From Rhynchopus sp. YZ270_cl-10 (lineage: Eukaryota > Euglenozoa > Diplonemea > Diplonemida > Diplonemidae), in contig OZ037860.1 of the NCBI GenBank assembly GCA_964035575.1, forward strand, positions 768,689 to 832,688: a stretch of DNA of 64,000 nt, read 5' to 3'. This document shows positions 1 through 64,000 of this stretch, piece by piece (positions within the stretch are counted from its first letter, which is position 1; each line of letters begins with the position of its first letter). The notes beneath the pieces are model-generated. The model saw nothing but the letters and a program-made list of their open reading frames with translations. It made no database searches and was not told the origin of the DNA. The position numbers and the translations under genes are program-made.

Positions 1-330
1 ATTGTTTTTTTTTTTTTTTTGGTCTATATTTAGGTATGCACGGTGGCCCAGCAGACCCTTTTGGGGGTACCCCCGGGGGTACCCCCAAAAGGGGTACCCC
101 GCAGGGTAGGGTACCACACAGGGTAGGGTCCGCGGGGGGTACCCCCTCGCGTGGGCTACCCCAGGGGGTACCCCACAGGGTTGGGTAGGGTCCGCGCGGG
201 GTACCCTTTGGGGGGTTTGGGGTACCCCGAGGGGTACCCCCCAGGGTCCGCGGGGGTACCCCTCAGGGTCCGCGGGGGTACCCCATGGGGTACCCCCGCG
301 GACCCTGGGGGGTACCCCCTGCACACCCGG
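1..330. repeat. GGTACC-palindrome-rich GC block, copy 1
   Basis: Dense array of GGGGTACCCC palindromes mixed with GGTCCGCGG and AGGGTAGGGT words, flanked by AT-rich DNA. The same vocabulary returns at 2862-3040. The open frame across it is Gly/Tyr/Pro-rich because of the repeat, not because it is a gene. Read as satellite-like or transposon-end DNA; function unknown. Confidence 0.75.
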
Positions 331-718
331 TGGCTATTGCCTCCCAGGGAAAGGGACTCTCAAAAAATTTTTTTTGCCCTATATAGGCCTAATTTCGACG
401 ATTTGAGGCCATTAAAAGCAAAAATTGGCACTTTTGAGCATCTGTGGGGGTCTAAAACGTGGTTTTGCGCAGCCGATTTTTCGTGGTTTTTTTACCAAAG
501 ACAAGTCGATTTTTGACCAATTTTTCATGAAAAATGTGAAGGAAATCGCTTAGGAACTTAGCTGTGTACGTGTTCTAGCTACTGCATACACCGCGGGGTA
601 TAACCAAAATGACCGTATTTTGGCTGAAATTTCGACTTGACAATTTTCCCTCGATTTGGTCAATCTGAGGTTTTGTTTGGGGTTTTTGGGCCATTTTATG
701 ACCAACCACGCCCGCATA
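331..718 (+). repeat. dispersed repeat family A, copy 1
   Basis: Starts at TGGCTATTGCCTCCCAGGG and runs through GGCCATTAAAAGCAAAAATT and CATCTGTGGGGGTCTAAAAC to a GGGCCATTTTATGACC end. The same order occurs reversed at 21975-22236, and part of it recurs at 797-985. The translated frame is similar in all copies only because the DNA is. Probably a non-autonomous mobile element; no transposase is seen. Confidence 0.75.
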
Positions 719-762
719 CGTGGGAAATTACGCGCGCAATGACGACGTCACGGCGTGGGGAG

Positions 763-780
763 CCCTCGTAATTACGAGGG
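763..780. repeat. perfect 18-bp palindrome
   Basis: CCCTCGTAATTACGAGGG lies between copies 1 and 2 of repeat family A and may mark an element end. Confidence 0.6.
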
Positions 781-796
781 GTGCTCCCGTGATCCT

Positions 797-985
797 TTGA
801 GGCCATTAAAAGCAAAATTTGGCACTTTTGAGCATCTGTGGGGGTCTAAAACGTGGTTTCGCGCCCGAAAAGTCGTGATTTTACCAAAGACGCGTCGATT
901 TTTGACCCAAATTTTTTTTTCTTCTCGCCCAAAATCGGGCGTGGTAGGTCATAAATGGCCCAAAAAATCCAAAGCCTCAATGAGC
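797..985 (+). repeat. dispersed repeat family A, copy 2 (rearranged)
   Basis: Shares the GGCCATTAAAAGCAAAAT and CATCTGTGGGGGTCTAAAAC core with copies 1 and 3. Its last part, around CGGGCGTGGTAGGTCATAAA, is inverted relative to the core, so this is a rearranged or composite copy. Confidence 0.7.
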
Positions 986-2590
986 AAATTGTGAAGAAAA
1001 AAAAATTGGTCGAAGTTTTGGTCATTTTTACCATGTGGCAACAAATAGAATGCAGGTATCAGTATCAGTGGGATTGTTCGTGCAGTGATGTTCTCGTACC
1101 TGGAGAGTAGGCCGAGCGAGTGCTGCAAGGTATGTTTTTAAGCCCCGGTTTTTACACCCCCCCGCTCCCCCTTTTCGCCTTTGTCCCGCTCGGATGTAAA
1201 TCGAAGCATATTTTTATTGTCAAAATTGTCACTTTTACTTTTTTATCATGGCATCTCGTAACCTCTACAACTCTTTTACGTCAGGGAACCGGATGAGGTG
1301 CTACTTCCGGACTGAGGAAGGGCAGTCTTTTACTTTCTTTTTTGCATGGAAGAGGTACGGAGCGGCTTCTTGTTTGTTTGTTTGATTTTTTTTGTTGTAG
1401 TCTCTACTTTTGCACTCAATTTCTCTCAACAGGTACCCGAACCGACGACCCTTCATCGTGACAGCGAAACAGTGCCGATGGAAGAGCTGGTGCAATTATT
1501 GCAAACCGGGCGGGGACCGCAAAAGTTGGGTTTTTAAACCAATTTTTCCATTAACCCACCCCATAGACCGCCCCAATTATTATGAAACTCTTAGTCAGTC
1601 ACTGCTATAGCCATTAACCCAGGGAGCATAGCTAGTGCAAAAAATTCGACTTCGGGATCCGGAAAGTCTGTCCTCTGCTCTTGCGGAGGACTACAGTAGG
1701 CACAAGAAAATATCGCGTTCCCCCAGAAAACCAATTTTTGTCACAGTAATTTTTGCCCAGGGCATGCTCTTGAAGCATGGCGGCTTGGTGTGAGAAGGGG
1801 CAGTGTATTGTTTTGTTCTAGATTTCAACGGTTGTTAGAACGAGTCAAGTGGATGCTTATCTAAACACTGACTTTAGTACAGACCCGAGAGATCAGATAT
1901 GACTTTGAGGAAAGAACAAAGCAATGCATCTGTACCCGCACGCCAGGTTGTAGTTACTTCAGAATTTTCTTAAGTTTGCGCGAAAGAGAGCGGGGGCAAC
2001 TCCTTTGTGTCATGAGTCCGCTGTGCAGCACAACGCGAGGAACCTTAAAACACTACCTGCGTGGTGGCTGAATTCACATCCCTTAGAATTACCAGAATTC
2101 AGCCTTTGTTGAAGTAACGTACATACTTGTATGTGCGTGTCACGCTTCTCCACCCTTAAATGGGTGCACTGCTTCACTGCAGCGGGTAAGCCTCTCTCGA
2201 CTAGTGCGAACTTAAGAATGTTCTGCTGCAACTTACCAAAATCGATTTTCTCACCCCAAACACCCGCAACACCCCACCTGCTACTTCGGTAGCCTGTGTT
2301 GTTGGGAGTTGGTTCTCATGTTGATCCCCAGTGACTGTCTTGCACTGCTTCTTCTGAGCCCAACGCTGTTTGGCCTGTCGACGGGGTAATAAATACGAAG
2401 ACAGGGGGGCGGTGCCAACAATTTTCCGATGATGTAACGTTTATCTGATTGATTTATCGTTTGATATACCTTGTGTGTCCTTCTTCATGCACACCAAGCA
2501 ACATATATTGAACGGTATTTTCAAGCGATACTTCGTTATGTCATCGGGGGGCGGACCCCGCGCGGACCCTTGACTCTGGCACTCTGGCAC
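986..2590. other. intergenic stretch, nothing recognised
   Basis: No open frame with protein-like composition, no RNA gene and no clear repeat. The short frames near 1300-1610 and 2010-2230 resemble no family I know. Confidence 0.5.
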
Positions 2591-2860
2591 TCTGGCTGTA
2601 CCTGTGTACCTGTGTACCTGTGTACCTGTGTACCTGTGTACCTGTGTACCTGTGTACCTGTGTACCTGTGTACCTGTGTACCTGTGTACCTGTGTACCTG
2701 TGTACCTGTGTACCTGTGTACCTGTGTACCTGTGTACCTGTGTACCTGTGTACCTGTGTACCTGTGTACCTGTGTACCTGTGTACCTGTGTACCTGTGTA
2801 CCTGTGTACCTGTGTACCTGTGTACCTATGTACCTGTGTACCTGTGTACCTGTGTACCCC
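2591..2860. repeat. 8-bp microsatellite (TGTACCTG)n
   Basis: About 32 nearly perfect units of TGTACCTG; one unit near 2827 reads TGTACCTA. Since 8 is not a multiple of 3, all three frames cycle through the same Val-Pro-Val-Tyr-Leu-Cys-Thr-Cys peptide, which explains three overlapping long open frames. Confidence 0.97.
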
Positions 2861-2861
2861 C

Positions 2862-3040
2862 AGTGCCAGTCAGGGTCCGCGCGGGGTACCCCGGGGGGTA
2901 CCCCCGGGGGTAGTCTGGGGGGTACCCCATGGGGTACCCCTCAGATTTGGGGGGTACCCCATGGGGTACCCCATGGGGTAGTCTGGGGGGTACCCCCTTG
3001 GGTACCCCCCGCGGACCCTACCCTAAGGGTAGGAATGGGC
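2862..3040. repeat. GGTACC-palindrome-rich GC block, copy 2
   Basis: Repeats of CCATGGGGTACCCC and GGTCCGCGCGGGGTACCCC, the same vocabulary as 1-330, directly next to the microsatellite. Both blocks end close to a CACGGTGG or CACCGTG word. Confidence 0.75.
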
Positions 3041-3950
3041 CACCGTGTGTAGTATGTAGTTTCAAATAAGTTGGAAAAGTGTAGTTGCCACTTTGTACAA
3101 AAAAAACAAAATCTTTACTTTCGGGATCTGCACTTTATCTTTCGTGAAGGAAAAAAAAGAACGTTACAAAAGATTGTTTGGTACTGGACCGGAGAGAGTG
3201 CTGTCGCTCTATGGTTTCAAATAACAAAAAAAAGGACTCTTTTTAAAATGTGTGCACTAACAAGAGAAATCCCCCCTCTAAGAAAAAAAAAAAAAACACG
3301 CCTTTTTTTTCAAAAAAGAAAGAAGAAAAACCCTTTTGAAGCCTCAAAATCCATCAAAAGACAGATATTCTGACAGTTTATTTTTGTGTTTTTGGTGTTG
3401 TCTTTTTGCACGATTCACCGAGCCTTAAACCCCACTCTTTTGACGAGCGAAGGACTTACAAAAACAGGTGAGTATACCGGAAAACAACAAGCAAAAAATC
3501 AAAAATAATCAAAAAGGAAAAAAGAGAAAAAAACGTGACACTAATACCTTCCCCCAAGAGACAAAAACCCTGCCACATGCTTTTGAGAGCGAACGATTTC
3601 TTTTTCGTTTTTTTCCCCTTCTTTCTGATACACACTTTCCCCCCCGCTGGTGCAGGTGTTCCTGGTTGCTCTTTGTGTGTGTGTATTTTTCTTTTGAGTT
3701 AAAGTCTAAATATGTTCGCTAGACGTTCTTCTCAATTGCGTGTTGCAGGAAAAAGGGGGAGTCATAAAAAAAACGTGAAAGGGCGACTCAAGGCAAGACA
3801 GCACATCTTTGAAAAAAGTGAAATACCAAGATTCCCATGCTTGTTTTACCAAAAAAAACAGCCATTGATAACGTGCAGAGGAGATGCACTGGGGGCTTTC
3901 AAAAAACACACAAAAAAAAAAATATGAGGGATAATTATCACACTAAAAAA

Positions 3951-4070
3951 AGTCTTGTAAGATGATCCAGATTTAACGTCACTAGAGTCACGTTTTGTAA
4001 GCCTCACCGTACACCGGCGGACGCATGTCATTTGGTACTTCGCGGGTTGTCGAACCCCAGAGAGCACAAA
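3951..4070 (-). repeat. directional hairpin element, long copy
   Basis: In minus sense: a GGGTT/AACCC hairpin (GGGGTTCGACAACCC), then ATGCGTCCGCC, CGGTGAGGC and CATCTTACAAGACTTTTTTT. This is one of the fullest copies, showing both the 5-prime hairpin module and the 3-prime branch-point-like module. No gene adjoins it. Confidence 0.65.
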
Positions 4071-4189
4071 AAAAAAGGGGGAGATGCAAGTAAATCCCTC
4101 TCAGTCACCAAACAAAGAAGGGGGCAATGGGGGCAGTGTCCTGTGCCAAAGATGAGGGCTCAGACAACCCGTAAACAAAAAAATTTTTT

Positions 4190-4240
4190 TTTTTTTGAAA
4201 GATGAACGTGCCTCTTGTGCACGAACATCATTAAAGTGAG
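4190..4240 (-). repeat. directional hairpin element
   Basis: Plus strand reads AAAGATGAACGTGCCTCTTG then TGCACGAACATC. The GTGC/GCAC inner stem and the T-rich flank match the other copies. Confidence 0.65.
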
Positions 4241-4829
4241 GTACTTTGATGCGGGCACACACCCCTCCAATTAAACCCGGATGAAAGCACAAAAAGAGAG
4301 GAAGCCATTTTTTTTTGTCGTTCTTGTAAAAAAAAAAAAGAATTGAATTATGAATGCATTCCTTCAATGATGTGTTCGTGATATTTTTTTTTTTTTTTAA
4401 TTGTATCGAAGACATAGGTGTGGAGTGGGGGTGGGGTTGACCAAGCAATAAACCAACCCTGTATTTTGTAGTATTTTTTTTTCTCTGTGTTTTACAAATT
4501 AAAAAAACCCACGAAACTTTTTGTGCGTTTAAAGGTAAACCAATACGTTACAACCAGCCAATGTATTTAAAAAAATACGTTTGGAGGGAAGGGTAAGAAA
4601 GGGAACAAGATATGTGGTGTGTACCTTGTATTTTCGCTGTACTGGGGGGGGGGGCTAATAAAGTATACGGTGCTAATAAAGTATACGGGGGTAATAAAGT
4701 ATACGGTGCGGAAACCCATTTTGAGCGTGTAAATCTGTGAAATAAAGTATACGGTTTTTGTGTACATTTTTCTTACTAAAAAAATTTTACAGCAATTTTT
4801 GCACAAAAAATCGGAATTTTTTTTTTTTT

Positions 4830-5341
4830 CACGGGTCAGGAAAGATCTTTTGTATTTTTTTGTCTTTTTTCGAGAATCTCGGGAGAAAAAAAAAAAAAAT
4901 CAAGATTTTCAGGATTTTTGTCTTTTTTTTTCAGGATCTCTCGAGATCTTTGAGATCTTTGAAAAATCCTGGAAAAAAAAGGAAAAAAAAGGAAAAAAAG
5001 AGAAAAAAAGATGAAAAAGATCTTGAAAATCTTTTTTTTCTCAAAAAAAAGATAAAAAAGATTTTTGGGATTTTGAAAAATATTTTTGGGAAAAAAAAAA
5101 AAAAGATTTTGAAAATCTTTTTTTTTTTTTTCAAAGATTTCTCAAGATCTCGAGATTTTTCATGAAATTTCATGGATTTTTCCAGGATTTTTCAGGATTT
5201 TTTCAGGATTTTCCCAGGATTTTCAAATCTTTTCTCTTTTTTTTTTTCTCCCAAAAATCTTTTTTTTTTTTTTTTTTTCGGGAGAAGAGGATTTTTTTTC
5301 TCGAAAAAAAAAAAAAAAAAAAAGATCTTTCCCGACCCGTG
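4830..5341. mobile_element. nested 512-bp AT-rich foldback
   Basis: Begins CACGGGTCAGGAAAGATCTT and ends with the inverse AAGATCTTTCCCGACCCGTG, one mismatch in about 22 bp. Between them the DNA is almost only A, T and GATC-like words, with A-rich blocks opposed to T-rich blocks, so one strand could fold along most of its length. Lys/Phe-rich open frames on both strands are artefacts. Confidence 0.65.
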
Positions 5342-5464
5342 TTTTTTGATTTTGGTGGTCCGGATTCTGTGCGTGCTGTGATGGGGTCACTTTGAGCTGA
5401 GAAACGAGTATTTTTGACCTAAAACGCGTGTATCAGTTTTTACACGATTGGTGCTGATGGGGTT

Positions 5465-5560
5465 CAGATTTGTGAAAATTTAAGTCACCAAAAAATTGTT
5501 CATTTTTCCACATTGACCCCACCACTGGCTGGGATTGGCCCAAAAATGTCAATGGTGGTG
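5465..5560 (+). repeat. GACCCCACCAC-family repeat
   Basis: AAAATTTAAGTCACCAAAAA is followed by TTGACCCCACCACTGGCTGG and GCCCAAAAATG. Relatives lie at 13155-13215, 17840-17915 (both reversed), 60700-60790 and 60965-61050. Likely a MITE-type family. Confidence 0.55.
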
Positions 5561-8131
5561 TTTTCGCGAGGTTTCGGCCACTAGAAACCCCAAAATAACA
5601 GTGTTTTTTTTTTTTTTTTACTTTTTCGTTTTTTGGCCATTTAAGCAGTAATTCCCGCCGAATAAAGTATACGTATACTTTAATAGCTCCCCCCCAGTAA
5701 AGAAAGAGAAAAAAAAGAAAGAGAAAAAAATGGGGCTATCAGCTTGTTCTTCTTTTGAACAATTAGGGAAATATGAGCTGTTGGTTTGCCACTATTGTCT
5801 TTCAACTTCTTTTGTTGTACCGACAATCATCTTGTCTGAAGAGGAGTTCCGTACACAAATGGGTCGGGGGTGTTTATGTTTTGTGCACTCTTACTGATCA
5901 CATGGGGTAAAAAAAAAACACGGAAAATCTCAGAAATGGCAGAAAAAAAAAAATGAGAACAAAAAAAGGAGAAGCAAATATGTAAAAGAGGGATGATCAC
6001 TTTTTTTTTAAATCCGTTCTCAAACGAAAACTCCACACTGCAAAATGCCAACCCCTGATCTCTGATATCTCCTCAAGGAAAAAATATTAAAAAAAAAAAA
6101 CGGGATTGGTTTCCGTTGTACGCGCAGTTAGGTCGGTTTCTTCAATCCATTTACAATAAAAATGGGGCTTTTTTGGGAAACCTGTAATATATCAAAGATC
6201 TGAAGAGATTGACACTTTTTTTTTAATTGCGGTGGCGTTAGGAGCACGTATGAGAAGGATGTGAAGCTTTTTTATGGAGTAAAAAAAAAAAAAGAAAAAG
6301 GCAATGTGGTGACGTTCGATTCTCCGAGTATTCTCCCCATTCTCTCCGCTCTAGAAGAAGAAAACACGAAGCCCTAATTAGCTTCCCTCCATTCTGTGGA
6401 AAAGGAGAATTGTGGGAGAGGGGATGGGGGGGGGAAAATTCCCCCCCTTTGTGTTCATGCTGAAGGCTCTTCCATTTGGGAGGGAAAAAAAAACCCCAAA
6501 AATGGAGGAAAATGGAGGAGGGCAGAAACAAAAAAGATCAAATCCTCCTGACAGGGTAAGACCTTCGACCAGACCGCTCCAAATAGCTAGCTAGCCATGA
6601 ACAAAGAGAAAATTGTGTTTGTCTTTATATTTTTTGAAAGACAAAAAAAATAATGTTTTTTTTTTTTTTTAAAGGTTCAGGAAGGTCCTCTCGACACATA
6701 AAGTGGTTCTCTCCTCCGTTCTCCCCCTTTTTTTGTTGTTGTGTAGTCGAAAAAGAAAAACTTACACAGAAAAATGACGGAACGCAAAAAAAAAAAATTC
6801 AGGAAACAGACCAAAAACGAAAAAAAGGGTTGTTTTGAAAAGGAAAGGAATCGTGGAAGGGATAAGGGGAGGGGAGGGGAGAGGGGGTGTTATCCGTAAA
6901 GTATCTTGCTCCGTTTTTTTTTTTTTTTGGGGGGATGTTTTTTTTTTTTTTCTTTTTGGGTCGTGGAGTTGAGGAAGATTCCTCTAGGACTGTCCTAACT
7001 GACAGGAAAGAATATAAAGATGACATAAGGGGGGAAGGGGAGAGTGAAGGGGGATTTGAACGAATAAGAGAAAAAAAGGGGGAGGAAAGTTGTTTCATTG
7101 CAACCTTGAAAAGGAAGCAAATCACAAAGCACAAAAGCTCAAACAATAACAGCGAGCAGCGCTTTATAACTAAAATCATCGTTTTTTTTTTAGAGGTGTT
7201 TCCCCCTTCTTTCTGGGAAATGGGAGAGGTGAGAGGAAAAAGGGGAGGATTTCTCGAGCGGTCATTGTGAACCACTCTTGATAAGTTGGGGTGTTTTTTT
7301 TTTGTTTTGTTCTTTTAGAGATTGTGTACAAAATTCGTAAAATGTACAAAAAAAAAAGGGGGGGGAAATTTTTGAAAGATGAATGAATATCATAGAAAAA
7401 CACATTCACATTTCGTATAAAAAAACCTCAGATGTTTGTGTGCAAAGAACACAGACACCTGGGGAAAAATCTGGGGGAAAAAAAAAACAGATCGGGGGAG
7501 ATGGGAAGTACAATGAAGACCTTAAACGAATATGATTTCCTCGCAAGCGATTAAAAAGTTTTTTTTATATAAAAAACTCCCTTTTTTTTTTCCAAAACAC
7601 CTCAGAAGAGAGAGGTCCGGTTTAGTAACACAATGCATCTTTTTAAAAATAACATTGTGTTCCTGGGTTTCGCAGGAAAAAAAGAAAAGAAAAATAAACG
7701 CAAATAAATATAGAGAAGAGAATGCGAAAGCAATCTGTTCACAACAATAAACAATATGGGGGGAGAAAAAAAGATGAAAATAGACATCTGAGAGAGCCTA
7801 ATTGCATCGTTTTTTTTTTTTTATATCGCATTCGCTGTAAGCGAGAGTATTTTGTTTGTTTTTGCTTGGTATTTCTTGTACACAAAACTAACAAAAAGAA
7901 TAGACAAAGGTTCCGTGATGAAACGATTGTCCTGTTCAAATCAAATCGCAGATGATTATGAGGAGTGCTTTTTTTTTTTCCTTCTTCTTCTTCCTTTCTC
8001 TCACTCTTCCACAAAGCCCGTCGTACTGCAGGTATTTTTTTTTGTGTATTGTAACTGAATAATATCCGAGGGCGATGTGTGAAAAACTCTGCACAAAAAA
8101 AAAAAGGAAACCAGGCACTCCGCTAGGTACT

Positions 8132-8160
8132 AAAGTTCTGTTGATTGTCAACAGAACTTT
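8132..8160. repeat. perfect 12-bp-stem hairpin with T tail
   Basis: AAAGTTCTGTTG, a five-base loop, CAACAGAACTTT, then TTTT. It resembles a terminator or Pol III hairpin, but no gene is attached. Confidence 0.55.
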
Positions 8161-9690
8161 TTGAAAATGGGGAAAAAAAGAAAAAAAAAAAAAGTTCTGC
8201 TGAGTGGTTCAGACCCGTTCTACCTGTCAAAAAAGCTCAGGAGAAGAAGATATGGAGAGGTGAGTGCTCAAACGTCCCAAAAAAGTCAAAATCGGGCGTT
8301 GGAAAAAAAAAAAGTTGCGTACCGTGCGCCTGCGGCGCAAGCATGTACCCCACCAACGTGGACCATCAACAGAATATTTTCAAAATCGGAAATCCTAGCG
8401 GAGAGCCTGAAGGAAACTAAAAAAAAAAAAAAAAAAATGCATACTAATAGTGCTACACGGGAGGCAGGGTTTCAAAACTCTTCACAACCCCTCCCGTATA
8501 GCACCAACTGAAATTTTTTTTCTTCTTCCAAATCTTCAAAAACTAAAAAATGGGATATCTGGGAATTACAAAAAGGGGGTATCCTCTCAAAAGAGAAGTT
8601 TATACCCAGCCTAAAAATAGCAGGAAAAAAATACAAAAAAAAAAATCTGTAGGTGAAATGCAATTATCCTCTGCGGATGAAGGGCACTGACTGACAGAAA
8701 GATTTAAAAAAAAAAAGGTCGATGGATGCGGGTGGTACTACTTGAGTAAAGGACTCCCCTTGTACTTTTGGTAGTAACAATGCCGCGCTCTCAAAAGGAA
8801 AAAAAAAAAAAAGGGAAAAAGGGCGGAGGAAAAGAAAAGAAAAAAAAATATAGCCTACAGGTAAAATGGCCGATGTCTGATATTTCAGTTTTTGTAGTGG
8901 GAGGATTTTTTGACAAAGCCAAAAGCTTGCCCCACAATGAAATATCAAACAAGAAACAGCGAAAAGATGAAAGCCCCATGAGACACACATCTTTTTTTTT
9001 TTTTTTTTTTTTTTTTTTGAGTTTTTTTTTCTCCCCCCCCACCCCCCCATAAAATATTTTCTTTTTACAAATACAGGTACATTTACATAACATGCAATCC
9101 GGGAAGTGTAAAAAAAGAAAAAAAAAAAGGGGGCCGACGTAAAAAATAATAACAACAAAAAAAAAAAAAAAAAACATAAATAAATTGCTGGCTACGTGCA
9201 ATAAGAATCGCAGAATCGTATTAGTGTGTATACCGAACTAGAGCGTATCGTTCAGTTCAGGCCCAGACTTTAAGGGGAAAAAAAAAAAAACGAAAAACAA
9301 TGAGAGGAATGTATAAGTGGGTTAGAAAGCAAAAGCGCTTTGCTGGTAAAACTGTCGTACAAGCGAGAATTGTTTTGACCGCTGTATTTCAAAAAATACC
9401 CGATATATTTGAAGCAACAGAGAGGAAATATGAATATGGATTTAAAAAAAAATAACAAAAAAACTGTAATCACATAAGACACACACGATTCTGCATTAGG
9501 GTAATTTTGTTTTTTGTTAGATGAGCAAAAAAACGTTCAGTCATCTAAAAAAAAATAACCTTGAAGTATGAAAACAACAAGTTTAAAAAATAACAAAATA
9601 AAATGAAAAGTAAAAGCAGCTAAAAAGCAACTAAACTAAACGGAGCGAGCGCACAGAACGGGAGAGTTAAAAACCATTTTTTTTTTTTGT

Positions 9691-9720
9691 CAAAAAACCC
9701 TTTCTCCCAAGGGTTTTTTG
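9691..9720. repeat. perfect 12-bp-stem hairpin
   Basis: CAAAAAACCCTT, TCTCCC loop, AAGGGTTTTTTG. No adjacent gene. Confidence 0.55.
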
Positions 9721-12700
9721 CCTTTTTGATGGTAATTATTTTAGCTGGGCTCTGTTGCGATCAAAAAAAGGGTTCCCTTTTTGCTTTGACTACTTGAAGT
9801 ATGTAGGGGTCAGGTAAGGATACTTCAGTCATTTTTTTAAAAAAATAAAGGAAAAGTAATGAATTGGGGAAAGGGGAAGAAGGTTCTGGGAAATGAGCTT
9901 TTTTGTTTTGTTTTGATACTCTGTTTAGTGTAGCTGCCATTCAGGCATTCCTCACTAACCATTTTTTTTTCTTTGTATCAGGCTCACCAACAAGATCTTA
10001 ACTGCACGAATGCAGGGCATCCCACAAAATAAACAAACTAAAATCGGGGTTTAAAAAAAAAGAGGGAAAAAATCTTAAGATATAGAATCTCTGTGAGCAA
10101 TTTTTTGCCTCAACAGAAGACTTTCTAAGCTAATCTAAAAATAAAACAACAACAGAAAACAAACAAACAAACAAACACAAAAATAAAAACACACTAGAAT
10201 TGCGGAGGATTGAAGGGGATAGGGAGGGGATGGGAGCGACGGTTTTTTTTTTTTAAATTTTGTAACCTTCAAAAAAGTGCAAATCAAAGAAGGATGAAAA
10301 AAGGGACAAAATGACATGGCTGCAATTTTCTTTAAAAAAAATTTCAAAAGAAGAAAACCATAAAAAAAAACCTGAAGCGATGAATGGGCCAACCGGGCAA
10401 AACACCTTCAAACTTTTAACACAATAAACATTCTACGGTAGCAACGTGTCATTTTGTAAAAAAAACCCCTTTTTCAACGTTCAAAAATAACTTTCTTGAG
10501 GAAGCTCGGACGACCCTTATCTCTGAAAAATAGGACAGGGCCAGTTGGGGAGTTGGGACAAAAAAAAAGGGAAGAAAGACAAACCCTCAGGAAGGGTTGC
10601 TGTTTTTTTTTTTGATTTTTTTTGCCTATTCGGAAAAGAAAAGCTTTTTTTTAATTCTTTCCCCGAGACATTTTAGTGATATTTTTTTTTTTTTGGATAA
10701 AATATGTTGGGAAACGGACAGGAAAAAAAAAAAAACAATGAAAAAAGGAAACACAACGTGAGAGGAAGGTTTAAATGCAATGTAAAAAGGGCGCCATTTT
10801 TTTAAGTTTTTCTCGATGGAAAAAAGCATCGGGTGATGGGAAAAAGGGACAGGAGAGACTTATTTTTTTTGGTTTCTTTCCTTTTTTTACTTTTTTTTTT
10901 TGAGAAAGGTGTAGCACTGCCCCTCAATGGTGATGAAAGAATAGAATTCGGCAGGGGTAGGCTTCTGTAATAATCCGTACAAAAAAAACTTACACTGTTT
11001 TTTTTCCCCCCTCCCTGATAACTACTGCAATGATGAAACCATGAAGGAATTCAATGGATAGAGGGTGTGCATCACCTACGGAAACTAAAAACTGCGGTTA
11101 AAATTAAAACCGTGGAAAATCACAACCGTGATTTCAGCCATCAGAGGGGGGGGAGTTCCCTATAGGTTCTGGGACACATCCACCCCCCACACCCCCCTAC
11201 CATTCTTATCAGCAGCACTTTACCCCCTTTCCTTTTTCCTCTTCTCCTCTTCTCCTTGCCCTTTTTTTTGTGCATTTTTTTTAAAATAAAAATGCAGCAG
11301 AATAATCAAACATATAATTTGTCCTCTCCACAGATAAGGATGTGATTGACACTGCGCGATGCACCACAAACCTGCAAAGACAGGAATACAATGCGGGGCA
11401 CTAAAAAATGGTGTTTTTTTTTGTTTTTGCAGAATGCGGAGTTCGTTTCCCCGTGCATCTGACCAAGACAGGAATGTTGAGAAACTTTTTTTGAGTGCGG
11501 GAATTTATTTTGCATTTTTCTTATGACACGAAAGATATTCAAAAAAGGCAAAGAAGGGAAGGCTAACTCAAAAAGATAAAAAATAACACACGAGAAAGAC
11601 GACAATGACTCTTTGTCATGTCGGGATGTGTGAGATTGTCTCAATAAAGACAACCCGCATTTGCTCCTGCGCAAATGGCTTTCAGTGGGAAAACGACTGA
11701 ACCAAAATAGTACAATAATAATAAAAAGAACACAAGACGGGTTTTTTTTAGAATTATTAATCAATGAGTGCGGAACCTGGGCTAATAAACCCACATGGTA
11801 GGAAAAAATGGTCATTTTTGACCCTTTTTTTTTGTTGCGCTCGTTCGCAAAACAGGTGGGCAAGTATTTTTTTAATTAATCATAGATTACTACGTCCTAC
11901 GTCCGAGCGCTGATATTTGGAGAGGGAATATGCTCTTCGTTCACACCCTATGTACTGTCAAACAAATTTCAGACAGACTTGCAACAGGTGATAAGTTTAG
12001 TACCAATCGTTCTCTTTTTTTTGTTTTTTTTTTTTTGTTTGTGTAGCACGCGACAAAACACTGAACGAGGTATGGGGAGAGGGAAAATAGTGAAGTCGAC
12101 ATGGTCTTCACGTTTACTGGGGGGTTTTTTGCTTTGATGTGATTGTGTTGTGTCCTTTTACTTTGTTTTTTGGGGGGGGTATTTTTTTTAAAGAAAAGCT
12201 GTTGGAAATAATGTGGTTTTGCCACCTCGCGCACTCTCCACTTTCCAAGTGAAAACTCTTTGTTGCAAATAGCGCACTTCGATACAAGTGCCGTCCCACT
12301 AAATGTCAACAACAACACTACAACAACGTTCTTGGGTGGTACCATTTTACCATTTTGTGACGTAAGACAATCGTAACCCTCTTATTTTTTTCTAAACACA
12401 AAAATCAAAAAAAAAAATCAAATCAAATCAAAACCACGAGTGTTCAATAAGAAGGGAAGATTTGCCAAACGAAACAGAATGGCGAGAAAGACGCGGCTTT
12501 CAGTTTGTGAATTTCAGGTAAGCGGTGGGTTCAGACCTGACCTGCATTTTTCATATATTTTTCCTCAAACCCCAATCGGTCAGACCGTACGCTGCTTGGT
12601 TGTTTTTTTTGTTGTTTTCACTGGGGGAAATGATACGGGGTGGTATGCATTGAACAAAATAGAATAAAGCACAGCAAGGTACCTCACCCTGAAACCCAAA

Positions 12701-12972
12701 ACTGGTTCAGAATATTTCCAGGGAAAACCAAAATCTGTGCATTATTCAAAAAAAAAAAAAAAAAAAAAAATGGGGGTAGGGTGCGTGTAGTTGTTGCAAA
12801 AACATAGAAACGGTAAACCCGACCGGCACCCTCCCTGCCCCTTCAATTGATAAAAAAAAATTCAATGAAAGTACCAATGGAAGGGTAGAGGAGGCTACGA
12901 CAAGTTTGCTACAACGAGCAATTATAGCGTTTCCCTGAACTGCCAATTTTATCCCCATTTTGTTCTTTCTTT

Positions 12973-13333
12973 GGGAAGGCTCGTTTTTCCTTTTAATGTT
13001 ACAAAGTAACAATAAACCATTTTTCCCGGTGACCCCCCCCTCCCCACCCCCTATGTTACACGGAAAAACCGTTTTTCCGAATTGTCATTTATTGTAACAA
13101 CAAGGCGCAGTGGACGTGCACATCCGAAAACACCCGCATTTGCATTTCCGGAATCCGTCCGCACTGTGGTGGGGTCAATCTGCCGAAATGGACAAGTTCT
13201 TGTTGTTGGAAAAAGCCACTTTTTCCCGCCATTGTTACAAAAAAAAAAGTTTTTTCCCCGGATTTCGGTCGGACCCCCTCCCCCCCCCCTTTATTGTTAC
13301 TTTGTAACATTAAATGGAAAAACGAGCCTTCCC
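12973..13333. mobile_element. 361-bp MITE with 43-bp terminal inverted repeats
   Basis: The left arm 12973-13017 (GGGAAGGCTCGTTTTTCC, then AATGTTACAAAGTAACAATA) is repeated inverted at 13290-13333 with one change near the outer end. The interior has poly-C stretches and a reversed member of the GACCCCACCAC family at 13155-13215. No coding capacity. A target duplication is not clear in the T-rich flanks. Confidence 0.7.
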
Positions 13334-13561
13334 TTTTCATTTTTTTTATGTTTTTTTTTTCGTTCTAAAAAAGCGACCGGAAACGGGGCGTGTTGCCGAT
13401 AGCGGATGCAAGAAAACTTTTTTGGATAACAGGGGGAGCTTTGTTTAACTTAATTTTAAAGTTTTTTTTTTTTGTGTTTGTATTATTTTATTTTGTGACC
13501 ACCATGGTCCCCCCCGGTTACCCCTTGGCGGAAACCCTGAACTCCATTTGGAGAGTCAGGC

Positions 13562-15582
13562 TTAGAATACAGAGCGCTGCTGCTCAAGGTCCATACCCTC
13601 ACCCGGGGGGAGGGCCTGCGGGGTTCCGTAGGAGCGTGCGGGGGCCTTGTCGTAGTAGTTGGCAACGTCTCCGTCGGCCTGGGCCATCACGTCTGGGTGT
13701 CCGCTCTGTCGGGTGATATTTTACAAAATGTCAAAAAAGGACAAATTCTTTAAAAATCTAAATAAGAATGTAAGACGCTTGACCAAGAAAAAGTTGTAAG
13801 ATGAACCTCTCGTGTTCTGCACACACATCTGTATTACCATGGTTATCGCGCAGGAAGACGCTGGGTTTGAAGATGGGCTCTCTCTTCGTAGTTCAGGGTG
13901 TAAATGCTTTTAGCGTTGTGGATGATTCCGAGCGAATTTGGCTCGATTTACAAATAATTTTGTGATTTGTTTCAAGACATACCAGAGCGCCGAAAACCTC
14001 GTCGTAGGTGGGGGACTTGTTCTTCTCCTGGCGGTTGACGAAGAAGAACCCTGCGCCCACTCCTCCCAGACAGAGGATACCTCCAATGACGGCGATGATC
14101 CACCAGGGGAAGTCGCTGCCGTCGTCCTCGGGGGTCGGTGTCTCGCCTGCGGCGGCGGCGGACACGGAGAGACCCTCAGTTTGCATGGAGGAGCACTCAG
14201 CAGGGGCAGTCTTGCATGCAGCGAGCCTATGGGTGGTGGGGTAAGTGAAGTGTGAAACCGGATGGAAATGTTATCTCATAGAACACTGAAAATTAGGAAA
14301 TGATCCGTTTAGGTCATTTTATGTATGGCTGCGGAAATAAAGCAAGACAAAACTGTGTGGTAAAAACTCACAGCTGGGATAGTATGACATACTGGGCAGA
14401 GTGCGACGGGGAGGAGGGCACGTCGACCTCGACAGCGCAGGAGCCAGCCTCGCATGAGGAGTGGACGGAGCACGCAGACCCGACGTTGACCTCGGTGTGG
14501 TGGATGCCAAGGTCTCCTGCGGCGGCGGTGCGGATCTGTGCCTGGTAGTTGGCGTCGAGGGTGCAGCCGTTGGTGGGGTCCGAGCACGTCGCCGTCGGGG
14601 GCTTGAAGCAGAACTTGGTCTCGGAGTCTGTGGGCGACAGCGTCTTCGGGTTCGTCGGGGGTGCGAATGTCGACCCAGCTGGGACTGCCGTCGCCGGGAC
14701 GCCAGTCGGCGGGATTGTCGGCGCAAAGGTGGACCCAGCAGGCAGGCTGGTCGGTGCGTCGGTGGCCGGTGCGGTAGTGGTGGGTGCGTCGGTAGACGGA
14801 GCGAAGGTGGATCCCGCAGGCAGGTCAGTGGGTGCAACCGTGTCCGGTGCGTTGGTGACCGGTGCAGTGGTGTCCGGTGCGAAGGTGGATCCAGCGGGGA
14901 GGGAAGTGTCCGGCGCGTTGGTGGCCGGTGCGGTAGTGGCGGGCGCGTCGGTCGACGGAGCGAAGGTGGAGCCCGCGGGCAGGTCGGTGGGTGCAGCCGT
15001 GTCCGGTGCGGTGGTGTCCGGTGCGAAAGTGGATCCAACGGGCAGGGAAGTAGGGGCGGCCGTTGGGGGGGCATCGGTCACAGGTGCCGTCGTTGCCGGT
15101 GCGTCAGTGGCGGGTGCGTCGGTCGACGGAGCGAAGGTGGATCCCACAGGCAGGTCGGTGGGTGTAGCCGTTTCCGGTGCAGTGGTGTCCGGTGCAAAGG
15201 TGGATCCAACGGGCAGGGAAGTGGGTGCGGCGGTGTCCGGGGCACCAGTAGCGGGTGCGCTGGTGGCGGGCGCGTCAGTGAGGGGTGCGATGGTGGGTGG
15301 CGCATCTGTGAGGGGCGCATCGGTGAGGGGTGCGTCCGTCAGCGGGGCATCGGTGAGGGGCGCATCTGTGAGGGGCGCGGTGGTCTTGGGTGCGTCGGTG
15401 GGTGGGGCGTCAGTGGTAGGTGCGATGGTCACGGGGGCGGTGGTGGGTACGTCGGTTTCGTTCGCCGTAAGCAACAAAACTTCCTCTCTCGAGTACCACT
15501 CATCAGCTTCGTTCTGGTTCTGTGCAGACACCTGCGCAAACGACGACGCGAGCAAAACAGCGACAACAATTGTGGAGCGCAT
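13562..15582 (-). CDS. mucin-like type I membrane protein
   Basis: Three exons: 15582-14372, 14226-13983, 13705-13562; introns of 145 and 277 nt with donors GTGAGT and GTATGT; 532 residues. A signal peptide (MRSTIVVAVLLASSFAQVSA) leads a Thr/Pro/Ala region to about residue 300, built of TDAP, TTAP and GSTFAP words, likely heavily O-glycosylated. A Cys-containing fold follows with a SEA/ferredoxin-like look (LGIHHTEVNVG), spanning the exon 1-2 junction. Then a transmembrane helix (PWWIIAVIGGILCLGGVGAG) and a short cytoplasmic tail in exon 3 ending QQRSVF. Intron phases restore frame at both joints. It probably coats or protects the cell surface; no known orthologue recognised. The anchor resembles that of the EGF-like protein at 24306-29538. 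Intron 2 carries a directional hairpin element. Confidence 0.8.
13785..13840 (-). repeat. directional hairpin element in intron 2 of the mucin-like gene
   Basis: Minus sense: GCAGAACACGAGAGG, then TTCATCTTACAACTTTTTC. It shares the GAGAGG core and branch-point-like CTTACAAC with the other copies, and it lies in the same sense as the host gene. Confidence 0.65.
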
Positions 15583-16238
15583 TTTTTATAATCTAGACCT
15601 TTTGTGGTGAAAGGACCTTTGTGTTTTTCTGTGGGTATGTGTGACGTAGCTCCTTTCCAACACAACAGGGGAAACACAAAACCCACACACCCCCTTTCTT
15701 TTTAATGAATCCCATGACAAAATAAAAAAACCGTATTCCCGATATACCAACCACATCGGGTGGGGACTCCTGCTCACCTCTCCCCTGTTCACATTCCTCT
15801 ACTGGCTCTAACATGGTACTGCACCGCCTCCACTAAAAGACACCCCATTTTACACAAAATACGGGTCACTTTCTTGGGCAAACAAACTAATGTCAGAGTA
15901 GCAAAGTGCACACCGTCTTACTGAACAACCATACGGAACGCAAGCACCGTCTCTTCTGTTGTAATCCTTCGCAACATTTCGTCTTGAACGCAATGAGAGG
16001 GTAGGACCCCACATAATGCTCTCTATAAGGATTACTTTTTTTTTTTTGAATTCCATACGCAATAATAACCAATTCCCTTAGCATGATTATCGTCCATTTA
16101 TCCCTTTTTGTAGCATCAATGATTTGTCAAAAAAAGAGACGTTCGCTTTGAAGAAACAGCACACATGCTCCTCATAGCAATCCCTGAAGGGTGTGTCAGA
16201 GGACGCATAACACAGAGGTTGGTATGAAAAAATAAAAT

Positions 16239-16290
16239 TTGTAAGATTCAATGAACGTGCCACTCTCGTGCACACATAATCTTTACCACT
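16239..16290 (-). repeat. directional hairpin element
   Basis: Plus strand ATGAACGTGCCACTCTCGTG then CACACATAATCT. In minus sense CTTACAAATTTTATTTTTTC follows, i.e. branch-point-like then pyrimidine-rich. Confidence 0.6.
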
Positions 16291-16699
16291 ATCGTTATCG
16301 TGTCCAGAGAGCCCTTCATAAAAAAATAAATCTGGTGCTACCCCATGAGAACCTTTGTAGGTTCCCGTCTGTTACGTCTTTCCAGTATTTTTTTTTTTTG
16401 CACGGAGTAGCTAAAACCCCCGTGTTTCCCCCCCCTAAACAGCATAACGTTAGGGGGTACGGTTACTCGCCTCCACTATCGAAAGAGGAAGGGAATTGTT
16501 TTGTTTGTTTGTGTTTTCTTGTCAAAATTTGACCTGCAAAAAAAAAAGAGAGAAAAGAGAACATTGTTTTAAAATGAAAACAAAAAAAAACTAAAAATGG
16601 TGCTCCGGGAGGGGTCGATTTTAACAGGTCACTGACACAGGGACTTTAGACACCCCCCCTTATGTTAACAGGTCGCGACAGGTTGACCGATTTCCAAAA

Positions 16700-16742
16700 G
16701 CACCATAAAAGAAAAGTTTATCGTGCTTAGTCACCTTTTGAT
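16700..16742 (-). repeat. directional hairpin element, internally deleted
   Basis: AAAAGTTTATCGTGCTTAGT followed by CACCTT: both ends of the AAGATGA...TCACCTT hairpin subtype are present but the left stem is gone. Confidence 0.5.
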
Positions 16743-17075
16743 CACAATAAAAACCACGATAAAATAAGATTAAGAGGGGACAACGTCCATTTTGCACGCT
16801 GAACGTCATTTTTTTTATTTCTTTCTTCTTCTGTTTCTTCCTGAAATACTGGTTGCAGTGGAGATGTAGATACCATTTGTTCATTTCTCCTCAAGGCATC
16901 GACTGTATATTTGCAAGCTTTAATGACAATAAAAAAAACAGTAGTTGAAACTGAAACGCATCTCGGTCGAACTCATGCTAATGAATAGATGGTGTGGCGC
17001 ATTTTGCGGTTTTGGATGTTCCAAGAATGGCCCAAAAGGGGTTTAAATCGTCTGATGCGCCACACCAATAGAGAG

Positions 17076-17116
17076 AAAACTTTTGAAAAGATGAATCTGC
17101 CTCGTGCACAACCATC
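17076..17116 (-). repeat. directional hairpin element
   Basis: GAAAACTTTTGAAAAGATGA then ATCTGCCTCGTGCACAACCA. It is 40 bp from another copy of a different stem subtype. Confidence 0.6.
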
Positions 17117-17152
17117 AGAAAAATGGTTGCAAAATATGGCTTAGCCACCTTC

Positions 17153-17199
17153 AACATTTTATAAGATGACCCCAAGCCTCTCGGCTTGGTCACCTTTAC
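17153..17199 (-). repeat. directional hairpin element, strongest stem
   Basis: Within AAGATGAC...GTCACCTT the inner CCAAGCC and GGCTTGG pair perfectly around a TCTC loop, then TGA/TCA and AAG/CTT pair outside. Comparison with 30821-30861 and 47858-47905 shows the stem kept while its bases change. Confidence 0.7.
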
Positions 17200-17382
17200 A
17201 ACACTAAATGCATGATGGCCTACACATGAGAAGGGATGGGGTGGAGAGGCACGCCTTTTCCACCAAACAGAGCGCAACAAGCATGTTCCCAGATCACGTG
17301 ATTTTGACCAAAATTTTGGGGTCCAGATCACGAAAAAAATGGTTATTTCCCTCCCTCCCGCCAAAGCCCGAGGGACCCTTGA

Positions 17383-17435
17383 GGGAGGTCAGGGCTCCCC
17401 GAGGGCCGAAGGCCCGAGGGAAGCCCTGACCTCCC
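17383..17435. repeat. GC-rich hairpin
   Basis: GGGAGGTCAGGGCTCCCCGA then GGGCC, GAA loop, GGCCCGAGGGAAGCCCTGAC then CTCCC: a long near-perfect stem. Confidence 0.65.
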
Positions 17436-17697
17436 GAAAGGAGTCCCGAGGGCCAAGGGAGGGTGGGATGTAACTTTGTGCCCCGATCCGTGGCTTTTTG
17501 TGCCCGACTGTCTTTTTTCACTTTTTGCCTGTAAAAACCATGTACAAGGGGTGCAGCATGGGGGCACGGGTGCACCACATAGTGCCCCACACATGGCTAG
17601 TGCACGCCAAATTGCCCTCAAATTGCCCGGAATGCCGCGCATGGGGCAATTTGGACCGTTTTGAGACCGATTTTCGCGTCCAAAAAATTTTTTTTCG

Positions 17698-17742
17698 GAG
17701 GGACCCTCCGAATTTCGAAGGGTCCCTTCGAAATTTCGGCGG
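17698..17742. repeat. hairpin CCGAATTTCGAAGGG / CCCTTCGAAATTTCGG
   Basis: An inverted repeat of about 15 bp inside the same repeat block; one extra base in the right arm. Confidence 0.6.
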
Positions 17743-18311
17743 GAGGGTACGGAAAGCCACAGGGAGGGGTACAAAAAGGGGTATGGGGTGCGTTTTTGGG
17801 CGTTTTTGTCGATCGCATCGTCCGATTCGGTGCGATTGCAGAAAGTGATGGGGTCATTTTGGAAAAATGGACAAAATTTTATTGACTTAAATTTTTGCAA
17901 AATATGAACCCATACTCATAAACAAGGGTCATTTTCAGGTCTGAAAACCCAACTTCAGATGAAATTGTGGTGTTTTGAGTGGGAACACAGTAGCGCCGCA
18001 GGCGCACGGTACCCAACTTTTGTCTTTTTTCTTTTTCCCTTTTCTCTGCTTTCTTTTGATTGTGCGAGCCGATTGCTCTCCACGGTGGGGTCACATGTGT
18101 GTGCAAAAACACTCTGAAGTAGTTTTAGTAAGGAAAAACCCAAGCAAAATCGTCAAAAATCTACGGTAGTCGGTAGGCGCGTAGCGCGACCCGTGCGCAC
18201 CCCACTTTTTTTTTTTTTGTTTTTCCTCAGGGCGTTCGCTATCGCCATCGTTTTTTCCTGATCGTGGCGAAATGCCAAAAAATCCGAAATTTTTGCTTTT
18301 TTACTACACGG

Positions 18312-18482
18312 CGGGGCTGTGTCACATGTGACACTGTCACGGAGACAGTGTCACATGTGACACTGTCACACATTTTGTGACACTGTCACGGAGACAGTGT
18401 CACAAAATGTGTGACAGTGTCACGGAGACAGTGTCACACGACTTGTGACAGTGTCACATACCTGTGTGACACTGTCACAACC
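18312..18482. repeat. palindromic satellite, left block
   Basis: Units of GACACTGTCACGGAGACAGT continuing GTCAC, each a palindrome around CACGGAGA, separated by variable ATGT, ATTTTGT or ACTTGT spacers that are also symmetric. It mirrors the block at 22238-22400. Confidence 0.8.
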
Positions 18483-18489
18483 TTAAGGA

Positions 18490-18596
18490 ATACCCACTGG
18501 GTACTGGGTACTGGGTACTGGGTACTGGGTACTGGGTACTGGGTACTGGGTACTGGGTACTGGGTACTGGGTACTGGGTACTGGGTACTGGGTATG
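18490..18596. repeat. 7-bp microsatellite (ACTGGGT)n
   Basis: About 14 perfect units of ACTGGGT, then GGGTATGGAC. Confidence 0.97.
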
Positions 18597-19139
18597 GACC
18601 CCTTTGTGTCAAAGACCTGTCAATATCGGCCCACACACAGGGCGGGTTTGCCCGCACCACTGGCACGAGTCTGAGCCCACCGAAGGTGGGTTGCGTTTTG
18701 TAACCACTCGTTGCGTTGGTTGCGTTCGGTTTGCTGCGTACAGATCGGTTGCATTCGTTGCGTTGCGTTGGTTCCGTGCGTTCGGTTCGGGCCGTTGCGT
18801 TCAGACCGGTGGCGTTGGGTTGGTTCGGTTCGCAACGTTCACATCGTTGCGTTCTGATCCGCTCGATCGGTTGGGTTGTTGCTTCGAAGAGAAAGAGAAG
18901 AAGAAAGAAACGCCGGGTTGCGGGTTTGCCTATTCCGACATTTGACCCAACATAACAGCTTGCAATCTAAAATTTTGTTTTGCTGAAACATGTTGCCTTC
19001 TTCCCACTCTTTTGTTGTTGTTCGTGACGGTAAAGGAGACTTAACGCTTGTTTCCGGAGGGCCCTTCGAGAAGGAGCTCTGCACTCGCATCGAAGAGCGG
19101 TGCCAGCGACGCAGGACGAGGTGTTCGCATGATGCAGGT

Positions 19140-20900
19140 GCTGCACGACGAAGCTAGCCATCTGGCATCTGGATGTGCTGGGTGGTCGCAGCGCGGGCTT
19201 CAGATGTTGTGCGCCTGAAAACAGCAGAGGTGACGGAAGAATCAGAAACTACTGCACTGGTGCCAAACGAAAGCCGACCCTCCAGTTAGGCAGATACACG
19301 GGACGGTCCCTACTACCGGAGCAGGATCATAACGTCCCGCTCCCTCCGCAGAGGAGCAGCGCAACCACTGGAAGAGATCATTCTCCTGACCCGACACTCC
19401 ACAATGGAGTCGGTAGTGCGTTATTTTGCGGCAGCGGATTTCAAAACCGTACACGCAACGAGAACGCAGTCGTTATGGGAGGTTGGCTGAGTGGACCATG
19501 CTTCCCGTGGGGACCGAAACCTTCTTTCGTCGCCTTTCGTTGCATATTCTCGCCCACCATGCAGAAACGACATAAGCCTAACGAGGATCATCGCAAAGAT
19601 ATCCGAGAATCACCTCAACCTGGTGGCTTTGTCCAGTCTCGACACGGCAGACTTCGTATCACCGCTGTTGAAGATCATCTCGTACAGGGAGGTGTTCTTG
19701 TCGCACGTACATATGCTATACAAACGCATGCGTACTCAAAAGCGTGTGGAGGGTGCGAAGGGGGCGATGGCATCGGGAGGCGGCACCGCGACCGACGTCC
19801 ACACCACACGCACATCCAAACACAACTTCACTTCTCCAGAGAGCTGCGTGACAGAGAGACTTGACGTAGTGGAAGGTGTGAGATTCTGCAATGTGGACAG
19901 GCCAAGTGCGGCAGGCCTGCACAAAAATGACACACGATGTGACGATTGCAACGTTTGAGAACTGCCCACAGGGGAAGGTGGCGATTGCAGGGGACGTGAA
20001 TGCGCACCACCGTATCCTGGGACACACTAAGACGCTATGGGGCCCGACATTGTGATGACTTCTGAAAGGTTGGATACCAGGGATGGATTACACTGTCGAA
20101 GGGCCTCCGACCACGTTCCGATTGAATTCTCGGAGGAGAGCACTGCAAAAACGGCGAAGCGCACAAACCTGAACGAGACCTACTCCCTCTGGTTCGGGAT
20201 GGTCAACAAAGCAGCAGCACAAGAAAAATATTGATTTGTTGATTTGTTTCTGCTGGAACACGGCCGCTAGGTTAGAAGATGTGAGGTCGGGTCCACTGGC
20301 CCAGACGGGGTCCACAACGAATGGCTTCAACACCTCGGTGATGGAGCACCGCGAGCACTCCTACATATGCGCAACCTCTCCTGGACGACGGCAGTTTTCC
20401 CGGAGTCGTCGACGACAGTAACGGTGATCCCACTACACAAAAAGGAAAAGACACGACATGACCCGCGTCGTGCAGCCCGATCTCCCTCGCCAGCAATGTG
20501 TCGAAGGTGATGGAAAACGGGTGTAGTGACATGCACCAACTGATGAGCCAGACTCTTCAGTGAACAACCTCCACTCAGCTCAGGACGAGCTGTCTACCTG
20601 ACGGCAGCCGACTCCCTGCGACCCACATGACACCCTCGTGCTCCACCGGAAGGCAGCGAAGGTGCTCACGGGTGCGACATACATGTCGCCCGGTCAGCAC
20701 GTGTTGGGAGGCCTCCTGCAGACCACAAGCCGCCTCCGACGCGTCGCAGCCAACGAGTACTTGTGCGACTGTCCGGCTCGCCTGGGCATGCTGCCGTGTT
20801 TTACGAAAGCTAGCTATACATTGCAAACATTATGGTCATACAACCAAACCAGGCAGTGTCATCAATATATGCTGGAATATTAGTGACCTGAACAACTGAG
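19140..20900 (+). mobile_element. degenerate non-LTR retrotransposon (LINE)
   Basis: Three pieces in the expected order on the plus strand. An apurinic-type endonuclease fragment AIAGDVNAHHRIL lies near 19981-20035, followed after a frame change by SDHVPIEFS near 20110. A reverse transcriptase N-terminal fragment (TVIPLHKKEK, then ISLASNVSKVMEN in another frame) lies near 20420-20520. A C-terminal stretch AAKVLTGATYMSP...RRVAANEYL lies near 20645-20770. The polymerase core with the catalytic YxDD is missing, so there is a large internal deletion plus several frameshifts. Domain order fits the Jockey/I/ingi superfamily. The 5-prime part (from 19140) is not assignable. It is dead. Confidence 0.7.
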
Positions 20901-21136
20901 GACTGAAAGGAAATAAGCAACAAGACTCTGTCATTGCATCGCATCTAATGAAACAACAGTTTGCACTGTATAAACTGTGCAATTATATACATCATATGAC
21001 CCTTTACCCGGGCAACATCTGGGACCCCCGCAACCTGTGGAATGGACATGCATGTATGTCAGCACCAGCCCCCAGAACCTACCTAAACAGTGGTTAGATA
21101 AGGGCGATTTTTGACTAAAAAAAAATTTTTTTTTAC

Positions 21137-21808
21137 CTGCGCCAGAATCTGTTTCCCGCTCCGCCACCCATTCCTTAATACATCAGCGGGACAAAAAAAA
21201 GTCATTTCTTCCCGCGCGGGAAAAAAAAAATCCCGCATTTTCCTTAGGGAATTTGCTAAGAGTTGTGAGGGATTTTTGAGGGTTTTCTTGGTTTCTGAGG
21301 GTGTCTGTGTGTTGTGTGAGGTATTTCCTGCATTCTGAGGGTGTTTGGGTGTGTGTTTGTGTGGAATACAGAAATATATCCGTTCCGCTTGATCAGATCT
21401 CAACCGTTTGTTGCATTGCACGCTTCCACAGGGGTTGGGAGACTCGCAGTAGGATCAGTCTTTCTTCTGCACAATGTTGATGACTCAAGGAACTCGCCAC
21501 TACGTGGCGAGTTCCTGAGTCATCGGAGCCTGAAACTCACCAGGAACCGGAGCACCACCGATGAAGCTTGCCATATGGTTTATGTTCTGAGCAGAGTTGT
21601 CCACGTAGAGCGACATAGTTTCTCACTTTGCCATCCGTAATGTCTCTTCAACTGTGACGTCGTACCGGCATCTGCTGCAAGGCACGCACTTGTGTGTCTC
21701 AGTGTGTGGTGAGTTGTGATGTTGTGTGATTCTGTGTGTGATATACTATGGTCTCTCTAGTATAATGATTGGGTGGCGGAGCGTGAAACAAATTCTGGCG
21801 CAGGTAAA
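21137..21808. repeat. inverted pair of 40-bp repeats
   Basis: ACCTGCGCCAGAATCTGTTT then CCCGCTCCGCCACCCA at 21137-21176 is inverted at 21767-21808 with two or three changes. The flanking A/T runs also oppose each other. Probably the ends of a further non-autonomous element, about 670 bp long. Confidence 0.55.
21479..21524. repeat. 21-bp-stem hairpin
   Basis: GATGACTCAAGGAACTCGCC then AC, TAC loop, GTGGCGAGTTCCTGAGTCAT then C: complete pairing except for one extra A on the left. Confidence 0.75.
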
Positions 21809-21825
21809 AAAACAACTTTTTATTG

Positions 21826-21957
21826 GTAAAAATAAGTCATTTTTCCCTTGGGATCCATACAGCCCTCTGAACTCTTTTGTCCCTCGCTGCGCTCGGGACA
21901 AAAGCAGTTCCTCGTGCTGTATGGATCCCGCGGGAAAAATGACTTTATTTTTACCGG
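21826..21957. repeat. 130-bp foldback with inner hairpin
   Basis: GTAAAAATAAGTCATTTTTC then GGGATCCATACAGC on the left is inverted on the right (GCTGTATGGATCCCGCGGG, then AAAAATGACTTTATTTTTAC). The loop holds a smaller hairpin TTTTGTCCC...GGGACAAAA. A MITE-like foldback. Confidence 0.65.
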
Positions 21958-21974
21958 TAAAAAATAGTCATTTT

Positions 21975-22236
21975 TCCCCGCCCGAGATCGGGCGTGGTAG
22001 GTCATAAAATGGCCCAAAAAATCCAAAGAAAACCTCAGATTGACTTTTTAAAGAAAAAAATTGTCTACGGCAAAAACCACGAAAAATCGGGTGCGCAAAC
22101 CGCGTTTTAGACCCCCACAGATGCTCAAAAGTGCCAGTTTTTGCTTTTAATGGCCTCAAATCGTCGAAATTAGCCCTGTTTTGGGCAAAAAAAATTTTTT
22201 GAGAGTCCCTTTCCCTGGGAGGCAATAGCCACTGTG
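21975..22236 (-). repeat. dispersed repeat family A, copy 3
   Basis: Reverse complement of the 331-718 copy over most of its length, ending at CCCTGGGAGGCAATAGCCA. It has lost the middle part that copy 1 carries between about 540 and 650. Confidence 0.75.
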
Positions 22237-22237
22237 A

Positions 22238-22400
22238 CTGTGTCACACCACTGTGACACTGTCACGGAGACAGTGTCACACGATTTGTGACAGTGTCACA
22301 CAGCTTGTGACAGTGTCACGGTGACACTGTCACAAAATGTCGCATATCATTGAAAGTTACACACCCTCAGCTGTGTCACAGGTGTGACACAGCCCCGCCG
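22238..22400. repeat. palindromic satellite, right block
   Basis: The same GACACTGTCACGGAGACAGT units as the left block, ending in the inverted GTGTGACACAGCCCCGCC. Confidence 0.8.
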
Positions 22401-22976
22401 TGTAGTGCTTAAAATAGGTCAAAAAAAAATTTTCCCGCCGGAGAGAAGCTAGTTCGTGGGGGGTGAATCCCTGGTACTGAGTGGTCAAAAAAAATTGCGA
22501 TTTGCGCGTGATCCCTTCCCCAGCACAAGTGCTATTACAGCTGAACTTTCCTGATACTAAAACCAGCAAAACGATGGAGAATTTCATCAATCCCCCCCTC
22601 ACTGAGGGTCTCTTTGTGCTGTTTAATCAAACAGATGCACAAGAGAGAGGCATCTGTCATATGAGACTTCATCCTTAGTTTGATTATTTTCAATAAACTA
22701 AAACGTCTCTCTGCCGTTGAAGATAGAGTTGACACGAGCAGTGACACCTTCTATAACAGGGGGTACGGGGCACCTTCAGCAGACTGCAGGATTGAGGAGC
22801 GGGAGTGCTGGGGAAACTTCCTCTCACGGCAGGCGGGTTTGCGGATGATTTTGAGTACAGTGGACACCCCTCTGCGACCCCCCCTCCGGGGGGGTCTACA
22901 GGGTGGTGGGGAGAAATCTCTCTCTCTTTTTTTTTTTTTTTTTTTCCCCTTTTTTTTTTTTTATTTATTTATTTAT

Positions 22977-23092
22977 ACAGGGTTTCGCCCCGGTGGGGCG
23001 AAGCCCTGGGGCGAAATAAAATGTCATTTTTTCAGGAAAAGATTTTTTTAACGAAAAAAAATATTTTTCGCCCCGGGGCGAACGCCCTGTTT
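22977..23092. repeat. foldback with CAGGG ends
   Basis: ACAGGGTTTCGCCCCGG at the left pairs with CCGGGGCGAACGCCCTGT at the right; GGGGCGAA words occur within both ends. About 115 bp, MITE-like. Confidence 0.6.
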
Positions 23093-23439
23093 TTCCTGGA
23101 AAAGTACCGCAATTGACGGATCGCGATCCGTGCGAACCGTGGTGGTGACTCATCTGAAAAAATATTGAGTAGAACAGCTGCAGATCGTGTGCGAGCACTT
23201 TTTTTTTTTTTTTTTTTTTTTTCCCCAAAATTCCTGAAAACCAGATCATGATCACGATCTGGGAAAAAGCTTGGAGCGCAACAAAAACAAAAAAAAAAAA
23301 AATTGAATAAAATGTTGCAAAGTTGACCAATCCCACTGAATAACAGAGGTGTTCTCAAACAAAAAAAAAACGTTAACAAATCCTGAAAACCAAAACAAAC
23401 AGTAAAGAGAGAAATCCATAAGAGAGGGAGATAGTTTGG

Positions 23440-23553
23440 GGGGGGGAAGGAGGGGAAGGAGGGGAAGGAGGGGAAGGAGGGGAAGGAGGGGAAGGAGGGG
23501 AAGGAGGGGAAGGAGGGGAAGGAGGGGAAGGAGGGGAAGGAGGGGAAGGAGGG
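23440..23553. repeat. 9-bp minisatellite (GGGGAAGGA)n
   Basis: About 12 units of GGGGAAGGA. Nine is a multiple of three, hence the Ser-Phe-Pro and Ser-Pro-Pro repeat frames on the minus strand. Confidence 0.97.
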
Positions 23554-23870
23554 GGGGAAGGGTGTTTCAAAACGCATAAACTATTTTTTCTCTCGTTTTG
23601 ATGATTTTTTTGTGGGGAGCCTGTCGTACAGGCAATCATTACGTTTTTTTTAAAAAACTGATTCTTTTTTTTGGCATGCCTCGTTTCGTTTGAAAAAGGC
23701 ACCAATATAGTATCGACTCAGATGCAATCCATGAAACGCATAAAATGAGAATTGAAAAGTGCACCATGCACAACACTAAAATGCCTTCACTAACGAAACA
23801 CATATCAACATAATACAGCAAGCTTTGAGGTTTTCTACCAACACACATACGTAGTTCCAAAAGAAAAAAA

Positions 23871-23930
23871 AAATGAAGTTGATAGTGCAAAACGCCTCTG
23901 GGATGGAACGGAGGGAGTGCACACGATCCC
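23871..23930 (-). repeat. directional hairpin element, CTATCAAC subtype
   Basis: Plus GAAGTTGATAGTGCAAAACG then CCTCTGGGA. In minus sense TTTTGCACTATCAACTTCAT leads into a ten-T run. Same subtype as 38320-38345 and 59114-59202. Confidence 0.65.
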
Positions 23931-24305
23931 TCTTCACACCAGGGAATGGGCGCGGGGGGAGTTTTGCTACTCAAAAAAAAGACACGCGGCTTTTGCGGTT
24001 GAGAAGGGAGGTCAAATCGCAAAAGAAAAAAACATAGTACTCAGTGTGGTGTGATGTGGCTGGGTAGGGGGATAGTGTGCCGTAAGGTGCGAATTACCTT
24101 TCGCCATACTAATTCACCTCCCTCCTCCCACGCCGCACCATGAACTCTGTATATAAAATAAAGGGGGAATATTTATTGCTCGCTGATCCTGTTGAGCGAA
24201 CAACAGGCGCATTTCTTGGGTAGGTTGTTACCTCTCGCTGACAAATCATTTAGATATACCCTCGTATGTCATCCCCCCCACCCCCACAGATTACTAAGCG
24301 TAGGC

Positions 24306-27300
24306 TTAGAGGCTCATCACTTCCGGTGCCAACGGGTCGTTTAAGGGGTCGCTGGGCCCCATTTCGGAGTGGTTGGCAGCCTGGTCCGGGCTTTCCCACA
24401 TTTTGCTGTTGGAGTCAAGGCTGTTGCCACCCGGGTTTTCCTTGAGCTCGCCGTAGTCGGCGGTTGTGCCTGGAGCAGGGCGGGTTCTCCTCAGGAAGAA
24501 TGCGGCCGCACCGCACGAGGCGAGTAGCAGCACCACAGGAATCAGAATGAGCCACCAAGGGATCGAGCTCCCCGAGCTGCTGTCGCTGCCCTCGCTGTCG
24601 GCCGCACCGTTGCTCGGCGGGGGGGGCAGGCCTACGCCGTCGGTGGTGGTGGTGTTGCTGTTGCCTGCATTGGTGCCGTTGCTGCCCTTCCCGTCAGTAT
24701 AGTTCCCCTTCCCATCGGTGTAGTTCCCGTTCCCGTTCCCGTCAGTGTACGGTGCGTTGCTCGCAGGCACTCCAGGAGGGTAGGTCCCGTCAGTGTAAGG
24801 AGGCGAAGCAGTCTGCACAAAGCAGTCCGGTGGTGTCCCCACAAGGCCGGCTGGGCACTCGTTGCAGTTCTCGCCGTACATGGCAACGTCGCATACAGCG
24901 CAGGTAGGCCCCGAGTAGAACGACGTGTTGTAGCAGCTGCACTGGCACGTCTTCACCTGTCCCTCCAGAACAATCTCAGCCGCCCCGTTGTAGTTGCAGT
25001 ACTGCGAGTTGCACGTCACGCAGTCGGGTGCTGTCCCTACCGCGGTTTCGTGGCATGTGTCGCACTCCTCCCCTGCATAAGGGAGCGGGCAGGTGTGGCA
25101 TCCGTCGTAGCTGTGGAGTGGTGATATGGAGGGATGGGGATGGGGATGGGTAAGGGTTGGGGACGTACCTGCTGAAGTAGTTGCTGCATGTGCACTGGCA
25201 GCGCTCAAGTGTGCGGTCGCCCGACACCGACACACCCCTGTTGTTGCAGTCCCTCGCAACGTCGCAAGGGTCGTTGCAGCCGGGGTACTGCCCCTCGCTC
25301 CTGCACTGGTCGCAGTCATCACCTTTGTAGGTAGGGGGGCACGTGGCACAGCCGGCACCTTCCCACCTGTTGCGGCACGAGCACACACATTGGTCGCCCA
25401 TTACCTCCACTGCATCTGCGTGTCCACCGCAGTAACCATCCACCGTGCACGGGACACACTCTCCAGTGCCTTCCAGCGCAGGGACGTTTCCTGCAGAACA
25501 CTGGTTGCAGTTCGTGCCGTCGTAGCCCGCAGGGCACACATCACACGTCTCGCCACTCCAGTGTCCCACGCACGTGCATATACATTTGTTCGACGGAATG
25601 TCAGCAAGAACACTTTCCCCGTGCGATGAGCAGTGGTCGGTGACAGTGCACTTCATGCAGTCCGGGTAACCGGCGTACCCTTCTGAGCACACGGCACAGT
25701 CTTTCGTGCCATCGTAGCCCGTCGGGCACAGTTCGCAGGCTGCACCGGTGTAGCCATTCTTGCATGCACACGTGCACCCTGGGTCTGCAAAGGCAACACT
25801 TTCAGCGTGCGAGGAGCAGCTACCGTCAACGGTGCAGATTGCGGTGCACGTTGGGAAGCCTTGCATCCCAACGGCACACTTGCTGCATGTTGCATCATAC
25901 CCACCAGGGCACATGTCACAGGCATCCCCTGTCCATTGGTTGCTGCACGTGCAGTTGCAAGAGGCCGTCTGTGTATCGAATTCTGTAGCCGTTGCGTGGC
26001 TTGTGCAGTTGTTGTCAATAGTGCAGGCTGCAGTGCACAAAGGGTAGTTCATCAGCCCGCTTGCACAAGCGTTGCAGTCGGCGCCATCGTACTGCACGCC
26101 GCATGTCCCACAGTCGCTGCCACTCCACTGGTTCCTGCAGGTGCACTCACAAGTCTGCTGCAGTGCGTCTGCTTCGACGAGCTCTGCGTGACTGCTGCAG
26201 TGTACGTTGGTGGTGCATTCTGTGCACGTTGGGTACACAATATGGTTTGCAGCACAAGCATTGCACCCCGCTGGTGCGTCGTAGATAGGTTCGCAGCTGT
26301 TGCAAGTTGTGCCATTCCACATGTCGCTGCATGTGCAGTCGCAGTCGCCTGGGGCACTGCCATCTCCTTGCACCCAACTAACTGCAGATGCATGGTTCGA
26401 ACAGGATGCCAGTGTGCACTTGGAAACACAGTTTGGGTAGCCCTTCAAACCACCTTCGCATTCGTTACAATCAGCACCACCGAACGGCGACGAACACAAT
26501 GAGCAGTCACCCCCGGACCACTGGTTAGTGCACGTGCACGAACAGTCCGTGAAAGGTGCTGCAGAGGTAACAGCACTGGCGTGGTTGCTGCAGTGCAGTG
26601 TGGTATCACACTGGACACATTTTGCACCAAAGAAACCTGCGGAACACTGGTCGCAATCAGCACCGCCGTATGGTGACAAGCAGTCGCTGCACGTGTCGCC
26701 AGTCCAGTTGTTTTTACACGTGCACACGCATTTGTCAGTGTTTGCATCCCATTTGACAGTTGTGGCTTGGTTGCTGCAGCTTGTGGCAATACTGCACTTG
26801 GAAACACAGTTCGGGTAGCCCTTCAGACCACCTTCGCACTCGTTACAATCAGCACCACCGAACGGCGACGAACACGTGGAACAGTCACCCCCGGACCACT
26901 GGTTAGTGCACGTGCATGAACAGTCCGTGAAAGGTGCTACAGAGGTAACAGCACTGGCGTGGTTGCTGCAGTGCAGTGTGGTATCACACTGGACACATTT
27001 TGCACCAAAGAAACCTGCGGAACATTGGTCGCAATCAGCACCACCGTATGGTGACAAGCAGTCGCTGCACGTGTCGCCAGTCCAGTTGTTTTTACATGTG
27101 CACACGCATTTGTCAGTGTTTGCATCCCATTTGACAGTTGTGGCTTGGTTGCTGCAACTTGTGGCAATACTGCACTTGGAAACACAGTTCGGGTAGCCCT
27201 TCAAACCACCTTCGCACTCGTTGCAATCAGCACCACCGAACGGCGACGAACACGTGGAACAGTCACCCCCGGACCACTGATTAGTGCATGTGCATGAGCA

Positions 27301-29538
27301 GGCCGTCCGTTTGGCATTTGACTCAACGGCGCTCGCGCGCCCAGAGCAGTGCGTCGCCATGTCGCACTTGGTACACGTGGGATAGCTGATGTGGTTAGCA
27401 GCACAGCCATCACAGGTGCTGCCGTAGATCGGGTTGCAGGTGTTACAGGTGGCACCTTCCCAAGAGTCCGAGCATTTGCACGTACAGTCCCCTGGCTGTG
27501 AGCCGTCCCCCTTGACCCACGTTGCTGCTCCATGGGACGTGCAGTAAGCTGATGTACAAGCAGCGCCACAGGTAGGGTAGCCAGTGAAGCCTGGGAGGCA
27601 CTCCTTACAGTCCGACCCACCAAACGGAGAGTTGCATTTGTTACACGTCGTTCCCGTCCATTGGTTCGAGCAAACACACTTGCATGTGTTCCCACTTGCT
27701 GAAACACTGTCAGCACGTCCGTTGCAATGCTTCGTATTATCACAGCCCTCGCATGTCGGGTAGTTCACTAGCCCTGTTGCGCATTTGTTGCAGGTAGTTT
27801 GGTCGAACTCTGAAGGACAGTTGTTGCACGTCGCACCCTCCCACTTGCTGGCGCACGTGCATTCACAGGTTGTGCCTGAGATCCACTTCACAGATTTGGC
27901 TCTGCCGTTGCAACTCTTTGCTGAAGAGCAGATTGCTGTGCATGCAGGATATTTCTCAAACCCGCCAAGGCACTGGTTGCAGCTAGATCCGGTGTAAGGG
28001 GAGTTGCACTTGCTGCAGTCGCTTCCAGAGAACTCATTGGAACACGTGCATGTGCACGTCTTGTGGTTTGTGGAAGTGACCGCTGTCGCCTGTCCAGAAC
28101 AGTGAGTGGCGGCTGTGCACTTCGTGCATGTGGGGTACCCAATGTATCCATCTTCGCATGCTGCGCAGTTCGCTCCTTCATCGTATCCAGTCGGGCAGGT
28201 GTTGCACGTCGCACCCTCCCACTTGCCACTGCACGTGCATTCACAGGTTGTGCCTGAGATCCACTTCACAGATTGGGCTCTGCCGTTGCAACTCTTTGCT
28301 GAAGAGCAGATTGCTGTGCATGCAGGATATTTCTCAAACCCGCCGAGGCATTTGTTGCAGCTAGATCCGGTGTAAGGGGAGTTGCACTTGCTGCAGTCGC
28401 TTCCAGAGAACTCATTGGAACACGTGCAGGTGCATGTCTTGTGGTTTGTGGAAGTTACTGCTGTTGCCTGCCCAGAACAGTGAGTGGCGGCTGTGCACTT
28501 CGTGCATGTGGGGTACCCAATGTATCCATCTTCGCACGCTGCGCAGTTTGCGCCTTCATCGTATCCAGTCGGGCAGGTGTTGCACGTCGCACCCTCCCAC
28601 TTGCCACTGCACGTGCAGGTGCACGACTTCTTAGTCGCATCCGCCTTGACCGAAGAAGCGTGCCCATTGCAGTGCACAGCGCTGGAGCAGGCAGTGCATG
28701 TCGGGTAGCTAACTGTCTCGCCTGCACATTCGTCGCAGTTGCTGCCTTCAAATTTGCTTGGGCAGGAGTTGCACGACGCGCCCTCCCATTGGGCCGTACA
28801 GGTACACGTGCACGTCGTCTTGTCAGCGGAGGTAACGGCTTTGCTTGCATGCCCAGAGCATGCCTCCGCCACACTGCACGCCTTGCACGTGGGGTAGTTC
28901 GTGAAGCCTGAGGCGCATGCATCACACGTCTCTCCGTCGTACCCAGCGCTGCAGTCACACTTGCATTTTGTCTGCGACGCGCTTGTGGCCGACTCTCCGT
29001 GGTTGCTGCAGTGTGTGGCTACGGTGCACTTCTGGCAGGTGGGGTAGTTGATGTTGCCTTCCTGGCACTGGTCGCAGGAGGCACCTTCGAAGGGCGAGGG
29101 GCAGGTTTCGCATGCGGCACCCTCCCATTTGTTTGTGCAGGTACACTTGCAGGACTTTGACGACGACACGTACTCGGAGTCGGATGCGTGGGAGGCACCG
29201 GTGCAGGTCTTTGCGACTGTGCACATCACTTCGCATGCGCCGTTGACCATTTCGTAGGACTCTGCGCATTGGTCGCATTGGCTGCCGTCGTAGCCCTGCC
29301 CACCGCAGGTGTTGCATTTGCACTTTGCGATGCTGTTGTCGTACTCGGACTCACCACCGCGGCAGTCCGTTTGGTCGTTGCACTTCAGCACGCACCGTGC
29401 GTCGAGGCAGGCATACCTCAGGTCACACGTCTGGCTCGTACACCCATCCCCATTGCACCCCGGGCAAATCCCCGAAGCATCACCACCTCCTACCAACACC
29501 AACACAATCGCAACACCCACGGGTGCGAGAACCTTCAT
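24306..29538 (-). CDS. giant EGF-like-repeat surface protein, type I membrane
   Basis: Two exons, 29538-25169 and 25110-24306, split by a 58-nt intron (GTACGT...CCACAG) that restores the repeat pattern (NYFS-SYDGC); 1,724 residues. A signal peptide (MKVLAPVGVAIVLVLVGGG) is followed by about 23 Cys-rich units of roughly 65 residues. Each reads C-x5-C-x2-HA, then CxCxC, WxGxxCxxCP, YxGxxCxxC and YPxC, which is EGF/laminin-EGF-like. Then an Asn/Gly/Thr linker with NYTDGKG repeats, a transmembrane helix near 1642-1663 (PWWLILIPVVLLLASCGAAA) and a 61-residue tail with DYGEL. The start fits the signal peptide; the frame is open upstream, but with non-signal sequence. Likely adhesion or surface recognition. 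Units are tandemly duplicated at the DNA level. Confidence 0.88.
26431..27560 (-). repeat. 378-bp tandem duplications in the EGF-like gene
   Basis: The word GTTYGGGTAGCCCTTCA recurs at 26431, 26809 and 27187, exactly 378 bp apart (126 residues, two EGF-like units), with very few differences between copies. Confidence 0.85.
27931..28620 (-). repeat. second 378-bp tandem duplication in the EGF-like gene
   Basis: GATTGCTGTGCATGCAGGAT recurs at 27931 and 28309. The same period as the other array but a different pair of units, so the gene has grown in two-unit steps at least twice. Confidence 0.85.
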
Positions 29539-30549
29539 GTGTACTCTATAAGCGTGTCTTCTGGAGGGTGGCTGGGGGAGGGGGAGGGGGAGGAGAGAAA
29601 AGGGAGAGGCAGGGAAGCAACAGTACCGGGGGCAAACAATTTTTTTTTTCCCCCTTTGAGACGTAAAGGCGAGGCCCCCCTTTTTGTGTCGCAACATAAT
29701 TATACCCTCCCCTCCACAGCTTTTGTTCACATTTTGAAATGTTACCACTCATTGCCACCTTTGGCACATTCCTCTCAGTGCAGTGCAGACAAAAACTTCC
29801 CGCCACAAGGTGCGCCACGAATAATACGGCTTAGAATTTAGGTCACAATGTGCCCCTTTTTTATCAATGCAGATAAAGGAGGAGAACAATGCAGCCGCAA
29901 GGAGACGCACGCAAAACACAGCTGTAAAGCTGTCTTCGTGGGCAAAGCAACACATTTAATTGGGGCATAACACTCCTTACTCCCGACCCTCCCCCACCTA
30001 CCCACCCCCAAAGAGAGAGAAGTTTTCACAGTGCAACCCACCCTCACCGCCTCAATCGGCGGGTGCAGGCACTGCTCCCAGAGGATACTGCTGGAAAGCA
30101 GAACACCAAAAAAAAAAACCCCCTACACAACCCTTCGTAGCATCACACCCTGTGATTGTACATTGGACCTCTATAAAAAAATGCTGAGAACGCAAACACC
30201 TTCATTGAAAAAAAAAAATATTCGCTGCTGCTCCCAAAACGCCACAAATAGGAGCAGTGTGTCTCCTAAAAATGCAATGCCCAAATGAGCTCAGTGGAGA
30301 GAGGAAGGGACAGGCAGCTTGATATGGGCGGGACAGCAATGGGCTACAGGCTCCAAAAAAAAACTAAACATAACATTACCCCAACTGATCTGGCCTTACT
30401 ACTCTACTATGTCTTTTTCTCGTTGACTGCAGCAAACAACATTCGAGATAATCCTGACCTGAGGAAAGTAGTCACCTGGGGGGCGGGGAAACCCCCACAC
30501 GGTGCGGTACTTTTGATTTCCTTTCGCATGATGTTCTCTTCGCCGCTTT
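29539..30549. other. intergenic, nothing recognised
   Basis: Upstream of the EGF-like start and downstream of the DPY-30/paladin-like gene. An acceptor-like CACCCTCCAG ends 26 bp before the EGF-like ATG. No gene or repeat found. Confidence 0.5.
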
Positions 30550-33500
30550 CTAAATTGCCTGGCGCACGGCCACCTAGATGCATTAGAGGTAAACAGATGA
30601 GAAAAAAAGGGGGCGTTATTACTATGCCATACCTCCTTATGCCACCTTTCGCTGTGCGACATCCACTCCTTTTTGATTTTTGGTTGCTCCTGGATGTGGT
30701 GTGGTTACCAATGCCATCCGGTCAGTCTCTTCCCCCCTTTGGGGATTGCCAAAAAAAAAAACCCCCCTAATCATCACACTTTGGTCACAAATATAACTAA
30801 CTACCTCTATCATCCAAAAGAAAAGATAAGATGAACCTAAGCCCGCTTAGTCACCTTAACAATACAATACTTAAACAATACCTGATGCTGCCAGGGGTCT
30901 AATTCGAATACCCAACGGACCGCAGATTCGTGTTCTGTGAGGATCCAATCTTGGAATGTGGCTGATGTACGTGGTTTAGATGCGTCGTTTTCGGTTGGGC
31001 GGAGCACGGAGGCGACTGATGGGCGGGAGGGTGTAGGGCTGGGTGGGAGCACCTCTGTGTACTGCCCATCACGCAGGGTCGCAAGCAGCCATGCACAGTA
31101 GAACAGCAACACCGCATACGACTCGACATCACGACACGCCTTCTGCACAACACGCCGCCGCGTCCTTTCGTCCATCTCCACCGCCGGATCCGACAGCGTC
31201 TCAAACGCTGCCGCCATCCCCCCTACCACCATCTCCTCAAAATGATTATTCCCACACTCAAACAACTGCTCCATAAACAGCAACGCATCAGCCAGCCCCA
31301 TATCCACACCCAAAGGAGACTTCACCAACAGATCGATACAGGGGAATGGGGAGAGAAGGGGTTCGCTTTGGTCAAAGCTTTCCTCTGCGATGACGTCTGC
31401 AGTGATTGACATAAGACGTTGGGTAAGGGTAAGGCCTAGACCCCCGGTCGTTTCTTCTGAAGAGACGGTTTCGCTGGTGGAGCAGGAGAGATCTTCGGAG
31501 TCTTCAGAGAAGTCGGAGTCTGAGTTGGTCGGTGCAGGGGTATGGCAGGAAGCGTGCGATGTTATTTCACTGTGGCGTGCAGAGGAAGGTGCGGAAGGTG
31601 GGCGTATCTCTACAGCAGCTTGAGCCCGTTGTGACAGAAGTGTTTCTATCACATCCTCATCAGTAACCTTCTTGCAGAAGACAGCAAACGCTGCCGCCAC
31701 TGCCGTCGTAAACACCGCATTGAGCTCTTCCGAATGCCCAACAACAAGCGCCAAATCATTAAACGAAAACCCCCCCTCATTCTCTGCAATGCTCCCTACA
31801 GCCTCCCGCACCACCTCAGCGAGGGTGTGAAGCGACTTCAACATACCCGGGGAAAACCCAGGCAACACAGCCTGCCTTACAAACAAAAGCTCGCCGCCAG
31901 AAGCGGAATCCCGGAAGGTATTCCGGAGAATCTTGCCATAAGGGGAGACCTGCGTAGAGAACTCAAGGGTGAACGCTGTGGAGCTGAAGGATGCGCGGGT
32001 TGTTGCTTCCTGAGAGGGGTTGTGTGGTGAAGACCGGAGAATGTGTCTGGATGAGAGGGAAATGGGTGCACAGCAGAGAATAAGACTCGGGAACCCGGTT
32101 ATTCTCAGCCGGACTGGGACCCGGGACCAGGACCGTGACCCGGCTTATTCTCTGCTGTGAAGGGGTGGGTGGGAATTGGCATACCGTCGTCACACCGTTC
32201 TCGATGGTCGTGTAGGGCACCCCGCCGTTGTCCAGCTTTGTGGCCACCTCTTCTGCGGCTCCTTCCTGTGGGTTGTTTTTATTGTGTTGACGTATCTAAC
32301 GAAGAGCGGGGGTTTTTTGCACCGAAAGGGCCCCCATCTCTGATGTATCGAAATGTCGCCAAAAAGGCTGTCACAAATGGTCAACTGAAAGTAGTGTTTT
32401 GCGGAAATATTGAAATGAGAGTGTAAAGAACAAGAGAAACACTCTATCCCATACCTCCAATGCCGAGAACGTGTGTCCCAGCACCTTCTCCTCGCGTGAG
32501 GACACCCGAATGAGGTCCTCTGTCAGCAGTGGATGTGGCATCTCCCTGCGAGGTGTGAACTGTGTTGATTCCTCCATGAAGAGTTCCGACCGCTCTGCGT
32601 CGTGTCCACGCAGGAGTGACGCACTAGGAGACTTCTCCGTGAGCTCCTCTGAGATCTGCGCGGCTGTGAACTCACCCCTCTCCACATCATCTGCCTTCTC
32701 TGGCGACGACGTCACCGGGTCCTTCACCGCCTTGACGCCATCCACGTCAAGGTTCTTCGAAGTAACAAGATCACTCTCCTCCGCAGACCACTCCGACGTC
32801 GCCTTCTTCAACTCCGTCTCCTTATCCTGAACGACATTGCTCATCGACGCTGCGCTAGTCACCCCTTTGCTCTGGCGTGATTGAACCGACTTCCGTCTGC
32901 GCTCTTTTCGGTCCTTCTTGGCTTCTTTCTCTTTGTCTTTGTGCTTCTCCTTTTCCTTTGTCTCGAGCATGGCTTCCAGCTTGCAGAGGTCCACTATCTT
33001 CTGCATGGCTGAGGAGGAGGCGTCGGGTGGAGGCGACGGCAGCTCTGCCACGACGCTGCCGATCTGCTTCACCCAGAGGGTGAGGTCTGGTGTGAGGCAT
33101 GTCCAGATGGTGAGCTTTGCTTGTGAGACGGCGGTGAGTACCTCGTTGATGTGCTCCGGGTCGAGCACGGCGGGGACGGACAGTACAGAGAGCTTGCGAG
33201 AGAAGCGGTGGAAGACGTATGTCTTCTCCATGCGTGAGAGCGAGACCTCCGCACCGGGTGAGGTGTTGCGCATCTTCTTCGTGTCGGCGGGCTTCATGGA
33301 CGACCGTGCTGCCAGACGCTTAGGCACATTGTACGACAACACACGGTGCGTCAGATACGACATCACCTTGTCCTGCAAGGAAGACAGGTCGCTCTTCCGC
33401 AACTTCGAAGCATGCGTCATAACATTCGCGATCGCAGCCGTGGCCTCAGGTAAGTTCGGCAGGCACGCAAAGGCCTCCGGAGAACGGAGGTACTCATACA

Positions 33501-35265
33501 AATCGCATGTCTGCACAAAAGAGGCAAAGCTGTCACGGTCCTTTCGCAGCAGGTTCTGCGTCGCAACGTTTGCCTTTGGCGCAAAGTTCGAGAAGGTTTG
33601 AAACTCGCGCAGCACCACCCACACATGAAAGCAGATCCCGTACGCAAACAGGGACACCGTCTTCGTGACCCTGCTCTGCACAGCAGTCACACCCGCATAC
33701 TTCTTGCATGTCGTCAGCAGGTCCTGCCCAATGTTTCTGATGTGCGAACACTCATCAGACAGAATCGAGAGAAACATCGACACCGGAACCGCAAAGTCCG
33801 TCGGCAGCTCCTCCTCCAACCCTTCGACGGTCTGTATCGTGAAGAGCTCCTCCACTGTGTCGTCGTAGTCGTCGAACGTCCCGTCCTCGATCTTTTTGTA
33901 TATGTTTGGACGGAGTTCTCTTCTGACAAGCGACTTTCTTTCTCGTGGAGCATCTGCACGCGTGAGGAGGTGGTTGCCGTATGTCTCCTCGAACCAACGC
34001 ACGCACTGACGGATGAGTGGGACATCCTTCAGCGTCGAGATCGTGCTTGCTGCGGCTGGTGCGGGCTGCACAGCCTTCGCCTTTCTGGAACGTGCCTTCT
34101 TTGAGCTGTGCTTGCTGGGTACTGGCGTCGCTCCGTTGGGACAGTCCTCGCGGATCTTGCGCACCTTGAGGCGGTCTTGGTGGCCACGGAAGACGGCTGC
34201 AATTTTAGTGCAGCATTCTGCCTGCAGGTGGAGCTCGAACTTCTCCCATTGTGCGTTGCGTTTTGCTCGGATTTGCTCAATTTTTTTACGCCGTGTCTCA
34301 ATTTCTGCCGCTGTTTCTTCAAACTTTCTGTTCTTAGAGGACACTTCCAGCTTTGCAATACGCCGGTCATCCTTTTGCACACCTTCTGCATGCATTGCCG
34401 CGATCTGGTTGTATATCTTCTTCTTTTCGAGACCCTTTTCTTTGACACGCTCCTCCCACATACGCTTTCTTATGGCCGAGTCTTGCACTGATTTGATGCC
34501 CTTCAGCGCAGACACAATGAAAGACAATGCAACCGTCACGTCATCCTTTCCTGACGTAGAGCAGACCAACAGCGCTGTTGTCAGGGTGTCACCTAATAGC
34601 CCTGCACGGTTTCCCTCCACAATGTTCATGATGCTGTCTACCGCGTCTAGGGAGGGCGCTACGCTCGAATCTCTGAACGCCACCTTGTGTGTCGCAAGCT
34701 CATACTTCTTTGCGTCACGCCCCCGCATGCACTCTGGGAGCACCTGCCCTACGTCTTGCACTGTCTGCTTGCCCTCCCTTCTGAGCGCTTCTTTCAATGG
34801 TATCTCACCCTTATACTCAGGCGCAACGTGCGGCAACCCTTTGAAGTAATGCACCTGCCCGTCATCTACCTCAATGACAACAAGCTTAGTGACGGTCTTA
34901 GCCTCAGTACGAAGGTGTTCCAGCACCGCACGCCATCCATCTACAACAGGGCTGGCAAAGCCGTAGACCCCAGGGTGCACGTGGCGGAAGTTTGGGACGG
35001 TGGGTAGAGGGGAGGACTTTACGTAAACAGAGGGCGGGTTGTGGCGGAGGTTGACAACGCTGTGGTCGACCAGCATGGGGCTGGTGACCACGCGTTTGAC
35101 GAGGTTGTGGTCCTTCAGGTAGCTTGCCAGGTGTGACGTCGGGTTGTCCGGACGTTCCGTCAGCATCTTTTCCAGCGCCTGTTCCACCATCACCAAAAGC
35201 TTCTTTTCGACAATGTAGTTCCGCGCTTCAGACCCCGTAGGGAGGCGCGATAGGTTGATCGGCAT
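30550..35265 (-). CDS. DPY-30 / paladin-like / IQ-like protein, probably flagellar
   Basis: Exons 35265-32455, 32265-32185, 32009-30882, 30689-30633, 30573-30550; all joints phase 0, donors GTATGG, GTATGC, GTATTG, GTATGG; about 1,366 residues. Residues 14-54 look like a DPY-30/RIIa dimerisation helix pair (NYIVEKKLLVMVEQALEKML). Residues 85-255 resemble the paladin/PTP-like fold (PNFRHVHPGVYG; phosphate-loop position LVCSTSGKDDVTVAL at 232-246), but the Cys-x5-Arg arginine is Asp241, so it is probably catalytically dead. Residues 263-345 are coiled coil; 350-370 is IQ-like. A basic KEKEKHKDKEKEAKKDRKER stretch lies later. The last two exons are short; an alternative final exon (30549-30472) is possible, or intron 3 retention with a stop at 30837. 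Intron 3 holds a directional element. Confidence 0.75.
30821..30861 (-). repeat. directional hairpin element in intron 3 of the DPY-30/paladin-like gene
   Basis: AAGATGAACCTAAGCCCGCT then TAGTCACCTT: CTAAGC pairs with GCTTAG, TGA with TCA, AAG with CTT. Its bases differ from the 17153 copy but the pairing is kept. Confidence 0.7.
32070..32158. repeat. intronic hairpin
   Basis: ACAGCAGAGAATAAG at 32070-32084 is perfectly inverted at 32144-32158, with GC-rich, partly self-complementary sequence between. It lies wholly in the 175-nt intron 2 of the DPY-30/paladin-like gene and could be a small foldback insertion or a structure that shortens the intron. Confidence 0.7.
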
Positions 35266-36786
35266 TGTTAGGTTTGTTTTGTGTGTACTGCAAATGATAT
35301 TTAAAGCTCAGAAAAGTTTTTTTTTTTGGTATACAAAGCCGCCGCCTTTACAAATCGTGTTCGTGCAGCATCACCCGCTTGGCTTTTGCGCAAATTGAGG
35401 ATTATAGGGCGTGCTCAGATTGAGTTTGTAATTTTGGTAATGTAGTGAGAAAAAGAAACACAAAAAAAAACCCCTCATTTTTTTTTTTTTCGGACGTCGG
35501 CGGACTGACCACCTTAGGAAAAAGAAGACTGGGATAGTGGGGGACGTGGAGGCAACACCGATAGGTTGTTTGGTGATCTGTTGGCTGCATGAAGCTACTG
35601 TGGCCATAAGGCTCACACCTTCGGAACAACAAGGCTCCTTGAAGTGCTACACCTGCCAGTCCATTCGGACTCGTAGACATCATGCCGACAAAGTGTTTTC
35701 ACTTCTCCAAAAAACAAAAGCAGCCTTAAGAAAAACGGCGACCATCCACGGCAAGATGGCCAGGCCTGCAAGCCGTCACCTCCCCTATCTCCGCTTCGTG
35801 GAGTACCGATACGTAACGAACGGGGATCAGTGGAACCCCCAGGATCAAATCCCAGGTGCGATACGGTGTTTTGGCTGTTGTGAAACCCAAGTACACACGA
35901 GAAAAAAGAACAAAGCTGCGCACAGCGCATCCATTTTGCAAAAAAACATACATAAACAAAATGGCAAAGGGCATGGGGTAATAAAACAGAGAACGCATTT
36001 TGCTTCGACGCACCATCTGTGGAAGCATCTTCTTTTTCGTTGTAAACTATCGCAAGAGTATTTTTTATGGGTATTTTTTCTTCAATTTCCTGAGCAAGAA
36101 ACAGAAGGATTTGTTGCCAATGTTGTACAAAAAACGAAAATAGTAGTTCTTGATGTGGGCACCTTCCTGACCCACAACGCTAGCCCGGATGAAGACACAA
36201 AATTTGACTTGAAGTGCAAAGCCCTCTCATGGCAGTGTGCCTTGGAAATAATGAACACGCCGTCTTTTGTTTAGTTGGTACAAGGTAAAAAAAACTGCGG
36301 AGTGCGCTGTATTGGTACAAAAAAACCCCCATGAACGGGATGGATGAGAATCACAAAACGTGGAGCAAAAAACAAAAAAAAAAAAATGAGAAAAAAAAAT
36401 GTGATTTCGTTAGTGTCTCTGCAACCGCAGGCGCACTGACAAAACCACAAAAAAAATAAAATAAAATCAACACCTGTCAATGACAAACACAGCAATACTA
36501 ACAAAACGACATACAAAACAAAAAACTCACCTTGTGCGCATTTTTTTGGGGGAAGAAATGGGGAACAGAGAACCTTTTTTTCCAAAAGAGGTTTCGAAAA
36601 AAAAAGCTAATCTCTTTAAGTTTAACAAAGGGAGAACAATCAGTTATAGCAAATTGGGATATATTTTTTTTAGCTTATTCGGTGGTTTTTTTTAAGTCGT
36701 TTCTTAGCACTTTCCCCCCCCTCCTCCCCTCCCTCCTTCAAACACATTTTAGCCCTTTTCCTCACCCATTTTTTTTCATTTTCCTC
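35266..36786. other. intergenic with one directional element
   Basis: An acceptor-like TTTGCAG lies 25 bp upstream of the DPY-30/paladin-like ATG. A 245-codon plus-strand frame at 35537-36274 has no protein-like features and overlaps the element at 36201. Otherwise AT-rich; nothing recognised. Confidence 0.45.
36201..36246 (-). repeat. directional hairpin element, TTCAAG subtype
   Basis: GACTTGAAGTGCAAAGCCCT then CTCATGGCAGTGTGCC; GCC/GGC stem around CTCTCAT. Closest to the copies at 44925 and 50976. Confidence 0.6.
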
Positions 36787-38250
36787 TCAACCCCTATGAG
36801 GCAATGAAAGCAATGGGACAGTTTCGGGTACGGGAGCGGATCGATGACAGTCGAGGAGGGTTCTTCGGTCTTTCCCGCCGAAGATGCGTTTTGCGTAGCG
36901 CTCGTCAAAGCCACGGAACCAGGTGGCGATGGACCAATGGTGGCTTGCCCAGAACTCTTCAGTTGACCCTTCTGCTTCATCTATGGGTATTTCAAGCCAC
37001 TCCAGCACACCACATGAGGTGCCTCCAAATATGAAGGTTGTTACCATCACCACGCCGTAGGTAGTCGATATCATGAGGCTTCTGCTCTTCTTGGACACCA
37101 CATCAAACGACAAAGCGAATGCCAACGCCCCACGAATCATCCCTGCCCACCACAGCAGTACGCTCTGTTTCCAGCCCACATCAATCCCAACCAACCGCAG
37201 CCCAGTAGTCAACACCGCTACAGTCACCCCCCTCGCGACCATCAAAATAATGACCGTTCCCAAAAGGAATTCGACACACCACGTTGCTTCGGGGTAGTTT
37301 ACAGCATAGTACCCTAGAGAAACAAACAGAAATGTTTCGCAAAAGAACGACAACGTCTCAAATGTGTTTTTTGAAGGTATTCTGGCCTCCTCTGACAGCG
37401 AGTAGACTGTGTAATGTGACATCATTACCCCGCAGACAAAGAGAGCTAGGATACCGCTGACTTCAAAAAGGGTGGCAAAATAGTTTGCGCAGTAGGCAAT
37501 GATAACGAGAAACGCGATTTCCCGTTTTGGGTCCATTTTAATACGTTTTGAGGCAAGAAATTTGAAGAAAACTGCGGACAAACCTCCAAAGAGAATTCCT
37601 ACTATAATCGATGCTATGAAAACATACACGAATATTGTAAGCAAATCGAATGCAGTACTTGCATTTAGCTGCGGCAATGCACCTAATGCACGCTCTTCAC
37701 TCTTTACCTTCAATTTTACTGTCGAAGAGACGGCACCAAATAGAACCAACGCGATAGCATCGTTAATGATACCTTCCCCTGCGAGCACTCCATATAGGTT
37801 TGGATAGTCCTTTGCTGACATAACACCTAATACCGCAACAGAGTCGGTAGCCGAGAGAATCGAAGCTAAAGAAAGAATTTCAATGTCATGAAGCAGAACG
37901 TCGCAGAGATGTGTAATGTACCGCAGAAGGTACGCTATCAAAGCGAAGTTGATGAGGGTCCCCACAAAGCCAAACAAAAGAATTACAGTAAGGTTTCGGA
38001 AGAAGTGTTTGTGGTGATTGCAATACCCCGCAGTAAAGATAATCGGGGGCAACAGCAGTTCAAAGAAGATCTGGTCGTTGAAGATAAACAGCTGCCGTGT
38101 TCTGTCTAGGACCGCTAAAATGGCGCCGATCAAAATCGTAATTCCCGCCTCCTGCACAAAACGCGGTTTTTTCACCTTCAACCAATGTCCTACCAAGATG
38201 CATGCTCCCAAAGAGAAGAATATCAGTCCGGTATCATTTTGTTGGGGCAT
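36787..38250 (-). CDS. Na+/H+ exchanger, CPA1/NHE family
   Basis: 487 residues, single exon. About 12 hydrophobic helices with the family landmarks: LLPPIIFTAGY at 66-76, ATDSVAVL at 134-141 (usually ATDPV), GEGIINDAIALVLF at 158-171 with the Asn163-Asp164 pair of electroneutral exchangers, and AGMIRGALAFAL at 369-380. It should swap Na+ for H+ across the plasma or an endomembrane, controlling pH and volume. The C-terminal regulatory tail is short, about 70 residues. The start at 38250 is chosen because an acceptor-like CCCACAG lies 4 bp upstream and because the upstream open frame runs into SSU rRNA-like sequence. Confidence 0.93.
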   Translation of the reverse strand: MPQQNDTGLIFFSLGACILVGHWLKVKKPRFVQEAGITILIGAILAVLDRTRQLFIFNDQIFFELLLPPIIFTAGYCNHHKHFFRNLTVILLFGFVGTLINFALIAYLLRYITHLCDVLLHDIEILSLASILSATDSVAVLGVMSAKDYPNLYGVLAGEGIINDAIALVLFGAVSSTVKLKVKSEERALGALPQLNASTAFDLLTIFVYVFIASIIVGILFGGLSAVFFKFLASKRIKMDPKREIAFLVIIAYCANYFATLFEVSGILALFVCGVMMSHYTVYSLSEEARIPSKNTFETLSFFCETFLFVSLGYYAVNYPEATWCVEFLLGTVIILMVARGVTVAVLTTGLRLVGIDVGWKQSVLLWWAGMIRGALAFALSFDVVSKKSRSLMISTTYGVVMVTTFIFGGTSCGVLEWLEIPIDEAEGSTEEFWASHHWSIATWFRGFDERYAKRIFGGKDRRTLLDCHRSAPVPETVPLLSLPHRG

Positions 38251-38319
38251 TTTCTGTGGGTTCCCCACCCAACCCCCTAGGTGTCGTAGTGGAGGGTGGT
38301 TTGAGGAAAATGGAGTAAA

Positions 38320-38352
38320 AAAAAGTGAAGTTGATAGTACAAAAGTGCGGAG
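38320..38352 (-). repeat. directional hairpin element upstream of the exchanger
   Basis: Plus AGTGAAGTTGATAGTACAAA; minus GTACTATCAACTTCAC then a T8 run. About 70 bp upstream of the exchanger ATG and beside the SSU-like fragment. Confidence 0.6.
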
Positions 38353-38396
38353 GAGGAGCTGATAGATCTGCAGATGCATATCTAGCAGTTCCTCAT

Positions 38397-38598
38397 GATG
38401 ATCCTGCCAGTAGTCATATACTTGTTTCAAGGATTAAGCCATGCAAGTCTCAGAGTAAATGGATTAACAGTGGATCTGCAGACGGCTTAAATCAGCTACA
38501 ATTCATGCGGGAAAGGTGCCTTACGGCGTCAAATAGAAATAACAATGGTAACTCCATTTGCTAATACTTCTCGGGTTACCGAACACCCGGAGTGTTGC
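38397..38598 (+). pseudogene. SSU (18S) rRNA 5-prime fragment, degenerate
   Basis: GATCCTGCCAGTAGTCATAT, then TTGTTTCAAGGATTAAGCCA and TGCAAGTCT, match the universal start of eukaryotic 18S rRNA. Later GGCTTAAATCAGCTACAATT and TGGTAACTCCATTTGCTAAT follow in the correct order. After about 180 nt it passes into TCGGGTTACCGAACACCCGG and AGTGTTGC, a motif shared with the element at 61701-61790. A partial, diverged copy, not a working rRNA gene. Confidence 0.75.
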
Positions 38599-38994
38599 AA
38601 ATTTAGAAGTTTCTGAGGAAATTGTAGAGAGAAATAAAGCCTTTTTTTTGGTTTTCTGTATTGGACAAAAGATCAACTATCAAAAAAGGTGAATGTTGAA
38701 AAAAAAAGGTAAAACAAAACCTTGAAAGATTGCACCTCGCTAAGGGGTGTCCCATCGTTCAAAAGGGGGGAAAAAGAAAGTACAAAACAATAGATTAAAC
38801 GGCAATTCTAATACAACACAAAGGAAAAAAAGCGGATGTCCAAACCGGCACCTCTTTCCTCCTTTTCTGGTAAGATCCCAAAGGGAATGACAAACAAGCA
38901 GGCCACAGCACGATACACTCATGGTGTGGTGCGACAAAAAAAAAAAAAGCTATAGTTCCCTCCTATTCCCCACCACTCTGAGGGGGTCACGTGG
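38599..38994. other. intergenic, nothing recognised
   Basis: AT-rich spacer between the SSU fragment and the final exon of the SH3-like-domain gene. Confidence 0.5.
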
Positions 38995-41900
38995 CTAATG
39001 TGCCAGAGCAAGTCCCTGTGGAAAGAAAAAGCAGTGTGTTGGTGAGGTGGCGAAAAGGTTAGGTTCATATTCAATGCGAGAGAAAAATCATGTGGAATGT
39101 ATAAAAGTGAAGTTCACATTGTGCAAGTGCTGGGGGGAATGGGGAGGGGGATAAAAAAATAGTAACTCTGATAGGGAAGTAAACGGAAAAAGGTTTTTTC
39201 GTTGATTGCACAATTACCCTGTTGGAGGGGGTGATTGGCGACCGTATCTGAGGAACTATTTCTCCTTTAAGCTACGCTTTGTAGGTATAATAACAAAAAA
39301 TCAAAAACATACCCTCAACTGCGTCCGCTTCTCGTTTATCTCTCGCAGGCGGGATTCAATGTCTGACTGCTGCGGAGCCTGTCAAGGAGAGTGTTCATAC
39401 AATAAAATATATGGGTCAATTTTTTAACCCCCCCCCTCAAAAGTTCCACGGCCATTTTTTCGGGTTCTACACCGTTTGAGCCCCCACAGGTGTACAGAAC
39501 CCCCCTGGAATCGGTTTTGAGCGACTTGTGGCGGTGTTTTGAGGCAAAGTGGCACTTTTTTTGCTATTTTCAGGCTATTTTTGGCCATTTTCAGGCTATT
39601 TTGGCCTGTTTTGGCCTATATTCACTGTATGACCGATTTTTCGGGTTTTATGAGGTTTGAACACCAACAGGTGCCACGAAACACCCCAGTACCGGTTTTG
39701 TGGGCCTCCTGTGGGGTTTTGGGGGTGAAATATACCGTTTACTCTATGTTCTGGGCCATATTGGGGTGTTTTTTGGCCATGTAGGCCTGGTATGTGCCCT
39801 ACAGTGCATAAGCCAAATTTGGGTGTTTTGAGGGGTAGAGGGTCATGGTGGTGCGTTCATGACTCGGTGGCGGCGACGCTTATTGCTCGCTGTTCTGGCC
39901 CTATTTCCCCAATTTCACCCCTCCCCGACCCTTTTCTGATGAAGATCTTTGACGTGCTCGGTCCCGTCGCAAATGTTCTTTGTGAATGTTCTTCATAAAA
40001 TAGGGGAGCGTCAGGGGGGTCAAAATAGCTATTTTTGACCAAAAAAACACCGATAAACACCAAGAAAAGTGTCGAATATGTCCGAAACAGGTCGGAATTG
40101 GTTCACAGCCCATTTTTGGGGTATATTTGGGCCAAAGGAGGCCTCCTGGCGTCAAAAAAATCGTGTTTTTTTGGTCAAAAATAGCTATTTTGACCCCCCT
40201 GACGCTCCCCTATTTTATGAAGAACATTCACAAAGAACATTTGCGACGGGACCGAGCACGTCAAAGATCTTCATCAGAAAAGGGTCGGGGAGGGGTGAAA
40301 TTGGGGAAATAGGGCCAGAACAGCGAGCAATAAGCGTCGCCGCCACCGAGTCATGAACGCACCACCATGACCCTCTACCCCTCAAAACACCCAAATTTGG
40401 CTTATGCACTGTAGGGCACATACCAGGCCTACATGGCCAAAAAACACCCCAATATGGCCCAGAACATAGAGTAAACGGTATATTTCACCCCCAAAACCCC
40501 ACAGGAGGCCCACAAAACCGGTACTGGGGTGTTTCGTGGCACCTGTTGGTGTTCAAACCTCATAAAACCCGAAAAATCGGTCATACAGTGAATATAGGCC
40601 AAAACAGGCCAAAATAGCCTGAAAATGGCCAAAAATAGCCTGAAAATAGCAAAAAAAGTGCCACTTTGCCTCAAAACACCGCCACAAGTCGCTCAAAACC
40701 GATTCCAGGGGGGTTCTGTACACCTGTGGGGGCTCAAACGGTGTAGAACCCGAAAAAATGGCCGTGGAACTTTTGAGGGGGGGGGTTAAAAAATTGACCC
40801 ATATGAAGACACAAAAAAGCAGACACAAAGAAGTTGAAAGAGCAAACGCCTCACCGTCCGCGACGAATAAAATAAAACCTCTAAGATGAACGTGCCCCTT
40901 GTACACATCTTTTAAATACAAATACAAAAAAGTTAACCGTGCAACGCCTCTGCGAACGCTCCACTTGGTCTGCCGCAGAGAGACCACATTGCCAACACAC
41001 GATACTGTGTACAAATATCACCCATAACATACCCTTCTCGGTGGGCTTGTAAACCGAGCCGTTGCACCTTTGCTGTTGAACGCGCCTGATGCGGAGGGGA
41101 AGGAGGCGAAGCTGTCCTGCTTTCCGCTGATGGAGCGGGGGCTGAACCCGCCGTCATGCTGCGGGGAGTGTGGGAAGGCACCTGCAGCTGCGACTGCTTG
41201 GCTGTAGGGGCTGGGCGGGCCTGGGGGACCGGGGGGGCTGTGGGAGACGATGTGCTCCTGGAGTGTGGGGTGGAGGTGCGACTCTGGGGTGGGGTGTGTG
41301 TATGCGAGGTCGAGCGCCTGCAGGGCGGCCTTTGTCTCTGGGAGGGGAAGCTGCCCCATGGCCTCCATGCCTTCGTAGCGGTCACGCAGCTGCCGTGATG
41401 GGATGCCCCCCGTCAGCCCCATGATACGAAGCTTCGAATCCCTCCCCTTCCCCATCACAGACAGCTGCGTCTGGTCCACACCCAACGCCGCTGCCACGTC
41501 GCGCTTCACTGTGCTCTCCAGCTGGTTGTAGTCTATCTGCGACAACGCCTTGTTCTGCCACACTGCGCTCACCGAAAGAGGCATCGGGAGTTCGCTGTAC
41601 TCAATATCTGCCGTGTCCAGTGTTGGTGTGTCAACAGCCTGCACCTCTGCCGGGCCAGCACCCACCACAACAACAGTGACCTCACCCTTGGTCGCATCGT
41701 AGTCGTTGATGAAGTCGCCACGAAGGGTGTACGCACCATCGCTGCCGCGCTCTGTGTCCAGGTGCAGACGCATCGTGCTGGTGTGCCCGACCGCCCATTC
41801 AATCAAGACCTCTGCAATACGCCACGTCTCGTTGTACTGCCCGCGGACAGGCTTCGGTGGCCCCCCCATCCCCACACGGACGTATTCACCACGAAGCTTT

Positions 41901-43459
41901 CCCTCCGGGTCCTGCCGTTGCACCTCAATGGTGTATGCGGAGTCGGTGTGCTGCGAGCAGTTCTTCGTCTCGACATGCCACGTGCCCACAAGGGAGACCG
42001 GGGCACCAGGGGAGGTGGGGCCTCGTGCAAAGGGGGGTGGTCTGCCCCCAGGGGTGGAGGCGTGGGTGACGAAGGAGCCCCTCTCCCTCTCCCTCTCTCG
42101 GTCGTGCAGGCTGGAGGTGCTGTGGTCGAAGAGCTGCTGCTCCTGTGCGGCCATGCTGGGGGTGTTGTTCGGCACGACAAAGTCCTGTCTAGGGTGGTCC
42201 GGCTGGGTGCGCACGCTGTGTGTGCTGGGGTGCTGCTGGAAGCCTTGCCGCTGGGAGGTGCTGCCCGAGAGCATCATGGTCTCTGCTTCGTGTGCGTACT
42301 GTGGTGGTGATGTTGGCATGTGGATCGCACTGCCCTGCTCGAGTGGTTGTTGGTGCATTGCCGAACGAACGCTGGTCCGATGCGACGGGATCTGTGTCTC
42401 CTGCTGGTGGCTCGCCTCCTGCACACTCGACATCGCACCCGACATTGCAGCCGACATCGCACCCACAGACACAGACACCTCCCTGCCCGCTTCAGACGCA
42501 GTGCTCCCTCTTGTGTGCGACGGCGACACCGAGATGGGCGTGTGGTGCGACACAGGGTTCGCAAACGACGCAGACTGCCGGTTGCTCTGCACCTCGCTGG
42601 GCCCCGAGCGCAGTGCGCTGACATGCGACACGGCTTCATGCTTCGCAGAGTGCTCGCTGTGTGCGAGCACCGGGCTTGCGAGCAGCGTCGCCTCGCCCGC
42701 CGCCACCCCCACCACACGCGACGGCGTCTGCGCAAGCTGCTGCTGGTCGACGTCGACGTTCATTGCGTACTGCACACGGATTGGCAGCACCATGTTCACC
42801 AACGACTCCGTCACATTAGAAGGCGTTGTCACTGGCACACCTCCGGACACCGCACCCGACATGGCCATATTCCCTACAGGCTGCATACCAGGTGTTCTTT
42901 GCGGTGTCATTGCTGGGCTTGTACTCATGACAGACATATGGTCGTTTCCGCTCATGGGTGCGACAATGGGCTCGCCTGTGTTTGCGGTGACAGACACCCA
43001 ACCGGAGGGTTCTGTGATGCGGGCACGTCTGCCGCGGACTTCGAGGACGGTGACCATGGCGCCTTGGGGGAGCTGTTGGAGGGCGGCGGAGGTGAGGGCT
43101 TCTTCTTCACGTACGATGGCACCGCCGCCACCGACTACGCACCACTTTGTGACTGCAGTGGGGTCGAGGAGGGCACCGGTGTCGGCCTGCTCCACAACGA
43201 TGTCTGCAGTCTCGACCCAGCAGTCCGTCTCAGGTGAGTAGTATCGCCACCGCGCCACATCGTGCGGCTGTGACGTCTCCACAGGGTCACAGCTCGCCAC
43301 CCACCCCACCCCCTCCGGCACGTCATCCAACGTCCCAATCACCCAGTACCCACGCGAGTCATACAAACGCATATGCCCCATCGACCATACCCGTTCCCCA
43401 ACCGGCTCATACCGCCCGCAATACGACGGCAGCGGTGGTGTGTTGACCTGTAGCGCCAT
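38995..43459 (-). CDS. unknown protein with SH3-like and Trp-rich domains
   Basis: Exon 1 43459-41033 (809 codons), exon 2 39378-39313 (APQQSDIESRLREINEKRTQ, coiled-coil-like), exon 3 39015-38995 (GLALAH, stop); joints phase 0, donors GTATGT; 837 residues. Residues 10-85 are Trp/Tyr-rich (RGYWVIGTL, VGWVAS). An SH3-like segment follows (LPQGAMVTVLEVRGRRARIT), then a long Ser/Gln/His-rich disordered region, a beta-rich segment from LVGTWHVETKNC, and a ferredoxin/SEA-like helix AALGVDQTQLSV. I recognise no named family. Intron 1 (1,654 nt) contains the palindrome at 39409-40804 and two hairpin elements; without the palindrome it would be about 258 nt. If exon 1 is not spliced it ends at 41018 (813 codons). 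Confidence 0.7.
39409..40804. mobile_element. 1.4 kb near-perfect palindrome (642-bp arms) in an intron
   Basis: Arms 39409-40050 and 40163-40804 are reverse complements with no difference found at the positions compared, around a 112-bp unique centre. The ends read TGGGTCAATTTTTTAACCCC and lie next to TA on both sides. The arms carry GGCCATTTTCAGGCTATTTT-like words and no protein motif; identical 81-codon frames in the two arms simply mirror each other. Arm identity implies a young insertion or active gene conversion. A foldback-type DNA element is the simplest reading. Confidence 0.8.
40831..40914 (-). repeat. two directional hairpin elements in tandem, same intron
   Basis: GAAGTTGAAAGAGCAAACGC then CTCACCGTCCGCGACG (40831-40866), followed by TAAGATGAACGTGCCCCTTG then TACACATCTT (40880-40912). 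They begin 26 bp after the palindrome end. Confidence 0.65.
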
Positions 43460-43556
43460 TTTTTATTTTTATTGTGTCTGAATAGGGTTGGGTGTTGTGA
43501 TATTCCAAATGGTTAAAAAATTACCCCTTTTTTTTAGTGTAAAAACAATTATGCCG

Positions 43557-44189
43557 CTATCGCATCAGAACCTCCCACACCGCGCCTCGCTCCTGGAAAG
43601 GCGCGAAGGCTGGGTGGGTTGGGAAGTGGGTGTTCACCACTTCGAGCGCTTTTACCAAATGACCGACCTCTGCGGTGGACAGGGCAGACAGGTCTACGTC
43701 TGGGGTGGGTGCTGCGGCTGGGGCAGACTCGACCTCTGGTGGCACAGGCGAGCCTGCTGCAAGCACCTTTGCGCCAAGCGAGATGTATTTCTGCTCTTCA
43801 TACCCATACTCTGCGGCACCCTTGAAGAGCGACATCGGCTTCTCAGGTGTGGGCGAGAGGGGTGTCGTCAGGGACGACAGCGCCTCCCTGCTGCGCTGCT
43901 TCCGCACACACCAACTCGACCGCGATTTGTCCTCCCAGGTACCCAACTTCGCCGCCTGCTCATTGCACGTATCCGCCTTGTACGCCCCACCCAACAGCTC
44001 CTTCGTCTGCACCCTCCGTACCCGTAGCCGTTCCTGCTGTCTCTCCTCCGTCGACATCTCCAAAAAAACGTTCATCTCCTCCTTGCTCACATCCAATGGC
44101 GATACATTCGACCACTTCTTCTTCCGTTCTGAATAGCAGATCTGCCCGCGTGGTGGCGGGTTAGGGGTGCTTCGTTCCTTGCGACGCAT
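43557..44189 (-). CDS. hypothetical protein, 210 residues
   Basis: Begins MRRKERSTPNPPPRGQICYS; the ATG at 44189 is preferred over an in-frame one nine codons upstream because an acceptor-like TTGCTAG lies about 9 bp before it. Basic N-terminus, a charged helical stretch (STEERQQERLRVRRVQTKEL), an Ala/Pro-rich linker, and a C-terminal segment (LSTAEVGHLVKALEVVNTHF) that may be a small helical domain. No family recognised. It is 97 bp downstream of the neighbouring gene's start, suggesting a shared transcript. Confidence 0.65.
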   Translation of the reverse strand: MRRKERSTPNPPPRGQICYSERKKKWSNVSPLDVSKEEMNVFLEMSTEERQQERLRVRRVQTKELLGGAYKADTCNEQAAKLGTWEDKSRSSWCVRKQRSREALSSLTTPLSPTPEKPMSLFKGAAEYGYEEQKYISLGAKVLAAGSPVPPEVESAPAAAPTPDVDLSALSTAEVGHLVKALEVVNTHFPTHPAFAPFQERGAVWEVLMR

Positions 44190-44570
44190 TGTGTGGCCTA
44201 GCAAAGCTTCCACCACAGGGGGATTGGCAGACCTCTGTGGAGCAGACCCTACCTATGGAGCCAGGGGATATAAAGCAAGAAGTGAAAAGTGTTAAGCAAC
44301 TGTAAGCAAACCTTGTGTGGGGTGAAATTCTGGTAGGTTATGTATGGGGAATAGGGGATGCCGCCACGACAAAAACAGGGCTTCAACGATCGAAGGAAAG
44401 ATGCTGTCAAAGCAGAGATGGGTTTTGTGTATATATCGGAGCCGACCAGGGATTATCCTATTCTGAAATGTTGTAGGGCGTCAAAAATGGCGTCAAAAAA
44501 AAAGGGGTGGGTGTCATTTTTTTAAATCAGAACCGACAGAATTAAGTTATGAAAAAAAAAGTGTATAATA

Positions 44571-44894
44571 TCAATCGGAGTCGCTGTCAGCTCCAAATTT
44601 GCTGAGGTCGCGGACTGCTTGGATGTCTTCTTCGGTTTGCTTGACGGACGCGCTCATCTCGTTGCCTTGCGATGGTGCCACTGCTACAGGATGCGACCCT
44701 GCACGGTATGCGCGAGGATGGCCTGCATCAGGGATACTCCCTGCTGGCTTCACCGGCGGTGCACCGGTCTCAGGCTGACCTCCGTTGAGTTTGTTCTCAA
44801 ACGCAGCAATATCGTCCTGCGCCTTCTGCGCCTCATTCACCTGTTCAAACTCATACGTTTCATTCAAACCTTTGTTCGAAGCTGCCTTCGACAT
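44571..44894 (-). CDS. hypothetical small acidic protein, 107 residues
   Basis: MSKAASNKGLNETYEFEQVN start, Gln/Glu-rich helix (NEAQKAQDDIAAFENKL), Pro/Gly-rich middle and an acidic end (KFGADSDSD). The ATG at 44894 is chosen because a textbook acceptor (TTTTATTTTTCTCAACAG) ends 25 bp upstream. The upstream in-frame Met lies in the noncoding pyrimidine tract and in the directional element. Function unknown. Confidence 0.65.
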   Translation of the reverse strand: MSKAASNKGLNETYEFEQVNEAQKAQDDIAAFENKLNGGQPETGAPPVKPAGSIPDAGHPRAYRAGSHPVAVAPSQGNEMSASVKQTEEDIQAVRDLSKFGADSDSD

Positions 44895-44924
44895 ATGTGC
44901 AAAATGTGTAAATGTATCTGTTGA

Positions 44925-44976
44925 GAAAAATAAAATTGACTTGAAATACAAACCCCTCTCGTGGCAGTGTACAGAG
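44925..44976 (-). repeat. directional hairpin element next to a splice acceptor
   Basis: Minus sense: TACACTGCCACGAGAGGGGT then TTGTATTTCAAGTCAATTTT and ATTTTTCTCAACAG. The element passes straight into the acceptor before the 44894 start codon. Confidence 0.7.
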
Positions 44977-45375
44977 AGCGCATATAATCAGAAACCCGAG
45001 AGACCCGAGAGCCCCGAGAAACCCGAGAAACGGAATATAAGAGGGAAGTAGCATGCACATAGCTCCTTGGATTTTTGTATCGTAGACTTCTTAGATCCGT
45101 CTTTTCGCCCTCAGATTTTTTTTTTTCTGAAATGTAAATTTTTAAACAGAGGCCATAGGAGGAAGGAAGGAGAAGGAAGGAGAAGTAAGGGGGAGGAGGA
45201 GGGGGGAGAGAGAGAAACACAAAGAGATAGATAGAGCTTCTGGAATTCGCGTGTTTTCTCATACCACTCTCTTCACTGTATTTCTTCACCCCCCCTTTTT
45301 TTTGCAGTGATTGTATTTTTTTTTTCCCTCCCGCATTCGTGAGGACAGGGGAGAGGCTTCGGTCGCAGATACAAA

Positions 45376-45424
45376 TAAAAAGAAAACTTGAAAAGGTGAA
45401 GTGTTCCTCTCGTGCACATCTTAA
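45376..45424 (-). repeat. directional hairpin element
   Basis: Minus sense GATGTGCACGAGAGGAACAC then TTCACCTTTTCAAGTTTTCT: close to the family consensus. Confidence 0.7.
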
Positions 45425-45493
45425 AAAGCAAAGGGAAAAAAGAATATAATTAACAAAAAAAAAAAAAAACGGGAGTTTTAGCCCACCCTTTCC

Positions 45494-45640
45494 TGTGGTC
45501 ATGGAAAGTCGGCATCCCGAGTGGTCGCTCATCAGATCTCACAAAGGGTGTAGGTTCATCTAGACAGCAGGACGGTGGCCATGGAAGTCGGCATCCGATA
45601 ATGAGAGTGTAACAACTCACCTGCCGAATGAATCCTCAAT
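45494..45640 (+). pseudogene. LSU (28S) rRNA fragment
   Basis: AGACAGCAGGACGGTGGCCA, TGGAAGTCGGCATCCGATAA and GTGTAACAACTCACCTGCCG with GAATGAA match a highly conserved eukaryotic LSU rRNA segment, in order. Just upstream (45494-45520) a part of it, TGGTCATGGAAAGTCGGCAT, is repeated. Only about 100 nt of LSU is present, so this is a displaced fragment. Confidence 0.85.
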
Positions 45641-45750
45641 GGATATCAACACATTCTAAAAACAGAACGGGTTGAACGCTACTTTTCATTGTTGAGGGTG
45701 GTTAAGGAGGGTCAACCGCCCTACAACCATAACATATATTGGGGATATTA

Positions 45751-45803
45751 GAAAGAAAACTTGAAAAGGGTGAAATGTGACTCTTGTGTGCACATCTGAA
45801 AGA
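45751..45803 (-). repeat. directional hairpin element
   Basis: Minus sense GATGTGCACACAAGAGTCAC then ATTTCACCCTTTTCAAGTTT and TCTTTC. TGTG/CACA replaces the GTGC/GCAC stem of its sister at 45376, keeping the pairing. Confidence 0.65.
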
Positions 45804-46344
45804 AAAAAGAGGGGGGGGAAAGGGAATCGGGAATGTCTCTCAATTTGTGTTGAAAACAGCTGTTGCTACATAATGTTCCCCATGCTTCAAAGTGGGTGTG
45901 GGTTTTGGGGGCTAAGGGCAGTAAATACCTCGAAAAACCACATGTTGTTCAAGGATTTGTACCGTTTTTTTTGTTTTTTTTTTCCTTTTGAAAAGTTGGG
46001 ACGACCGTTTTGCGAAAACCCACTTTCATTTTTTTGTAAACCACAAAATATTGAAAAATATCTTGGGGTTTTTGGGGAAAACAGTAGATGAAAGTGGGAT
46101 TGTGCATCATTGGGCGTCAAAAACACCACGAAAACACGAAGGTAAATATGCTGAACTTCCTCCTCATGTTGCGAATGAACTGACCACTTGAGCTAGATAT
46201 TCACAAACAGTGCGGTCCAACATAGCTGTCTTTGAGCACATTTCTATGTTGGTCATTTCTAATCAATATACCTGACCATGCACGTGAAGAACGAACAGAG
46301 CAAAAAATAACCCCGGACCAGTGCAGTGAGGGGGAAAAAAATTT

Positions 46345-46381
46345 TTTGAAAGATGAAATTGAATGTTCCTCTCATCTATTA
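46345..46381 (-). repeat. directional hairpin element, weak copy
   Basis: TTTTTTGAAAGATGAAATTG then AATGTTCCTCTCATC. Confidence 0.45.
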
Positions 46382-46908
46382 AAGAAGTCTCTCACAAAAT
46401 CATACACCTATGTTTATTCACTTAATAATACCCTTCCCCGAAGGTGAAAGACTGCTTGCGTGGCATACTAACCCAACAGAGCAAAAGGTGACATTTCATA
46501 CACAAAAAAAAACCATATAAAAAAGAGAGAAAAAAAATGACGGGTGACAAAAAACCATCTTTGGCGATTGGTTAGGGATGTAAAGTAAGACGATCTTTTG
46601 CGTACCAAGCCTTGGAAAGAGAAAAAAAGGTGAAGGGGCCAAAAAAAAAAAAAGCGCCGCTCACGGACGCGAGGGTAATGAAAACGGTGACGTTTTGTTT
46701 TGGGAGTGACCCAGTGAAACACCGCAGTAATGTCCTCGGCGAACGCAGGTACACACAGGCTACCCATGTGGGTTCAAACTGTGGAGGGCACTGTCTGTTT
46801 TTTGGTCTTCGCAACAACAGAGACTACGACACACACAAAAAGAAAAAAGAGTGCAAACCAATATGGTTCGGATTCTTAAAAAGTTATTTTGTGGAAAGGA
46901 CTCATTTA

Positions 46909-47091
46909 CAGTAAGACAACAAACACCGGAGGGGGTAAACACCCTCAGAGTTTTGAAATCCCAAAATCCACCTAAGTTTGATAAATTGTTGGAGTAGTGT
47001 AGTTGCCTCGGTTGTGTTGCCACAGTTGGTGCAATCTCCACCTGTCCAATTCCAGTTTTTTTTTACCCCACCGGAGTTTGTTGTCTTACTG
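46909..47091. mobile_element. 183-bp MITE, TA target sites
   Basis: Ends CAGTAAGACAACAAAC (about 28 bp of imperfect inverted repeat including a CCGG word and GGGGTAAA) and a TA on each side. CAGT termini with TA target sites are the Tc1/mariner signature. No coding capacity. Confidence 0.8.
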
Positions 47092-47857
47092 TATACCCTT
47101 TGTGTTTGGTGACCATATCGGGTTCGATCTGACACCCAACAAGATGAAAAAAAAAAATCGACACTTCTCGCCAGACATCATCAACGAATATTTCTAAAGC
47201 AAACATCATTACATTATCAATGTGTACCGAAAATGAGTGAAGAGAAAAAATGAACTCAAAAAATGAGAAGAGGCACACACAGATGCAATGTACATGACAT
47301 ACGAAAAAAATTGTACTTGAAATACAACAATGTACCTTCATGACCGGTACACCGCGAAAAAAAAAAATATTAAATCTAAGTATCTCATCCTCGTTTGGGA
47401 CCCCCCCACTTTATTTACTCAGTCCTTTTTCCACCCTCCCGACCCCACCTTTTCTTTTACAAAGCGTCACAACAGAGAGAGAGAGAGACAAACACCAGGT
47501 TAAAGTTCGTACATTTTCACCCTTTTTTTGTTTTTTTTTGAAAACTTTGACAACGTGTACCCCCGCGAACGGGCAATCCACGTAAAAATTTTTTTGCTTC
47601 TTTTTTAAAATTCGTTCCCCTAGAAAGGGTGTACCCTTATCAACTCTAAGTATTCTGTCCAACACTGAACAATATCCTTTTTGAACTGCCCCCCTTTTTT
47701 TTTGGCTCTGTGTATAAAAAAACCCTCCCTAGGGAACAAACCGAAGGGACGATAGAATCGAACCTCAATATGCAATACTGGCTTCTTGCCCAGGACACCG
47801 CCAGCACGGTTGTGCCGGTGGAAAGGAAAAAAGGGGGGAAAAAGGGGGAAAAAAGGG

Positions 47858-47905
47858 AAAAGTTTATAAGATGAACCTAAGCCTCTCATTGCTTGGTCAC
47901 CTTGA
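47858..47905 (-). repeat. directional hairpin element
   Basis: AAGATGAACCTAAGCCTCTC then ATTGCTTGGTCACCTT; the same stem subtype as 17153 and 30821. In minus sense a long pyrimidine tract follows (CTTTTCCCTTTTTTCCCCCT). Confidence 0.7.
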
Positions 47906-48350
47906 AAAAAGGGCTCCCGTGTTGGTCTAGAGTTTGCTTGGGTCCATTATTGCACAAAAAGAAGAAAAAATAAAGAAAGGGTTCTCATTCGTGTATGTTT
48001 CTTGCGATTGTGGGTCATATTTTGTGTGCAGGAATTACACAAAAAAATATTGACAATCAAATCGCATATTGCGAAGAGAACCGCCAGCGACGCTAGACGC
48101 CCTTTTTTTTTAGGTATTCTATATACCCGCCTGGAAAGCCACCACAGCAAACCAGAGAGCGGGTGTGGGTTTGGGGTAATTTTTTCACAATTTTTGTGAG
48201 ACAGAAAAATGGGATTTTTTTATAAAGCTCTGGCAAAACCAGATTTTTTTTGTTTAAAGGGGCATGCATCTGAGACACATCCGGAAAAAAAATCAACACT
48301 TAATATGGAACAGGTGGAAAACAAACAAACATTTCAAACACCACACCCCC

Positions 48351-50355
48351 TTATGCCTCTACGAGACAGGCCGCCGCCTTCTTCACCTGGTGGTGATGGT
48401 GCGCGGGGCCTGCATGGGGCACATACGGTGTGACACGGGTCACTGTCCCGAGACCTTTGGTGCGTCCTTCTCTGAAGATAAGCTTTGCTCCGATGCTCAT
48501 GTACTCGGGGCGGTAGACGAAACGGAAGCGTACCGTCGCCTTGTCTCCTGTACGTAGCTGTTCTTGTGTGGAGAGCTCGATCTTGGCGCTCTGGCGTACG
48601 GTGCGGCAGTGCACGACCGGCTGGTAGTTGGTCTGTATGGTGGTGCTGTGGTACAGCACCACAACCTCAGCCTCAAACTCATAGCACGCCAGCGGCGCCG
48701 CCTCCCTCCCCAGCAGCACCATGCCCTTCCTGATGTGCCCACGCTTCTCCTTCTTCAACGCAAACGACGCTGTGCTCCCCGCAGTCGCACACTTCACAGG
48801 GAACCCACGTACATGAATCGATTTGATAGTAACCTGGCGGTACTGCCCATGCCCGTCAGGTCCCAGCTGGATGACATCGTTGGCAGAGATGGACCCCCGA
48901 GTGACCATCCCTGAGACAACAGTGCCCACGCCGTTGATGAAGTATGTGTTCTCAATGAGGCACTCAAAAGGCGAAGTGCGCACAGTCTCGCACCCCCAGT
49001 CGCGGCGCATAGGAAGCAGGTTCAGAAACTTCTTCAGCAGCCCCAGCCCAGCACCAGTCACGTTTGAAACGCAGAAGACAGGTGTGATGCGGTCGTCCTT
49101 GATGTTCTTTGCGCACACCACTGCATCCTCCTCGGTCTTGACCAGGTACGGAAGCTTCTTCACACCAGGCATCTTCAGCATTTTCTTGAAGTCCGCAATC
49201 GTGTTTTTATAGACAGTTTCGGGGCAGGCATCGATACGCGTGATCACACCAAAAACAGGCATTTTTAAGGCCAAGCAAAGTCCAAGATGTTCCTGTGTGA
49301 GGGGGGAGGATGGGAAGACAAAGCTTTGCAAAGCTAACAAATCTGATATTTATTGGGGAAGTTAATGCAGACAAGGCTTTCCTTCTGCTCACCCCTTACA
49401 GACACCTCAACACACGACACCATGCCATACTACACAAGCATACCTTCGTCATCCGCTGGATGCCGTTGTTCGCTGAGAGGACCAACGCTGCGTAGTCTGG
49501 CGTGCACCCGGTCATCCCGAACACCGTTGTCTTGAGGTACTTCTCATGCCCTGCAAGGTCGAAGAGCGTGACAACCTTGGAGGAACGTTCGACGATGGAC
49601 TGGTTTGTGAGGATGTGGTGGTTGGGGCTGCCGTCAGGGTTGTAGTTCACAATGGTGCCGGCTGCGTCGAAGCCGAGAAGCTGCTGGGAGATGGAGGAGG
49701 TGCGCCCTGTGTCTATCTCATGGCGATGTCGGAAGACCGACTGCCTGGTCGACCCGCGTCCGTTGTCCAACTCCCCTGTTGCCAATACTCCTGTCAACGT
49801 GGACTTCCCTGAATCCACATTACCACATAGGGCGATACGCAAATCCATGCAAGGCACGTTTCTGCAGATCTGCCGGATGAGCAGCTCACAGCACCGCAGC
49901 AGCTCTGGCTGCCGTGCCACCACCTTCTCGCATACGACGCACACCTCACAGGAGAGCAGCCCCGCCATCCGGCGAATCGTCTCCTGCGACTCCTCGTACT
50001 CCGCTGCGTTGAGGCCACGTGGCAGACCATCATCCGCAACACCTACCTCGTAGAGGCATTCGCCCTGCCCTTCTGCGACACGGTACTTCATTTGCGTGAC
50101 AAGATGTTCAAAGCGATCGGGGGTGACGTCCACAAGCTTCCATTTGTACTCCACAAAGCCTTCGTCGTCCTCCGCAACAAGCGTCGCGCTGCCGTGGCAT
50201 TCATTCAAAAGCGACCGCTTCGAACTCTCCTCTGCCATCAGGTCGCGCGGCGTCTCCTCCGCCTCGACCTCCTCCACAGAAGAGTCCATGTCATCCGTCA
50301 ACGAGGCACTGCTAGACTTAGAAGAAACACCCTTGCATATTTCCTCGGATTCCAT
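48351..50355 (-). CDS. GTPBP1/GTPBP2-type translational GTPase
   Basis: Exons 50355-49444 and 49292-48351, intron 151 nt (GTATGC...CACACAG), phase 0; 617 residues. The joint restores RMTK-EHLGLCLAL, the family's MTKEHLGLAL motif. G1 is GNVDSGKST at 178-186, switch I NGRGSTRQSVFRHRHEIDTG, G3 DLAGH at 266-270; G4 is TRID at 322-325 where TKID or NKxD is usual; G5-like region PVFCVSNVTG. Two beta-barrel domains follow, as in EF-Tu-like factors (GTVVSGMVTRGSI, then RFVYRPEYMSIGAKLIFREG), ending in a His-rich tail. Relatives act in mRNA decay and ribosome-associated quality control in the cytoplasm. An acidic 60-residue N-terminus is extra. Confidence 0.9.
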
Positions 50356-50464
50356 TATATGCGAAATTTTAAGGCTTCTGGGGTTATCGAAACAGAAGAA
50401 AGGGGTGTAGGTGTATGTCTAAAAAGAGTCTGCAAGAAGAGTTGAAGTAAATAGCATAGGGGTC

Positions 50465-50497
50465 CTGAAGTTTAAAGTGCAGAACACCCTCTGTAGG
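50465..50497 (-). repeat. directional hairpin element, partial
   Basis: GAAGTTTAAAGTGCAGAACA then CCCTCTG, alignable to the GAAGTTGATAGTGCAAAACG copies. Confidence 0.45.
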
Positions 50498-50502
50498 TGC
50501 CA

Positions 50503-50552
50503 GGTGACGCTCCAATAGGTAGAGCACCGAATCAAAGGAGCGGGACGAACCC
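50503..50552 (+). pseudogene. tRNA-like fragment
   Basis: GCTCCAATAGGTAGAGC has the form of a D arm (GCTC/GAGC stem), followed by a partly paired CCG...CGG arm and GGGACGAACCC, like a T arm. Arm spacing is wrong for a working tRNA and no acceptor stem is found. A degenerate tRNA, or chance. Confidence 0.3.
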
Positions 50553-50975
50553 TACGCTTTTCTCCAACAGGTTTTTGGTGATTTTCACCACCGTGTCTTC
50601 CCGACTGTTTTGCCCTTTAAGGAGCTCACGCAAGCGTGATGACTCCAGGCTGGGACGAACCCATATAGTCAGGGGTCTTGCTGTGTATAACATTGGCACA
50701 AGACCTAGATATGCATCACAACCAACCTTCAGGTCAGTGCAATGACTATCATACGGTATAGCTGAACCGCGCTTCATTTGGGATAAAAGCATAGTTGGTG
50801 CGAGGACCCCATATTGCGTACTTCGTTTTTTTTTTTTTGGATTTCTGGGGTACCAAATAGTAAAAGGGTGGGTGGAGTGAGTGAGTGAGGGGGTCTTTTT
50901 GTTGTAGGTTCTTTTGTTGTTCAAATCCATGGAAATGGAGAATTTTTTTTTTGGTTTGTTTTGCTTTGAGGGGGG

Positions 50976-51036
50976 AGAAAATAAAACTTCGCTTGAAATG
51001 CAACAGCCCCCTCGTGGACAGTGTACTTCAGTATGA
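50976..51036 (-). repeat. directional hairpin element
   Basis: Minus sense TACACTGTCCACGAGGGGGC then TGTTGCATTTCAAGCGAAGT and TTTATTTTCTCCCCCC; same subtype as 44925. Confidence 0.6.
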
Positions 51037-51111
51037 CCGGGTGTACCGGGGGGTGGACCCCCCAACCATGCAGTCCTACATCCATTTCGTGGTTTACATC
51101 TGAAAATAAAA

Positions 51112-51165
51112 AAAGAAAATCTTGTAAGATGAGCTAAAGTCACGGTGCAAACTTGGTCAGAAAAA
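51112..51165 (-). repeat. directional hairpin element with acceptor-like end
   Basis: Minus sense TCATCTTACAAGATTTTC, TTTTTTTATTTTCAG: branch-point-like motif, pyrimidine tract and AG in canonical order, though no exon is recognised after it. Confidence 0.65.
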
Positions 51166-51431
51166 TGGTGTGACACAATGAAAAAAATGGTAGCGCCACG
51201 TAGGGGGAAGACGGCAGGGAGCGGTGATTGTCGGGGGGGAAACGTAGCGAGACCAATGTAATATAGAAACATAAAAAGGGACTGTTGGGAGGGATGCAGA
51301 ACACATCTAAGAATAGATGTGGGGCGGGCGGGGGGTGTTTTTTTCTTTGGAGAGAGTTGGGAGACATATTGTACATAACATTCCTCCAGGTCAGAAACAG
51401 GCTTTTTTTTTGTACATTTTATGTATACCCC

Positions 51432-51543
51432 ACCTAATTTTTACCCGCGTATAGGCGCGTATAGGCCGTATAGGTCTGTACAGGCACATACGGACCGTCC
51501 GTACACGCCTTACGCGCCTATACGCGGGGTAAAAATCAGGTAG
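51432..51543. repeat. 112-bp foldback
   Basis: CACCTAATTTTTACCCGCGT then ATAGGCGCGTA is matched in inverse at the right end (TACGCGCCTATACGCGGGGT then AAAAATCAGGTAG). CGTATAGG words repeat in the centre. MITE-like. Confidence 0.7.
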
Positions 51544-51588
51544 ATACCAGGAGCATTAACAACAAAAGGTTGACAAGCCTTAAAAAGG

Positions 51589-54500
51589 TCAACAGGTATG
51601 CAGAAAATCTGCCTTGAAGAGGGGTGTCTTGTCGTTTTTCATGTGGAACGTGCGGCATTTTTGTTCTTGGAGTTCTCTTTCTTGGAGGTTTGTGAGGGTG
51701 GAGGCACGTTGTATGCGGGATTCGTCTTGGATGATGCCAGCTTGGAGTGCGGCGGCTTGGCGTTGGGAGAGTTGGCAGTCGAGGTGGGCGTGCTTTTGGA
51801 CTTGTGTTTCGAGGAGGGCAATGGTGTGGAAGTCGGCCGCTGTCCGCAGGCGGTCCTTCTCGATGCGGCGGTCTTCACCCCGCTGCCGCTCCTTCTCGCG
51901 GATGATCTCATACCTCAGCTGTCTCGCCCGCGCCGCCTTCTCCGCCTCAGCAGCCGCCTGCTGTGCACGGTTGATCGTCGTCGACATCCACTGATCAAAA
52001 CGCACCTCAGCCTGACACCGAATGTTGTGCCCACGAATCTCCTTCAAAATAAGGTTCTCTCGTTTGTTCCGTAAATGCTCCGACCGGTTGCGTTTGAAGC
52101 TGTCGACCTGCTGCTCGCTCTTCTGCTGCTTCATGAGCACAATCTGGCGGAACTGCTCTGCTGCGATCTGTGCGTTGAGCTTTGCCTTTTCTTTGCGTTC
52201 TTCGTTGTATTTGGAGCGCTGCTGTTGGAGCTCTTCTCTGCGCATATCACGAAGGGCTGCCTCTCGGATGTGTTGGTCTTCTACACGACGTTGTTTGCCG
52301 AGAGCGATCTGTACACGCTCCTCGGCTTGCTCGTCGGAGGCGCGTTTGACAGATTTGCGGCGTGCCTCCATGAAGTCGCGGTGGCGTGCATGCTTCTCTG
52401 CATGGTAGCCACGACGCACCGCCATGCGGTCCTCTGCACGCCGTTCCCTGTCTTGCAGCTTCTGCAGCACCTCCGCCCGTCGCCGCTCCTCCTCTTCACG
52501 TACACTCTGCACCCGCCGTTTCAGCTCCACAGTATGCTGTCGTACCTGCCCCGCAGTCGCCTTCGCAGTCTCCGCTGCCTTCTCACGGCATGCTGCCATG
52601 TGTTCCCGCGTCTTCTCGCCCTTAGCCCACATCTCACGCTCACCCTCCACAGCCATCTGCATTAGCTTCTTCTTCAAATGCAACACCTGGCGCGACTGTG
52701 ACATACACTTCACCCGAATCTGCCCAACAAGCAGCTGCATATCCGTATCGTACACAAGCGGTGCGGTAGGCAGCCCAAGGTACTTCTCCTTCACAAGGCG
52801 CACGTTGCGGCGCTCAGTGGTGTCCGGATTCGGTCTTGATGTGTCGGTGGCGAGAGGGGACGCGACGGTGGAAGTGGCGCGTGTGGACATAACGCACTGT
52901 AGGGCACGTACCTTCTCGGACATGGCGGAGTTTCTCACCATGTAGGCCAGCATGTTGCGCGAGATGTGCGCCTTCGTGATTGCGTAGAGCTCACGCAGGG
53001 CTGTGACCTGCTGCACACGGCGCTCCTCCCAATGCATGTGGCGTTCCTTTGCGACGCGCTTCGAGACGCCTTCCAAGGTTGCCTGAGAGTAGACGTTCGC
53101 CTTCGGCACCTTGCACATCTTGCGTACGGTGAAGCCGTTCCGTAAGATGATCAACGCAGACCGTGGTGATGTGATCAATGTGTCCAAGGGGTCAGGCTCG
53201 ACGCCGTTCTTGAGACACTCCACGTAGTAGTTTTCGTTGAAGTTTTCGAGGGTGAGCATACGCTTCTTGCGCTTCTGTGGTGACGGCGATGGTGCTGGCC
53301 CTTCTTCACCTGGCGTCCCTTCTGCTGCATCGGGCATTGCTGCGGGCTGTGGTGACGGTGGTGCTGCCTGTTCGGGTGCAGCGTGGGAGGGAGGCGATGG
53401 TGCTGGTGACGGTGCTGGTGATGATGAGGGCGCATCGTCGCACCCTGGTGGTGGTGTGCCTGCTGTATCTGCCGGTACAGGTGCAGTGCGTGCGGCTGCC
53501 TGCTCCGGTGTGTGGCACTCATCCTCTTCGTCTTCATGCTGCGGGTGCTCATCAAAATTAGTCCGAAACACCCACCTCAAATTGATGTGCCACACATCAA
53601 ACGGTAGCTTCCACTTCTTGTTGATATTGCATATAACCTGCAGTGCGTTGATGTCCTTCTCACTGATGAGCGGCTCCTCCGCAGTTGCTTCGCCTGCCTT
53701 TCTGTCTGCAAGAGCAGAGGATATGGTGCTTGCGATAGCGGGGTGGCTGCGGGTGCGTTTCCTTGCCTTTGAGGTGGAACGTTTGTTGCGCTTTTTTGAT
53801 TTGTTTTTGTTTTTGCTTTTGCGCTTCCGTGGTGGGCTTGTCATGACTGCGTGACCGCCGGGGGTTGTGAGGCAGACGTGACCGTCATTTGCGCCGTTCA
53901 TCTCGCCGTCTCTGTGCATATCACCTGCGGGCAGGTCAGCATCGCGGAGTGCTTCGTCGTGCAGAAGCTGCATGCAACGTTCGTGTGCAGTGGGGTAGTC
54001 TGCTGATACGGGGCGTGTGCGGTCGCCGGAACTTCTGTCGCGGTGCACGCTCCCCCGATGCACCGCCTGTATGCGCTGCGCAGCAACATGCTGCTCATGC
54101 TCAATGCTCTCCTGAAACAAACGCTCCGTGTCCTGCTCCCGCTCCTCACGCGCAATAGAGGCCCGCCGACGTGCAACGCTCGACCGATGCACATTCTGAA
54201 TGCGTCGTGCAGCCTCCTCCTGCTCCTGCTCCTCGCTTCCAGCATGTGACGCTTTGTCCTGCAGTGCAGTGATGCTCTTGCGTGCGGTGTTCCCACGTTG
54301 TAAGCTTTGTATTTTCATCGCAGCCATTTCCATCTCTTGCTCCTCGCTTCCGGCATGTGACGCCTTGTCTTGTAGAGCAGTGATGCTCTTGCGTGCAGTG
54401 TTCCCACGTTGCAAACTTTGTATTTTCATTGCAGCCATCTCCATCTCCTGCTCCTCGCTTCCAGCATGTGACGCTTTGTCCTGCAGTGCAGTGACACTCT

Positions 54501-56196
54501 TGCGTGCGGTGTTCCCACGTTGTATGCTTTGTATTTTCATCGCAGCTATTTCCATCTCCTGCTCCTCGCTCCCAGCGCCTGCAGATGCTTTGTCAGTGTG
54601 GGAAAGGCTTTTGCGTGTCTCGCGGCCCCTGTGCACTGCTTGTATCTTGGTGGCCGCTTTGTCTTGTTCAGGGTTGGGGGTGGTGTCGGTGCTCTGTGCG
54701 TGTTCCTGAGGTGCAGTGGCAGCCGTTGCCCTTCTGCTTTGTGCCTGTTTCCGTGCTACGCGTCCACGTTGCACAGACTGTATCTTCGTTGCAGCTGCCT
54801 CTTGCTCTTTTGCCTCCCTTTGCGCGTCCCTTCTGCTTTGAGCCTGTTTCCGTGCAACACGTCCACGTTGCACAGATTGTATCTTTGTGGCAGCCGCATG
54901 ATCGCGCGCCTCAGGTGCAGGCTCAGGCTCGGGCTCAGGCCCACCCACAGCCTGCTTCTCCTTCATTGCACACACCCGCTTCCTCGCCGCCCTTCCACGG
55001 TGTTGCGACTGTATTTTGAGTGCAGCCGCTTCTCGCTCTTGGTCTCCACTTCCTTCACTGTGGCAGGCCTTCTCGACTTGGGAGAGACTTCTTCGGGTGA
55101 CTCTGCCGCGTTGCAGGGCTTGGATCTTTTTGGCTGCTTCAGTTTCATCTTCACTTGGTTTTGTTTGCTCTGTGGCGGGTTGCTCTGTGTGTGCACGTCG
55201 TCTGCCTGCTGCTGCCTTCCTAGCCGCATTGCCTCTGTGAACGGACTGGATCTTCAGTGCGGCCAGTTCGCGTTCCTGTTCTTCTCCAGCGTCGATGCTG
55301 TCTTGTTTGGCTTTCGACGCTGCCTGCTTTCGCGCTGTGCGTCCACGCTGCAGGCTTTGGATCTTCAGTGCAGCGGACTCTTCTTCTGCCGAATCTCTCT
55401 CCACCTGCGTCTTCTGCTGTGCCTCCTTCCTCGCCGTGCGTCCACGTTGCACAGACTGTATCTTCGTTGCAGCTGCCTCTTGCTCTTTTGCCTCCCTTTG
55501 CGCGTCCCTTCTGCTTTGCGTCTGTTTCCGTGCAACACGTCCACGTTGCACAGATTGTATCTTTGTGGCAGCCGCATGATCGCGCGCCTCAGGTGCAGGC
55601 TCGGGCTCAGGCTCAGGTCCACCAACAGCCTGCTTCTCCTTCATTGCACACACCCGCTTCCTCGCCGCCCTTCCACGGTGTTGCGACTGTATTTTGAGTG
55701 CAGCCGCTTCTCGCTCTTGGTCTCCACTTCCTTCACTGTGGCAGGCCTTCTCGACTTGGGAGAGACTTCTTCGGGTGACTCTGCCGCGCTGCAGGGCTTG
55801 GATCTTTTTGGCAGCTTCACTTTCATCTTCACTTGGTTTTGCTCCCTCTTTTTGGACACCTCCTTTCAAGATGGCCACTCTTTTGCGTGCAGCGTTGCCT
55901 CTGTAGGCTGATTGGATCTTCAGTGCGGCTATTTCACGCTCTTGGTCACTGCTACCACAGGAGTATGCCGCTGTGTCGGGTCGTGCACACTTCCGTGCGG
56001 CTTTGCCACGGAAGACGGCCTGAATCTTGAGGGCAGCCATCTCCTGTTCTTGTGTCTCTGCCGCATCGTCTGCGTCCCCACCATCCCCTACCCCTGCCCC
56101 TTCAGGTACCTCCTGCCTCCGTGCAGCACGTCCCCGCTGCAGTGCCTGAATCTTCACCGCCGCTGCGGACTGCAGCGCCTCCTCTTCATCCTCCAT
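51589..56196 (-). CDS. 19-IQ-motif, coiled-coil protein
   Basis: Single exon, 1,535 residues. From residue 12 to about 730 there are 19 IQ motifs (AAAVKIQALQRGRAARR and variants, spaced 30-45 residues) separated by acidic linkers; the last, AAQRIQAVHRGSVHR, is weak. IQ motifs bind calmodulin, centrins or other EF-hand proteins. A basic stretch KRKSKNKNKSKKRNKR, a Pro/Ser-rich linker and KRKKRMLTLENFNENYYVEC follow. The C-terminal third is a charged coiled coil with Arg/Glu/Gln periodicity. The layout suits a flagellar axoneme or cytoskeletal scaffold. Linker-IQ blocks are duplicated at DNA level (see 54752-55870). Confidence 0.85.
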   Translation of the reverse strand: MEDEEEALQSAAAVKIQALQRGRAARRQEVPEGAGVGDGGDADDAAETQEQEMAALKIQAVFRGKAARKCARPDTAAYSCGSSDQEREIAALKIQSAYRGNAARKRVAILKGGVQKEGAKPSEDESEAAKKIQALQRGRVTRRSLSQVEKACHSEGSGDQEREAAALKIQSQHRGRAARKRVCAMKEKQAVGGPEPEPEPAPEARDHAAATKIQSVQRGRVARKQTQSRRDAQREAKEQEAAATKIQSVQRGRTARKEAQQKTQVERDSAEEESAALKIQSLQRGRTARKQAASKAKQDSIDAGEEQERELAALKIQSVHRGNAARKAAAGRRRAHTEQPATEQTKPSEDETEAAKKIQALQRGRVTRRSLSQVEKACHSEGSGDQEREAAALKIQSQHRGRAARKRVCAMKEKQAVGGPEPEPEPAPEARDHAAATKIQSVQRGRVARKQAQSRRDAQREAKEQEAAATKIQSVQRGRVARKQAQSRRATAATAPQEHAQSTDTTPNPEQDKAATKIQAVHRGRETRKSLSHTDKASAGAGSEEQEMEIAAMKIQSIQRGNTARKSVTALQDKASHAGSEEQEMEMAAMKIQSLQRGNTARKSITALQDKASHAGSEEQEMEMAAMKIQSLQRGNTARKSITALQDKASHAGSEEQEQEEAARRIQNVHRSSVARRRASIAREEREQDTERLFQESIEHEQHVAAQRIQAVHRGSVHRDRSSGDRTRPVSADYPTAHERCMQLLHDEALRDADLPAGDMHRDGEMNGANDGHVCLTTPGGHAVMTSPPRKRKSKNKNKSKKRNKRSTSKARKRTRSHPAIASTISSALADRKAGEATAEEPLISEKDINALQVICNINKKWKLPFDVWHINLRWVFRTNFDEHPQHEDEEDECHTPEQAAARTAPVPADTAGTPPPGCDDAPSSSPAPSPAPSPPSHAAPEQAAPPSPQPAAMPDAAEGTPGEEGPAPSPSPQKRKKRMLTLENFNENYYVECLKNGVEPDPLDTLITSPRSALIILRNGFTVRKMCKVPKANVYSQATLEGVSKRVAKERHMHWEERRVQQVTALRELYAITKAHISRNMLAYMVRNSAMSEKVRALQCVMSTRATSTVASPLATDTSRPNPDTTERRNVRLVKEKYLGLPTAPLVYDTDMQLLVGQIRVKCMSQSRQVLHLKKKLMQMAVEGEREMWAKGEKTREHMAACREKAAETAKATAGQVRQHTVELKRRVQSVREEEERRRAEVLQKLQDRERRAEDRMAVRRGYHAEKHARHRDFMEARRKSVKRASDEQAEERVQIALGKQRRVEDQHIREAALRDMRREELQQQRSKYNEERKEKAKLNAQIAAEQFRQIVLMKQQKSEQQVDSFKRNRSEHLRNKRENLILKEIRGHNIRCQAEVRFDQWMSTTINRAQQAAAEAEKAARARQLRYEIIREKERQRGEDRRIEKDRLRTAADFHTIALLETQVQKHAHLDCQLSQRQAAALQAGIIQDESRIQRASTLTNLQERELQEQKCRTFHMKNDKTPLFKADFLHTC
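54752..55870 (-). repeat. 678-bp internal duplication in the IQ gene
   Basis: CACGTCCACGTTGCACAGAT occurs at 54858 and 55536, and long flanking tracts are almost identical. The unit covers 226 residues with several IQ motifs. Confidence 0.8.
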
Positions 56197-56386
56197 TTGG
56201 CAGGGTAGATATGTTGTTTTTGCTTTAGTTTATCTACCCACTAAAATATAGTCTGTGTATGGGTGTTGTGGAGGTGAAGGGAATGATTGGGTAGTTCGGG
56301 AAAAAAGTGGTTCATTTTTTAGCAGGCAAACGGATCTAGTAAATATGCTTTCAAAAAAAAAAGCAAAAGGGTGTAAATGCAAAAAG

Positions 56387-58856
56387 CTAGTCCACTATAT
56401 CCCAGTATTCGGGCGGGAGGTTGCAGAAGCGGAGGTGCCAGTTGGGGTTGTACTGGAGGCGTTCATGGTCGTAGAGGTCTGTTATCTCTGGGATGAGGGC
56501 GTGGCGCCAGGCGAGTTCTCTAGGGTATGCGGTGTAGCCCATCTCGCCAGGGCGGAGGAGGTGGATGACGTCTTGCATGCGCTCTGCCTCACGCCAGTTC
56601 AGCATCGAGACATCCTCCTCCACAGGCAGGCACCGCCCCTGCACAAAGAACGCATCCGGTGTCAGAAACCCCTTCGCTGCCGCATGGCACTCCTCCGACA
56701 TCAGCACCTCCCCAGGGCGTGCCTTCCCGCACAGCTCGCTTGTCTTCATCAGTGCAGGCCCGAAGTAGCCTTCGTCCTGCAACACCAACCCAACATGCGC
56801 TGCAGTGCGCACTCGGGGGCCGTAGAACATATGATCATCTGTGGGTAGGTGGGAAGTTTATAAGATGATCCTAAGCCTCTCTGAAAAAAGCTCGTTGCGT
56901 TCCCACTATCGTTTCCGCTGCGCTCTCACTAGCGTTCCCACTCCATTCGGTTTTCTCTTAGAAAAAAGAACGGAAAAAGGAGAAGTGTGTGAGGGAGTTG
57001 CGTAGGAGGAGTTAAAAAACGGAATGATGGGGGAGTATACCTGCCAGCGCCACGCCTGCTTCCTCCTTGCTGTCCGCCTCTCCGCCGCACAGCGTTTCTG
57101 CAATGTGCGTGAATTTGTTAACGTCGCATGCCGGGTACGCCGCTTTGCCTGCGACGTGTGTCTTGTAGAACTCAACCTCCTTTGTGAGTGTGCTGAGGGG
57201 GTCGACGTCGGCGGAGGAGGCGATGCTGCCAAGTCCCTCGGGTGAGAGCAGGTCTGCAGGCCACTTCACGCGCATCATGGCGTACTGCAGCTGGATGGCG
57301 AAGGCAACGGCCTCGGGCTCGTTCTGGAAGAGAAGGCAGTAGTAGCCTTCGTTTGCGCAGCAGCCCTCACCCTGCACTGCTATTGTTGCATTGGCAAAGC
57401 GCGACGCCGCCACAACCAACGAGTTAAACGTATCCATCGTCGCACAGTTGGACCTTGCATGCTCTGCACCAAACTCCAGCGCAATAAACAAAATAGCCGA
57501 CGTAAACGCATTGCTCTTGTTCACAGTCGGCTTCGACACAGCCTCATGCGAGGCGGGTACGTCTTTATTCCGTGCAATGCGCTGCCGCCACATAACATGC
57601 TTCTGCCATCGCACAATCGTTTTCAGTTGCAGCGCATTCAGTCTATGGATGTTCATCGCCACATCAATGCTTTTGTCCCGCTCTGCGAGCACCAGAAGTT
57701 TGTGCTTATGCCGCTGCAGGTCTTCTCCGGTGGCTTCTGCGTCAGAGACAACGTCGTTGACGATGTCGCGTATCTGGTGGATGCCTTCTAAGGCGTGCTC
57801 TGTTTCGGAGATCATTTCATGGTCACCTTGCAGCATCCCACGCGACACGAGGATGCGGCAGTAGCGGTGCAACACCTCCATATGAGACGTTGTTTTGTTC
57901 ACCAAAGCGAACAGCTTCTGCTCCGTTGTGCCTTCATGCTTTGCGCCAGTATCCACCGCAAAGGCACCTAGCTTGAGTCCACAAAACTTTTCCTTGGTCC
58001 CCGACTTGCTCCCCACAGGCGATACAGGTGACCGTGTAACAAATCCCTCAGGCTTCAGCGCGCCATCTACCTTGTTCATCGGAGCCACCTCTGGTGTGGG
58101 TGGCATCTCCCCATCATCCCCGCTCATCTCGCCCAAGGTAAGCATCTCGTTGCCCAGCGGCACAAAAGGGTTGGGTTGGTTGAGGAGCTGCTCCACGTCA
58201 ATGGTGTCCTCGGTGGTGACCTGCACGTCGCTGAGGTTGAAGGCGGGGCTTATCGGGGCCTGCGCCTGCATCTGCATAACAGCATCGACGTTGGCGTCCA
58301 CGGTGCGCAGGCGGTCCGCAACACAGGGCGCAACAGGCGGTGCTGCGTCGTTCAGGACGTAGCTGTTGTTCGTCTTCCAGTCAGCCTGCTTCGACTCAAG
58401 CTCGGCCTCCTGAAGCTCTGTCAGAATGTCTTTGACTCGCAGAACTGCGCTATTGATCATGCGCCTCGCTTCACGCGACTCACCTTGCAACGCATTGCAT
58501 GTCATCGCTACCCTTGCATCGGGCATGTTTTGTTCTACCTCCGGCTTTGCAGCGAGCAACGCAAAGTTGCGGAACGTCTTGCGCGACGTCCCTGAAGACA
58601 CAGAGGCCATTGCTGTTGCAGGCCGTGGCGGCTGCGGATGCGGCGTTGTTGAGACAGGCACGCCAGGGGGTGGTGTCATGCACGACGCATGTGGCTCATG
58701 CTTCAGCCTAGCACTGCTCGGCACTCTCTTACGAGGCCGTGCAGTCGCTTGCCCCCCAAAGCCACCCCCAGACAATGGTCGCACTGCAGGGGCCGGACTC
58801 CGTGTCAAAGCTGCTACCATTTGTATACAACGCTGGATGGTAGTGGTGGCGGTCAT
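56387..58856 (-). CDS. degenerate class III nucleotide cyclase-fold protein
   Basis: Exons 58856-57041 and 56838-56387; 202-nt intron (GTATAC...CCCACAG), phase 1; 755 residues. The joint gives GVALADDHMFYGPRVRTAAH, the cyclase pattern GIHxG...YxGxxVNxAAR. Upstream are ILFIALEFGAEHAR, where active enzymes have FxDIxxST, and YYCLLFQNEPEAVAFAIQLQ, where GDSFM...AL is usual. Neither metal-binding Asp is visible, and an insertion of about 60 residues separates the halves. Downstream are ARPGEVLMSEECHAAAKGFL and a Trp/Tyr-rich end. It is probably a non-catalytic cyclase-fold regulator. The N-terminal 450 residues are low-complexity then helical, and unrecognised. The start at 58856 fits an ATG after a pyrimidine-rich leader; Met13 is an alternative. 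Confidence 0.75.
56853..56892 (-). repeat. directional hairpin element in the cyclase-fold intron
   Basis: Minus sense: GAGAGGCTTAGGATCATCTT then ATAAACTTCCCACCTACCCA and CAG. It ends about 15 bp from the 3-prime splice site of the intron, so its branch-point-like part is well placed to serve that site. Confidence 0.7.
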
Positions 58857-59002
58857 CGTGGTGGGGGAGAAGGAGAAGACAAAGTAGGAATACTTTTTTT
58901 TTTGACTTTGGTGTTTTTTCACATGGTCTTCCTTGCTGCACTGTGCAAGCAGGCTTGTTGTTACTGCCCGTACCCCCTCTCAGTCTGCTTAAGAAAAAAA
59001 AG

Positions 59003-59045
59003 AGAATAAACGTTTATAAGAACCTACCTCACTCCGTTGAGAGGT
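59003..59045 (-). repeat. directional hairpin element with acceptor-like end
   Basis: GTTTATAAGAACCTACCTCA on the plus strand; lacks the ATGA part of the stem. Confidence 0.5.
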
Positions 59046-59113
59046 AGAAAAGGCGCGAACCCCCTCATATCGGAAAATCGGCGGGGACGCAGGACGCACC
59101 TCACAGGCAGAAG

Positions 59114-59202
59114 ACAGTGAAGTTGATAGTGCACAACGTCTCTGGGACGCAGGCACTGATACTCTATCAGAGGCCATCGAACCCCGGAGAGCAGAGGAGG
59201 AG
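59114..59202 (-). repeat. directional hairpin element, long copy
   Basis: Minus sense: GCTCTCCGGGGTTCGATGGC, TGCCTGCGTCCCAGAGACGT and TGTGCACTATCAACTTCACT. It has both modules seen at 3951-4070; an inner CTGATA/TATCAG hairpin is unique to this copy. Confidence 0.7.
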
Positions 59203-59232
59203 GGGCTAGGCGCTTGGGCAATAACAACAAAA

Positions 59233-59290
59233 GAGAAATTGAAAGTGCAAACGCCTCACCGTTGATCGGACGCAGGCACAAATATTACCT
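59233..59290 (-). repeat. directional hairpin element
   Basis: Minus sense: GTGCCTGCGTCCGATCAACG, GTGAGGCGTTTGCACTTTCA, ATTTCTCTTTTG. Confidence 0.65.
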
Positions 59291-59662
59291 TTCGAATAAA
59301 AAGAACGGCTTTGCGAGATCACCAAGACCCCATCCTCATCCACCTTGTTATCCCCAAATGAACACCTTTCACCCACCCCTTCCCCCGCATTATGCACGTT
59401 TACATTGAGAACACTTTTATAGCCGAATGGCCATACGACCTACTGTACCCTTCCTTGGTTTTCTGTGTAGCTGCCTATTCACATACATCAACAAAACCAC
59501 ACCCCTTTTAAAGAAACCTAAAAATTCAACCCTTTTTTCAAAAAAAAAATGGACATTTCTTTACCTAGACACATTCACCCCCCTTTCTCCCCCCCGACCC
59601 CCTTTTATGCCCATCTACCTAAAGTCTAAAAGACCTCCCCCTTCCCCAGACGTTTGTCCTTT

Positions 59663-60319
59663 CTAGTACCGCATCATTGAATAGCTGGGCTGAAGGCTGG
59701 GAACCATTTGCTGTGGCACCATATGCTGGGGTGGGTGGACCATTTGCTGCGGCTGAGGCTGCGGTTGGGGCCTCGCTGCTATTTGCGCCGCAGTTTCCAG
59801 CCCCGAACGGTAGCCTGCTTGGTACCAGGCCTGGAGGAGGGCTTCGAAGGAAGGGTCGTTCTGAGGGGGGGATGCGAGCAGTTGTGGCTGCGGTGCTCCC
59901 ATTGGCTGTACGTTCATCTGTTGTGGCATCTGTGGTGCCCATTGTTGCAGTTGCGGATGTGGGTACTGCGATGTGGGATGGGGGTACTGCTGTGGTATGC
60001 TCTGGGGCTGTACTGCGGCTTGTGGGAGGGGGGTAGGGGCAGGCTGTGGTGCTGTCTCTGCCTTCTGCCGTTTCCGCAGCTTCTTCGCCTGGAGGACCTC
60101 CTTCTTCCCTGCACCCCCAAGAGGCGGCTGTGCCGAGGTCTTCCTCTTCTTCGCCCCCACCACCTTCTGCCCGCGCCGCTTCTTCACAGCGCTGTTATGC
60201 CCCAACGCGTCCTTCATCGCCTTTTCATAAGCCTCAATCAACTCACTGTCATCCCACAGTGCGGGGTCCGCCAAATCCTCTCCGGACAGCACAAGGCGGT
60301 CGGAATCGCTCTTCACCAT
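59663..60319 (-). CDS. SMN: SMN (survival motor neuron) homologue without Tudor domain
   Basis: 218 residues, single exon. Residues 17-37 (DPALWDDSELIEAYEKAM) match the SMN Gemin2-binding helix (WDDTALIKAYDKA). A Lys/Arg-rich stretch (KKRRGQKVVGAKKRKT) and a Pro/Gln-rich linker follow. Residues 157-180 (FEALLQAWYQAGYRSGLETA) match the C-terminal YG box that makes SMN oligomerise (LL.AWY..GY.SG). The Tudor domain that normally sits between them is absent, as in fission yeast Smn1. It should help load Sm rings onto spliceosomal snRNAs, which fits the introns seen here. The true start is the ATG at 60319, after a long T run with no AG. Confidence 0.85.
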   Translation of the reverse strand: MVKSDSDRLVLSGEDLADPALWDDSELIEAYEKAMKDALGHNSAVKKRRGQKVVGAKKRKTSAQPPLGGAGKKEVLQAKKLRKRQKAETAPQPAPTPLPQAAVQPQSIPQQYPHPTSQYPHPQLQQWAPQMPQQMNVQPMGAPQPQLLASPPQNDPSFEALLQAWYQAGYRSGLETAAQIAARPQPQPQPQQMVHPPQHMVPQQMVPSLQPSYSMMRY

Positions 60320-60531
60320 CGCCAAAAAAAAAAAAAAAAAAAGAAGGGAGGAAGGAAGTGTGTATGGCTGAGGAGTGTTGGGGGAAAAAAGTGTTGAAAA
60401 CCCAGATTTTTTTTGCCATGGTCACGTTTGCATTACATCAGAAATCATCTCTCATGATTTCTGAATCGGTTGCAGAGTTGGCTAGCCGAAAACAAAAAGC
60501 CTGATATTTGGGTACACAAAATATAATCCTT

Positions 60532-61058
60532 CTTTTTCAACTTACCTTCCTTCACCCCCCCCCTGTAAGGGCAACCGTAGGTGAAGTAAGGTATAGTATT
60601 GAAATCGATGTGGGGGGGGAGTAAAGGGTCAATTTTACAAAACCAGATTTTGAGGAAAATTTTAGCCGAAAATGGGCCCCACGTATAAGCAACCGGGCTC
60701 ATATTTCTCAAAATTTAAGTGGTCAAAAAATTGTCCAATTTTCGAGATTGACCCCACCACTGCACGGGCGGAGCCCAAAAATGCAAATAAGGACCCTTTT
60801 TCAACTTACCTTCCTTCACCCCCCCCTGTAAGGGCAACCGTAGGTGAAGTAAGGTATAGTATTGAAATCGATGTGGGGGGGGAGTAAAGGGTCAATTTTA
60901 CAAAACCAGATTTTGAGGAAAATTTTAGCCGAAAATGGGCCCCACGTATAAGCAACCGGGCTCATATTTCTCAAAATTTAAGTGGTCAAAAAATTGTCCA
61001 ATTTTCGAGATTGACCCCACCACTGCACGGGCGGAGCCCAAAAATGCAAATAAGGACC
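60532..61058. repeat. two tandem copies of a 263/264-bp repeat
   Basis: 60532-60795 and 60796-61058 appear identical except for one C in a C run. Each copy begins with CTTACCTTCCTTCACC, inverted a little later as GGTGAAGTAAGG, and ends with a GACCCCACCACTGCACGGGC member of the family at 5465, 13155 and 17840. Near-identity means a very recent duplication. Confidence 0.92.
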
Positions 61059-61700
61059 CTTTTTAATTTGTTCTCTTGAAATGTGTAATTTCATGTTTTC
61101 GCGAAAAAATAACGACTGATCCCACAAGGGTTGAAGGAAGGTGGTTGAAAACAACAATAACAACAAGGACAAGTAATTGCTAAGAAAAAAACGGGGTGTG
61201 CTGTGGAAAACCCCGCGCGATTTTCGAAACCACCGTAGCATCCTGGCGATTTGCTGGAGGTGCTGATGTGCCTGGTGTGATCGATGTGTTGTAGTCTGTG
61301 CATTCTGTGCTTCTTCCGCACTCCAACGACGACGACAATGTGGGGAGCCTGTGGACAAAAACGAGCTGGAACACGCCGAGCCTACCGAGCCGACGTCCAA
61401 CAACGCTATCGAGCAGATGGTGCTGGACGGAGAGGACAGCGCCCCTTCTTGAACGTTTCAGATGCTGGCGTCCCAGTGGATCTGGCAGCGTACGAAGAGC
61501 GTTAACATACCTGCAGAAGAGCAGAATGCTGGACGTGCTGTAGATTATTTCTACAGGATGGAGTTCCACATCACACCCCGTTTTTTTTCCGATAGCAATT
61601 ACTTGTTTTTGCCGAAAAAAGCAAACCCGCAAACCCCTTTAGTTTGATGTTAACTGCAAAGATAAGGACAAGGCTGAGGAGTGTTGGGGGGAGTTGGGTG

Positions 61701-61790
61701 TGAAGAAAGAGAAGCGATCATAACGCCTCGGACGCAGGGATAATGACACCCCTGTGCCCTGTGGGTTATCGAACCCCCCTGGAGTGTTGC
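61701..61790 (-). repeat. directional hairpin element, 5-prime module
   Basis: Minus sense: GCAACACTCCAGGGGGGTTC then GATAACCC, CCCTGCGTCCGAGGCGTT. The GCAACACTCC start is shared with the sequence flanking the SSU fragment at 38572-38598; the CATCTT part is missing. Confidence 0.6.
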
Positions 61791-62896
61791 TTGAAGAAAA
61801 GCGTTTTGAGGTGAACCTAAACTGAATACCAAATCGTGATCGTACTGGATATTTGCTTTACGTCTTTGCATGGGGGAAGGGGGATAATGTCATTTACCCG
61901 GCCAGTTTCGTAAGTTTGGTATGACATAGTGTTCGAGCATGAGCAATGGAGTACAATGTAGATGTGAAGATAGAGTAGCTTGTAGCCTAGCGTGGGTGCG
62001 CCAAAGGACCAGAAGGGGTGTGAGGAGGAGATGAACAAAATAATAAAATGGGGAGTGCTTGTTTCTGTGACACATTTAAAAAAAAAAAAAACTTGGGTCA
62101 AAAAAATAAAAAAGCTAGAGACCCTACCTGTGTCCTATCCCCTCCCGTTGCTATTGGTACAGTTTCCCCTCCCTTCCCTGCCCCATTTTTTTTTTTTTTT
62201 GGGGTTTGTTTTGTATTGTGAAAGGCCCCGCGAGGGTGGAAAAAAGGGTGTTTTGAATTTAATTTTGATAATCTTGGCTTGGGTGTGGTTTTGGCACCGC
62301 AATTTCTTTTTGAAAAAAAATTGCATACTTTGTTACATCTGGTCACCCGATATCTCTTTTGGATCGACACTTATGTCAAAAAAAAATATATATATATTCG
62401 GTACAACACCGCCATTAGGCAGGCATGCATTCTCCACCAGATAAAGGCTTCGTTAATGCTTCATTATGTGAGTTTTTTTTCGTTATGTCAACAATCACCC
62501 CACTCTTTGAGTGTTTTATTCATTTTTTTTTGCCACATGGACAATCACCAAAAACATTTTTTCCTTCAAAAACTTGGTCATTGTCTTAGCGTAACACCCG
62601 AGGGATGAGCTCCACTCCTTTCCTTTTCGCACCGAAAATCAAATAGTAGTTCTTCATACAATCAACGTCTCTCTGACCCACAAATGCTGGTCATGGAAAC
62701 GCAGATTATATCCAAAAACATGCATCACCACACCACCACACCACCACCAACTGGGACAGGCAGAGTGTCCTCTCCGCTCCACCCCATATCAAAAAAGCCT
62801 CTCATCTCCGCTTACCCTTTATTTTCCCCCCACCCCCAAAATCGCAGTTCCTTTAGGTTCTGGTCAATACCCCCCCCATATCTACCCCCAAACACC

Positions 62897-64000
62897 TTAT
62901 GCAGCAGACACCTTGTCGCCTTCAAACCACCCTTCAACTTTGCCTTGTAGGTCGACGTCGCGCATGAAGGCTTTCATCGCATCGTTCGTCGTAAAGGAGA
63001 TGCTGATGCTGATGGGACCTTTGAACCAATTCATACTAAGGCCACGGTAGAGCGCTCTCCAGCCGTCTCTGAGGAGGATCTGTTGGAGGGCCTGCCGTAG
63101 AGAGAGAGAGTGGTGCACATTCCCTACCTGCATTCTACGCCGCACGATGTCCAAGGGGTAGGTAGCGGACTGTGCAACAAGACCAGCAAATCCTCCACTT
63201 AACAACCTTAAGGGTGTCGGAATGTCGCGGTCTCGCTTCAAATGGTATCGCTCCCGGATATTCGCCTTTAATGTCTCGAATGTCATAAACGACAGTCCCG
63301 CATAGGGGACAATCCCTAACACCGTCGGACGCAATCCCGCAAACAATTTCGTCCAGCCCTGCTCGTTTACAATCCCCGAGAGCACCGCGTGGTATGATAA
63401 TCTAGTGTTCGGGTCGTTGCTCAATGTATGTGCAGTGGCAAGGCGTGTCCGCAAGAGGTCCAAAGGGTATGTCAACGTAGTAGCAGTAGTCCCCGCCATA
63501 GACCCTGCAAGGAACAGAAGCAGTGCGTTGGGCTCGCCGTTTGGACCAAAGTTTCGCTTCAGAAACCCGAGATACCGGTCATACGTCATATACGAGGTAC
63601 CAGAGTATGGAATGACACGAAGCAAGGTGGCACCATGTCCACGCCAAAGACCGGTTATCCCCTGGGTTTGCTTCAGTTCAATCCCTTTGTTGACTGCAGC
63701 GCGAAAAGAGTACTGTTCCTTCCCGACTTGAAAGCAGATTTTAATCCGGTCTGCAGGCGCTATAACCGACTTTGCTGTACACCCTGCGATTGCCCCACAC
63801 AGTAACGACTCCAATGCATGCAGTTGCCGCTCCTCTTTGAGGCCCTCCACTGGTACAGCGCTGTCTCTCGCCTCCACCGGCACGAAGAGACGATCCTCTG
63901 CGGCCTCACGCATCTGCTGTATTCGCACCTTCGCTAGGTCGTTCAGCGTGAACCCCAACGCGATGGAAAGCGGCCCCTTCGCATACGTCAGCGTGATCCC
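62897..64000 (-). CDS. SLC25 mitochondrial carrier, 5-prime partial, possible double carrier
   Basis: 367 residues in the window; the frame is open to the right edge, so the start is outside. It has three SLC25 repeats with signatures PADRIK, PLDLLR and PLDIVR, and the typical RGxxxxxxRxxPYSG and GLxxNWFKGPISISISFTTN segments. Closest in style to coenzyme A/adenine nucleotide carriers (SLC25A42, SLC25A16, Leu5p) of the inner mitochondrial membrane. Before the first repeat, residues 1-21 at the edge (GITLTYAKGPLSIALGFTLN) look like the end of another carrier, joined by a 40-residue linker. So this may be a fusion of two carriers in one chain. Confidence 0.9.
   Translation of the reverse strand, partial: GITLTYAKGPLSIALGFTLNDLAKVRIQQMREAAEDRLFVPVEARDSAVPVEGLKEERQLHALESLLCGAIAGCTAKSVIAPADRIKICFQVGKEQYSFRAAVNKGIELKQTQGITGLWRGHGATLLRVIPYSGTSYMTYDRYLGFLKRNFGPNGEPNALLLFLAGSMAGTTATTLTYPLDLLRTRLATAHTLSNDPNTRLSYHAVLSGIVNEQGWTKLFAGLRPTVLGIVPYAGLSFMTFETLKANIRERYHLKRDRDIPTPLRLLSGGFAGLVAQSATYPLDIVRRRMQVGNVHHSLSLRQALQQILLRDGWRALYRGLSMNWFKGPISISISFTTNDAMKAFMRDVDLQGKVEGWFEGDKVSAA

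Follow-up and report, generated by a model that had tools for sequence, protein, structure and literature searches.

The recognition of LINE tails by stem and loop is already known, as is a sense excess of retroposon remnants in the polycistronic genome of Leishmania. UnaL2 is a further example of a stringent-type LINE 3' tail, beside that of zebrafish ZfL2. According to the available part of one study, the ORF2 protein of a stringent LINE binds its cognate 3' stem-loop, recognizing the stem generally and the loop specifically (PMC4176376). In Diplonema papillatum the most abundant of the dispersed repeats numbers about 6,000 copies that are at least 90% identical, as given in the accessible text of its description (PMC10161547). 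A full-text literature search, mostly without subscription papers, gave no precedent for thousands of hairpin-only copies with almost none antisense.

The window analysed here is a stretch of 64,000 nucleotides of Rhynchopus sp. YZ270_cl-10. An initial annotation had described a single family of structured elements at 26 places in it. We found instead at least four sequence classes (I-IV) among the short hairpins of this genome. Class I, the commonest, is about 46 nt long and consists of a 13 bp stem with the loop ACGAGAG, followed by ATAAACUUUUC. GGTTCGA words are present in class III elements, and classes II and III have long forms with additional 5' sequence. The hexamer GAGAGG, taken at first as the shared mark, is not diagnostic alone (26 occurrences on the plus strand, 30 on the minus strand). 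The class models (nhmmer) were grown from seeds and matches that included window copies, so confirmation in the window is partly circular. For nineteen of the 26 places a class model matched no more than 40 nt away at E <= 0.01. Two matches were weak (45751, E 0.12; 51112, E 0.027), and near the remaining five (23871, 38320, 46345, 50465 and 59003) there was no class-model match at E < 1; 46345 gave a weak covariance-model match (E 0.5). Rfam at the gathering score matched no element in the 64-kb window, only an LSU rRNA fragment. Resemblances to H/ACA snoRNA and SRP, weighed by eye only, were set aside. The elements in the window are the following, all on the minus strand:

47857..47903, minus: class I hairpin (LINE 3'-tail copy), full length; covariance model 60.4 bits (training sequence), nhmmer 9e-16
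17152..17196, minus: class I hairpin, stem variant CCAAGCC/GGCTTGG; 52.1 bits (training sequence), nhmmer 8e-12
30817..30857, minus: class I hairpin, loop shortened; 44.0 bits (training sequence), nhmmer 1.4e-08
56851..56893, minus: class I copy without 5' stem arm; 22.6 bits, nhmmer model positions 17-44
51114..51158, minus: possible degraded class I copy; nhmmer E 0.027, 17.6 bits
61881..62033, minus: decayed class I LINE relic, C-terminal end of ORF2; 68% identity over 163 columns, LINE positions 768-929, E 1e-6, frames broken
61797..61820, minus: weak, degraded class I tail directly downstream of the LINE relic; nhmmer E 0.9, read by eye
13789..13889, minus: class II element, long form; nhmmer 9e-25 (model seed)
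16234..16302, minus: class II element; nhmmer 5e-12
4188..4233, minus: class II hairpin; 37.9 bits (training sequence), nhmmer 5e-08
17077..17118, minus: class II hairpin; 28.7 bits, nhmmer 0.01
40872..40912, minus: class II hairpin; 32.3 bits (training sequence), nhmmer 1.3e-05
45382..45422, minus: class II hairpin; 23.4 bits, nhmmer 0.0065
45771..45797, minus: possible class II hairpin; nhmmer 0.12
3991..4058, minus: class III element; nhmmer 8e-11 (seed)
59116..59185, minus: class III element; nhmmer 3e-12 (seed)
59232..59279, minus: class III element; nhmmer 3e-09
61707..61777, minus: class III element; nhmmer 1e-11 (seed)
40831..40862, minus: class III, short; nhmmer 0.008
30016..30076, minus: class III, absent from the initial annotation; nhmmer 0.007
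36199..36245, minus: class IV element; nhmmer 1.5e-12
44932..44972, minus: class IV element; nhmmer 3e-11
50983..51038, minus: class IV element; nhmmer 7e-13 (seed)
47307..47337, minus: possible class IV, absent from the initial annotation; nhmmer 0.032

In 324 kb searched with the class models there were 44, 11, 17 and 16 matches of classes I to IV, respectively, and none in the same 324 kb reversed. Genome-wide (152 Mb, up to 3 mismatches) we counted at least 4,598 matches of class I, 1,615 of class IV, 1,128 of class III and 23 of class II; these counts are lower bounds, and places were taken from at most 100 matches listed. The hundreds of copies predicted initially are thus exceeded by class I alone.

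Class I is the 3' terminal sequence of a retrotransposon (LINE) with endonuclease and reverse transcriptase. Three LINE copies (on C40, C47 and C71, with open frames of 1462, 1097 and 1462 aa) end identically in class I: the 170-187 nt shared by the pieces compared are identical, and the match stops just past the hairpin. In L035 the final sense codon ends at 972, the hairpin occupies 986-1032 and identity ends at 1036/1037. The ORF contains Exo_endo_phos (1.4e-13) and RVT_1 (3.5e-24) domains. A fourth copy (C3:1207045+) has its hairpin at C3:1209403+, roughly at the expected spot. Near the expected distance from two further copies of this family on C9, the list of exact matches held no class I match. 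Scoring covered 150 of the 739 LINE candidates. Among the LINE families read to their 3' end no autonomous partner of classes II-IV was found. Families of 1597 aa and 1619/1895 aa were considered as their sources; the one copy read of each carried no class I-IV tail in the 263 and 419 nt after the stop codon.

The class I consensus has a folding energy of -13.3 kcal/mol (z -3.33), which bears out the description of these elements as structured. Compensatory change in the stem, also claimed initially, was seen in one set of copies and not in another. In a diverged set the model-fitted alignment contained 26 double-changed cells vs 8.0 in shuffles (0/500), and the MAFFT alignment 10 vs 3.6. Among 100 near-consensus copies the pattern of stem change appears neutral: transitions kept pairing in 11 cases and broke it in 11, transversions kept it in 0 and broke it in 15, and none of the 24 readable copies with one T-to-C stem change was compensated. 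Changed cells were more frequent in the 5' arm than in the 3' arm (36 vs 11), therefore some constraint may still act on near-consensus copies. Covariation among diverged copies together with neutral-looking near-consensus stems fits selection in the active LINE and decay in its copies. For classes III and IV RNAalifold gave no supported structure (class III, 4 pairs, none compensated; class IV, no pairs); the class IV consensus, typed by eye, folded no better than shuffles (z 0.03).

Class I copies are hairpin-only units, which keep the LINE 3' end and have no body beyond the tail. All 27 tail copies found in the 324 kb at E <= 0.01 are on the minus strand; their 5' ends fall within 3 nt of the hairpin base in 17 cases and in no case lie more than 8 nt upstream of it. 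The flanks of 43 copies contain 54% T (5') and 51% T (3') vs 30% in random noncoding DNA. Flanking repeats of at least 8 nt were found in 9/42 copies of classes I and III, where about 3.0 were expected from swapped flanks; the class I share of this test comprised the 27 near full-length copies of 43 minus matches. A looser test gave 23.5% vs 11.4% (85 copies), and class IV had no such repeats of 8 nt or more (0/16). Target-site duplications of the hairpin copies are only suggestive. Two longer LINE remnants were detected, at 61881-62033 of the window and at 27675-27738 of the C5 sample. Otherwise longer truncated copies are lacking, which is unusual for an element copied by target-primed reverse transcription.

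The window alone cannot decide how the elements are oriented to genes, because all predicted coding there is also on the minus strand. In the 324 kb the ratios of minus to plus matches were 43/1, 11/0, 15/2 and 16/0 for classes I to IV. The sole plus match of class I (C5 sample, 18930) is the palindrome of a minus match; the two of class III are real exceptions, antisense to coding. A MITE-like DNA element (inverted repeat, both orientations) was ruled out, since nearly all copies have one orientation. Genome-wide, class I is numerically balanced between the strands (at least 2308/2290), an outcome named beforehand as refuting a function in RNA; yet equal strand totals are the wrong test, because genes on both strands are grouped into long blocks read in one direction, and copies take the orientation of the block in which they lie.

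Measured against genes, copies were nearly all sense, as had been predicted. Class I orientation agreed with the coding strand at 15/15 kinase matches (two of them from one gene). In samples of 100 listed copies per class, 22/22 class III and 14/14 class IV copies with a coding reference within 50 kb were sense; up to 200 kb, one of 40 class III and one of 30 class IV copies disagreed. The reference lists omit a few kinase matches adjoining listed ones, and nine sampled places were added as minus. One doubtful minus reference, on C50 (predicted coding 1,489 nt on minus vs 1,836 on plus), lay within no limit used. Two isolated copies with no coding reference near are opposed to their neighbours (C1:1310442+ and C3:1767247-). 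For the class I LINE family itself, copies lacking a reference within the limit were set aside: 13/27 by coding references (limit 400 kb) and 12/27 once elements also served as references (limit 300 kb); the latter set is partly circular as it contains class I elements of C1-C10. The nearly exclusive sense orientation of the hairpins is unusual. On the sense strand of noncoding DNA, T-tracts of at least 8 nt numbered 380 vs 318 A-tracts, and pyrimidine tracts of at least 15 nt 239 vs 150 purine tracts. The difference between T- and A-tracts is too small, therefore targeting of T-tracts alone does not explain the orientation and was rejected as its cause.

We consider it probable that the dispersed hairpins are retroposed LINE 3' tails, whose stem is selected in active sources and whose copies decay. 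In the manner of stringent-type LINEs, the ORF2 protein would choose its template by the terminal stem-loop of the LINE RNA. Copying would begin at the RNA 3' end, primed by a nick in a T-rich tract of the sense strand, and would mostly stop at the hairpin base, or else the template may be a short hairpin RNA; either way the product would be about 46-50 nt. Selection would maintain the stem in active LINE sources, and inserted copies would decay afterwards. Classes II-IV may be tails of other elements. More tentatively, and somewhat short of an even chance in our estimate, the LINE machinery inserts one way relative to host transcription or coupled fork movement, making mainly hairpin-only copies of about 50 nt from a strand-limited primer, the recognition hairpin itself being copied. 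Sense-only insertion would follow if the primer or target were on one strand only, as set by transcription or fork direction; lagging-strand 3' ends and transcription-exposed DNA are possible primers of this kind.

The one-way pattern might instead reflect selective removal of antisense copies, which we regard as rather unlikely. In the accessible parts of the Leishmania literature, SIDER2 copies in 3'UTRs are 82% sense and 18% antisense and may affect mRNA there (PMC11520807); against removal, another LINE family (1364 aa) of the same genome was 4 sense : 6 antisense by coding references, and 2:8 with element references added (11/21 copies set aside for want of a reference in the limit, with both sets). 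An unrelated repeat in sampled minus-coding stretches was 3 sense : 6 antisense, three of those six being one tandem cluster. The hairpins could also be independent SINE families, short transcribed RNAs mobilised by a LINE whose 3' tail they share, rather than aborted LINE copies. The abrupt 5' end of the copies at the base of the hairpin agrees with this, as does the extra 5' sequence in long class II and class III elements, and LINE-SINE pairs with a common 3' stem-loop are known (PMC6510757, available part); class I units, however, are LINE tail only, with no 5' body identified, and we likewise hold such an origin unlikely.

Functional host elements, as proposed initially, are improbable: they would be cis-acting RNAs of polycistronic pre-mRNA (processing, stability, localisation), the hairpin having been captured or shared by the LINE. 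Their sense orientation and diverged-set covariation would suit such a role, and, as stated initially, none lies in coding (0/73 anchored elements inside predicted coding segments; stop-to-stop frames of at least 250 aa contain 2/70). Elements are mildly over-represented between 400 and 1600 nt downstream of long frames (47.1% lie no further than 1600 nt away vs 31.9% at random), and SIDER2 retroposons of Leishmania are associated with low mRNA levels in the available text of PMC11520807. However, the identical tail terminates three LINE copies, stem changes in near-consensus class I copies look neutral, and 53 elements were spread through intergenic gaps with no clear preferred position. Trans-splice acceptor or branch-site modules, mobile or not (hairpin, branch-point-like TATAAAC/TATCAAC, pyrimidine tract, AG), were favoured at first, as a pyrimidine tract, AG and ATG directly follow some copies (44932 and 56851). 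Many spliced-leader genes are present: the kinetoplastid/diplonemid-type pattern had 745 genome matches (control 6), whereas the dinoflagellate-type pattern gave 0 matches, and a dinoflagellate origin was discarded. The first AG past the element came late (median 27 vs 16 in shuffled flanks), but the control GA was equally late (median 28), therefore there is no AG-specific exclusion. A predicted coding start was at most 100 nt away for 5/53 elements (9.4% vs 4.5% random), and starts of long frames showed no excess (2.9% vs 2.7%). On these AG and gene-start tests the acceptor idea was dropped, and we now consider it very improbable.

Preferring retroposed LINE tails, we note that oriented, covarying repeats are not necessarily host RNA elements, because selection on a parent element can create covariation. 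If the bias arises at insertion, retrotransposition would be tied to the direction of transcription or replication.

Dispersed repeats and LINE-like genes abound in this euglenozoan genome, as they do in that of Diplonema papillatum (PMC10161547, accessible part), whose repeat is compared here by abundance and dispersal. As in stringent-type LINEs (zebrafish ZfL2) and tail-sharing SINEs, a LINE encoding both endonuclease and reverse transcriptase carries a 3'-terminal stem-loop, short non-autonomous copies end in that stem-loop, and the loop is constant while the stem changes. This likeness rests on tail position and structure, and binding by ORF2 is predicted here. Unlike in those systems, the class I unit is the hairpin plus about 11 nt only, and almost all copies are sense to host transcription. 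Like the SIDERs of Leishmania, the hairpins are probably noncoding LINE-like remnants, with a sense excess in euglenozoan polycistronic clusters. In the available parts of two studies (PMC11520807, PMC2689281), short SIDER2s retain the 5' 79-nt hallmark, whereas class I copies retain the 3' end; SIDERs are about 80% sense in 3'UTRs with an antisense excess in spacers, whereas the hairpins here are about 50 nt long and nearly all sense.

Iterated profile searches separated the elements, which the initial annotation had taken for one family, into four sequence classes (hits in 324 kb: I, 44; II, 11; III, 17; IV, 16); the same search of the reversed 324 kb gave 0 hits. The 324 kb came from nine contigs (the window, at C28:768689-832688, and the sampled loci L001-L020 and L025-L030), and coding was predicted in them with a model that had long frames as its training set. 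Class I is a hairpin of ~46 nt with the loop ACGAGAG. The whole assembly (152.4 Mb, 126 contigs; up to 3 mismatches) contained the expected hundreds of copies, with at least 4,598, 1,615 and 1,128 matches for classes I, IV and III, respectively, and at least 23 for class II; reversed-pattern controls gave 0.

After merging of overlaps 73 elements could be anchored in the 324 kb, and none lay inside predicted coding, in agreement with the earlier claim that coding exons are free of copies. The 53 elements in gaps between coding segments had no clear positional preference; 27 of the 44 gaps longer than 1 kb had an element in them, against 1 of the 25 smaller ones. Downstream of long-frame ends there was a mild excess (within 800 nt, 32.9% vs 18.9% at random; within 1600 nt, 47.1% vs 31.9%). 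Few elements occur in C5:540000-600000 (C numbers denote contigs), which has many frames of ~400 aa, several in tandem. Class I-like hairpins at C50:136642-180638 and C88:500650-525084, roughly evenly spaced (for most, ~5.1 kb and ~3.5 kb), are probably carried by tandem arrays.

A reverse-transcriptase search of the genome, in which 150 of 739 candidates were scored, allowed comparison of the 3′ ends of three copies of a LINE family with a 1462-aa frame (open frames 1462, 1097 and 1462 aa). They stay identical until shortly beyond a class I hairpin whose start is 10 nt downstream of the stop codon; after that come a T run and unrelated flanks. The 1462-aa frame carries endonuclease and reverse-transcriptase domains; a 644-aa frame upstream had no Pfam match above the cut-off. 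In the C3 copy the hairpin lies 1,723 nt after the reverse-transcriptase hit, about the same as in the C40 copy; near the expected place in two C9 copies there was no exact class I match among the matches listed. The window contains a relic of this LINE, and a weakly matching, degraded class I tail lies just downstream of it.

Features of the window
2600-2860, tandemly repeated TGTACCTG-like 8-mers with GGGGTACCCC palindromes on either side (by eye)
45516-45657, plus, eukaryotic LSU rRNA fragment (Rfam, E 5.5e-25)
48351-50355, minus, gene with elongation-factor-Tu-like GTPase domains, two open frames; GTP-binding protein 1 among the homologues matched
48591-48672, plus, tRNA-Thr prediction overlapping the preceding gene, probably false
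60611-60714 and 60874-60977, minus, two copies of a 104-nt repeat, 263 bp apart
62033-61881, minus, decayed class I LINE relic, C-terminal end (68% identity, frames broken)

The rRNA fragment is antisense to the genes and has a class II hairpin on each side; a Diplonema papillatum study reports ~3,600 scattered 28S pieces (PMC10161547).

When the last 1,032 nt of the LINE were used as query (E <= 0.01), 27 dispersed tail copies were found, all on the minus strand, of which 17 begin no more than 3 nt from the hairpin base and none begins more than 8 nt upstream of it. Beside them stood two longer LINE remnants, one in the window (61881-62033) and one of 64 nt in the sample from C5. Ordinary 5′ truncation is expected to give varied copy lengths. 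The copies have T-rich flanks on both the 5′ and the 3′ side, and short flanking repeats were commoner than in the swapped control for classes I and III, whereas class IV showed no such excess. That class I is the LINE tail with hairpin-only copies is well supported. The same origin may extend to classes II-IV, because their orientation is alike and II and IV also share the loop word.

Predicted coding segments in the 324 kb numbered 76 on the minus and 2 on the plus strand, therefore orientation could not be tested from the window alone. Among the matches listed, 100 exact class I copies lay in strand blocks, the strand changing 11 times over 90 pairs of neighbours vs 45.6 when shuffled. For 15 of 15 kinase hits on C1-C10, two of which belong to one gene, the nearest listed class I copy, 5 to 423 kb away, was on the coding strand of the hit. 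Among the exact copies listed, all 22 of class III and all 14 of class IV with a coding reference no more than 50 kb away were sense; at 200 kb sense:antisense was 39:1 and 29:1. Searching the sampled loci with a covariance model produced 51 hits on the minus strand and 2 on the plus strand, each of the latter overlapping a minus hit. The single orientation first proposed thus holds for nearly all copies relative to genes, although two class III copies in the sampled loci oppose coding. A few listed copies differ in strand from their neighbours (e.g. C1:1310442+, C3:1767247-), with no coding reference nearby.

The sense bias is not general, since the unrelated 104-nt repeat, which recurs in both orientations in the C5 and L025 samples, was sense 3 times and antisense 6 times in the sampled loci. 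Against coding references the class I LINE family was 13 sense to 1 antisense, and 15:0 once class I elements joined the references. Another LINE family, with a 1364-aa frame, was 4:6, and 2:8 with element references added; a sense bias is absent there, the lean, if any, being towards antisense. We prefer one-way insertion as the reading of the one-way orientation, given that this genome has other mobile families whose copies point either way.

Tests of a splice-acceptor role, made on genome sequence only, came out against it. Spliced-leader genes gave 745 genome matches with up to 2 mismatches (control, 6). The exon ends in ACAGTTTCTGTACTTCATTG before GTATGG, which we take to be diplonemid-type; none of the papers that a literature search found gives these letters. 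Diplonema papillatum is reported to have a 39-bp SL exon and groups of up to 100 genes that are probably co-transcribed (PMC10161547), which agrees with the picture here.

Stem covariation had been taken to indicate RNA-level function. A diverged set had 10 double-changed cells vs 3.6 in shuffles (0 of 500 shuffles), and a second test, its alignment fitted to the model, 26 vs 8.0 (0 of 500), an excess that relatedness can yield. A set of 100 near-consensus copies was drawn from the whole genome by nothing but loop, 3′ arm and GRTG; in it, pairing survived 11 single stem changes and was lost in 26; transitions (11 kept, 11 broken) and transversions (0 and 15) matched chance expectation, and 36 distinct sequences gave 6/8 and 0/14. 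Two double changes broke the pair; the three that kept it were a single sequence found at three C4 locations. Of 67 exact places with a T-to-C change in the 5′ arm 24 were readable, and there the opposite base was A 23 times, T once and never the compensating G. Because pairs covary in the diverged sets, whereas near-consensus stem changes look neutral, with 0 of 24 compensated, the RNA-level proposal stands in part: we read the hairpin as selected in active elements, the copies then decaying. The excess of changes in the 5′ arm (36 vs 11 in the 3′ arm) is outside the reach of this reading.

Proteins of stringent-type LINEs bind their own 3′ stem-loop, the stem in general and the loop in particular (PMC4176376); such binding would fit the constant loop and changing stems seen here. 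Leishmania SIDERs are reported to be 82% sense in 3′UTRs (PMC11520807), with a sense excess of about four-fold (PMC2689281), and they are the nearest case of sense excess; the short SIDER2s differ from the present elements, however, in retaining the 5′ end.
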